This document shows positions 1 through 64,000 of a DNA stretch of 64,000 nt, piece by piece. The notes below the pieces were generated by a model. The model ran no database searches. It was not told the DNA's origin and worked only from the letters and a program-made list of their open reading frames with translations. The position numbers and the translations under genes are program-made. The number at the start of each line of letters is the position of its first letter. Position 1 is the stretch's first letter. The DNA is taken from positions 992,001-1,056,000 of the forward strand of contig OU612073.1 of assembly GCA_914767715.1 (NCBI GenBank). Direction: 5' to 3'. This DNA is from Membranipora membranacea (lineage: Eukaryota; Bryozoa; Gymnolaemata; Cheilostomatida; Membraniporidae).

Positions 1-1961
1 ATTGCGAAATCCATGACCCAACTCAATCTGGTTGTGCATGGCTAGTGCCTGTATCATATAACTTATCATTGAGAATAAACGTATAGGGCATCGAAGTTTA
101 GATTTTTGATGCGTATATAGCCATTTTTTCGGAAAATTTTCCATGTGACACCATTCGGATCACTTGCAGGTATTTTCACTTGCAGCCAGTGGAAAATATT
201 TCTATGTTTTGCCTAAATCTTAATCGCAAACACATCATTGTGATGAAATAGAAATTACCGGGCTAGCTCAATTTTTTTCACTGCCACTTGCCAGCCAAAT
301 AAGCTGTGTCCTGTCTCTCTTACTAACACGTACAAGAAGCCTGTGTAAAAGTGATGGGAGGAGTAAAACTTTGCAGCTTGCCTCATTTGCTGTCACAGCT
401 AAATAAATTCCTGATTCAGATTAGCTCTTCAAATATCATTACTTTATTGAGTGTATTATATTAAGTTTTTTGTTTGGTACATCTAAGTAGATCAATTCAG
501 ATATGTGCTAAAATCACTGCAAGTTAAATGTGATGAAGCCCCCAATACTCATCAGCTCACTTTCTGACTGACTGCAAGACTTTTATTTCCATAGCATTGA
601 TCCATTTCTGATGGAGACTCAAAGGTGTTAGAAATTCTAACTCTGGTCGTCTCAAAAGATTTAAAAATTGACAAAGTTGTTCCTACTTTACTGTCCCTCA
701 AAAGCTTATATGAAACATGTTTTATCCGCTATGCAAATGCACACCTATATACGTCAAATTCAAATATTCCAAATATTACTGAACTATCATGAAGTGTATA
801 AAAATGTTGTATATGATGTTGAAGTTACAATCATATCTACTTGACATTTACAAATAAATATCAGAGAAAATTGCATATCAACCCAATGGTGTGCGGCAGT
901 AAGCATAGGCTACACATACATCTGCCGAAGCGCAAGTCTAGAACAGGCTGCCACTCTAGTAGGCTCAAAGACATACCACTAGTTTTCACAAACTACCATG
1001 TAACAAAAAACAGCGGTCTAGAAAATCTTTGTCATCTTTGTCACAATTTGTTTTTGCCAATCTCTAAAGAAAGTGGGGGAGAAGTATAAGTCACTGAGCA
1101 TACCCAACCTCAGATCATTCCAGTGTGACTTTTTACAACACCTGTAAGAAACCATAATTTTTGTAAAAAATTTAACGGAAAGCAGGTAATGGTAAAATTC
1201 TCAAGAGTAATATAGATATTTTTGTGTATGTTGTTGGCAATTTTCTGTTTGTCATTCAGTCAATAAGGGAGGTCGATCACTGCTTGATTGCGTAGTCGAC
1301 ATAAAACCTGTCATTTGTTGTTTATCGGAATGGGAAATCCCTGGAAGAAAATTTATGCGCAGGGCACTTAGGTTTCCCAGTAGGTGGCCGAAAGAGAGGC
1401 CCTGTGGTGACAATAATTTGATTTCAGGTTTTTTGAGGGAGAAAACAGTTAAGAGCAGGCACTGCTCTTTTGAGAATAGGCTTTACTCAAAGCAAAGGTT
1501 TCTGGGGCTGAGCTATTTTTCTTATACAAGAGTGAGGACTATGTATGACCTGATAACATATTAAGTCCTTTCACAAATTAGTAATCAGGTATTTGTAGGT
1601 AGTTGAGTTGTTTGTATTTTGATTATAATGTGGTCTTGTTCGTTGCATGAATTGACCCATGAAACATTCGAAAATAGAGAACCGCACATATATAAAAACA
1701 TCAACACATATATAAAAACATCAACACATATATAAAAACATCAACACATATATAAAAACATCAACACATATATAAAAACATCAACACATATATAAAAACA
1801 TCAACACATATATAAAAACATAATATGACATGTGATAATGCAGAGCGATATTACATAGCAAAGAGCAAATGTGTTTGTTTTTCATAAACCACCTTACCAG
1901 CTGAGGGAAAACCATAGAATATAACTCAGTCCGTATGCCATCTCAGCTAATCGATGAATCA
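1..1961. other. Intergenic region downstream of the receptor kinase
   Basis: I see no exon-like reading frame with family resemblance or good splice sites here. The short open frames around 841-1089 and 1355-1564 are low-complexity and match nothing I know. The region holds a 20-bp minisatellite at 1685-1821 and the 3' flank of the minus-strand receptor kinase, whose stop codon is at 1962-1964. I found no convincing poly(A) signal close to that stop. Confidence 0.6.
1685..1821. repeat. 20-bp minisatellite, seven copies
   Basis: Seven near-identical head-to-tail copies of a 20-bp A/T-rich unit (cacatatataaaaacatcaa), the last truncated. There are no spacers, so this is a tandem repeat and not a CRISPR-like array. 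It lies about 140 bp beyond the stop codon of the receptor kinase and could fall inside its 3' UTR. Confidence 0.95.
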
Positions 1962-4900
1962 TCAATTTGAAGGGGTCAGTATGTTTTGGTAGTCATGTAA
2001 GGTTTCTGATGTTTGACTGTTATCTTCATCCAGAAGAGATGATAAATAGTTGAGTATCTCAGTAAAGGTTGGACGCGCTTCAGGATCTTCAAACCAACAT
2101 GATGCCATGAATTCATATCTGTAAAATATGTGTTAGAATTGAAAGACTAAATACATGATGGCAACGACTTACTTCATAAATTGATTCAAAACTATTTCTT
2201 TGGACCTTTGAATGCCAATATTACTTGATGTTGTACATAATTTGGAAATTTGATCAAAAATGACTGAGACATATGAGATATGTGTAAAAATAGAAGGTGG
2301 GAAGGTGGCAAAATACAACATCGTAATGCAGATCCACAGAGGTCAGCAAATATTGACCTTATGTACAATATGGGAAAGCTGCTGAGCTATGGTAGGTTAA
2401 CAGCTCAACAAAAATTTGATTTGATGACATTGCGTAGCTTTGTCCAAAAAAAGAAGCGGCAATGAATTCAGATACTGCCAATAAACAATAGGATAACCAA
2501 AGTAGAAGGCTCGGAAGTATTGCACAACTTCCTCACTCTTCCGGGTAAATCTCAGTGACAGCAGAATCAAAATTAGCATAGTTTTAGCGAAACATTTACT
2601 TCACTTACATATTATCATCAGGAAAGTACTTTGGCCTCGGTAGGCGATATCCGCTCTGTAAATAATCTCTCATTTCCCAAGGATCCACATCAGAATAAGG
2701 CTGACTACCACGAGTAAATAACTCCCATACCAGCACCCCATATGACCACTTAAATAAATAATAAACAAAATGAGTTGTTGCAGGTTAATAAAGATCCTAC
2801 TGTCACACATAAACACACACCAGGGTGTTATAGGGTGTAATAGGTTAGGTATTCGATGCGGTTATGACATATTGTGCTCTGTCTTTAGGGAATTTAGATT
2901 ATGTTTTCAATCATTCACCATTTTATTCATATTTTTTAGGTGAAGAATAGAATGGTGAATTTTTAAGTGCATCCTTCAGGTTTATCTGTTCCAATCAAGA
3001 TTACTCTTCAGACTCATGTAGCGCATGGTTGTTTCAATGTTCATAACCGAAGGAGGTTACATTAGAGGTATAGCGTGATTTCTTACCACATCTGATTTAG
3101 AGGTGAACTCTCCATTATTCTTTAGACTTTCCAAGGCCATCCATTTAATTGGCAGCGGAGTGGTTGAGTTTTCATTGAGATGATAATACTCTTTCATATA
3201 CACATCTTTAGACAGTCCAAAGTCTGCTATTTTAACAAGGAATTCGCCATCCACACTAAAAACAAATTATTAAAGGATTATACATAAGCTCAAAACTCTG
3301 TGTAGAGAAATGGTTCGAGCTGCCACAGCATTGAATTCTAGTCAATAAATACATGCACAATCCTTTTATCCACTCACTATTATATAAAGCGGATACACAA
3401 TTTTATCTGTGGGAAATGATCGAATAATAAACTTCCGATCAAAAACAATACATACAGGCAATTTCTAGCAGCCAAATCCCGGTGAGCAAACTTGTTAGAA
3501 GATAGATACTCCATTCCGCCAGCTATCTGTTTGGCAAACATCATCATATTTCTTATAGTGAATTGCTGCGAAAGAAACAGTTGATCGAAGAACATATTTT
3601 GATGTGAGGTTATCCGAGTGTGAAAGTATGTGTATCTTACAACATTCTATATCTCCTACAACAGGTGTACCCAAAACGCTGCCAATGAACCAAATATGGG
3701 GCGCTAGCAAATTTCAAGTGGCCAAATTGTTCTTGTGATAATTCACTTGTGGCATGAATGTCCTTCTGATAAATCATGCACATTTTGCAGCCGTGTATGA
3801 ATCATGGTCTATATTCCGAAAAAATTTTACATGAATTTGCTGACTTGCAAATAAATGGCTCACTGTAGGAAAAGTTTTGACACCCCTGTCCTACAGGGAT
3901 CCACAATGTAGTTTTTCTTTTAATTTTTGTTTGGGTATTCTGTAAAACATTCTCAGCGAATGAACATTATCCAAAAAATAAAGTTCTTATATATTTATAA
4001 AAAGGTTCTCGACAATCTTGCTGATGACAAATCTTCACCTTTCTCATCTTCTGGCCTTCAGAGCCTCTGTTTATCTTTGTGCACGTGATAGGAGATTTTA
4101 TAAGACTTACCTTGTCTGCCTTTCTCAGCAATGATTTGAGATCACCGTTTCTCATGTATGGCATGATGATGTGTGGAGGGTCACCAGTGGGAAAGGACAC
4201 ACCTAGTGTTTGAAGGATGTTCGGATGACTGTATCCTTGTAGTATCAGGGCTTCATTTAGGAAGTTCTCTACCATCTTAAGGTTTACCTGAGATACTGAA
4301 ATCAGAAGGCATTGGAGTGTTTAACACATATGTCAAAGTCCATCCAAACAGCGATGGCGACCTCAGAGGAACAAATTTCATAAAGCCCAAAAATACCTGA
4401 AAGTCTGAAATCCTATAGCAGGTTTAACTAGTTTAAACAACTTTTACTTTGTGACAGTGGACAGCTATAAACCTTTTTATTTTTGTTGCAACTGCAACTG
4501 AAATCCAGGAAAAAAACCTAGTGCTTCTCAGCCTATTGGCTAATATCAAAGTGTCATTACCAATAGCTGATTAGTGCCAGTTTTGGCAGCTTGCTGCACA
4601 CCAAGCTCAGGAGGTCTTTTATGGCCTCACACATCTAGGATGCATTCCAGTTTTCTAGGATGTATCACATTCCCAGTATGAGGATTTATGGCACCTTGCC
4701 TTCCTCTTTAGGGGCAGCCCAATCTTCTGTTTCTTACTAAACAGCAAAAGGCCTATCCAAACCATGAATCGATGAGCCCATTAAATACTATGGCAGAAAT
4801 TTACACTCGGTTTGTTGACAATGAACACAACCAGAATGAATACCTTTCAGTGTCTTCACAGCAACCACTGTCCATAAACCCTCTTGACGAAGCTGGCCCA

Positions 4901-5056
4901 GGTGGATTTTACCGAAGTTTCCCTCACCTATCGAGTCAGAATTTGTTATTTTCAGCTCTTCAGGATTTACAAGCAGGGATTCTAACTTCAGTTTAATATC
5001 CTCATTGATCATTGTTGAGTAACAAAAGATTTCTTGCTTTGCTTCTGAATTGGGAT
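1962..5056 (-). other. Receptor kinase: juxtamembrane, tyrosine kinase domain and tail
   Basis: Six exons. Recognisable motifs: IGEGNFG (831-837), AVKTLK (Lys 856), FLNEA helix-C Glu 874, PYMRNGDL hinge, HRDLAARNC (Asp 951), DFG (969-971), [10 protein letters not shown] activation loop (Tyr 981 and 982), [30 protein letters not shown] has nearly the same hinge, a [16 protein letters not shown]-like loop, a KEYY pair and an MTRGxPPYPDV segment, so I place this kinase in or next to the MET/RON group. The tail is only about 25 residues and contains one tyrosine, in DYQNI. That is a YxN motif of the type bound by GRB2-class SH2 domains. Confidence 0.9.
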
Positions 5057-8000
5057 CTTAATAAGAAAAAGAAAAGCGGTGCAGCATTGTGCTATGACAA
5101 GGAAAGAGTAGTGATAAAAACATATGCCAAATTGATATTCTTTCCCTCTTCATGTTAAGTAATTTTGTTAATACCCTAGGTTGAGTATAATATTAGTGAT
5201 TATTGTCCATAAATTTCCTTTCCCAAGAATTAAACCTGTATAAGGTAAAGGCTTGTAACAGATAAAAAAAACATATGAGTAGTTGAAATCAAGTTTCTAT
5301 ATTGCAAGGTGATTAAATGAAACAGGAATGATAAATCATGAATTATCATTTTATCATTAATCTGCCCAAAAGCGTTCTGGCTGCTTCTTGAGTGGGTCAA
5401 GCTGGAACATTAAGTTAAACTAAATTTATCAGTGTGCTTTATTGATTACACAGTGACTGCATGGTTCCTATTTAAAGCTAGCTTGCACCCACATAACTCA
5501 TTGAATCCTTCCAACCACTGGGTGAATTATACATACCTTTGTTGTCCCGGCTCACTAGATAGTTGATCAGCAGAGTAACAGCAATTACCAGAACAGATAA
5601 TCCCACTACTATTCCTATAATTTGGCTCGTTCCTACTGATTGGTCAGTTTCTAACCCGTCCTTGAAGGTCATCCTTATACGACTCTCCTTGAAGTTCCCA
5701 ATGTTTACCTGTATTAAAATCAATATTTATCGGTAAGAAAACGTGATTCAATTACCATCATATTTGCAGAAAAATGCATAGATTTGTGTTGGCAATAATA
5801 TGTACGAAAATATCTAATTGCTACAACAACAAAATTTTGACATAAGTTTCACAAAAGATTGTTGGAGGTTGGAAGTTCTAAGTGTTTGAGTTTATACCAG
5901 ATATGCAATAGCTGTTCAAAGGCTACATTTGTTTTTGTGTTGGGACTAGATTGTAGGTTTACTCTTCTCATCAATTTGAAATTTTGCCTTATATCCCAAC
6001 CCCTATATTTTCCTTGAGATAAATTTATTTAGATCAAGTAATAATACCTTACAAATACAAGGAAGAATAAATATTTATTTGTGTGTGACATTTTTGATTG
6101 ATTAACAGTGAGATTTCCTTTTGCTGTTGTATCAGTATACTTGAGGATATAAGGAAATTATTTTGGCATTGCACAAGGCTAGTTACTAACAATATTGTGG
6201 CTCTAATTTCATTGGTTGTTTGTCTGTGATACAAAATCAGCCACCGAAGAGCACTAAACACACTGGCTGGGTAATATCTCTGAATTTGAATTACACACAA
6301 CGGCAACGGCTGGCAAGGGTGCATAGAACAAGAAAAGATACCCAAACCAGTACCAGTAACATCAATCCAATCTAGTCTCACCTTTTGAAAGATTTGGATA
6401 CTTACCTCTGCCTACACCGCATAGACATAGAATGGGATAACCTTGCCAGTGAGATGTTTAATACAAAATTGTGACTCATTTAGGCCAAAAACATCATAGC
6501 TATCGAGGCAACCTCTTACGATTACCATAGGAGCCTCTTATTTTCCTATTTCAAAATAATACGGGGCTTATTCAGGGCGACTTTTCACATGACATGACAT
6601 GCTGAGTCTCACCTCAACATAGTATGAGATATTCTCTTGGAGCCTCTCCACAGAGTCAGGCTGGCACAGTATAGTATTGTTCTCCACTACAATGAGCTCA
6701 CAATCTATCCGCACATCATCATCTCCAATTATCTCAATTTTATACTGAGCATTGAGTGCATGACCAAGGTCAAGGTCTGTACCAGGTATTGCAAGGTTAA
6801 AGCCTCTGTGAAGATCAATCTTAGTCTGAAACGAGTTTGTCAATGACAGATTTCAGGTATTAGGCCGTTCATGAATTCACTAAAAGGTCACCCCATATAT
6901 TAGTAGGAGTATGTACACAAACCTGATAATCGCTACTGCTCACATCCCCTTTATTGGAAGACATATAAAGAGTAAAAAATTCTGGGTGCAGAAGTAGCAG
7001 TGATTAAATCGGCTGACTAAGGGTCACCTCAGCATTTAATTTGGTTCCAATTCTGTAAGACTAATTAATTGTTTCCCTTACATTTGGTGCGAAATATGGA
7101 TCTGGATAAACAACGAGATCTCCTTCCTCTCCATTAAACACATCTACACCCTCACAAAGCAGTGTCATATTTACAGCGGTTATCTCTGATATTTCAAGCT
7201 CTGTAAAATAATTATTTAAGTATCCCAGATAACAACCTTATCAATTGTGGAGACTGAGGTAAGGCAATATTTTTGATTGTGTTGTGTTAGATCTGATCAA
7301 CACTTATAAATTCACAATCTTGAACGTTCTCAGTAGTGGTTGAGTGTGATGACCATGGCTGTTGGCTTAATTAATCAAAAGGTGTCCAGATTAAATACAT
7401 TTTTGCTTCCAAATTTAGAGCTCATTCTCAGTATTATTTCCCTAAAATTTGTACCTTGCACAGAATTCAGCTTACATCTAACTTCTTGCCCATTCCCTCG
7501 CTCACATTTCTACAAAATTAATTTACAAACATCGCTTAGAGATTACCAGGTTGTTCACCTCCACAATGTATACCACCATCAGTGATTGGAGAACTACAAG
7601 ACGGTGAAGACTTTCAAGGACTTAAAATAAACGTATTTGTGACTGGTAACTATATTATCAGCTCTTAAATCAATGAATTAGATAATATGCATAACTTCAG
7701 TAGCCATCTCATGTAATATTTCATTTTCCAGCAGATCAATCGCAAAATCCTAATATACAGCACGCAACTGGTACAGAAAAAAGAACTCCAAACCGAACAA
7801 CATAAAAAAGTGGCTTTGATTGTCACTTTTTCGGTTACAAATGCATGAAGCGCCCCATACTTTTTCCCCATAATCTGTTTCATTATAAGAAAGAAATAAC
7901 GATTTTATCTTTGTAGCAGGATTTAATTTGATATGATGTGTCAAACGTAACACTCACATGCACTACTCCACTGGTGTTGAGGTCAAAGGTCACTGAAGGC

Positions 8001-11000
8001 TGAATATTGGTGATCTTGAAAGCTGCATACAAGCCGCCACTATGAAAACCAGAACCAAAGAGTGGATCGGTCAGGATTAAGTTTGGTTGAAAATCAGCTC
8101 AGAAATAAAGCTACCATTTTCGTAACTTACATAAGGGCGATAGTTGTATTTAGATGTTTATGAGGTGCTATAATTATGAACCGGTGTTAATAAAACAAAC
8201 CAATAAACTTGACTGTTTATTTTTACCTTATAATGGTGTGATTTGAGAGCACAGCAGCTATGGAAGGGTTTCTCAGATAATTATAGCTGAATGTCTGATT
8301 GGTTGTGTCCGAAACCTGAAATACAACATCAGCTTCCCCTACATTCTCCCCCTCAGGCATTTTAAACCTAAGCTCATTCTTCTCTCTGCAATAGAAAAAT
8401 GATGGTGGTTACTCCGCCAAAGATCACCTCAAGGTTGTGCAATTCAGCCAACATGTACGAATAAGTGAATATGTTGTGTATATACTGCTGAGTGAGTTAC
8501 AAGACGAGTACATCGATTCAAGATCATTTTATTTTTTTAAAGATAATTAACTTTTACCCAAAGTTTTGATTGAATTGATTGTAACTCTTCTGTCATTTTA
8601 TGTGGCAGATGATAAGAGGATTTGTCTGATGCCCAGAAAAAACCAGCCCACAGCTAAGAGTGAATTTCCCTGTGTAATAGTTAAGAAGCGTTTGTTTCTG
8701 ATTAACACAAAGAATAATCATCATTTATCCAATACCATGCAGTCTCAAATTATTTCCTTACTTCTTGGCGATCGAAGATTTAAGATCAGCTCCATTGATT
8801 TGTATGCTCCAGCCAACATCTGGTATCAAACCGGACACAGTAACAGCTGTCCCTCCGGCCAGCTGACCGGATGAGGGAGATAACAACCACTTATCTACCT
8901 CTGACAGCTATAAAAGGGTGTTACTAAATATATTCATGAGTAGGCAATTCTTCCAAAATGATAACTTTAATAAAACAATAACAATTATAGCATCCTCGAA
9001 AAAACTCATCGTTATCATCAGTAACGATATCCGGTGCTAGAAATGAGCGAGAACTGGTGGGAACTGGGTTCCCACAAAAAAATATAGAGGGGGAACACTT
9101 AAAACGATTCTGTGCAAAATGACAGTGTGAAAATGTCTCTTTTTGACCAGATACCAATCATATTATCATACTATTACAGTTCTATGTTTCTGCAAAAAAA
9201 TTCCCTACGGGCTGCATCGCGTCCAGCAGGGCTGATATTGACCCAGAAAGTAGAGTGCCTACAAAGAAAGAAGTCCACTTAGATAATAATTGCTCACCTT
9301 AATACACTGTGGGATAGGTTTGGTCCAGGTATTATTCTCACCACAGGTCCGTTCCTGGGATCCATTTATAGCATATCCTTGAGGACAGCTGACAGTAATA
9401 GTCTCATGTATGGAGTATGATTCATCATTCGGTGAAAATATCTCATTCTCTGTTGGTGCCTGAAGAAAGCACTTTGGAACTGTGGAGAGGAATGTGAGAA
9501 CAGACAATGGTAATTAAAATTTTGTTAATCAGTTAGTTTTTAAATCAGGAAAGATAGACAGAGCCATACTAAGACAATTTATCATAAGGTGAATATAGGT
9601 TTTCACATATGCAGCAAATTTGTGCGCCAAAAATGGCAGCAATTGCTTGCCACATCTACAATCAGCCATATTGTCTTTGACCAAGATCAGACACAGAGAA
9701 GCAACAAGGCTCATGAAGGCAGTGAATGATATGCGTGTGAAGCACAATGGAGTGTTTCTCCTAACAGAAAACGCTCAGATATCAGTCTCATTAATTTCTG
9801 GTAATATAAGGAGCGGCCATGGTGCAATGAGTTAGGTATGGTTCATTCAATCCAGAGGTCCCATCTTCGAGACCTGGCGGATCACGGTGGTGCCAGGAAG
9901 AGCAAACGACCTCAAATGCTCCTGTGCCCCAATGGATCCAGCCGGTAGACCCGTTCTGATACCGGAAACAAAAAAAAAACCAGCAACATCAAGGTTTCTC
10001 ACACGATATAACCGGGTATCGAGACCATAAATGGACGTGAGATTTTTTATATAGTTACAAAAAATATAACTAACACTCACTCTTTGTAGGAAGCTGCCAT
10101 AGAAACGTCTCATTGCTACTGTGATAGTGCTCATGGTGATAGTTATGAGAGGCTATCAATATCATTTTGTTTCTAGTAACAGTTATTCCTGTGGGAGTAT
10201 TGAGCTTACAGACATCAAATGTTCCTGGTATCGTCTCATTTAGATGTATATCCCCTGTGAAAATTGAAACAGTTATGAATACTATCCAAATTTATCTATT
10301 CAAAGTTAGAAGGCAAGCTTCCATAAGCCAATCAGAGGATTTGCTGATAGTGACCTAAGTCATCAACCTATTAGTTTTTTTGAGACCAGAATTCTTTGAC
10401 CAATACAACATTATATTTCATTTTTCCATAGGGCTAAGTCAGGGTGTGTTTTAGTAATGTTAATTTGTCTTTTTAGTACATATGAAAACCTCAATAAAAA
10501 TATTATAATAATAAATAATAATTAAAACGACTTATTTAATCTTCCCAAAGCATCAAATATTAACCTACCATTACATGCAGAGTATAGTTGTTCATGTAAA
10601 AGGTCAATAATCACAAGAGCTTCGTTACTCTTCTTTGCCACGGTGACTAATATCTGATCACGCACTAACCAACTAAAGCTCTGCAGGGCATCAGTTTGTG
10701 CTGTATCGAATGGTCCAGGAACAAACATGATGTTACTATCGGCAGTCATAGAATCATCTATTGTTCCAAAGAGAAGTTTGATCTCCTTAGTGTGAAGATT
10801 GTATCTTGACATTCCCTTTGCGTGACCTATGTAGATGTTGTTTTCTTCTCTGTCAGCTATTATGTAGTAGGCCGCTGGGCATCTATGATAAAGCGCAGCA
10901 TTGAGAATTCTCGTCTTCTGGGAAGCGAAATCATTCTCAATTATAAGGTTCTGGGCGTTATCAACAACAAGTAGTTTGTTCCATTGTTCTAGCAGTGTTA

Positions 11001-11763
11001 TAGTACGGACTCCTGAAAACTGTGGATCTAAAGATTCTTTCATTACATTGTCATCACTAGGCTTCCACTGTGAGGGGAAAATCCCCCTTTCAAAGCTGTC
11101 ACAAACACCGACAAGTGTGCTAACCTGCTGGGTGGCAGAATCAAAGAGACGCACACAACCATTTTGAAAGTCAGCTATGACCATCTTGGTTTTATTGAAT
11201 TGAACAAAACCGTTGATCACCGAAAACAGTGCAGTAGCAGCAGGCCCATCCCGGTAACCTTTATTAACATCTTTCTGCGTTTCATTACCCAAAAGCAGAG
11301 AAATGGGTTCTCCTGGTACAAAGTTCATGATTGTTGTCCGTGAATTGATGTAGAATGTTCCTGGATTGTAACGATCCTCTTGAATTACATCTATAGGCCG
11401 ATTTCTGAACTCACCCCAATCCATATCGACTTCGGTTAAAGAGCCAAACTTAATGTCTAACCCGCAGTCCTCCTCACCACATATGTCCACATACTCCTCG
11501 TCAACCTCGTCACCAATCACGTCATCTGATCCAGATGGCAATACATTGTCGCTAAAAATAAAACAGTTCCAGTTAGAAATAGACTTTTCTCCAGGCAACA
11601 GAAAATCAATAAGTGATCTGAACCGCTGTGACTTCTTAGAATAAGTCCAACCTGTAAACACCTTCAAATAATTAACCAACCTTGTTATAAGTGTAAGAAC
11701 TAGCATGAGGAATTGTAAAGCCAACATTTCACGAGCTGACATCACTGGAATAAACATCAACAT
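1962..11763 (-). CDS. MET/RON-like receptor tyrosine kinase with NHL propeller, sushi and IPT domains
   Basis: Seventeen exons, 5' to 3' (given as low..high): 11681..11763, 10569..11551, 10081..10254, 9298..9479, 8762..8907, 8227..8385, 7958..8039, 7559..7610, 7082..7200, 6613..6825, 5537..5708, 4844..5056, 4111..4295, 3456..3565, 3087..3255, 2609..2748, 1962..2118. They sum to 3339 nt, or 1112 codons plus stop, with every junction in phase. Order: signal peptide (about residues 1-28), NHL-type propeller (about 29-413), sushi (about 414-474), three IPT/TIG domains (about 475-731), membrane helix (about 761-783), kinase (about 825-1090), short tail. The kinase is intact: glycine loop IGEGNFG, AVK lysine 856, [15 protein letters not shown] activation loop. 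Start: ATG at 11763, or in-frame ATG at 11742, which also precedes the hydrophobic stretch. The least certain joins are the GTTGGT donor after exon 1 and the 52-nt exon 7559..7610. It should be a surface receptor; the ligand is unknown. Confidence 0.9.
5537..5708 (-). other. Receptor kinase: transmembrane exon
   Basis: This exon encodes the end of the stalk and a single membrane helix of about 23 hydrophobic residues ([20 protein letters not shown]), followed by SRDNK as a positively charged cytoplasmic anchor. It joins in phase 1 to the juxtamembrane and kinase exon 4844..5056. Confidence 0.92.
6613..8907 (-). other. Receptor kinase: three IPT/TIG domains
   Basis: Six exons encode three immunoglobulin-like IPT domains. 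The first has the classic opening [18 protein letters not shown] and the later strand [11 protein letters not shown]. The second opens at [17 protein letters not shown] and closes at [12 protein letters not shown], matching the MET pattern in which one IPT ends in a DPxF segment and the next begins. The third continues with [19 protein letters not shown] and the paired Cys in [16 protein letters not shown]. These form the receptor stalk. In MET, IPT domains help to bind ligand; that role is not shown here. Confidence 0.85.
9298..9479 (-). other. Receptor kinase: sushi/CCP domain exon
   Basis: A single exon encodes one complement-control-type module of about 55 residues with four cysteines. 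The signature runs C, then VSCPQGY, then [10 protein letters not shown], then QC. It joins in phase to the end of the propeller and to the first IPT domain. Sushi modules are usually protein-binding spacers. Confidence 0.85.
10081..11763 (-). other. Receptor kinase: signal peptide and NHL-type beta-propeller exons
   Basis: Exon 1 encodes a hydrophobic leader (core [14 protein letters not shown]). A 983-nt exon (10569..11551) and exon 10081..10254 encode about 385 residues, first an acidic Cys-containing linker and then propeller-like repeats. The clearest repeat, about residues 126-178, reads [12 protein letters not shown], then [14 protein letters not shown], then VSTLVG. That is the NHL pattern of a DGPA-type loop, a VADxxNxxIR strand and a VSTLAG strand. 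MET and plexins carry a Sema propeller followed by a PSI module at this position. I see neither here. Confidence 0.75.
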
Positions 11764-14700
11764 CGGATCATATTTTTTGTCTTCCCCAACATCTAAAACA
11801 AATAACCTGTGTCGATAAATTTATGAGAGAGTGGGCTATGTTACTCAGTCTTTTCACTAGATATAATATACATAGTTTGCATATTTATTCAGGGTTGTCT
11901 TTGCCACAAGTATGAAGAGCTGATGACCTTATTTCCTTGTGAGTTAATGCCCCCTAACAGGCAGTCTGGTAAGTTCTCTCCTTTGAAACATCGTCATCAT
12001 TTCATTATAACACACTTATATATATATATATGAAACCCTCAATAAAAACACACAGTAATAATGTATCGATCACAAAAAGCTTGCAAAGAATATCCCTGGT
12101 AACAGGGTGGCCTGTTTGTGGTTTCTCTTCTGCTACATCGACCTAGAATGAGATCATCACATGTATCCTTTCCTGATAACACCGTTCCTAACTCACATTC
12201 CACTGAAAGTTCAACAATCAAACTTTGCCTCAAACCAGCAGTTCCTTATCAACCACTTCCTCTCTTGATGGTCGATAAGGAAATTCACACATCAGACCAA
12301 ATTGGATTGTCTAAACTTGGCATTATACTATGTATGAGAGTACAGCCTTGTCCTAAGGTTATGACCGCGAGGCCACAAAAAAGTGGTCACATGACAGGCT
12401 AATGGGTCACAGGTGGTCACAGGCGCAGGTGACAGGCTAATGGGAATGTATTTCAGCAAAGAGAATTGTTGATGTAGAGATGCCACATTCACCGCTAACC
12501 AAAGCATATATTTAATGCAATAAAGATTTGAGTTAAATCACTGCACCCCTGGTTCAATTTCAATATTCCAATCAATAGTAGAAAATAGCTATATAAGTTC
12601 GTTGCTAGGTTTGTCATGCAGCAACAAGAAAGTGCATGTGAGAATGAATACTTTCACCATGAAAATGCATAAATACTGACTGGAAAAGACGACTATTTGA
12701 TACAGCCCAGTGTAATTCCTAATTCAACTATACATTCCGCATGACTCAGCAAGACTGTGAAACATTGCAAACATTTTTGGCAACACCTGTGTATTAAATG
12801 ATTTATTATTAGCTCTCCACTGCATAATTCTGAATTTTAATTGGAATTTTATCATTGAAACTAACTGTGATGTTGCAATTGTGGATCTAGCCTACGACCA
12901 ATGACAAAACATAAAGCTAATTGTTTTGCTAAACCGGACATCAGTACTTGCAGTATACAGTGAGAATAACAAGAATCAACAAATTGAAAAACTTCACAGC
13001 AGCGAGAAAGGATTCTTGAAAACATAGAGAAAAGTCTTGAGCACGCAGTGCACTCAGTCTAACCCTATGTTGTTTGCAGTGGTGTACTTATAGGTAGGGC
13101 CAGGGGGCCATTACCCTACCTCTTGAAAACCGATGGATCAGCCCTGGCTATTTGTTATTATAGAAACATTTAACATACCAAGAGGCAGTGGCCGGATGTC
13201 AGTAGTGGAATGGCATGAGCTTCTAGGGATGTGAGTAGACAAACCTGAGTAGTGAATGGCGTGGTGGCATTAGCACATCAAACCATTCTATTTTGCCAAA
13301 GGTGAGCTGGCGTTATCAGCTAATACACTTGCTTTTCACTGCCAGGTGATTGATGCCTCAGGATTATTTGGTCTCAGTCCCATTGAGGTTGCATTCATTG
13401 CGTTCCAGCCCCTCAGGTTTACTTATTTCCAACACGGGAGATTTATTTAAAGCCAACAAATAACTGATCCCCAACATGTGTCCCTTGGCTTGTATTGCTT
13501 GTTACCAATTGTTGTATAACACATTCTTGAACGGTAAATCAACTTTGTAAGTCACTCACCTTCAATGTTATCACCGACCTTGAGCTGAGCATGGTTGACC
13601 TTTCATGAGCATATAGCCAGTGTCTGCGCTGCGATGTTTTTTTGTTTACTAGGAGGAACAAAAGTAACCATTTTGCAGTTCCTATGATGTTTGATTTGTG
13701 AGACTAACTGTAATGAACTGCAAATACTCAGATTAATCACGAAAATAATATGGTAATTTATTTTAATCCTGACAAATATTTTGTTGGCAACCTCTGTACC
13801 TTGCTTGATTTATTACTGCCGCATTACCTTTTCATTTTGTACATATTTGTTGGATTAAACATAAATTGTAATAATTAAAACAAACTCCTACAATATATCT
13901 GTATGTATCAGCCTAATTGAGCTGTAGCCGATGTGGAGGAGGTGATAACAGAAGGTAGTTGAGTGTCACCATAGGCATGTTACAGCCAGTAAGACTGGAA
14001 TGAAAGTAAAACGGTTTTATGAACACTATTATGATAAAGAGAAGACGTCCGGAAACACAGCTTTAGTTAGCTCATATCATCTGGGCTTCTTGCTTTTGAT
14101 AAGATCCCCACAAGTGCCATGATAAACTTGTTTGAAGTAAGGATTTGACTGAAAATTTTATAACCTGTGGTCAATATTTAACATCGTCAGCTACGGGAAA
14201 TCCATTAGCTTAAAATTATAGTCAATTCTTCCATGTTCTGTCACATCACAGTAGGATAGTGAGTAACAACAGCATGACTTTTCTTTTGATGCTCTCCTAT
14301 TTTGACTAAAGCTATAAAATTGGTCTGGCAAGCAATGTTTAACACAACACCAATGTATTTAATTCTTTAATTCTGATGTAAGGCAAATATGCGTGAGATT
14401 GTAGATGGATGGATTTATTACAGTCACTGGCAAACAAGCCATGAATTTTGGAATTGAGACTGGCACTAGTAAAAGACAAAAATATAGAAAAAGCAGGTCT
14501 CCTTTGACAAATATATTGTTTAGTGTGAGAATCAGATGTCTTAAAATGCAGTCTCGGCTCCAAGCACCTCTGTACTTCATGGTGTGGTGCTTCATGATGG
14601 GCATCTATATAGGAAGTCATTTATAAAGTGGTCATCATCATCAATGTATCTGAGAGCAGTTTCTTATCAGGTCATTGTTACGATGAATAATTACTCTAGC

Positions 14701-15837
14701 ATATATTTATGTTGTGGATGTGATGTGGAAACTGGCCAGATAATGATTGGAATTTATAATTTGGAGTTGTCTTATTTTGATCCAGAGTAACAAAACTCCC
14801 TGTGCACAAATACTCTTAACTATGTCGCCATGAATATTTATTTATAGAAGTTGTCTTGATGGTATTCAAATAAAAAATAGTTAAAGGCAACCTTTTAACT
14901 TCTGAGAAAGAAGAAAAGTGAAGATTAATTAGGCTACATGTGCCAAAATTATGTGAGAGTAGTATATGGGTGAGAATATATAAATTGCATTATAAAATAT
15001 ATCCTTCATTTCCACAGTACTTCATAGTTAATTACATAGTTCAGGTGAGGAAGAAAATATATATTCATACTCATCTGGCCTATACTATCCCATTTTTTCA
15101 GTTTTATGAAACAATTATCCTGATGGCTTGACGATCCTGTCTGTTCAATATGTGTATGGTAGATTGTGGGTGTTGGATATCAATATCTGCGTCTCCAGTA
15201 TAAAAAAATAGGAAACTTACAGGTATGAGATTCAATGGGGTGAGAATTCCCCGTATGCTTATTTGGTTTTTTTGGGCTATAAGTTCTACAAGATTAGCTG
15301 GAATCAAGGAATTTTCTAGATTACTTGAAATAAAAATCTCTCAATGCGATAAGTGACATAGCTTCTGCAGGTCAAGAACTTTTTCTACCATATAAATCGT
15401 TTTGAGTCATCAACAAAAATGATCAGAGTGATCACAAGATGACAGATGTGTGGTGACCTCTTCAGATGGGGTGTCAGTCGGTTGTTCTCCATACAAAGCC
15501 ATCGATTAGATAAACTTTGTTATTTCTTTTTGAAATAATATTCATCAAGCTCCACGGATCTTGATCAAACATGTCAACGATGAGTTAGCGGATGTGCATG
15601 TTTCTGTAAACATCAAAGTTAATCAAAGTCAAAATAATATACTATACTTCCGGCTTTTTGTTTTCATCCAGCATCTTATTTTCGTGAAAATAGAATGTGA
15701 CAAATTGATCTCAATTTCCCTCTCAGGACATTGGTTTTTGTTTGATGCCCTGCTGTAATGGTTGCTGTGACCCTTAGACTTAATATATTAAGTCTATGCT
15801 GTGACCCTCTGGTTCACTCTCACTGCAGAATCTCAAG
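11764..15837. other. Intergenic region between divergent genes
   Basis: About 4 kb separate the receptor kinase start (minus) from the lectin start (plus), so both promoters should lie here. I cannot point to a supported core promoter. A Cys-containing minus frame at 12039-12233 has no usable flanking splice sites and no signal peptide, so I do not call it. A short tandem duplication built on gtgacaggctaatggg lies at 12395-12445. The 26-bp palindromic insertion at 15773-15798 sits 40 bp before the lectin ATG. Confidence 0.55.
15773..15798. mobile_element. 26-bp palindromic micro-insertion with 8-bp target duplication
   Basis: A 26-bp near-perfect palindrome runs from CTTAGACTTAATA to its complement and ends in CTATG, with one mismatch between the arms. 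It is flanked on both sides by ctgtgacc (15765-15772 and 15799-15806). The terminal sequence matches the ends of the 2.4-kb foldback element at 18024-20404. It lies just upstream of the lectin start codon, probably in the promoter or 5' UTR. Confidence 0.7.
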
Positions 15838-18800
15838 ATGGAGATAGACACAATCTTCAATACTCAGAATTTGTTTCTAGCTTTATTCTATTTATGTGGT
15901 ACGTGTTCTCTCTGAATGGTTCTCAAGTTTTCAATTCTTCAGCTTCTTTTTTTTATCATTTGGCATAAATTGAAGTACATCGAAGTGAGTTGTAAAGTAT
16001 GTGAAAATCTTGAGCACTTGTCAAGTTCAATCTCTTGGAATATAACACTTCCATTGTGATAGCATATATACATAATTCTGATAATTTTAGGGGTGTTATC
16101 AAATGGTGTTCAGCCGTATGATGATATTTACCGAAACGATCAGGGAGACAGCGGCAGCTCCTACCTGATACAGATCCAGGCTGCAGGACGAGAGATCTGT
16201 TCTCTGGCATGCCTGGAGATAGACTGCTTTAGGTTCAGTTTTGATTCACAGTCAAACAAGTGCTTGCTGGACACATGTCTTGGCGAAGATATGGTTTGGA
16301 ATTAATTAAGCATAATGTTTAAACCACTGCTGACGCAGCTGGGCATTGCCCAGCAGAGCCACCAGACAAAAATTTGAATAGAAAGTTGTGGCATCAAAAC
16401 ATCTAGCCAGTAGCTTTGCATGGAGTTATATGAGCTCTCAAAAAGTAAGGAGTATCTTCTTCCCCAGCCATACGCCATTAGTGATGTCAAAAGTTGACCC
16501 TGACCAATCAGCTGCCTCTAAAATCTAGCTGAGATCCAACACTAATAAAAGCTAGCTTTAATTTGAATTATTGCTTTTGGTCAGGGGGTCTTTCTAGTAA
16601 GACAGTAACATAACTATTCAATAAGCACTTGATAAGTGAGCGAGACGTGCAAGAGACCGAATGAGCAAATTGATAGCAAAGATCTGCTCCAAAATGCATT
16701 TTTTATTCTAATTGAAAGCCCCTCTGCGTCGTTACAAAACTGAGACTACATCATGATTATAAACACTTCGCCTCTTCATTTTCAATATAAATATACACCT
16801 TATTTTATCTTTGGTTTAACAGGAATGTTCAACAGAAGCTCAGGCGGCCATGTTTATAGATCCCTCCAGTACCCTGTCAACCCAGTACTCTCTAGTAGTG
16901 AGTGATTAGCCTTGTCACATGGCTACTTTTTTGTTTTTGGGGTGTAGCCTTGTATTTTTGGAGAAAATAAATAAAAACAAATTGATTCCACTTAATAATT
17001 ACAGTAATAATTTGAAAAGTATGTAGTGTACAGATTAGAACTCCAAATTAGAAGACAACTTCTCGCACGATGTCCAAAAATACAAGGCTAGTGGGTAATA
17101 CAGTACGCCTTGACAATACACCGCTCTCTCATGCATTTGATTCATAAGTAACATTTGGTCAATAGCAGATTTGACTGTTTAGTTTTTTACCCTTTATTTG
17201 CCATTTATCTTTGCCCTCTATAATACCGAAGAGCATTGCAAGTAGAGAAATCTTGGACATGTGTTAAGATGTGCATGATTTACAGACTACTAAACTGATT
17301 TTAGCGAAAGATATGAAACATAGTGCAGTACAAGCCAGCACCATTGGTAATGACTACTCTGGTTCTAACATTGTCGATGGGTATTATACACCAGATGAGA
17401 GTGCGCAGTCATTAGTCGATTCACTGATGGCTTTAGAGATCCAGCAAGATCCATGGTTTGAGATCGACCTTGAAGATGACTTCTGTATAGAGGGCATGAA
17501 GTGCTGGCTGAGACCTGATAGAGGTAAGTTGAATAATTGAAGTACAGTGCATTACCTTGAAACTATGAAAAGTTTATTGTGTCAGCACCCATTATTCACC
17601 TGTATATATAAGCCTCAAAGATATCGATGACTTGATTGTGTTGTTTCTGTTGTCCAACATATTGATTGCCTGTTTGTGCTTATGGTTTTGTATTGATAAC
17701 TCTCTAAAGTCTTCCATATTGAAGCCAAGACAGAAACCTGAATTTGTCACTCAGCAGACAGTACGTTGCAACACCTCAATTTATTCTCCTGTTGTGTTGT
17801 TTATGAACCATGCTGTCTGATTCAAGACGATTCAACAGTAATGAGTTTCGACCTTAGACTTGATAATAAATTTAGATACTAGCATCAAAATCCTGAGGCA
17901 CTCAATCGTGGGATGACATCTAATTGATGGTGTTATCATTGATTTGCAGTCCTCTTTTGAAATTAGCAGTAGTAAAGAATGACTGCTAACAACCATTTTT
18001 TTCAGTTGCACAGGACCTGGCACCATAGACTTACTATACTACCTAGACAGGCCCATTCTGCTTGCAGGATAGCCTTGTGACATAGTCTATCTCTGCAGCA
18101 CAGCAGTGGTGGCGCTGCCTTCCATCAAGAAAGGCAACTCCCAGGGTTCAAGGTTATGAGATATCAAAACCAGTGTTCCATTTAGGCCCAAATAATTCCA
18201 AATTATGGGTTTCCATTGTTTTCCCAATTTTGGTACTCAGACTAGGTGAATTAGTTCAAGCCCTATGCTGCAGAGACGAACGTATGCCTCAACAGTTCGC
18301 ACATGCGCAGACTGAGACAGGCCAATAGCATTCAATACTGTCCCACTTAAATAGCACGACATGACGTAATTAGTTTGTGCTGTGAGCCATAGTTTACTAT
18401 ATATCCATCAATGAAACAATGTGAAAAATCAAGGGACGCTGGGCATGATATCAGCCGCTGTCCAGCCCCTTATTATTCAAACACAAAGAAAATTGGTGAG
18501 TGTATGCAAAAGACCTTTCCGCACGAGATGGTATTCATAATTTGTCCCCAGAACCAGAACTTTTTATGATAAGAGACAATCATTAGCCATTAAACATTGA
18601 AACAAATACAGCCATTTACCCTCAGCACTTCCATCACTTCCTATAAAAATGTAAAGAATACCTATAACACAAGATCACAAATATTTTGTTGGATAAGCCA
18701 GATTTAAGCACCAGCACCACCACCATCATCATTTTCTCCTTAAAATTCTTCGTAGTTGTGACTGAACACAGTCTGCTCATATTGGATTGCTAATTTTATT

Positions 18801-20594
18801 GTCGCTTCACAAGGAAGAATAGATCTGTGCTGTTTAATGAGTATGCAAACTACAGATAGCTGTTGTTCCTGAGTACGTAATGATGAAGCTAGAGTATTGA
18901 CAATAACTTAAAATTATTATCGTTCAGTACTGTAGTCAAAATCTAATGGCCTTTACCATGGCCGAACTTAATTTTGCCGGTGCCGGTAAGGTTCTTTAAG
19001 TTTATAAATGTGATATTGGCGTCAACAGTGAATGTCAATTAGAGTGATATTTGAAAAGTACAATTCTGGTAATGATCATTATTATTATTCTTATCGTTGC
19101 ATTCACATTATTTTTTTTCAATAGTTTCAATAATTCCCATAAAAACTATTTCAGCTTCGATCTAGGTGGAGCCCTGCAGACATCTCTATACTTCTCAAGA
19201 TAGTGCAGCACAATCAACAGTGATGTCTCCTTACAGAGGGATGTTTTAGTCATTGCAGAAGGGGTTCTTGCTGCTCATTAATTCAAAAACTTCTCTGGCT
19301 GTCTAAATAAAGGGTTCAGAAACGTTATTTTGTGGCTCAGACTGGGTTCTATACTAATAGCCATTATTCATACTAAACCTTCGCTCATACCAACAAAAAT
19401 TTATTGCACGCTGCGGATCGGTTTGTGCTTGTGAGCAGCTGTGATTCATATGAGCATGCAACTCTCGGCTGAGTCAAGCAATAATGCTGGTGATCATTTG
19501 GCAATTATTTTCCAGTCTTGGAAATGATTAGAATCACTGCTTCCATCCTTGATCCTCTGTAGTCTCATCATCACATGTTGTTCCATTTTCTCAGATGATG
19601 GCGTGTCATGTTGTAATAACTACTTTTTTCACACTGCCGTGTCTGGTCAAGGAAGCAATTGACATTCACTGTTGACGCCGATATCATATTGATAAACTCA
19701 AAGAACCTTACCGGTATCGGCAAAATTAAGTTTGGCCACAGTAAAGGCCATTAGATTTTGACTACAGTACTGAAGTATAATAATTTTAAGTTATTGTCAA
19801 TACTCTAGCTTCATCATACGTACTCAGGAGCAACAGCTATCTGTAGTTTACATACTCAATTTACAGCACAGATCTATTCTTCCTTGTGAAGCGACAATAA
19901 AATTGGCAATCCAATTTGAGCAGACTGGTTGTGTTCAGTCACTACTAGGAACAATTTTGAAGAAAAAAACGATGATGGCGGTGATAAGATCTGGCTCATC
20001 CAACAAAATATTTTTGATACTTTGTTATAGGTATTCTTTACATTTTTATAGTAGTGATGGAAGTGCTGAGGGTAAATGGCTGTATTTATTTCAGTGTTTA
20101 TTGGCCAATGATTGTATCTTATCATAGAAAGTTCTGGTTCTGGGGACAAATTATGAATACCATCTCATGTGGAAAAGTCTTTTACATACACTCACCAATT
20201 TTCTTTGTGTTTGAATAATAAGGGGCTGGACAGGGGCTGATATCATGCCCAACGTCCCTTGATTTTTCACATTATTCCATTGAATGGTATATAGTAAACA
20301 ATGGCCCACAGCACAAACTAATTAGTCATGTCGTGCTATTTAAGTGGGACATATATCAGTGGAGCATAAGCATTGTCCTGTCTAGGTAGTATATTAAGAC
20401 TATGCCTGGCACTCACCGTCGCCAATGATGGACAGCATGGCACTTATGCGCTCTGCGATGTAAGAGACGGCCCTCTAGATTTTGTTGAGAATGTGGAGTG
20501 TATTTCACCGATCTATGGAAGATATATGAAGGTTGTACAGCAAACAGTTGATCAGAAGTTACAGCTATATGAGGTTGAAATCTATGGGCATTAA
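15838..20594 (+). CDS. Secreted PAN/apple plus F5/8C (fucolectin-type) protein, last exon disrupted by a transposon
   Basis: Exons 15838..15898, 16091..16293, 16823..16897, 17286..17523 and 20386..20594 give 786 nt, or 261 codons plus stop, with all phases matching. Residues 1 to about 25 form a signal peptide (LFLALFYLCGVLS). A PAN/apple-like part follows (CSLACLEIDCFRFSF, then CLLDTC). The C-terminal half is an F5/8C domain: SNIVDGYYT, DPWFEIDLEDDFCIEGM, and the typical close GRYMKVVQ...LQLYEVEIYG. The last exon originally began after ttttttcag at 18010, but a foldback element inserted in it with an 8-bp duplication. The model above uses an acceptor inside the right end of the element, which restores the frame. 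Reading from the old acceptor gives a stop (CCATAG) at the element edge. It is probably a secreted, possibly carbohydrate-binding protein. I do not see the usual fucose-binding HxTxxR motif. Confidence 0.78.
18010..18023 (+). pseudogene. Stranded 5' fragment of the original last lectin exon
   Basis: After the acceptor ttttttcag, TTGCACAGGA plus the target sequence CCTGGCAC would continue the phase-1 codon left by exon 17286..17523 and read V-A-Q-D-L-A. It is cut off at 18023 by the inserted element. The continuation (TCACCGTCGCC...) is found only after the second copy of CCTGGCAC at 20405-20412. The two parts are now 2.4 kb apart. Confidence 0.75.
18024..20404. mobile_element. 2.4-kb foldback DNA transposon, non-autonomous
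   Basis: The ends are CATAGACTTAC and TTAAGACTATG, with about 28 bp of terminal inverted match (acctagacagg on one side, cctgtctaggt on the other). It is flanked by an 8-bp target duplication CCTGGCAC (18016-18023 and 20405-20412). Inside, two long imperfect inverted arms (about 18340-19040 and 19657-20350) enclose a loop of about 615 bp. The left arm holds roughly 290 extra bases (18052-18339) not present on the right. There is no transposase-like frame. The 8-bp duplication is compatible with hAT, P, Merlin or some Mutator-like transposases; the ends alone do not decide which. Confidence 0.85.
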
Positions 20595-20918
20595 CATTAC
20601 TTGGGAAAATCTGTTTTGCTAAACCTCCCTTGTCCTTCCCTGGATAGACCAATATATCACGCTCCTTCATATTATTTAACCTCGTGTGTTCTATTCTCAA
20701 CTCGGTAGTGACTGCAGCTTTATACGGCATTTTATAATGTCTGCAATAATTCCAGTAAACGCTAACACAATGTTCTATTTCAGTTTGTATCTGTGCTATT
20801 TTTTATTTTCAATTACTTTTTATCATTTGAACCTTTTAGTTTTTTAGTCATCAGCGGCAAATCCATATATCATTTCACTATATTATGTATGTACATGTAT
20901 ATATGTGACAACGAATTA

Positions 20919-20951
20919 AACCAAACCAACCCAACCAAACCAAACCAAACC
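20919..20951. repeat. CAAAC-type simple repeat
   Basis: An irregular pentanucleotide run (ccaaaccaacccaaccaaac and onward), about 330 bp beyond the lectin stop codon. It may be part of the 3' UTR or flank. Confidence 0.85.
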
Positions 20952-22239
20952 CTCATGACTATGACAACCCTGTGATGAGCAGCGACATGGTAAGCTGTTG
21001 GTTTTTAACTCTGTTTGATTTTTTTCCCCCAGCTGTCAGGATAATACCATTAGTTCCAATCAGCGGTTTGCCCATGGGCGAATATGTAAAGAGGGCCAGC
21101 ATGGTCAGAGTGCTTACAGGACACGCTGACAATTAAAATTGAAGTCAATGCTGACATATAACAGTAGGCTAGTTGGTAACACAGACATGACTATTCTTTT
21201 AGCAAGCTTTCAAACTGGATCGGCAAATGATATGTTATATATATATATGTTGTTATATATATGTTATGTTATACTCTGATGTAGGGTGATAAAGTCTGCA
21301 TTTTCACAAACGATAAATTATGATAGATGATAGATACCATAAATTCAATGTTGTTGTTGATCGCAGTCATTGTTCTCTGTAATAATTAAAAGAAATGTCA
21401 GCAATGCATAGGTCTCTATTGGGCCTATAGTTTTGCGCAAACTTGCTTGCGGCACTAATTTAATGTGATGCTAATGTAATAACTTTCTTATGAGTTCGGA
21501 CAACTACTTCAATAAATGATCAACCACTTAGATAAGCTTAGGATGAATGTGACCCCTTTTCTGTCAATTCCATATTTTTATGAAGAGAAGTTGCCGATTT
21601 AAAAATTGAGTAACAATTCTGGAAAAGTGTTGGCAGGCTTTTAATGAACGATTGTAGATGGGTTGACTATTTGAGGTACAATTTCTACAATACATGGCGA
21701 ACAAGCCATATTATGACCAAGCAATACAATCAATTATCATTAGCATAAGCACCATCATACAGTGAATGTCAGGCACAATGAACAACTTTTGAATCTGATA
21801 TAATGATATTGACATGAGTTGTTTTCTCCTGTACAAAGAGGAGACAACTACATAAGATAAGATATCAATAGAACTTGGAGAATCATTTACAAGATTTCCA
21901 TAGACTAATTCATTGGTAAAGAAGGACAGGCTAGGCTGCCAGTGCCAGGTTGCCGGCAATCATTAAGTAGAGTCAGCATTATTCAATATAAATAAGCAAG
22001 GCAAAGTTCTGTGAGATGGTCTGCCAACAATAAGCGACCAGCGAGCACTCAAATTTGGTGAAAAATGCAAATCTTGAAAAATGTATAGTCCAAAAGATGA
22101 TGAAAAGTTGGTACTGATTGAATGTTATATCGCGCATACTTCAATCATTTTCCACTGATTCCCTTTCTGCCATGAAAACAAGCCCACTTTTTAGCATCAA
22201 TTAGCTTAATGTTTCTTCTGGATGTTTTGGGTGTAAGGG

Positions 22240-22253
22240 CCCCCCCCCCCCCC
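22240..22253. repeat. Poly-C tract (14 C)
   Basis: An uninterrupted homopolymer of C in an otherwise AT-rich region. On the opposite strand it is a G-run. The exact length is the kind of feature that sequencing often miscounts. Confidence 0.9.
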
Positions 22254-22584
22254 GCAAGTTAACGCAGCACATTATGATCTTTGTTTAGCTAGGATCTTAC
22301 GCTACAAGGCAAATATTTCTCATTCATACATTACAAAGGAGACTGGTAAACAGTATTCATAGATATTGATACCTGATTACATTATTATAATAGCTCGATA
22401 ATAAGTACTTGATGGTGTCATGTAGGGGCGTACAGATTAGGGAAGTTGTTTTTATCAGATATGCCAGACAATCACTTAACCAGTCTAAATAATAACGAGA
22501 ATGAACCAGAAAATCCTCGACAAAAATTATCTTTTTTAATGCAGGTTGTTTTAATGATTTTGGATGACAAGATTGTCTTTCTCT

Positions 22585-22776
22585 ATTGGTGTTAGCAATG
22601 AACTAAACCTATTGGTGTTAGCAATGAACTGTTGGTGTTAGCGATGAACTATTGGTGTTAGCAATGAACTAAAGGTTTAGTTCATTGGTGTTAGCATAGG
22701 CTGAAACAACAGGCCTGCTACCACTCCCAACGGGCCGAGCGAAGCGAGCACAAAGATAGAGACTGTTGTTTCAGTC
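22585..22776. repeat. 20-bp tandem repeat with adjoining hairpin
   Basis: Four copies of attggtgttagcaatgaact (22585-22604, 22611-22630, 22631-22650, 22651-22670) and a partial fifth near 22685. They are followed by an inverted pair, ctgaaacaacag (about 22701-22712) and ctgttgtttcag (about 22763-22774), with a 50-bp GC-richer loop. A further gtgttag echo lies after the hairpin. Confidence 0.8.
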
Positions 22777-23581
22777 TAGTGTTAGCAGGTGTTAGAATCT
22801 GCTCTCAACTCAATCCCCCTTATTCAGTACGCCCCTGTAGAACATAAAGCTAAATTGATTCAGTGAGCTGATCATAGCTATGCGCTTATAATTTGTTAAG
22901 AGCTATCCATAGTTATTTCATAGATAAACATACAGGGCAGCAGATAAGCTCAAGTAATTAAGCTACACAGAGCAGGTAAGTTACTCAACACTTTACTAGG
23001 TTTAGCCGACATGTCAGTTGTCCACACTCGACTAGTAACCATCGCTTCTCCCATAGGAACATGACTGTATAAGGAAATAAGGAGTCCCATTCTGCTGCAC
23101 ATTATGATTGTTGTAAATGTTACAAATTACAAGTCAAATTGTGACACTATGTTTGGAGTTGAGGTTTATAAAACAAAAATGTTTGGTCACCCCATGCGTT
23201 CACATCTCTACGGCCATTGTGGAGTGAATATGTATGTAGCAGAGTACGTGTTATGTGGTCATCTATCCCAGGTTTATAATACATGTATTGTCCTGCTGAA
23301 GATATCAATCAGCGGATGATGTACTTATGATGGTCAGGTAGCCCGTCACGGTGTACACTCGTTTAACAAGGATATAGAGAATTGGCTTCTCTGTACATTC
23401 TACCTGGCACAGATTTCACTGTAAATTTCAGTTTTTAAAAGAAAGGGTTTGGCTGATGTATCTATGCTGCTCTAATAAGATGCTGACATATCCGACATCC
23501 TTCCTTAATGTTACACAGCAAGCCGATCGTAGAGGCCATTATAATGATGAGGTTTATGTACATATACTATTTCCTTAGACC

Positions 23582-26500
23582 ATGTGGAAATTGATAGCAG
23601 TACTAGCACTAGCTTCCTGCGTAGCAGTGAACGCTCAGGATGAAGAATACTGGGACGAGGGCACCACAGGATACATCCTACCTGTAACCGATGAGACAGT
23701 TGAGGAACTCGGTCTAGATGAGGTTGTTTTCCCAGATGGATATGAATGGCTCGTCATCTCGCTACAGCAAGTTAAGGTACGGATGACTTTGAATGATTCG
23801 ATATGAATAATAAATAAGATCAGATATCCATCTATTTGTCTCATATTACAGTAAAAGGACATCATTTTCAGTACACTAGCTGAGAATTATAGTGTAACGT
23901 AGCCTCCATTGAATGTTGAGAGAAGTAACTTCTCTCAGCATTCAATGATATGACATATCCCAAGCCTTAGAGCAAAGCAATGAGGGAGTTCATTGAGCAA
24001 AGGCACATTGAATACAAGGGAATTTCTTGAAAAAATTATTTGTATGTCAAGCCATTGGATTTATTCTGGATGAGGGGTATGTGGGGTAGCTTTGGTTAGG
24101 CTTATTTATATGACATATATATATCCTATGGCTGGAGAGAATTATAAGGCCCCTCGTCAGTCAGGACTTACTTACTGTAAACATTAGTGGCCCATTAGTG
24201 GAGTTTAAGATGAATGTCATTATCATCTTGATAATAATGAGACAGGGTATATAATTATTGTGATCTCCATCAGATGGGTTAGCAGATATGATATATGACA
24301 TTTATCATTATTACAATATGGAAGCTGAAGCTGCTTAGTGAATTGTTTGGTCTACGGTCAGAATTTGAAACTGTATTATTACTATCAGGTTGTCCCATGT
24401 ATATACCATAAACCCTCTATACAGGACAGGCCATTTGCCGTGCTGCCCTCTTTGCTCTTTCAGCTGTTTATTTTATTGTATCAAATTGATTTGTTAAAAA
24501 TTTTGTGGCCATCTATTTCCCTCAATCTCGCGTTTGTTAGTAAAACCTTAGTAGGCACAAGACAGCAAAACGGCTTAAAGTTAAAAGTGAGATCTGACTG
24601 TGATGTTTCTACCTGGTTTATGTTCACAGTTACCTGAGCTGTCTGTCGAGCAGCTGGCTGAGCTTGAGGAACAGATGACTGAGGAACACTTCAACTTCTT
24701 ACTCAACATGATGGATGATATCAAGTACGCAAGTACTGTAAGTTATTTCCACTCTATACCTATGTCAGATTTGCTGTAGATCAGGTTTAATCCAAATTGC
24801 CTGCATTCCATTGGATTGGGAGCAACTGTGAATGCAAGCAAATGGACCGAACTTGGTCTAGGTTTGCTTGATCGTTTTCTTTTCATTGCTGCTTGGAGTA
24901 AAGTTTTGAATGGTTGGTCGCTCGCTTCTCCAATTGTTGTAGTCTGCAGGGCTTTCTCAGCCAGCCAGCTTTGCCATGCAAGACAGCATGTCGTTTACTG
25001 AGATAACTAGCTTTACATAGTAATCATTGCTTAGCGTAATGGTAATGATGATTTTGTTAGCCATAATTCTAAATAGCTGCGAGGTGATTTTACTGATAAA
25101 TGAAAACAAACAAAACAGTCTATCACAGTCAGTTGATCACACGCTATCAGAGTCCACCTTGTCTGGCCTCTAGGTTATACCACAACCTATTCCCTTATGT
25201 CTACACCACTGGGTGATTAATCCTCTTTGTCAACACCACTGGGTGAATGGTTACGTTCTGGGTGAATGGTTACGTTCTGTAAGGCTGCAGAATATGATAA
25301 TATATACCAGGATGCAATTCAGGCAAATTTACATCGTTTCCACTCCAATGCCTAGGTTTTAATATAGCCCTATATAGTGACATAGCTGCTATGATAGTGA
25401 GTCACGGAACCATACATAACACTAGACCTACATTACTGGTCATATCAGGTTAATCAGCACAGAGTCAGTAATCTACCATCCCAAACATAGATTACAGCAC
25501 TCTGCAAGGAGGAAGTTCACTTACTCTGCGTCATAACCCACTCAGCTTTCAATTTAAATCTTAAGATTATATGTTAGATATATGATGTAAAGGTATAGTC
25601 AGGTTGATGAATGTTCAGGTTATGCCAAATGAAGAGCATTGTTACCAGAATTCTTGTTGATCAAATTTCAGACTTTGGATGAATAATACGAAAAACATCT
25701 TTTGTATATTATACTTGGACGCCATTTTATGTCTACTTAAAAAAAGCTGCACTGACTTGAATTGCAAAATCAATACAACAATAGATGTTCAGTAATGAGT
25801 TATTATATTTCTCATGAATAATGAATAGAAAAGTGTTTTTATATCGGAATTGTTTTTGGAGTAAACAGACAAAAAATCGATAACTAATCTAAATATAAAT
25901 ATGTTGTTGAACAAGGAACTGGAAGTGATGTAAGCGGGATTGGCTCTAAAGTTCATGCGGACTGACAAATAAGACTCAGGATAATCGGAATGGTGGGATA
26001 GCTGGTAGTAGCATTTTATTATCGACCACTTTCTCCCAGCTATCCCAACAATTTTTAAGCGCTTTAACTAGAATCTGTACTATTGATGATTGTGCTACAA
26101 TACAGCCTTCAATATAATAATTTTGTGATTTTAGCCTGAGGATTTTTATGATTACGGGGATGGATCGACAACCTTTGACCCCCTTGTCTTTGGTGAGGAT
26201 GATGAAGAGCGGGTAAGTTCTGAGCCTATGTCTGTTCATCCTTCTCGGCAAACATACTGAATCAGGATCGTTGGATCCCCAGGTGTGCTCCGACCTGCCT
26301 ACAAACTGAAAGCAAATTGGCGCCACCCATTCTTCGGAATGAGGCGCGTGACTGAACCTTTTGAATTTAACCAGCCAGCCCCTATTTAAACTTTGAAGCA
26401 CAAGCCAAAATATGGCCTTGTTCTGAATAATTTTTAAAGAAGACATTATTTACTCCTATGGAACTTTTTATCAAACCTAAATGCATTATGGGATAGAATA

Positions 26501-28951
26501 ATGGTGACATATGGTGGCCGAGGGATGATGATGTTTACTGGACTGATGATGATGACTTTGAAGATATTACCACAGATCAACATCAAAAGAGCAGTGTAAA
26601 AATATGGCTAGATTTGCATTTTTTGTGCCCTATTTAGGCTCAATAAGTAGTTTATGACCAGTATCAAATTCAGCTAGTTAAGTTGAGTGTGGCAGACTCA
26701 TCATTCCTAAATATTTAAAGATAACATCGCACAATAAAATGATAAGACTTTATGATGGCCGGCGCTAGCATGACCGTCGATCGCATCCACCGGCCAAGAG
26801 GGTCATTGGGAAGAAATTGCCGACATGGTTTTAAACACCGCTAGGATTGGATAGGTGATTAATAATAGGCAAAGGAGGCTGATTTTGAGCAAGTTGGAAT
26901 ATGACATCGCTAGCTCTGACAATGACATCATTAGGATGACATGACATGATGTGGAAAATTCCGAACATGTCATGTAGCGACAGAAAATATTTTCAAAGAC
27001 ATGTATAGAAATATTACAGTCATACACAACTTCCTGGCTATAATGTTATTAGCTAGTGCTAGTCTGTACTTAGACGCTATCTCAGGTACAACATGTCGCT
27101 ATTTACTCTACATGATTCTCAGACTGAGCCACACACACATTAGCTGCTGACGGCCCCCAGAACTCATCCCCCATTTAAATCTCATAATTTCTATGAACCT
27201 TATGATCACGGCTACCGCCTCCTTATCAGTGATAGAAATATACTACTGTTTAAATTCTCAGTAGATTAGAAAGCATTTGAGAATTTGCCAGTGCCGTAGT
27301 TGTCAGTAGTATAGTTAGAATTGTGATTCTTTCATTTCGTAAATATTGAGTTCCTACATTACCCTTTGCCTTTTGACATCTGGTTACTCTCGCATAACTT
27401 ACTCAAGTTACATGTACCTCTTTAATCGCTGTGTCTTGTCCACTAGTTTGATGGCTAGCAATAAACACCTCGGAAAAAATATAAGAATTATCACAGATAT
27501 TTTAAGCTAGTAAATGTATCATGTTAATTTTCTTCTTTTTATTTTTAGGAATGGTGGAATCAATGGGTATGTATCTCTATTTTATCTATAAGCCCAATGT
27601 TATCCTAATATGTATTAAGAGTCCAGTTTTAACACTCAACTACCTGCTCACACTTTGTATGTTGTGACAGACAGATCAATGTAGTTGTCCATTTGCCCAC
27701 TTGGTATCTTGATCATCCAACACACCACATTTCCTCTACTCATCCACCGAAAAGTAGATGATATCGAATAACTCAAAATAAGTTTTCCCTATTCCTGAAT
27801 TAACTTAACCGATTAATATAAATATTTTTTATCATCTCACAGATAACTTCTACAGAGAGAGCAGAGCCCATGCCAGAATTACCTGATGAGAGGCAAATCA
27901 TGGACAAGGGCTGGAATCCAGAAGTATACAGCTGTAAGTACTTACTGTTTGTCGTTGGTTTATCAATAATAGTTGGATAAATTTTGGGGTAGGGTAGGCG
28001 TAGGGAGTTGGGGAAGCTGAGACTAGATAATTCTATAGAACAATAATACTGAATGCATGCTGATCAGTATCCCAAAATGCAATGCCGTTACACGAGAACA
28101 GTTCGAAACAATGAATTAATCGAAAATCGCTATTGATTGAAAAGTAAAATGACAGTGTCACAGTAATAATACACAAACTGTATAATTATTACATGGAAAT
28201 GATTGGTTGACTCAAGAAGTTGGTTGACTGCAATTGTTATAACGACGGCTATTACTCTTTTAGATCGATACCGTCATACCAGACTGGGAGGAGTCCCTCT
28301 GTGGGCTGTAATCACTCTGCCCATTGCCGGACTCGCTCTTATTGTCACCGCTATGTGTGCCTGCTGCCGTAAATCTCAGAGAAGACCTGCAAACGGCAAA
28401 TATCTCAGTACGTTTTTTAATGGAATTTATAGTCACCGGCACAACTCTAAATTAAAGCTTATTCCAGAATGTTTCCTTGATTTGATATGAACATAATACT
28501 GGCTCCCCACCCAAGTAATCAATCGGAACTAACATTGGCTAACGTACCGTGTAACAAGTCATTCAGGTATAAACTTTAGGGTTAAGCTCTGCTATTGGTT
28601 TGTTCCGGGAGTTTGGGAAGTATGACCCAAAATTCTTGGTTTGTTTCAGTGGGATATCATTAATTATACTGAAACAATATTCTTTCTTTTTATCAGATTT
28701 TGAGAATGAGCCTTACATGGATGAGAAGAAAGTCCCGATCGGTGAGTTCTTGTCCGTTAAACGATCCAGCAGCATAGAAATAGAATATGTAGGGCTGAAG
28801 ATTTTATCCTAAAGAGTATAGATTATCACATACTGGTGATTAAAGAGTGGGATTGTTGGTCTATTTGGTTAATCCACTTCTCCTAGATGCTTTAATCTGT
28901 AAAATGATATGCCTGCCTGAGTAACCCTCCTTTTCTTCTTTTACAGTTTAA
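23582..28951 (+). CDS. Unrecognised acidic type I membrane protein
   Basis: Nine exons: 23582..23776, 24630..24737, 26135..26212, 26497..26595, 27549..27566, 27843..27933, 28264..28407, 28697..28741, 28947..28951. The total is 783 nt, or 260 codons plus stop, all in phase. It starts with a signal peptide (MWKLIAVLALASCVAVNAQ) and then has a very acidic ectodomain of about 165 residues with Trp-rich clusters (EEYWDEG, GDIWWPRDDDVYW, EWWNQW). A membrane helix follows (PLWAVITLPIAGLALIVTAM), then CACCRKSQRRP and a 30-residue cytoplasmic tail containing EPYMDEKK and ending KVPIV. The Cys cluster after the helix could be palmitoylated. No cysteines and no known domain are visible in the ectodomain. 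Exon 26497..26595 is the least certain because its acceptor has a weak pyrimidine tract, though its composition fits. I do not recognise a family. Confidence 0.72.
23907..23947. repeat. 41-bp intronic hairpin
   Basis: Arms of 20 bp (cattgaatgttgagagaagt and its complement, one mismatch) around a single central base, in the first intron of the acidic membrane protein gene. I see no clear flanking duplication. Confidence 0.8.
25241..25278. repeat. 19-bp direct tandem duplication
   Basis: Two exact adjacent copies of gggtgaatggttacgttct in intron 2 of the acidic membrane protein gene. A related 'caccactgggtga' motif lies just upstream. Confidence 0.85.
25374..25400. repeat. 13-bp CATAG...CTATG palindrome with 7-bp flanking repeat
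   Basis: The sequence catagctgctatg (25381-25393) is flanked by atagtga on both sides. Ends and layout resemble the micro-insertions at 15773, 30592 and 62331, but the duplication is 7 bp and the core is short, so chance is possible. Confidence 0.4.
25990..26062. repeat. Dispersed MITE-like repeat, copy 1
   Basis: Inverted ends gggatagctgg and ccagctatccc enclose a segment with gctggtagtagcatttt. Related sequence recurs at about 40869-40935 and, in shorter form,  about 31837-31860. This copy is in intron 2 of the acidic membrane protein gene. Confidence 0.6.
26270..26330. repeat. Fragment sharing the tail of the SINE-like element
   Basis: The stretch ccccaggtgtgctccgacct and following bases closely match about 42382-42410, which lies downstream of the tRNA-like head at 42288. 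No tRNA-like head is visible here, so this is probably a 5'-truncated copy. It is in intron 3 of the acidic membrane protein gene. Confidence 0.5.
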
Positions 28952-30230
28952 ATGACGATGGATGTACTGCAGCAGATAGCTGGTCTTATTAACCTCACAT
29001 GCTACTATCTATGCTACCTACTAGTGATATTCCAATCTGTCCACTTAGGAGACAACTTTCCTCTCTCTCGTTACTTTTTCTAGCATTGACTAGCTCTAAC
29101 TTATATGCAACTTTCTTGAGAACTGTTATATTATCATTAGTTGGGATACTAATGTGTCATTTTGGAAAGAATGTGAAGACGGACCCTGTTTTAGTTTGAA
29201 TTTTTGGAGCACAACGCCAACCAATCATTCCATTTCTGAATTTTATGGCAATATGCAAATATGTGTGTTTTTCCTCCTTTTCCAAAATATTGACAATCTT
29301 GTATTTTTTACGCAAAATTGTATTGCAAAAAAACTAGAGCTTATCAAATAGTAGCTCTTACAAGTTCAAATGCTCGTAAAAAGATAGCATAAAACACAAA
29401 CAAACCAAGATAAGCTGATGAGCAGTTACCAGTGTGAGCTTGCACTATGACTGACTGCAGTATAAGGTGCTACATATGCCATTCACCATGATACACTTAA
29501 CTCATATTATACTCTAATAATCATGAATTGCATGACAAAATCAGGTTGAATATTATGGAAAGATATCAGATATAGTGACAGCGGTCACCAATTATAATAG
29601 AAAAATAGAGAGAAGATTAAATATTGACATGCACATATTCTGTACAAGAAAAGAGATAGAGAATGAAATGATTTGGCACTATTGGTAGTGAAATGGTAAT
29701 TTATACATGCTGTGGCTATATTCCAGTAATCTCGGGCTATAATCAGTGATCTGGGGCTATAATCAGTAATGAGGCAAAAGGATTTCTTATTCATAAGGCA
29801 CAGAAAATAAAAACAACCCATCATGATTATTTAATGAGGTAACATTGAGCATATACTTGTCTGCAGCCTACAATCTATCTTCTAACTGAGCCCAAAATAT
29901 TTTGACATCAGCGATTCATAAAGTTATGTATAACAGGACTGCTCGCTGATGCATCGATAGAATCCAAAAGTCTAATATATACTATAATATTAATAGCATG
30001 GCACAAAGAAGACTAGACTCAACCATGTCACACAGGTAGCAATAGAAAAGTATGACATGAGAGTTGACAGTAGGCGTAATACTCAAGCACCTGTCCGTTT
30101 TCTTTGCTGTTCCCTGTCAGTGCTTAGGCAATGGGACGACAGTAGACAATGTATCCGAAGCTTGATAACATTGGCTATGACAGCTTGGTTGTCACTATGA
30201 CAGGTGGCTGATAAGTTTAACATCCCCCGA
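28952..30230. other. Intergenic region between convergent genes
   Basis: About 1.3 kb lie between the stop of the plus-strand acidic protein gene (28951) and the stop of the minus-strand VPS13D gene (30231), so it should hold both 3' UTRs. A plus-strand AATAAA is at 29806-29811, and a minus-strand ATTAAA lies under 29830-29835. Either could be a poly(A) signal, but both are far from the stop codons. No coding signal is evident. Confidence 0.5.
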
Positions 30231-33200
30231 TCACCTGTTGGTGTCGTCACCTGCCATTTTGACAGCTGAGCTGACAGTATGCTTTTGCTCCTCATATAGA
30301 GTTCTGACGTGATCGACGAGTAAGACCACCTGCTCTGCGATGACAGCGCTGGCACACTCAAACTGAGGATTACGTGTCCGATAGTGACTGCCTCCTGATT
30401 CGCTCAGCTGGGTGACCTTCACCTCCAAATAGTGCTTTATCGAAAAGTCCGGCCTCTCTACAAGTATAAAAAAAATTGGTGTCCAATAAACCTCGTTGCG
30501 CTTACCAAATTGCACTATTATTTGGTTTTAATAACGTGTACACTATATTGACCAAATGAAGTTATTATAAAAGTTTGCAGTAAGGTAAAACCATAGAATT
30601 ATTATTAAGTCTATGGGTAAAACCCACCTTTCCTGACATAGCTACATGCTAGGATGTTTGACAGCGGGGCCTCTAGCAGCGACCCTTCCATGGGTTTTTC
30701 GATCCTGATGATGTAGATTGACTGATCTGAGGCTAGCATACTGTATGAAGTGAGCCCCAAAGGAAACAGCTTTATATGGTCGATATACCTACAGAGAAAA
30801 CGCAGTGTCATGTTTATAAGGTGTTCTGATGGTATTATTACGTGTATATATATTGAATACCATGTGTCCGATAAACAGCCTTGGAGCAACGAACATACAT
30901 GAGAAATTAGCAACACCAAGGTACATGGAATCGCTCGCCACTAAAATGTTTACCACAGCATTGGGACAGCATATATTTTGGTAATAATATTTTACACAAG
31001 ACTACACCATGGTTAAGCTGAACCAGCTAGCATTGTATCATCTTTTGTATATTACGGCAACCTTGTGTTTAATTACATTAGTGGAATGTTATAAATATCT
31101 CTACTGAGCCCCTAACAGACGACTGTGATTAGTGAATCTAAGGCTACCCTCTGACATACCTGTCATGTGATCTGCGCTCAGAGTTGAGGAACATGACGCT
31201 CTCCTGACCCCTGGCTGACCTCTCACTGTAAACAGGAAGTAATCCGCTCCTACCATAACAGCACCTTGTGAATCTCCGCCTCTTTATGTTGACCACACCC
31301 CCTCCACCACCTTCAAAACATTGTAGTATGCGTCAATAATAATAAATATCAATTTTATAAGCTTTATAAGAGTTTTTGGGGCTAAAACTAATTAAACCTT
31401 TATCGTTTCTATGACTGAGACTTACAAATGACATAATTTTTTCTGTCTTAGTCAACAGATGAGATGGGCACATAGCCAAAATCAGCACATCCTTCGGTTA
31501 GCTGATACTAAGTTTAATGCGTTCAACTCTAACCCTGTTATGTCTGGATTTTGTATTATTGTGAGACGCAGGAAAATGGAGTAGGGAGTTGGATTTTTGT
31601 TCAATGAGCGTGTCTGTCATCTGATACATTGTGATTCACTCCGCAGCTTTCCACTGTATCACACAAAAGATGATGATAGATGATGAACTGATAATATGTT
31701 TGATGAGACAACAACATTAAGAGGTCACTACCGCCCTTCTTATAGATAATCGCATGTCATCTCGTGACATCCCAATATTCCACAGACTGATCATATTTGG
31801 AGTCAGCTAATTTAAGTTCTCAAATTCCGCCTACAGTGCTGGTAGTGGCATTTCATTAAATCCAATACAACATCACAATTCAATGTGATTTGAAAATGGA
31901 ATGTATCCATCATCGAACCGGGCGGGCGGAGTTTGAGCCTTTTTGCTAAGAGGCAGTGAATGTAATGACATCGTGTGGTGACGTTGTGTCGTGTGACATT
32001 GTGTCGTGACATTGTGCCGTGACCTCATGTCGTGACATCGCGTTGTGACATCGTGTCTTACCTGATGTATCTCTGATGGCTGTGGCGGCGCCTGAAGCAA
32101 AGTCTAAAACTCCCACTACTGGTTTAGTGACTGTCCCCACTAACCCTTTACCTAATCCCGTCAACATTCCCTACAATCAAAATATATATATATATACATA
32201 ATATATATATATATATATATACACATAATAAATTATCAAATATCTTAGTAGGAATAGTGGATGCAGGTTATATTATAATCGCCCATTTTTATAATATGGG
32301 TGTCAATTCTCGTAGCACTTTAAAACTTGAAACTTGATCTTTGTATGCACACATGTCACGTATATAAGCTGTAGATTACCTCAAGGCCACGCTGTGAAGC
32401 GCCATCATAAGTCTGCTGAGCGATACTCGTCAATCCTCCCATTACACCGTGAGTTAAACTCTTAAACCCTGAAACACAAACATCAATCTAGTGTAAGTAA
32501 GGCATCCAAGGAAGAATCAAATACTAACAATGGGAGTGTGCTTAAATACTCACACACACAGTAAGCGGAGAAACACACATAGAAGAGATAGCTAACTCTG
32601 ATCTTTGGCAACTTCGACTGTTTAAATTCAATTCATTACAATATTCATAATTTCAGCATAGCGATTAATGGTCAAATGAAGCTGAGCATAAAACATAATA
32701 TGAGATGATGGATAGCTTGTATCTTGTACTTTTGTTTAACCTATGAGTGATTTTAGGATTGTTATTAGGAGGAGGGAGACATGGCTGCTATGAAAACAAT
32801 AGCTTAAACAAGTGAGCAAGCAGACCTTTACTGATCCCTCCTGTCAACAAATAAAAATAAAACTTGACATGAAACCATCACATGGATAAACCAAACATCG
32901 CATAACTGTGCATTTACAAATAATTGACAGAGCCATACAAAGTATACAGTATAATGTGTACTGTATGTAGCCTTACCTAGTAGTACATTAGACCCTGTAT
33001 ACTGTTTCTTTATGAGATCTCTTGACTCATCATGTTTATCGTCCATAGTCATCCAGCCCAGTCCATGAGACAAAGTACCTGCCACCTGTAATCAGACATG
33101 TCATCAGTCATAATCAGCAAAATTAGCCAATAGAATACTGCTCAGGCAAGTATAGGGTGTTTGTGAGCCAAATGCCGTAATGAACTTTAGGAATCGCACT

Positions 33201-36200
33201 TAGATGTCAAGCGAATTATCTGGGAGTTTGGTAAATTGAGGATCAACTTGGAATCACTCCCCCTTTTTAACGCTCACTATGCAAGGAAGGAACTCGATGC
33301 GCTATTAAATTGATATGCTAACATCTAGTTCATGGATGTAGAGCACTCGATGAGCAAAAACTGAAGCAATAAACAACCAACATCTGGTAAGATAAAGCAT
33401 GATTTGTTGGTCTTGGCTGTTTGTACAGCTATCTTGGTAATTTATCATACTACCTTGGCCAGTGAGTTGCTTGCTCCATGAGTGACATTTTTGAGGAGAC
33501 CGCCAACATTTCCCTCTGTGACCAGCCCAGAGATACCAGTAGTGACATCATTGACCAGCCCAAAAGGATTACCAAGTACATCGATAGCTCCTATTATCTT
33601 AGCTGCTTGGCTCATAAACTCCTGCTCAAAGTGGGTCCCTGTAATAAGAAAAATTTGAAATAGGGGGTTTCGACTTGAAAATTCACACCATTTTCATCAT
33701 TCTACCGACATTTTTCAGTAACTTCATTCCACCTTATTGTCGCCAAAAAGGAGTTATGACTTTGTTTTTAAGAGAGCATGATTCCAACAACCCAACTAAT
33801 TTTAATTTCATGTGGGTATGTCACAAACAAAACTGCATGGTAACACAAATCACACCAGTGCAACTTAATCTTATAATTACTGAATACTTACGGAGAGCAG
33901 CGAGTACAAAGCTCATACTCTCAAATGGATGAAGCTGTTGGAATGGTTCGAAGTCTATGACGGCGTTCTCAAACTGTATGAACGAAGACATGCCGTTACG
34001 TCTCTTAACTTCCTGTAGGCTCTGTGGTAGTTTTACTGTGTGGTTACTTAGAGTCATCTCCCCACATGTAACCTGTCATATGATAAAGAACATTCCTCAT
34101 AATATAATATCAATGCGGGATATTGTAACTATACAATGTAGGATAACTTCATCTGCATATACAATCCTTATACCGCTTTGAATATAATCTAAATGGAAAC
34201 TTATTTTGCACAGTGGTACTATGATGCTGTAAATTTAGGCTTGGTGATTAAAACTAAAAATTATTGTCGGTCAATTTCTTATGACATGTCACCGCTTTAG
34301 GAAAATTTATAAAAAATAAAGCAAATTATGTTTATATACAGATTTAAGAGACTATTATGCGCAGCCTGCCACATGAACAATAATATATATGAGGAGAGAC
34401 AAATCATTACGTCCTGAGAAAATGTCGGATAAATCAACTTATTGATGATGTCACTACACACCTTGAGTAACGCAAAGTAGTATTTCCTGACATTGACATC
34501 GATATTCTGATCTTTAGGTAGCTGAATAAGTCCTAACTCAACATCTATCATCTCGCTCTGTTGAGCTGTAAACATCTCTAACATCTTATAGAGCAGAAGT
34601 TCGTCCACGTCTAGAGAGAAGGAGGAGAACTGGATCGAGAAGAGTTTGAACACATGCATAGATGACTGACTAGTGAGGACACGTGACCATTCTAACTCGA
34701 GGGCGTGGCTTCTCTTACTGCTACGCCTGGAGGTAGAGCCAGGCTTGAGAATTCGCCTAGGTGATGTGTATACTATTATAGGACAGTTGGCTCCCTGAAG
34801 CTGGTTATCTAGCTGTATGTGCCGCACTGTCAGGTACACTGTTTGTACTTCGTGATTTTGTTCGACAGTCAGAGAAGGATGACATAGACTGAGGTAGATA
34901 AGCTCCTCTCTTAGCTGATTCACTACAGACACACCTAGGCCTGCAGGTAAGTTCACAGCCAGTTTGATTTGCCTGCTTGATGCAGGTTTATCCTGCTTTC
35001 TCAGACTATTATGATCGGTTGATGAGAGTTGTATGGTTTTGACCCTTTCAAGGTCGTGTATGTCCGATATCCTGAGGACTCGAGTCGGACCGTCTGTGTC
35101 CACTGTCACTGATAATACGCCGCTACCCGGCAGCATCTTAGCCATACAGAAGGCTGTCTCCACCCCTACTGCTGATCCAGGGTCATATGGACCTAAGGCT
35201 ACTCTAGCCCCAGCTTGCATACCACCAAACGCAGGTAAAGACTGCACACACTGACTACTTATACCACAAGTTAACCTGCCGTCCGTCTGGAATTTCCAGA
35301 TCTGAGTAGTCTGACGCCTGCCGTCCACTTTCCGAAGCGCGAGACAAGAGCACCCCTCAGCTATCACGGCGAGCTCCGCGATGTCCAAACAGTACTTCAT
35401 TGAATCATCCTTGTATGACTTTTTACCAGATGTTGTGCCCTCGTGGAGAAGTCGTCCCTCGACACTGTGACTCCACAGCTGAGAGCGTCTGCCAGGCTCT
35501 CGACGTGAAAACACAATTCCATTACCACCTAAGTGCAAACAAATACAGCCAGTGAAAACAATGAACAAGTAATCCGTGTATATCCTACTGACCTCACTTT
35601 GATCTACATTGACCAATTGACAATTATTCAGACTCAACCTTCAGATAGATAGTTCCCCTTATGTCTCCTATTGTTTGATACAGATACTGTTTGTGAGGTC
35701 ACTCTGGTATATAAATAAGTTAGTGAGTTCCTGGGACAGCAAATAGCACGCCTCGCTGAGTAGCGACAGTGAGATAGCTTAAGCAAGCTCTCACCAGAAA
35801 ACAGACAATAAATAATCTTGTAGCTAAAGAAAGACAAGAAAAATTAATCGGCATGAGAGAGCATGCAAGCGAGTGACTTACCTAACTGTACTTTATCTTT
35901 GATAAAAAACCAGCAGCAATCAATTATATATCGTGAAATTCCCCAGTTTGAAAACCCAATGGTCCCTCAATATGGTCTTAGGTGAATCAAAATACAAATA
36001 CTATCCTATTTTAGATGTGATGTTTAGAGTTCACAAAACATGTTGGTTTTACAATTCATTCTATCCTCCTAGTTTGTATGTTACCGAAACTCCATCAACA
36101 CCACTCTGTCATGAGATTCACAGGGAGACAAGAGGGGGTCCTATAAGTTTTCCGAGTGGGATAATCTACAACATGTCTCACTAATGTCCGTTCCAAATGC

Positions 36201-39200
36201 TTGCAATCTCTTCGTACTTTATCTCATCAGTGGCCAAACAGCGACCATTAGAGATAGGGAGACTGGTGCAGTGAATCAACCAGGTGTCTGACAAGCATTA
36301 ATATCAAGGATACTCACCTATAACATCGAGTACGAGACTATCGGGCTGTGAGTCTGTTAGGGAGATGTAAAAGTAGTTCTCATACTCAAGATGTTCTCCT
36401 TGTCCGATAATATCCATATTATACACATTCTCAGAGGAGCCCATATCACAGTGTATAGAACATGTGAGGAAGGAGGGAAGGATAGGCTCGTCCCAGGCGT
36501 ACGACACTGTATAAGTAAGAGGTACTCAGTTATATGGGACATTTAGAGGAACGCTGACATCCAAACAAAGTGTTTCTTTCAGGGCAAAGCGGCCTTATAC
36601 TCTCAGCTTGGATACATATTGTCCAGCATAAGGTGAATAGACGCAAGGCCCAAACCAAGATCCTCGTATTCTAGATTTAATTGGATATACCACTCCAGCA
36701 TAGTATACGTTCCAAATGTTCCCAAAACGATTTTTCATGTTTAGGGATGATAGGCATACATTATTTTAAGAATCTTACCACTAGAAGTTGGCTTCACAAT
36801 AGTTTTATATGACTCATGTGAGATATTAGTCTGCCAGTATTTGAGACTAAGATCTGTATAGTTCTCTATCCTCATGGGCGGGGGTATGTCAGACGCATCG
36901 GCTATGATTGTTGTAAATGTAGAACCCCGCAATACTGTCTCTATCTTCATCAGAGTACAAACTCCGCTCTCAGAATTCCTAAGAATTAAAGGAACTTATT
37001 GAACCGAACTATGGCGCGATTTAGGTATTGATGGTGAAGGGGACGGCCCACCCTTCAATATATCCATGGGGTTATCGCAACACTAAAACATCCAGGACAA
37101 CTCTTAAAATATCAAACAAACTCTTAACCTTACTTCTTAAAAAATAAAACTGTGATCTATGACTTTATTTTTAACAATCGTAAAGAGTTCTGATCTTTCT
37201 ATTTTTTCATCTTTTATTTCTTGGGGACATTGAATTTCAGGAAATCTTGTATGTGAAATGTAAAATCAACCCAACCTGCAAACAGAGAGCAACCTGACAC
37301 AAATACTAAAATTTGGCTGCTCATGATTTGGGATGTGGCGTGTGATAAGATAGGTTTTAATAAACTCTTTTTAATAATAGATAAATCTTACCTGATATTG
37401 ATGACGAGTGAGCTGAGCTGATCTATCCTAAATCCACCAGACCACAGAGTATTAGGTATATCCAGTATCTTCACACAGAGCAGCTGATCGAGGTCCTGTC
37501 TCGGCCAGTGATACGCCTGACTGGCTCCGGGTAAGGACGCCTGATACATCTCCTCTCTGTTAGCCTGAGAGCATGTGGTAAACATTAATAATTAGAGTGG
37601 GGTGATACAAACACCAGACTCACAAAAACATGAGATAATGCTATGTCTGAATTCTTCGAATGGCGCAAGTTTTATGTTGCATTGTCTAAATACATATTCT
37701 GGCTCAGTCAGACAGGGGATAAGATATAAAAGCTTTGTCAGGCTTAAGGATTCATTCCCAGTGTTTGAACTTTGGTGGCTATTTTGGAATATCATCATAT
37801 CATACACTGTGCTCTAAAACATTGTCTTGGTAGCTTCAATCTATACTTGTGATGTTACGCCCTGATCACATAGTGACTAAACTCAATATATAGGTGCAGA
37901 GTGTACATTCAAAGGCAGTTCTTCAAGGTACTTAGACATACCTGTGGTTTAGTGAAATGTTTCTGAGTGAAGGCTAACCGATGACTGGACTTATTTATAA
38001 CTTTATTACGAGGTACGAGTACAGTCATCATCGTATCATGATATCGTCCCACACCTCGAGATGTCTCTATACCGATGTTATAAACCCTGTGTAAATACAG
38101 CAAAGGATTAGGCACGGTGGTGATTAGTCTAGGTGCTCAGACTCCAAGGCGCAGGGAGTTACTTGCGCAAGCTATCAAACTCCTCTTGAGTTTGATAGCT
38201 TGCGCAAGTAACTCCCTGCGCCTTGGAGTCTGAGCACTTAGACTAGGTGGTGATATATAAATAGGCTATAGGTATATTTATGTATGTACCTTTGTTGTGT
38301 CAATGCTGATAAAAGATGTGAGCTGACAAAAAATATGATATAAAAGGGATGATAATAAAAGTAAAAAAGAAAAACTATTAAGACTGGTGTTTGATTCCTC
38401 GAAAGCAGTGGAGATTTTAAACACAACACCATTGAACTCCATATTTAATCTAGTGCACGACACATATCATTCATTCTCAAAGTTCAAAGTAGAATTTACT
38501 GATGGAATTATATGCCGAAGTGACTGTCGAGAGACCCAATATTGATATTTACTCTCTAACCATGAGCTGTATGGTGGTCTAGCGATATCTGTCTTATTCT
38601 CTAAGGAGTCGATATGTCACACATATCACGGTAGTTAATACTCACCACTCTGGTCGGCCATTGTGAGGCTGAACTCGAAGTCTTCTGACATCATTTCCTT
38701 TATCTGTAGAGAATCTATGACTCCATCCACAGTTACTAGCTGGATGTACACTATTACCAAGTCTCATCAGGCATCTATACAGCGAATACACTACATTGTA
38801 ATGTTCAACGCACTCATGTCCAGAAATCTAACACAAGATTTCTGTTTTGATATTTGACATTACTGTGAAAACTTTCCTTGCCTTTGCTGCCTCAGATTGG
38901 TTAACTTAACAATGGAAAACTTTTTTTAATCAAGTAGATCCATATAGCAACTATTTGGCGGATCAAATTATCATCTCAAATCTAAATTTGAAAACTCCAT
39001 GCGAAATAGTAAACTGTAGATTCCCACATAATGGTTTCTAGCCTTGTCACATGGCTATTTCCGCCGGACAAGGCTAACTGTTCTCAGCTATGTTACACAC
39101 ATGACATATATAATTCATTAAATTATTTATAGTGCTGACTGCTGACTGCTGACTGTTGATACATACAGATCTGGGTGTTCCCTCTCAGTATAAGAGAACA

Positions 39201-42200
39201 TGAGAGGAGCTACACTCCGAGCGATCTCATGTTCCTCAAACTGACCAGCTGATGTGTACTTAGTACCGTCCTGTCTGAATACCAGAGGCAAACCTGTGTG
39301 GTTAATCATCCAATACTTCACTGATATCGTCACCTATAAGATATAAATCGAATATAGTGAACATATCGCAGGTAAAACCATGTCTGCCTGATTTAATAAA
39401 GTCATGAATAAACAACTACATTTGTTCTGCAAGCATGCTAGAGGAATGCAATGTCCATCTTTAAGAACAACTAATGAAAACACTGTAGATATTCAACATC
39501 AAAAAAACTAGCTGCATGAGTTGTAGATATTCTCTTATCCGAGAAGTGTTTATAGACGTTGTCAAGAACGGTAAGTACAAACGGTAAGTAATTTATACGC
39601 AAACAGAACCACTCTTTTTTGACTTACCTTGACAGCCCCCTTAGCGAGTCGAGTTATCCTCGCGTCCAGTAGCAGTAGTTTATCAGCACTGTCGTACACC
39701 CGTACATTTATCATATGATCACTGTTAGAAGTGGGGATATATAAAGCTCCGTTCTTATGGAATCCGTCAGCACCAAGCTCTATCTTCATAGACTTGGATG
39801 TGTCAACCTGAATATGTAAATAAATTGCATTGGACGGATTAATCTCAACCCTGAGAAAACTTAACATTTAACTTTAACTTCAAACATTCACCTTGAGCAA
39901 GTTTAACTTGATTTTCTTAATCAAACTTTAGGCAAGACAACGCTCATGATCACACAATAACAGGAACTTTTTAAATCAACAATTTCTTTCACTTGCTGCT
40001 CTAGAATATCCCATTCTTAGTAAGAAATCCAATCATATTATACCTTCAGAAATGAGACAAGCTACAGAAAACAACCATTCAGATAAATGTAGAATACATC
40101 TACTAAAGTATACCTGGTGTAGAGTGGTGTGTTTCCCAGGTTTGAGTTTGCCTGTATAGGTTGTGTTAGTGATGAGATAGCCAAGGTCTACAGGCAGTAG
40201 GTTAACTATAGTCAGAGGAGGTAGGAGAGTTATTGTGTGCCCAGGCTGATACAATGTATCATCTCCTAAAGTCTCCATAACAGCCTCCGATGGATAATAC
40301 TCTCTCTTCATTACCGCTGAGAACCTATATGGTATACGTCATTATTAAAGATAACACATTGACTAATAAAAGTGATAGCTGGTAGCTAATGAGTAGATCA
40401 TCCACCGAATTCAAGTCCACTTTAGTTTGAGCCACATCATATTGGCTCCCAGATTACTCCCTTACAGCACTCCTCTACTTTACTCTTAGATGAGGGTTTA
40501 CCAGCGAAATTAGCTCACATTCACACAACATCACTTCATTTGTCCCTAGTTATTCATAATGAATAAAAGAATACCGTACACAATCCATACCTGTAAGGAG
40601 TCAGGGAATCTATCACAGAGTTACAGAGGAGAGGTATAGACTTAGATTCTCCTGGCTCCATCTGTCTCATCTGACAGTTTACGGGCGGGTCTGTATATGT
40701 GATCATCTCGTCCCCCGCAGGTCTAAACCAAAGCTGGCTGAACACATAGGCTAACGGTAGCGGGGCTGATGTGTTAGGTGGTAGTACCATGACATCCGCC
40801 GCTCCTATGATAATATATAATACAGTCCTATCATATTATTAAGATTAGTTTAAGCGCTCAAACTGTGCCAGGATTGCTGGTAGTAGCATTTCATTATCAA
40901 CTTCTTTCCCAACCGAGCGTTTAAACTAGTATTATGATATGTATACCATTGCTTTGTTTCAGAGATTGCACGATCTCCCTCTGGAATAAATTTTAGCAAG
41001 ATTATTGGTCCATTTGCGCAACTCAGAATGCAGGCATTGGATAGAACTTTAAGCACAACCATAACTGCCTGTACACAACCATTGATGCACTCATACAATG
41101 ATGTTGTGCTGTGGTTTGTTATTTAATGATTGGTCTATAGCTCCTCTAAACGAGTTATTATCTGCTATACTAGGTCAAGAATTAGCCAGAGTTTGAATCA
41201 GCAGATGCAATATATAAAAGTGGTGCAATATTGTGAATGGGTAAGTTTGGTGGGTTTGGGTTGGGTGGGTGAGTAGGGGGCGTCTATTTTACACACCCAT
41301 GCAGAAAACTTCATTCAGTCAAATAGACACCACTTTCCCAGCCCCATATCAATCCTTGACCTATAACTCTCTAACCTTGATGTAGCAGTGATTCAAGCCT
41401 TGTCTCCATACTGTAGTTAGTCTCATTATTAAGAGTTATGGCTGACTTAACTGTGATTTGTTTTGATGAATTCTCCAGACAGACAATATCAAATACAACT
41501 CTTGTCGCTACCACCTGAGAAATGAAACATGGAATAATGATAGCCAGTGGTAAAAGTGCTTGTGGGGATACAAATGGGAATGTATTTCAAAGCCTACAAC
41601 TTGGTTGTTTATGAAAGGTAGATTCTCAGAGTTAGCTATTGCTCGTCAGGCGAAGTTTGAGCTTCACAGGTGAAATTATCTTAGCTGAAGTTCTAGAAGT
41701 TTCCCTTACTTCATTGAACAGATCATTATACTAAGCCAGACCAAATCGTAGAAGCTGGAACGCCATTTCCGAACTTTTAGGATCCAGAGATGGATGTACA
41801 CAAGACCCTGATAGTCAGAGAGGCAATTGGTACCCAAAGGAGATGGCACAACCTCCACATCATGTTAGAGTCATCTTGCATCGGAGAAAATTTCATAACT
41901 AAGGTCTTAGACAGCAACAAACTCACATGCAGTGCTGCTTACCTTGGGTTCTATATTTTTATTGTGTGTATCTTTCTGCACAGTTCTGAAGAATTGCCCG
42001 ACCTTATCTATAGAGATAGGAGTGGATTTCTGCCAACCTTCAATCACTACAACTAGTCTGTACTTTGTCGACTCATGTGTGGACTGGGAGGAAAAGCGAA
42101 TTAAATTAAATATCCAAAATACATCTTGCTTTGTAATACAAATCATGTAAGACCCAGTCTAAATTTGCCAACCCTTTGTCAACAACACATACCACCAACA

Positions 42201-45200
42201 TGGCTTTTCTATATGTTATAAAGCAAACACAACTGTCTGTTGAGATATATAACCACATAACATGTGATCCAATACCAATAACTACACAGTCAGTTGGTTA
42301 GGGAGCGTGCCCTCAAATACGCAAGTGTAGGAGGTCCTGGATTCAAATCCCACTGCAGTCTACTGACTACTGGACCCAATTGATGCCCCAGGTGTGCTCG
42401 ACCTGCCTGCAGAGTTATTTCACGATCTTCGGACGGCGACAGATTTTAACCCACATTGTTGAATGTTCTTATATGAGCTCATCTGTTACCTGATGTCTTT
42501 TCTTAGTTTTGAATGATCTACATGAGAAGGTTCTGGTATCCCCGTCAGGTATCTCAGTCCAGTGTGTGGGTAGAGAAGTCGTCAGGTCCTTCTTAGTGAC
42601 GACAGCGAATAATAAAGTCCTACCGGTCTGATTATATAATGAGTAAGGGACAAACGACTCCCGACTGTAATACATTAAAATCATCAATGTTATATCCAGG
42701 AGCAAGCTAGCCTGAGACATATATACATATTGATGCATATTTCTGATACAATATGTGGATCTGTGTCAGCATATGTCGAGCTGTTTTTTTTTTTCTAACT
42801 CCACTCAAGGCAACTTACCAGGATAGGCGGAGAGCAAGCTGAGCACTAGAGAGAAAAATGTTTGAGCAGCAATCCTGTTGGTCTTTAAATTATAATAAGC
42901 AAGGCTTTTTGAGCCATATCAACACAAACACTTCGCTCAAAATCCTTGCTCATTTGGTCAACCAATTAAGACATTTTGTTCCTAAATCGACACACGAAAG
43001 ATATACAGTTTCAATCAAGCAGTGAGAGAATTGGAAACCACACCCCTGGCAGGTCTTGCTTACTCAGCAATGGGCGATCACATTGACATTTTTATTTCAA
43101 AGTCTCAAAAAATGAACATTTAAAGAGTTTAGGAAAGCGGAAAAACAATGCTATGAGTTTGCTTTGATATGATATGAACAGTGGTTGTTTTTTGTTTTTC
43201 CTAAACAATTCAAAGATATAACAGGGCGTGGGAGAGGTTATATAGTGTCAGTAGGCAGAGTAATGTATTACCTTGTTAAAGGCTGTGGAACACCCGAGTC
43301 CTGATTAGCTGATGTTACTCTGGATACCAGATCTCTAGTCTGTTGTACCATCTCCAGTACTGCACTGGTGATGTTAAAATTCACCACATTCTCAGCTAAA
43401 TAAGAGATAAGTAGACTTCTAGATTAAAATGAGTTAGTAAAAGAAAACCAGTTTTCGTGTAATTATGTGTTCATTTAAAGTATTAAGTTCCTTCCTTACG
43501 ACAAGGTTCATGTTGCTCTGCTCGCAGGTATTTCGAAACACGTCTGAGGTACAAATGCCAGTGTCAGAAGAGAGAAGTAGCTTGAATTAGCTTTGTATTA
43601 GGTAATGTCAGTGACTTACTGGTGATTTTGATATCGAGATTATTATCGGCTGCTGAAGGATTACCGGTCCAGCTAGCCTTGAGTCTCCACGGCTCCATCA
43701 GTGGCTCCCATCCGCTCAGTAGTCTGTTATAGTAGTCCAGACTGAGTCTGAACACCAGACTACCTCCGATCAGACTCTCAAACTTTACCTGAGCCGATGT
43801 ACCAGGTAACTCAGGTACATTACTCAGTACCTGGTTAAACGCTAACTCTGTAACAGGCAACATAGGTCATACGTTAAAATAACAGGCAACATAGATCATG
43901 TGTTCAAATCATTATTTGAGGTTAGAGCTCAGTTGCGAATAAATAAACTAGGTTAAGATTTCTCAAGTTCATATTTACAATGTCTTATATTGTCAGCTCC
44001 TAATCTCCTCAAGAGCCTAACCTGTACCTGCTTTAATTCAGCATGACTCTGAATTAGTAACTAACATATTGTTGATCACCTATGTAAGAGAAATGACAAA
44101 TTGCCGGTTTTGGGTGCTACTGAATCTGATTGTCTGGTGTAGTTATAGTTGGTCTGAGATCTAAATATTCTAGAGCTAACATGCAACTAGGCTTACCTCT
44201 GAGACTCAGTTCTAGCAGGGGCACATCCATATCAGCGCAGTCATTGATGAGGCATATACTGACGCCCTCACTGTTCACTTCTATCTGAGCTAAGGCTACA
44301 GCAGTCTTGCTAGGAGGCTTGCTCTCTGTTGAGTTGCCTATAAAAATGTGTATAACAAAGTAATTTCTTTACCCTTGCAAAAAAAGTAATCAAGACCTTC
44401 ACAGAATCTGGTAGGCGAGCTTTATGTTTCATCAGATCAACAGGTAAACATAAGCAAACATAATATAATATTATGTATATATGTAAATGAATTGTAACAT
44501 ATGGTTTGTAATTAATTTATCAACATGGATTTAAAAAGAGTGTAAGGCCGAGATCTCCTCAAGCTAAAATCTCCCTATTTACCTGCTGCTCATCCTGTCT
44601 CAACAAGTTTGTCAAGAAAGGCTACCTGCGGTTGCTGTATATTTACCTGCTGTTGCCGTGCTGTCCTGACTAGTATCTGAGCCGGAGGCCCCTCCTTGCT
44701 GGTTTGAGTTTAGTGAGGCACTGTTTTGATTCACAGCGCTGTTTATCTGCTGAGGTAGAGATTTGAGTATTTTCTTGAAGAGGAGAAAGTCACCATAGGA
44801 GAACCTGACATACAATTCTGATAAGTTCACCTGAAATAAAACCGATGTTTTATCAATGACACAAAGTACATGTTAAGAATCACACAGCCAACCAAAGTGA
44901 AGCTTGGGAACCCTAGATAGATTCTGGTATTTAGGGTTTCTGCCCGCCAACACAAGAGTTTTGGGAGTTGCTCCAAACCTTCCAGCCTATAACTGAATAT
45001 GAAAAGACATTATTGATGATGATGGAGATTTACTGAAAGTCATTATTTTTACTATGGCAATGCTGACACACTATAATGAATGAAACGATACCTCTAGTTT
45101 GTGAGCAGGTTTGTCCTGAGAGGCTGTCAGTTTATGAAGCTCTACCGTCACGTCAAACGGATCGATAATAGACAGAGCAGTCGCAGTCTCTTGACTCAGA

Positions 45201-48200
45201 CAACATGAGAACAACTCCATCTTCTACATAACAGATAAATACAAACATCCTGAGTGAACATGGGAGTTATGCTCACATTTGATAGGAGGATACAACTCCT
45301 ATGTCAGCAGATTAAAACAGTAGGGGGTTAAATAAGTCGGAGTACAGTAAAACATGGACCAAGGCTTTATCAAATCACAAAACGTACCGATTCCTCTCTA
45401 TCTGAGGTTGAAAAATTTCACCAGCTCGGCATTTTTGTTCGGATTATTTTGACAAACACCAATATCAGGAAAATAAACCTCACAGTATCATAAATCTCAC
45501 AGTATTATAATGACAGTCTGCCCTCAGCACATTTCTCACCTGCAGGTTACATATAAGAGGCCTGTTTTCGTTGTGTGGCTGGAAGTGACTGACTGCGGTA
45601 GTCTTAAGTATGATAGCATTGCTACTCGAGTCAGCCAAGTCCTCTACGAGTACAACTTGAGTATCAGTCAAGTTAAACTTGACCTCCCACTCAGCGTTGA
45701 CTTGTGTCTCCTCACTCAGCTGGGCTACTAAACTTTGTGATACCTGCTCATTAATCCTGAAATAATTATGCAATGTTAACTTTTTTTATACAATGCGGTA
45801 CATGCTACAAAAATAGGATCAACATTAACCCAGATAACCCATAGAACAGTGACCATTTGCAAAGCACACATTTTTTCGCAATATTTTTTAGTTAGATACA
45901 AAATTTCATTGACTGCATCCCTCCAATGAGAAGTAAGGCCAATAGGGGAAACAACTTCTAAAATGTAACCCAAACTTATGTAGAAAGGATGGCTACAATC
46001 CCTGTATGGCGTAGACAGTTATACCTGGGTACTTGTTTGACTAGTAGTTTCTCTGGATTACTAGACAGATAATCCTTGAGTGAGATCATCCAGTCCATCA
46101 CACAGAATATTCTCATGTTATTAAAGAGTATAGAGGCACAGTTCTTAGCCTTATTAGACCTCAGGTGTATCTCCATATGTAACTTAGTAGGGTCATATTC
46201 TACATCACCAGTCGCCTGTTATATATACATGACATGTACAAAAATCGTCAAGATTAAAATGTGAAGTTATATAAGCTGAAAACAAAACTACTCTGTAACA
46301 TCTTGCAAATGGGGTTAATTGGTGATAATGTTTCTCCCTAGAGGAGTAGACAAGGAAGAAAAAAATATGCTTCATATAAACTTCCACCTTAGCTAGACAT
46401 CGGTACGAGCTAGAGTTAATTATTTTTCTCTTTCAACTTGATGGAACTTTTCATAGTAAATATTTTTCCTTTTAAAACACGTTCCTATAAGATTGTCACA
46501 TGGCGATTTTGAACGATTGCAATAAAGTTAATATCGTCGTCACTCAAGACTAGCTTATATTTTCTTCTCTATGGTATTAGCCTGCCACTGTCAGACATAA
46601 TACCCTGTTGTCAATCACATTGCATATAATACATAAGTCATATCTGATGGTATAACTTTCCAATTTACCTGTAAAATGTTCTTAAATACTGAGGTGTGGT
46701 CGTCCCGTGTATCAGTGACTCTTATCTCTTGGGAGACTAAGTCTATATCTTTGCTCTGATTGGAGTAGGATACAAAGGCTAACTTAGATGTTATAAAGTC
46801 TAGCCTAGCCAGTGATTCTGAGGGCAGTATGGGGGTCTTATGTTGATGTAAAAGCTCTATAGTCACATTCCTGAGATCAATAGCCATATCCAAAACTGTC
46901 CAAACCTGTAAAATATATAAATAAAAGGTAAGAGATGGTTATCTGTTACAATGTTATACAGAATATGATTCAAAATATGAGAAAGATTATCAATAATGTA
47001 ACAAATCCAGCTTTCCTAAGAGTGGAAACTATACGAGTTTTCATTAAAAGGAGATTGGTGGAAACTGAATTTATGTAGTCGGTTAGCTGGATAAAAAAAA
47101 ACTATAAACAATGAATGGTCAATCTTGCTATGGATTTGTTGATTGAAAGTGAAGTATCACACTGATCAAGTGAAACACTATTGCATGTATATCTCTTATA
47201 GATCGAGAGTGATTTAATTCATTTAGTATGAGTACCATCACAAGGAATTTAGTGTGAGGACCTGTGTTCAATTTTATTAATTAGGGGCGGTACATTATAG
47301 GTATTGATATTTAACGATCAGCGATACACATGATAATAGTGTAGTCTCGTACCAGTGTGCTCAATTATTAGGGCACATGAAGAATTTCAATATTTATAAT
47401 ATGTCTCTCTGTTTGACTTACATCACCAGATAGTATGGTCTGTATTTGAGGTAGCTGTTTAGCGACCCTCTGTAGATCGTTAAGCTCCTCCCCGAGGTTC
47501 TGATCGAGCACTGCCCTGACAATCTTATACTGATCCACATCTATATTACAGTAGACTGAGGACAGCTCCCCTCTTATAGCTAACTCTGGACTAGAGTGAC
47601 TCAGATCATTGTCCAGATTACGCTCCACCACCAAGTTCAGCACACATCTACCATACAAAGTTATTTACCATAAAAGATATGCACAGAAGTTATCCCCTTT
47701 TGTTAACAGGTTGGACAACTGCTTGTGAAAATACTTAGCATATTAAATTCTATACACCCTGTTGTCCCTGCTGTAAAGACCATAAAGGTATGATTGTATC
47801 TGACTATATGCAATAATAGAAAATGTTGAGCGATTTCCAAAAGAACGAACAAACAAAGGCTCCATTGTCCCTGCTATTAAGCTCAATAGCTTAGTGCCAT
47901 TAAATCAAACCCCTTGAGATATATGAAGACTGCTGTCAGTCAGTCAGTCAGTCAGTCAGTCAGTCAGTCAGTCAGTCAGTCAGTCAGTCAGTCAGTCAGT
48001 CAGTCAGTCAGTCAGTCAGTCAGTCAGTCAGTCAGTCAGTCAGTCAGTCAGTCAGTCAGTCAGTCAGTCTGAGCCTGAGTTCATTAATCTATATGAACTA
48101 GTACATGATGTATACCACAAAATGAGCTCACCGTTCTCTGAGAGGTCTGTTTTTGTCCATCCTAAGATGATATCCTCTAAACTTGATATCTCCATCTACT

Positions 48201-51200
48201 ATAGTCGGAGGAGATAATCGCTGAGTTCTGTGATCGGCGATACGCTTGGCTGAGTACAGATCCATTTCGGTAAGTCGTACAGACATGACGTCGAGCAGAC
48301 AGGCAGAGGGGGAGACAGCGGCAGACTCCAGAGTCTCATCCTCAGAGCAATACATACTCGACGTCATAAGATCAGGCCCCGGGGCTGAGATGAGAAGATG
48401 GCATTTATGTTATTTTGATTGTAATTAAAAGTAAATCTATTTAATGGAACAGAACTATCTTGCTCACTATAATGTGAAAGATTGGGCTGATGTACGGGTA
48501 AATATCCGCACCACTCAAGCTAAAAATGTATTTTCATAAGCACCTTTACTTTCAGCGATGATATGTGATTGATGGTTCCGCTGCTGAATGATAAATGGTG
48601 ATCAAAAATATTGAATTAAATGCTAGCTTATACCATCAGATTGAGGAGTGTAGACAGACTGAGTCATAGGATCGTCTCCTCCTGAGGGCACCTGCTCTAC
48701 AATGTCAGGCACCTGCTCATATGCCAGAGTGCCATCATCTCCAGCAAACAGAAACTTGTTAGTCACTGTCAGATTTCCCATGTGCATAACTATCACCTGC
48801 CATACAAAGCATCAATGTTACTTTTGAAATTTATTAATATGCTGTACTACAATAACATCTGGCATATAGCCAAGTCTGATTTGGGCTCAACATACTCAGT
48901 TTGAGGGAGTTTGAGGGAGGCAACAAGAAAGGCATCTATTTGTCAGTTTGATATGATCATTATAGATGGCTACCACAACTAACCATTTAATATCATGAAC
49001 ATTGACATTTTGTACTGAATGCATTAAAATAATAAATGATATATAAAAGTTATAGAGATTGAATAAAAAGTTTGTACCTCCTGGCTTAGAGAGCTGCCTG
49101 GTAGTATGATAATGGGTGTCCCGGCTTTTATGTTCATCTTTATACGAGGTGCGTGTCCAGGTCCGTGAGGTACCTACACAATAAAGAGTGAAATATATCA
49201 TTAATTACTCATTGCTCACAGCATGATCATATATAACAGATAAGTTGTAATTAGCAATTAGTATGTGCTGTCGTATATACATCACATTTCTCCGGGTAGG
49301 ATGTAGAATGATGGCAGTTGAAATTTTTGTGTGGTACGACGGCTGTTCACAGCTTATAGGTTTACTCCAAGAGTTATAGAGTGTTTAATAACTCTGTGGG
49401 TGTAACAGTAAAGCGTAAATGGTGGAATCAGGGGACCTCTGACACGTCTATCTTTGCAGAAATCACAAGAATGAATTGACTCTAACCCTCAGTAAAGTAC
49501 ATGTAACATTGAAAAGAAGGTTTATTGACTTTCTACATCTATAATAACCTTGTAAGAGAAGACAATAAACACATGATAAAAACAGTAATTGTTACCTGTG
49601 AGTAGGAAAAGTCTTGAGACTGAAACAACAAAAGCCAACGGAAAGTGTAAAAAATCACACAAAAAGCGCGGACAGAATTACGGACACTGATGTGAAACAA
49701 GGACATTGTGGATAATACAAACAAAAACATGGTTGTCCTACAAACTACCCTTCGCAGGTTACATTACCAAGTGAAATCAATGAGGCGTGCTTAAACATTC
49801 CCATGATGCAACTCTAGCTTGAATTCCCAACAAGATCAGGTTCAATTCCCTGATCAGACCTTGTCTTTGATCTATATTTCACATCGATATTGATGTCGTG
49901 TGTATGTAGTTTTTATTCTCTCATTTTAGTGAGTTGTGCTCACCCACAAAAATTGAGGTGTCATAGTAGTTGGAATGCCAGATTGTTGCATGATGGGATA
50001 CCCTTCAATATGTCATATTCACAAATTTCTTACCTGTTGGCCCTGAGAGGCAGCTCTCATATGTCCGATACTATCATGGTGCTCCAGTATGTCCTGTAGG
50101 AAGTTGATTATCTCTATAGGGAACCTCTTAGTGTGGGTGTATATCACAGAGGTCATCGTAAGGTCAACGGATATATCAAAATCTCTCTCCAAGCCCTGAT
50201 CGGGTATATCATGTCTGAAATATAAAACAGTTTTAAACTTAGAACCACAGCAAAGATCAAAAACACCTTTTGGCTCTAGTTGAATAAGTGTGAAATTCAT
50301 ACTTCGTCTCTTCATTATTCTTGATGTCTGTCAGGAAGCTTTTTTAAACATTTCTGAATATTCTGAAGCAATAGTAGTCTGTCCAAACCTGTGGGAGAAT
50401 CAATGCTATTTTTACTCACTTGAAAACATCAAATTGAAGAGCACCTGTTCCTGTAGAGGTGCCACCTGTCTCCTGCTTATTAGAGAGTGTCGCAAACTTA
50501 CAGCTATGTAGACAACCATGAGGAGACAAATCATCTAAATTCAGAGACCCTAATACACCTACAAAAGACAGATAAATATGACTGTGTCTGACAGTATGAG
50601 TGACTATTAAAAGCAAAACAGTTGAGGACTAGAACCTATATTAGCAATACCAACTTTATTCAATCCCAAATGTTTTGTCTATCTCCTAATCTCTACTATG
50701 AAGGTGAATGAGATAAATCATGTGAGTATTATAGTTTCAAACATTCATTTGTCTTAGCTTACCTTTCACATGAGTTGTGTTCTGCTGTTTTATGATTTGG
50801 GCTGAGAAATCTTTCATATTTGCTTTGGCCAGATCATAGCATTTCTTGACTAGCACCACAGAGAAACTGTTCACTGACAAGTTAGCCTTCATTCCTTCGT
50901 CTAAAATAGAAAAGTGAGAATTCTCGGGTCTGAATGCAACATACTAGCCATGTGTGCTATGATGTTAAAAGAAAATCCATACTATTAAAATCAGTTGGAA
51001 ATAAATAACTAGTGAGGCCCATATTAATCAGCTCAAAAATCAACAATCGAATTACTTATGATATAAAATGAAAACATGGGCTTGCCAAAAAGCTGGACCA
51101 TGTCTGTTGGCTCTTGATTGATTAATAACCTGACACTTACTAGGAGCTGGTTGAGTTTTCAGAGTCATGTTAGCCTCCTTCTGTTGCTCTGGAGTGAATA

Positions 51201-54200
51201 CTTTAGCACCCATCCCCAGAAAGTCGAGTACCATCACCCAGGTCTCCTGATTAACTACCAGCTCCAGGCAGTTGAAGTCAATATCAACATTGGTGTTTAA
51301 CTATTGAAACAGCCAAAAAACAAAACCAATGTAAGCAACAATGTGGATACAAAATTATCGATGTGAAATTCTTTTTCAAGATTGATTATCGGAACATATT
51401 GTCTGTGAGCGTATAACATGACAATTTTGAGGTTGGGATCTTATCACTCCATTTGAGGCATCTCAAGAGACCCGATTGTGCAGGCAGCTTCTCATGTATG
51501 AGCCTGTAACAATCCAGAGTCAAAACGAAAGCAGCTACCATCATATGACAAAAACAGAACTCACATGGTTATAAACTGCAGAGAACTCTGGTGATTTCTT
51601 ATCTACCAGAATCAGATCAATAGTGACCAGGTTTTTGTTATCTCCTTTATTCCCACTTCTGACACCAGTGTTAGGATTATCCTCAATGGGTGATGAAGGA
51701 GGTGTGACAGGTGTGGTATCTCTTCTCAGTGCAGATGTTCTGTGACTGCAGAGAAAACAATGGAAACAGGTATAGATTAGCTGTATTGTCTTTGTAAAGG
51801 GCTGGTGGAGCTAATTCGAACCATAGAAGTCAATTCTTCCATGAAACGAATTTATACATAACATCTCTGTACAAAACACCCCAAAATACAAATGAATCAA
51901 ATAAAATCTGAATCGCTAACGCATGTTGGCTTAGCTACCCTATTAGGATGGTTTGACCAGATGTATGGTTTGCCAGTTTCACATATTCTGTCAAGAAACT
52001 AAATATAGTGTGTCCAAATTGTGAGAACAACAATTAATATAATATTTATGTGTATTACAGACAAACACAAAAAAGTGGATTACAATGTTTTTACCTAATG
52101 TTGTCATCTGTTATGGAAGATGGTAGGGAAGAAGTGTAAGCACCATCGTCAGGAAATTTACGTTTGAGTGACTTGACAGGGCTTCCAGGTAAAGAAGTAG
52201 AGATAAACTTTCGGGTGGGACCCCGAGATTTGTCCCGTGACAGCGCCAGGTATCTATGTGCAGAGTTCTCAGGCTACAATATCAAAAGATGAGACTCAAT
52301 AACAAAATTTACATGTTGTTACAAACGCTACATGCTACAATAGCGCAAACAGTGCAGCAAACATTAATAAAAAACATTAACAACCCGCATGCGTGCCCCA
52401 AGTTATCATCAAGTTACAAAAGTGTGATATGGACATAATCAGGTAGTAGGGTTAGGAGGATTTATAAGCAAATTTAGAACATCAAATATTGAAGAAGATT
52501 ATTCACCTGCAGTAGATCGAGAACGCTAAGAGAAGTGAGCTCCAGTTTGACAGCAGTAATATATGGAGTCTTCTTCTCCAGGTAAACTGAGAGCTCTTCA
52601 AGCGTCACTTCAACAATGCCATGCATATCCGTCCCTCCTGTTAACATAACCAGACGTGTTAGGTTATCAAATGGTGAACTAGACACATCAAGATGCTACC
52701 GTAAGATCGAAGATAGAATAGAGATATCTTTGGAGCACAATGTGTGCAAGCTTCAAAATTCAGTCTTCTTTTAACGAAGAGTTTACAAATTGCATTAATT
52801 TTTTTAAGCAAACTTGTATTGAACATTTGAGCTCAACAAAATATTTGATTTCTTAACCATATATGGCAGTGACAGAACACAATATCATATCAACATGACG
52901 ATCTTGAACTGGTAAACACGTGTTAATGGGAATCTGCGTTCTTGGAGGCACTATACAAAGACACGCCATCATAATATTGATGAATATAACAAAATGTACA
53001 AGTTTGAGGTTCACCTATTTGATCTTTGATAGAGAGTGAGACGATAGGCAGAGATATATCGGCTGTAACATGGACTGGATCTGTTCTCGGTTCAGATTCG
53101 TGTTCAGGGCTAGTGGTGCCTGTATCACATTGTGATGAGTCAGCAGGAGTATCAGAGGAAGGAGCAGACTGACTGTGAGTGTTACCGGGTGACTGGTTAG
53201 CTGTCTTCACAGCTTGCTGGATGAGTTCATTGGCATGACGAGTCAGTGACACCTGAGAGTGATAAAATTTACGGTGGTGATTGATAACACAACTTATGTT
53301 TTCATTACCAATCAACCCTGAACTGTATATTTTTTATCATTCTGACATATAAAATCCATTAAATCTCAACCCGACCTTATTTTGTTAAATAATTAGGGAG
53401 AGTAAAAAATGTACATACATGAAACTGGTGACAGTGATGGGAAACTGTGGCCTTATCATTATCAAAAAAGTGAGTCCAGGGCAATTATCATGAAAAAGAG
53501 GACATGCATCTGGTGGGAAAACCATGCAAGGTTATCAAGGACCTGGTGAATATTACAGAGGAAAAAATACATGGGAATATGATCAAACTTAATCTTGTAC
53601 AGTACAATGTGGTGCATATTTGTTACATAGGAGAAGCTGTGAGTACGTTACCTCTAGAGCGTGAGGTACATTAGCACTGAGACACACAGATCTCCGAACT
53701 CTGTCTGATACTGAGATAGAGGCAGCCGTCTCATCCTGCTGACTCAACTCCAGGTAGAAATCTGAACTTCCCTTAGAGCTGTGTAGGTCATCCAATACCT
53801 CTACCTGTAACATACCATAAACACAACTTACTTAGAGAATGAAGGGTAAGCTAAGAACATCCCACCAGATTTGACTTAGCATTCAAACATATATCAACAC
53901 CCATCATGTTTTATGCCAGGGACTGATTGAGGCTGAAGGTGATGGGATCAATTGGGCTATGATCTAACATAGTCTCATCCTCATGGCCCAGGTAGATACA
54001 TATTAAAAATTCCGCAGGCTTCCCAAATTATCAACATATTTTTTTTAATTTGAGAAGACAAAAAATACTTTGACACAATTATATCGGATGTTTGGCCCTA
54101 TGTATCACCTGTTGTTTATGAGTGAGGACGATGTCTACTCCAGCCTCCTCTAATATCACCTCCTGTCCAAACGACTCAGTCTTCTGAGGATCGACTTCCT

Positions 54201-57200
54201 TAGTCACCATCTTCATGTCTCTACAACGGAAAACGATCAACGACGTATAATTTGCTGGATTGTTTTGGCGTTGAACAAGGCGCTATATGGAGTAACCTCA
54301 TGCTGTATCCTCCATGAACACAACTCTCAGTCTTCAGATCATATTGATAATTTGATCACAAACAATAAATGCATCGATATAAACAAACCGGAAAAGACAG
54401 AGTAATGTATGGAGGAAAATCAGATGAACAAAAATTTTTGTTGATACTAAGAGCTTGAATGATCATATTTTTGTATAATTTATATGAATATAAAATTTAA
54501 ATATATATTAACTTCAAATGAAAATGATATTGACATATACCTTATTTGTATGCTGATGAGATCGGAGGCAGACACCGGGGTGTCATGGTGCCAGTCGACA
54601 TTCCTCTGATTAGAGATTGTCATTTTACCGAGCTCTGCTACTAACACCTCAGTAGAGTTATTGTTACATGGTAACACTAGCAGTGGAGCATCAAGAGTAA
54701 CATCAACATCGCATAGTAACACTACAATACATACCAAAACATGTGATTAATAAGGGACACAAGAAAAGCTCACATCTGAACCTGTGCCCATCATAAGGTA
54801 AACGCCATGACACACTGGCTGATTAGATGCAAACTGATATGAGCTTACATATTTAAGGTCAATTTGATATACCGTCGTGGAAAGTAATCAAAGGAGGAAG
54901 GTTCATATTCCAGACTATGAATAGGGACTTTCTTAGCTAGCTAAAATTTTATCAACATCATACCTCTATATGAACTCCCACCTTAGCTGTTGAAGATTTT
55001 TGCTAGCTAACATTTATCTACCCTAAAACTATCTAAACCAAACAAGTTTATATTCAATCTTCTAGGGTCTAAGGGCCTAAACACAGCAATATGTAAAAAC
55101 GTAAATAAAGTTTGCTTACTTGGCTCCAGTTTAGGTCTCTTCTTGTAGACATAATTCTCAGCAACTTCGCTGGCCGCAGCTCTCAGCTTCTGTTTGGCTT
55201 TCTCAATATATTCTACAAAAAAATCAGAATGAATGAATGGGATAAGTTGAACATACCTGCCTCCACGACAAAGATCTTGTCCAGTTTTTAATGCTTGAGC
55301 TGCTGACTTGTAAAATCATAACCAAACCAGCATAATGGTGATGTAGCTTACTACTCTCCTAGAATCCTCATTCTAGCTAATTTAGCTTTAAAAATGAATG
55401 GAAATAAAAATTAAATAGTACAGCTTTCATCACAAACATTACTAGTAAAGCGCAGTAGCCCCAAAGGTTCTCGACAATTCGAATAGATAGGCTCACCTTG
55501 GAAAAGCGCTACAGATTGAGCGACATCATTAAGGAATCTGGGTACATGTATATACTGTATAGAGCCGATACACAGTGATACACTATCAGTGTTAGACGTA
55601 ACGTCGTCAGCTTTGCTGTATATCAGATTCAGCGCCTTCCTCTCCTCCGGTAAATTGAGGTTATCAACACAAGTCTGCAAGTAAATATATAGTCATAATA
55701 TAAAGCTGGGTCTTTTATTGTATGATCAGCCAATTTCTTATAATTGTGAGTCTTTAAATTATACCATTTGCTTAGAGGAACATCAAATCAACAAACGATT
55801 GAGTTTATACAAGCTTGTGATAACCTGCCATAATAATATTCAAATGTTAACCTGCATATATCATTCATTAAACCATTGACATTAACCAACAAACAAAACA
55901 AACAGCAGTTATTCAATATTTGCTATTTCTGAAACATGTGCTCTCGGATAAATGTCAGACAAATCACCCATACCTGGTACATATGAGCAGGTATAGTCTG
56001 ATCCATAACAGACGTCTGCTCATCATTCATACTACCAAAGGCGAATACATGAGAGTGGACTGAGTGTGTGGAGAGATCAGTGACCTGTAGACCTCCGAGC
56101 TCAGCCTCTACTGTAGAACTACTACCACCGCCTGAGAATGGAAGGTAAATACTCAGAGAGAAATAAGACATGTGAAAATGGCTAAAGACTACCCAGCCAC
56201 CAAAGCATATTATAGTCAGGCAGTAACTTATGATAAAGTTTTGTCAGATTCGCATGGTAAAAAAATTCATTGCTTAATGCTTTATCATAAGTAACTGCCT
56301 GATCATAACATACGCTGGTCGAGTAGTCTTTAAGATAACATAATGAGTAAGTTGAGGTAGAGTGGAAATATGAATGATTGGTTAAAGTATTTATGTTATC
56401 TATTCAAAATCTGAGTCTACGAGTCGAGCTTCCATCGCCAACATAGATTAAATGCTCAACCTTGGCCTTGGCTGCTGAAATGTTATTACCGGCAGAGTTT
56501 AAAGCTTAATCAACACAACACCAAAAAAAATAATAATCCATGAACTGAAGTTCCACTTCACTTACCAATGGAAGAATCTATTCTAGCACCCATCATACTG
56601 ATCATAGCCACCTTATATACACTAATATAACCTGGAGTTATGAGGTCACCACCAGAGGGCCTCAGAAGGTCACCACTAGGGGGCCGCAGTGTGGACGATG
56701 AGGTAGCAGGTCGATGCAGGAGAATATTGAGCTTTCGAAACTCGGCTTGGATTGTCATCAAGTCAGTCGACTGGAAAAAAGTTAATATTCTTATTATTTT
56801 CATATAGTCAAATTCAACCAAGTGTTGATATTAATTATCTCAAGGCTAGCCATCACTACAATTCACATATGACAAGAGATATAGCAACCAATGAGATATC
56901 AATCAGTTAACAATTCAACTGTTAACAACTAAATTGGATCAATGAACTCCCTCGAATACTCAATGCTCAATGGATGTTCAATGTTTTGTATAGGTCTGCA
57001 GAATAATCTCAATGTATAAGGCGGACATTTAAAAATGGTCTTTTGTCGAGGACATCACGGTAAGCCACACCCACAATTCATATGTGTTGTTCTTCCTGGG
57101 GGAGAGAGAGTTCATTGATTTGATGCAGCAAGATTACAAAGAGCTATCAATAAGCTGATATGAAATAAACTAGGCACAAGAAAACATGTTGCAAGTCTCA

Positions 57201-60200
57201 AACCCAGTTGTATTGATACATACCTGGTTATTCTCTGGTTTATCATGTTGAGTATTTAGTTGTATGTGAGTTGAGTCTGTAGTTGAGCTCATAGATTGAG
57301 TAGAAGGCTTAGGCATTACTTCATTGAAGAAAGCTAAGAGTTCTACTATCGTCTCTTGGTTAGCTTGAAATATAATATATCAAAGCTCAGCATACTGTGT
57401 TAGGCAATTTTAAGTGATTGATTTGGTGGTGAGAAAATCTTAAACTCATCTGTAGTGTCTGTCCTTATAATAAATATTATATCTATCATGTATGTATATT
57501 ATTCATGAACGTGTCAGCTTTAACAGTAATATCGAGCGTACTATCCACCAAAGAGTAGTTAAAACTTGTTAAATGATCAGAATCATTTTCTTGACAACTG
57601 TGACAGACGATCTTTCATCAGTACCAGAACTTGAACAACTAGATACCATGATATAGTTTTATACCGACTAGTATTCGTTTTTTAAATGAGCCACAATCAG
57701 TCACTTAATTTTGCTCGATCCTTGATGAACGCAACCAATAAAATATTATCTTAGCTTATATGTTTTGTTCTAACGATGTAAATTGGGAGGGAGCCTACGA
57801 AAGTACTAACCGACTAAGTCGAGTGTGTTGAATACAATGTCTACATTCTTTACTGTCGGGTCTCCCGCTGATTCAGGCTTAGCCTGAGAGAACTCTACTT
57901 TGATGAGAGGATCACCAACAAACACAGGTGATACGGGACGGTGATCTGATGCTGATAGAGAAGAGGGCCTGAGGCTAGACGCGCTATGATCTGTCATAGG
58001 GGTGGCTGGTAAGTAAATTGAGACATTATAAAAATAATATGGTGACATGTTACTTAATTTAGGGCAGAGGGTTGTCTCGCCAAAACAAACAGGGTATCGC
58101 TATATCTCAGGAGTCAAATTATGAAACAATCATAGACATGGAAACTGACAACACGGGCCATGCAGTGCACTATGGTATTCACATATCAGTTAGTGATATT
58201 ATCTTACCATTAATAAGTTTGACGTTAGTAAACACCTCTAAACAAATGAAGGAGAATGACATAACGTGATTATGCATGAACTCGAAGCGAAATTCAACGC
58301 TCTGTATAATCTGAATACATGATATAACAGGTGATTCATTATGTACACCTTGACAATGGACATGGCATACACTGAGGAATGTGGCTCACCTGTTGCGACG
58401 GGTAAGAGTTTCTGTATACCGCTGAGTACAGCGTTTTGGAAGCTTGTGTAGCTTGTCTGTTTGCGAGCGGGTGGATGTAGGGACTCTGGATCAGGTGATC
58501 TAGGAGGAGATCGGGGAGACATCGGGGAGGTCGGGCTGGTGGGAGAGGCGATGGCTGAACTACACATACTACCACTCTTACTATCCAACCTGCTCAGAGA
58601 AAATAAAGAGCTAATGAGACATGAGGTCATGGAGGTCATCTAAAAATATGCTCATCTCACAGTGGTTGTTATAGAGCCAGTGCTCTAGTGGTAATTACAG
58701 ATTGCATACATAGCTAACACCAAGCCACTGCCGTAAATATTACTGTTGTTAACACATTACTTTCTTGAGGGAAGTCATCCTTTGGCTAACAAGTATAAGG
58801 TTGTTTAATCGACTACTATAATAGAAAAATTCTAAGTTCCAACATGGCCAACGTAGCTCTATACAGCTATACATACCCAACATTTCTGTGAGACGCTACA
58901 AGAAGTTCAAAATCAGGTCCATAAGACTGCAAGGCATCCGCTACTATTAGACTGTGGACCGTCAGTGATAGATCGGACTGTGAGGGGAGCTGAGTAAAGT
59001 CCGCCTTTACTCCGGCAACCTGAAGCTCAACCAGGCAACGTTCTGTAAGAACCAAATGTACAGTGAGGTAGAAGTAGGTTCGGAATGACTGGACTGGATA
59101 AGACATAAGACAAAGACTCTCCATATGTGTCAACTGTATTTCCATAGCTAAAGCTTCATCCAATTTGAATACATCGGGAGTTGGTCCCTTGCCGGTAGAT
59201 CAAATCAATTGGAAATGCAAGTAAATTGGATCAAACTTAAATCTAGCAATCTCCAATATTGGTTGGCGAAGGAAACTCAGGTTAGTGCACACAGACCTTT
59301 ATTGTTGATATCGAGCGACATCTGATGGATATCCAGTCCACAAGTTACAACTCTGGAGTTATCCAATACCTTCCTCGTCTCCGGAGGAGCAAAGAATCTA
59401 AAATCAACAAAGGTATAAGAATATTCATCATAAGTTTTGATTTACATTCAATGATCATATATTGAGCGGAAAACTGCTAATGGGCTTGTAGTTATAGTAA
59501 TATTTTATCATCATATGATACACATGCAAGCTGTTGTATATTATATTTACTCTAATAAAGCACACCAAAACATAAAACTGTTAGCTTCGAAAGATAAGTT
59601 ATACAAATGCAGTGCTTATTGCGAAAAATCCGACAATTTTGAGTGGCTGTTGTAAGACTGTACGCTCAAGGAGGAAGATAATATACCTGCTCTCAGAGTG
59701 AGACAGTCCAGCTGAGTTTTGCTCTTTGCTCTCACTAGAGATATTTTCTTGTGATTGCTGAGGCGTGACGGATGGTGATTGGTCACTTCCTCCTGATGTT
59801 AGCTTATTCAGACAATGACTGAGCTGACTCAGCTTTAACTCAGATACATGTATAGATAGACTCTCCATAATGGCTGATAGTTTGATGGCTGGCCATTGCG
59901 GGTCAGCAGTCAGTAGTAACCGTCTGTACACACACACAAAAACAGTCTGAATTGAATTGACCAACACTGAATCTGATTGACTATTGATGAAAAGAGGAGA
60001 TGAAGCCAATATGTTCTCTCAATTGGCCTACCAAAATGTTCTCTAGAGTATTCTAGTGCAAGAAGTCCAGGATTGTGTAAGTAGATCATATGGCTTATAG
60101 TTGTTTTCCTTCTCAGAGAGGCAAAGAGTATAGGGTTTTGAGCCAAAAGGCTGGACAAAACACAAAATTACCGATGTCAAAGAATGTGCACATACAGTGA

Positions 60201-63200
60201 TTACCATTTGGTTTGTTTGTTTGTTGAGAATATGTACTCGGGAAATCAGGCGTAGTATTAACAATAATTCTCTTCGCTACGCACAGATTATTTTATATGC
60301 CAACTGAAGTTACACATACCTCTCAAATAGGACATTAACACTAAGCTTGTCTATAATATGTAGATGACTGAATCCTTTATTTGTGAGGAGTCTCCAGTTA
60401 TCTTTACGATTAACAATGAGCACCTGTATATCAGCTAACAGCACCTCATATCTACAGACATAACAACCATACTGACATAAATATGTACATTTATAATATA
60501 CATATAGACACATATCTGCATAATATAAACTATACATACTAACACACACATCTACAGCCATGATGAGCAGGCAGTAGAAGAATGGATCCAGATCAATAAG
60601 ATTATTTAACTCAAAAAACTCCAACAGACAATGAATGGTGTCTGGTCCTTACTTAGTAACTTTCAGGAAACCTTAAAACCTGGTGTATTACAGTTAGGAA
60701 ACTTAGAGACCTCGGCTCTCTAGTGACAAGATATCTGAATATCCTAATTTTCTAGGCTTAGGATTCGTTGACACTCAAGTTTTCCATGAGTAGGAAACCT
60801 TGAGATCCTGTTAATAAAGGGAAGGAATGCTTGACGTCCTATTTTCCTAGGGAAAAAATGCAAATGGCGAGTAATTTCAGAGACTACGCCGCAGCTCAAA
60901 GCGAATGAAGCTGTTGCATAGTGTCCTCTTATCTTGGTATTATCTCCCCCTTACCTGTCATACATATGAGAATAGAGATTATCTCCAGTTAACACATCAT
61001 CACTTATAGAGTCAGTAATGGGTAGAGCTTCAGACTGTCCAGCCGAATCAGAGTCTAACTCAGGAGGGGTCGACATCGGGGTCACAAAATCATCTGTAAG
61101 AAAAGGATGAAAAGAAAACACTATCTATGAAGCAATCCCCTCCAATATTTTACCCAATAGCAATAGTTTAAATCCCCTTCAAAGCACCTTTCTGCCCTAA
61201 CAAGTGTGGAAACCTGATGGTCATAACCAAACTTGCAAAAGGCGTCACCAATGACAAAACATTAGGAGGCCAGCATTTTTCAAATACTGATTGGCTGATA
61301 TTGGTGATGAGTTGACATTACTAATGAAAATGAACATTTAAATTTTCAAGCTATATCAGGTAAGCATACCTTCTTCGATTAGTTCTTCTCTGTCGCTGAG
61401 ATCCTCGACCCCACCTATGCTGCCGATATCGTCCAGAGAATCGTGATCAGCCTGACTGTCTCTGAGATTACTCACCTGAAGTCTGCCCAGATCAAACACT
61501 ACCATAAAAGTACGGCTATCACTGAGGTCACGAGGTACTATCAGCTGAGGGGCGGAGATATCCAACCGCAACCCTACTCTCTTAGACTGCTTCTATAATC
61601 ATATAAGATAACCTCGTTGAGCCTCAGATGGTATGTTATCATCGACTTAAGATGTTTCTTGTTTTCAAACTTATTCAATGATATATATTAAGGGCAATGT
61701 TTTTTTTGTCATAAGTCAGAGTTTCAAGTATTATATTATTAGTATATTACTGACAAGTTATTAAATTTGAGTTGTTGAAAGGAACCTTTTTCACTCAGAT
61801 AAACCAATCTTAAAGCATTGTTGGAATGAGGCTGTGGTTTGTATTGTATATAATCATCAATGTGTTGTTGGGTAGAGCCAAACACATAATATAATATATT
61901 CATATTATGATATATATTATGGTTATCATAATATAATTTATTATATATATAAAATAATATAACACTATTATATTTATGGGATGAGCAGATGACCACAGAG
62001 ATGAACTCACAACAGTAGAGGTATTGAGAAGATTATCCCATGTATCTCTGATGTCTATCTTAGTTTTATTCTTCAGCTGTTCATAACGTCTCCGCGCTCT
62101 CTCTACAATGAGATAAGAGAAAATAACCTAGATGAGTTAGAAGCAGCGAGATTCTAGTTGGTCCTTTTTGTGTGTGAGATCTATCTGGACAAATGATTAG
62201 ATAGATAAAAACCATGAATAAGGGGATAGTGTGGCCCTGTGTGGGAATACTCCAATTTCAAACATTGAGTTTGTTTTCAGTATGAACAGAAAATATGAGG
62301 CCGCTGCATAAGATATTCATGGGTATCACTCATAGAATTATTATATAATAACTCTATGGTATCACTGCACAAATTTGGTCATTTGAATATGAGACCAACT
62401 CCAATATGAGGTTAATCATTGAATAAAAAATTTGATCACACGTTCCCCGCTGAAAACTAGCACGCGCATATTGCACTGTATTTCATAACTGTTATTTCCA
62501 TCTGTTTTAAAGTGCATCAACTTGAGTGAACATTCTCATCAGAGAGGTATCAGATGATACAAATATATTATACAGTACATCAAATAAATGCCAAGATAAA
62601 AAAAATATTGTGTCTTTATACAGTTACCTGCCAGATGGAACTCAGATAATTCTTTACTCATTGTAGCCTCAGCTCTCCTTCGAGGTGAGAAGAACTGTTT
62701 GACTTTAGTAACCACCCCCTCATTGTATATAATATCGAGGGCTTCAGTCTTCATCTTCACTTTGATATCTTTACTACTCTGAGGCGGATTTCTCTCAATC
62801 TCAAGGAAGAAAAGCTCAGCGGCTGGCTCCTTGTGGGGCGACGGAGATTGGTTAGACTTGGATAGCAATCCTCCCAGACTACCTCCGAAGGAACGGCTGG
62901 CTGCCTCCTGGTAAACATTATCAAAAGAAGACATTACCTTGAGGATGTTGATACTTCTGGGTATGGAAACAAGTTAAGAAATAACAAGAATGAACAATAA
63001 ATGATAAAATCATTAACTTAAAAACAGAAACCATCAGCTGTGAAGATAAGCTGTACTGACCAATAATGAAGTAGCTGAAATCTGTGAATACCAATTCAGT
63101 GAGAATCAGGATTGCGAGAAGTATCACATAACAACAGCAAATATTTTTACTAGAAAATAATCAAATCTTTTCAAAATGTAGAAATATTTCAAATTTCATA

Positions 63201-64000
63201 TGAAAATGAATTCGTCCTCATGAACACCAGTAACTGATTATTCACAGCTCACCGTTTGCCTGGGAGATATGAGTAGAGGGAACTGTGTACTAAGATTATA
63301 CAGATCCTTGACATAGAGACCTCCGAGGCTGAGGGTAAACTTAGTAGATCTTGTACGAGGTTTGAGAGTAGCAGTACTTTGTATTGTCTGACATTCTAAC
63401 TGTACTAAACCCTGTGATGTGCCATCTGTAAAATAACAAGTTTCAGCTTATAATATAACGTGAATGGTGATTTATTTATTTATAGAGGTTTTTTTATTAG
63501 TAAGAGTACAGGTAGCCTGTCTTTACAAGCTTTGACAAGACAGGCTAGGGTACAGGCAAAAGGTTTTATACCATAAGAATATTCAAATATAACCAACAAA
63601 TTTCACTGTAAATCTTTGAAATGATATTACCACATAAATGTGGAATTTCCACCCATGTTTTCATATTATTCTCACTGAAATTATGGCCAGCTACAACAGC
63701 GACTAGATAAAAAACAGATTTTTGTTTCTCCCGATAATTTTATGTACCTGTACTAATATTGCCTAGTTTGAAATGACTAACTCTGATTAAGCAATAATAA
63801 ACATTTGAAAGGAGACCAGCTCAGACACATGTTCGTCACATGATCTAACGCCTACACCTACCAGGATTGTGCTGTTTGAGCTTGAAGTTAATTTGTTGTA
63901 TTACAAAGTTGAGATGTAGATAGACGTGATCCTTATTCAGTGCGGATCTTGTCTCAGTGGGCTCTCCATTACCCACCCAATCTCTCAACTCCTCCTCTAC
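30231..64000 (-). CDS. VPS13D: VPS13D, bridge-like lipid-transfer protein (5' end outside window)
   Basis: Sixty-two exons, 5' to 3': 63862..64000, 63253..63425, 62628..62937, 62011..62102, 61370..61592, 60955..61093, 60320..60451, 59687..59923, 59297..59397, 58877..59042, 58390..58589, 57811..58005, 57224..57363, 56566..56770, 55974..56131, 55497..55674, 55120..55212, 54541..54721, 54109..54220, 53652..53804, 53015..53252, 52507..52637, 52095..52273, 51565..51745, 51141..51300, 50763..50900, 50420..50558, 50034..50214, 49078..49173, 48634..48796, 48132..48384, 47422..47647, 46669..46905, 46025..46215, 45540..45756, 45092..45223, 44647..44830, 44197..44337, 43620..43847, 43272..43395, 42490..42664, 41943..42083, 41376..41514, 40591..40804, 40114..40324, 39628..39807, 39167..39333, 38646..38735, 37942..38086, 37392..37564, 36779..36978, 36318..36506, 34462..35528, 33892..34072, 33454..33638, 32977..33085, 32826..32840, 32380..32468, 32062..32170, 31160..31310, 30628..30788, 30231..30457. 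They total 11184 nt (3727 codons plus stop), all in phase. Resemblance to human VPS13D (about 4388 residues) is clear throughout, for example LDISAPQ, SLTVHSLIVADALQSYG, DFNCLELV, LVFRQDGTKY, YAWDEPILPSF, GLGKGLVGTVTKPV. VPS13D moves lipid between ER, mitochondria and peroxisomes. The UBA domain is missing. Confidence 0.95.
30592..30615. mobile_element. 24-bp micro-insertion with 8-bp target duplication
   Basis: It begins CATAGAATTATTA and ends TTAAGTCTATG, forming an imperfect palindrome. It is flanked by ggtaaaac at 30584-30591 and 30616-30623. It lies in a VPS13D intron only 12 bp from the exon 30628..30788 boundary; the right duplication overlaps the donor hexamer (GTGGGT on the minus strand). 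Confidence 0.7.
31837..31860. repeat. Dispersed repeat, short copy
   Basis: Contains gctggtagtggcatttcatt, close to the repeats at 25990 and 40869. It lies in a VPS13D intron. Confidence 0.5.
31972..32058. repeat. Degenerate minisatellite abutting a VPS13D splice donor
   Basis: Variants of a 13-17-bp unit based on gtcgtgacattgtgt repeat about six times. The array reaches the 5' splice site of exon 32062..32170, so on the sense strand the intron opens directly into the repeat. Confidence 0.75.
32179..32226. repeat. AT dinucleotide microsatellite
   Basis: Interrupted (TA)n tract in the VPS13D intron upstream (on the minus strand) of exon 32062..32170, next to its acceptor. Confidence 0.9.
34462..35528 (-). 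other. VPS13D: VPS13D: unusually long exon with lectin-like and ATG2/APT1-type segments
   Basis: This is the longest exon of the gene (1067 nt against a typical 90-330). It begins with two QxW-type signatures (RRSQLW and TTQIWKF), as in the ricin-type beta-trefoil segment of VPS13D. It then continues through PGSGVLSVTVDTDGPTRVL, LDNQLQGANCPIIVY and into the C-terminal core. Its size against its neighbours suggests loss of several introns. Confidence 0.75.
38125..38245. mobile_element. 121-bp palindromic MITE with 9-bp target duplication
   Basis: Two 58-bp arms (38125-38182 and 38188-38245) are complementary with one mismatch and separated by 5 nt. The arms begin TAGTCTAGGTGCTCAGACTC. It is flanked by perfect 9-bp direct repeats ggtggtgat (38116-38124 and 38246-38254). 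A 9-bp duplication is typical of Mutator-like transposases. It lies in the VPS13D intron between exons 38646..38735 and 37942..38086. Transcribed, it would form a 58-bp hairpin. Confidence 0.88.
39134..39154. repeat. 7-bp tandem repeat (gctgact)3
   Basis: Three exact copies of gctgact followed by a variant, 13 bp from the splice donor of VPS13D exon 39167..39333. Confidence 0.85.
40869..40935. repeat. Dispersed MITE-like repeat, copy 2
   Basis: Shares gctggtagtagcatttcatt and a following ttatcaac...ctttccca with the copy at 25990-26062. It lies in a VPS13D intron. Confidence 0.6.
42288..42440 (+). mobile_element. tRNA-derived SINE-like element
   Basis: The head has a box A-like stretch (cagttggttagggagcgtg, about 42291-42309) and a box B-like stretch (ggattcaaatcc, 42339-42350) about 45 nt apart, as in RNA polymerase III promoters of tRNAs. 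A non-tRNA tail (about 42380-42440) matches another place in the window (26270-26330). No paired acceptor stem is evident, so I call a SINE and not a functional tRNA. It is in a VPS13D intron, antisense to that gene. Confidence 0.6.
44197..44830 (-). other. VPS13D: VPS13D: junction where the UBA domain is absent
   Basis: Exon 44647..44830 ends with LLFKKILKSLPQQINSAV, matching the human segment just before the UBA domain, and then a Ser/Gln/Gly-rich linker. The next exon, 44197..44337, resumes at EGVSICLINDCADMDVPL, matching human sequence just after it. The joined linker is about 50 residues without the MGF/LGF-type loop or three-helix pattern of a UBA. Exon 44647 also has a second in-frame donor 21 nt downstream (exon end 44626), both preceded by GCAG. 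Confidence 0.85.
47935..48069. repeat. (GTCA)n microsatellite, about 33 copies
   Basis: An essentially uninterrupted tetranucleotide array of about 135 bp in the VPS13D intron, ending about 60 bp from exon 48132..48384. Such a pure array is expected to vary in length between individuals. Confidence 0.97.
56181..56335. repeat. 155-bp intronic inverted repeat
   Basis: The left arm (gctaaagactacccagccac onward, about 56181-56238) and right arm (about 56280-56335, ending gtagtctttaag) pair imperfectly over about 56 bp. The best-matched part is ggcagtaacttatgataaag against its complement. The loop is about 42 bp. It lies in the VPS13D intron between exons 56566..56770 and 55974..56131. No clear target duplication. 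Confidence 0.75.
60955..61592 (-). other. VPS13D: VPS13D: phospho-FFAT-like motif across two exons
   Basis: The end of exon 61370..61592 and the start of exon 60955..61093 join to read an acidic run (LSDREELIEED) followed by DFVTPMSTPP. Human VPS13D has an acidic tract then EYKTPLATPP at the same place. That is the arrangement of a phospho-FFAT motif, with an aromatic residue, then Thr two positions later, then Pro. FFAT motifs bind VAP proteins on the ER. Here the aromatic residue is Phe. Confidence 0.7.
62331..62358. mobile_element. 28-bp micro-insertion with 8-bp target duplication
   Basis: It begins CATAGAATTATTAT and ends ATAATAACTCTATG, giving 14-bp arms with one mismatch and no loop. 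It is flanked by gtatcact at 62323-62330 and 62359-62366. It shares its first 14 bases with the insertion at 30592. It lies in the VPS13D intron between exons 62628..62937 and 62011..62102. Confidence 0.78.

Follow-up and report, generated by a model that had tools for sequence, protein, structure and literature searches.

Short CATAG-ended palindromes in the Membranipora membranacea genome as probable excision scars of P-superfamily transposons

Results

The short CATAG-ended insertions found in the window, i.e., the whole 64,000-nt stretch of Membranipora membranacea contig OU612073.1 that was analysed (coordinates without a contig or locus name refer to it), are very probably footprints left behind by excised DNA transposons of the P superfamily. 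A first-pass annotation had read them, together with a 2.4-kb foldback element, as one transposon family whose smallest members are little more than two joined ends. The relatedness, the reality of the target duplications and the existence of transposase-bearing full-length relatives are upheld, while the view of the small units as transposons in their own right finds no support.

As annotated, three near-palindromes of 24-28 bp with CATAG-type ends are present, each between copies of a perfect 8-bp duplication; none was assigned a strand. Scar 1 (15765..15806) contains a 26-bp palindrome at 15773-15798 (CTTAG...CTATG) with ctgtgacc on either side, and is made of two 15-nt tips of the CATAGACTTAATATA type, that of the 2.4-kb element, which overlap by TATA, the left one with one mismatch. 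Scar 2 (30584..30623) contains a 24-bp near-palindrome at 30592-30615 with ggtaaaac on either side; 16 nt of CATAGACTTAATAATAAACCTAGACAG, a known TIR, make up its right tip, and its left tip, CATAGAATTATTAT, is of another subtype. Scar 3 (62323..62366) contains a 28-bp palindrome at 62331-62358 with gtatcact on either side, and its tips are CATAGAATTATTATA and CATAGAGTTATTATA; a parent TIR for this scar (62331) was looked for in this analysis and not found. A Pfam scan of two open reading frames of the window yielded no family at E 0.001.

That these units are fortuitous palindromes, or simple hairpins of AT-rich sequence, has a next to negligible probability. The bare pattern CATAGN{10,30}CTATG does occur at chance level in the window (2 matches vs a shuffle mean of 1.98), is unusable alone and to that extent favors chance, as does locus L188, which resembles a plain hairpin. 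The excess in the window emerges only when inverted repeat and duplication are required in addition to the ends, a combination found three times vs 0 in 300 Markov windows. A looser scan with the CATAG condition off gave 4 matches in the window vs 4 in 200 Markov windows; the fourth match, at 38171, was rejected as a hairpin unrelated to the CATAG units. The surrounding region, 38163-38207, is a perfect inverted repeat in which TTGCGCAA flanks a 29-bp hairpin on either side; since the TTGCGCAA 8-mer is self-complementary, it forms a single palindrome with no CATAG-type duplication.

The first-pass annotation had also called for a genome-wide search for CATAG-N(10-30)-CTATG, which returned 9884 sites vs 5623 for the reversed pattern, an excess of 4261 above the control. 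Three family-specific patterns gave 125, 26 and 380 forward matches and 0 reversed controls, which again argues against chance, and a 200-kb sample not chosen for the presence of such units contained 4 matches, 2 of them convincing, vs 0 in five Markov versions. Target duplications were checked at 24 palindromic places picked by eye among the matches listed from the start of contig C1: 14 had 8/8 identical positions and 6 had 7/8, the others having 6, 4, 4 and 2 of 8; L118, another place among the matches listed, had 8/8. Among the same matches, 1/17 non-palindromic places, L170, which may be a decayed scar, reached 7/8, and 16/17 had 5/8 or less. The chance reading is thus already contradicted by this duplication control (20/24 palindromic vs 1/17 non-palindromic places among the matches listed). 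A few palindromes, namely L160, L187, L188 and L226, carry no duplication and do not sit easily with the excision reading. The duplications of at least 7/8 at fetched scars were mutually different in 45/45 cases, with a base bias toward G at position 1 (30/45) and C at position 8 (32/45).

The 2.4-kb element (18024..20404, no strand assigned) is a non-autonomous, foldback-type element with long inverted arms which, as the first reading had it, shares CATAG-type ends and an 8-bp duplication with the micro-palindromes; the duplication, CCTGGCAC, lies at 18016..18023 on the left and 20405..20412 on the right, both on the plus strand. The element starts with CATAGACTTACTATACTACCTAGACAG, its opposite end, read inward, is CATAGTCTTAATATACTACCTAGACAG, and a CCTAGACAG block is found at TIR position 19. 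Tested coding matches were all negative. Judged from its TIR and 8-bp duplication, which are as in an autonomous P element, it would belong to the P superfamily. The motif CATAGAC.TA...CCTAGACAGG is common to this element and the full-length element L144 described below, and BLAST of the 2.4-kb element vs L144 or L145 detected no similarity longer than the end motif. A diverged relative occupies 7166-8462 of locus L140, with 81-88% identity in pieces and the end CATAGACTTAATATACTCCCTAGACAGG. Scanning of viral contigs with the TIR gave 0 matches; a scan of a genome-contig collection with a 15-bp tip gave at least 80, which were set aside, as the 80 listed are prokaryotic and matches of this kind are expected by chance at that collection size.

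An autonomous relative with the same ends and a transposase, another item on the list of the first-pass annotation, was found. The P-transposase RNaseH domain PF21787 had 134 matches in the 339-Mb, 18-contig assembly and was detected in 0/14 control genomes. Of the eight transposase loci that were fetched, three proved to be complete elements whose CATAG ends lie between perfect 8-bp duplications: L144 (4,933 bp, GTTAGATC), L169 (4,922 bp, 98.8% identical to L144, GAAATACC) and L145 (5,972 bp, AGGAAAAC). The two ends match over the first 30 nt in L144 and L169 and with one difference in L145, and those of L144 are inverted over about 0.5 kb at 91% identity. Together with these ends and duplications, P-transposase domains place all three elements in the P superfamily. 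L144 encodes THAP, HTH, RNaseH N and C domains and a GTP-binding insertion; in L145 the HTH, RNaseH N and C domains and the GTP-binding insertion were identified, and THAP was undetected in the two open reading frames scanned. A three-sequence profile run against the PDB matched P transposase 6p5a/6pe2 at 1.5e-36; the L145 transposase as a single-sequence PDB query gave no match. In the other five loci (L142, L143, L166-L168) a CATAG-ended pair was not found, and they were put down to different P families, to truncated copies or to host genes; L142 and L143 carry related 762-aa P-transposase reading frames with no CATAG-ended pair within 7 kb, and would be either a separate P family or a host gene.

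In the proposed mechanism, a CATAG-ended P element would insert with duplication of 8 bp of target, and P transposase would later cut it out, so that each flank would keep a single-stranded TIR tip. During end joining, the AT-rich tips would pair through a short stretch of microhomology, or filler would be added, so that the product would be a tip/tip palindrome between two duplications. For the three window sites we infer the act of excision; end joining would be the repair pathway at the scars, by analogy with Drosophila. In Drosophila, donor-site repair can leave the tips of the two element ends between the duplications, either overlapping by 1-3 nt or joined with filler (PMC2895639). The P excision junctions of Drosophila melanogaster resemble the scars reported here in having an 8-bp duplication, a TIR tip from either end, short microhomology or filler at the join, a palindromic form and AT-rich tips (PMC2895639; PMC7776569 for the general anatomy).

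The junctions were analysed in the L144 family, whose pattern CATAGACCTACTAN{0,30}TAGGTCTATG accounts for the 125 forward matches and 0 reversed controls. Of the 125, the 55 sites among the matches listed were taken, or 51 after four rows of one repeated set on C2 (27.65-28.10 Mb) were dropped; shared flanks were shown for two of these rows, and C2:27887160 and C2:28103284 were dropped on position and sequence. In the scars fetched, not those of this family alone, both duplications are kept, and only TIR tips with microhomology or filler lie between them; L205 and C2:24052247 are exceptions that do not fit the excision reading simply. Duplications at 20 consecutive L144-family sites among the matches listed were 8/8 in 16, 7/8 in 3 and 5/8 in 1. 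Joins were filler-free in 34 of the 51 sites and contained filler in 17; an overlap of 2 nt was present in 18/34 filler-free joins vs 32% for random joins (P = 0.010). L199 and L202 are longer, with 8/8 duplications and repeated TIR-like pieces inside, which by analogy may correspond to the templated filler of fly junctions.

It is very unlikely that the palindromes are instead micro-transposons, i.e., 24-28-bp two-tip units cut and pasted in trans by P transposase. Such units would account for duplications that are perfect and all different, and for short junctions that recur unchanged at unrelated sites (L210 = L219; L214 = L227), the commonest of which is present at 6/51 sites among the matches listed. 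Against this, the 51 sites carry 33 different junction sequences (among the matches listed), and the recurrent junctions with different flanks are short microhomology joins; in the fly data joins recur as well, one 2-nt join being found in 14 isolates (PMC2895639, Table 1). Many near-identical copies at unrelated sites, as expected of a MITE or micro-transposon, were not found, short recurrent joins being the exception. Identical longer units, fetched as three multi-copy sets (six on C7, three on C2, two on C3), have common flanks on both sides, 92 bp long (65 and 92 bp in the C3 pair), which means that they were duplicated together with the surrounding host DNA; the C3 pair has duplications of only 3/8 and may not be a scar. 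Self-mobility is further opposed by the absence from the small units of internal sequences reported as required for P mobility (PMC1562414, PMC7776569). Because of the site-to-site variety of junctions, a family-specific limit of the tips, microhomology or filler at the joins and the flanks common to the three fetched sets, the small units are read as excision scars, and the earlier view of them as the smallest mobile members of the family is unsupported.

Several loci record the later history of such units. L190-L195 (G000:C7, 22.17-24.65 Mb) are six occurrences of one 63-bp filler scar with shared flanks, so that the scar is a marker of segmental duplication. L207-L209 (G000:C2, 27.65-28.03 Mb) are copies of one scar with shared flanks and lengths of 45 vs 48 bp, a difference suggestive of AAT slippage after the duplication. 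At L148 (G000:C1:304986-305167) a tandem pair of scars is separated by atcacagt, as if one target had been hit and then vacated twice. On G000:C3 (21.79-22.41 Mb), eight scars of equal length, 34 bp, lie inside 0.6 Mb and are perhaps one scar, locally duplicated.

Deletion products of interrupted gap repair are known for P elements. The palindromes could on this account be internally deleted P elements, some stripped of nearly everything, and L205, which retains 17 + 41 nt, and C2:24052247, a 54-bp unit retaining the whole TIR including CCTAGACAG, fit it. The account is nevertheless very unlikely, as deletion ends should scatter along the element, whereas L144-family tips exceed 22 nt in only 1/102 (among the matches listed), and the L144-family pattern at 31-61 spacing has only 18 matches (0 reversed controls) vs 125.

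Under the excision reading, tip lengths bear on the position of the inner cut. Tip counts cover exact matches to chosen TIRs among the matches listed, with tips that are AT-rich and repetitive and sites that are partly non-independent. The L144-family TIR is CATAGACCTACTAATAATAAA|CCTAGACAG, with a 21-nt spacer, and the 102 tips from its 51 sites are at least 18 nt long in 77, 19 in 62, 20 in 37, 21 in 16, 22 in 5 and 23 in 1; at L213 and L203, tips extend to 24 and 25 nt, which the excision reading does not simply explain. At L158 and L215, 20 + 20 nt are joined filler-free between 8/8 duplications. Drosophila P transposase cuts one strand at the transposon end and the other 17 nt inside (PMC7776569). 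Unlike the Drosophila tips of up to 17 nt (PMC2895639), L144-family tips among the matches listed reach at least 18 nt in 77/102 and at least 19 nt in 62/102, and the limit varies by family.

A related family, CATAGACTTAATAATAAA|CCTAGACAG, has an 18-nt spacer. Among its 274 tips (137 + 137) of at least 15 nt, a count with duplicate copies left in, 13 are at least 19 nt long, one of them C2:24052247, vs 62/89 tips of at least 15 nt that extend to 19 nt in the 21-nt-spacer family. Yet the exact continuation is present in 329/368 intact 18-nt-spacer ends, taken as those that share the initial 15 nt and carry CCTAGACAG. A fixed cut, scaled from L144, would predict about 191 tips reaching 19 nt among the 274, and a cut set by the motif and shifted by 3 nt about 18; 13 were observed. 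Median scar length was 37.5 in 46 L144-family sites vs 33.5 in 58 shorter-spacer sites (P = 0.003), once seven of the eight 34-bp scars on C3 (21.8-22.4 Mb) had been removed. As tips end about 3 nt sooner where the TIR spacer is 3 nt shorter, the cut appears to be placed from an internal TIR motif, and we moderately favor an inner cut set from the CCTAGACAG block, with an overhang that follows the spacer, over one fixed 17 nt inside the end. In the L145 family, median scar length is 26 (histogram of 32 sites), a change in the same direction, a CCTAGA block begins at position 15, and the 32 sites have longest tips of 13-18 nt, eight sites of another subfamily being left out; since these tips extend a few nt into the CCTAGA block, the ruler is inexact across families.

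Discussion

Like the elements described here, the Anopheles gambiae P elements and their P-MITEs combine a P transposase, 8-bp duplications and non-autonomous derivatives (PMC1562414). The P-MITEs keep up to ~100 bp per end and are mobile, whereas the scars keep ~10-22 nt; the word 'footprint' is absent from the main text of that paper (PMC1562414). Galileo, a long-TIR member of the P superfamily from Drosophila, resembles the 2.4-kb element, and L144 with its inverted ends, in its long, foldback-like inverted repeats; the 8-bp duplication and CATAG ends of the present elements may set them apart from it. Among the papers listed by searches of an open-licence library, no title or abstract opening dealt with genome-wide P excision scars or spacer-dependent cuts.

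The palindromes require no new class of minimal transposon. P-element excision scars are recognisable in an assembly, where the bare pattern stands 4261 sites above its reversed control; lost insertions can therefore be counted, and their joins read for cut position and repair. Should the overhang indeed track the spacer of the TIR, Drosophila's 17-nt cut would be one setting of a ruler, and the scars of a single assembly would offer a natural record of where transposase cuts and how the ends tend to be joined.
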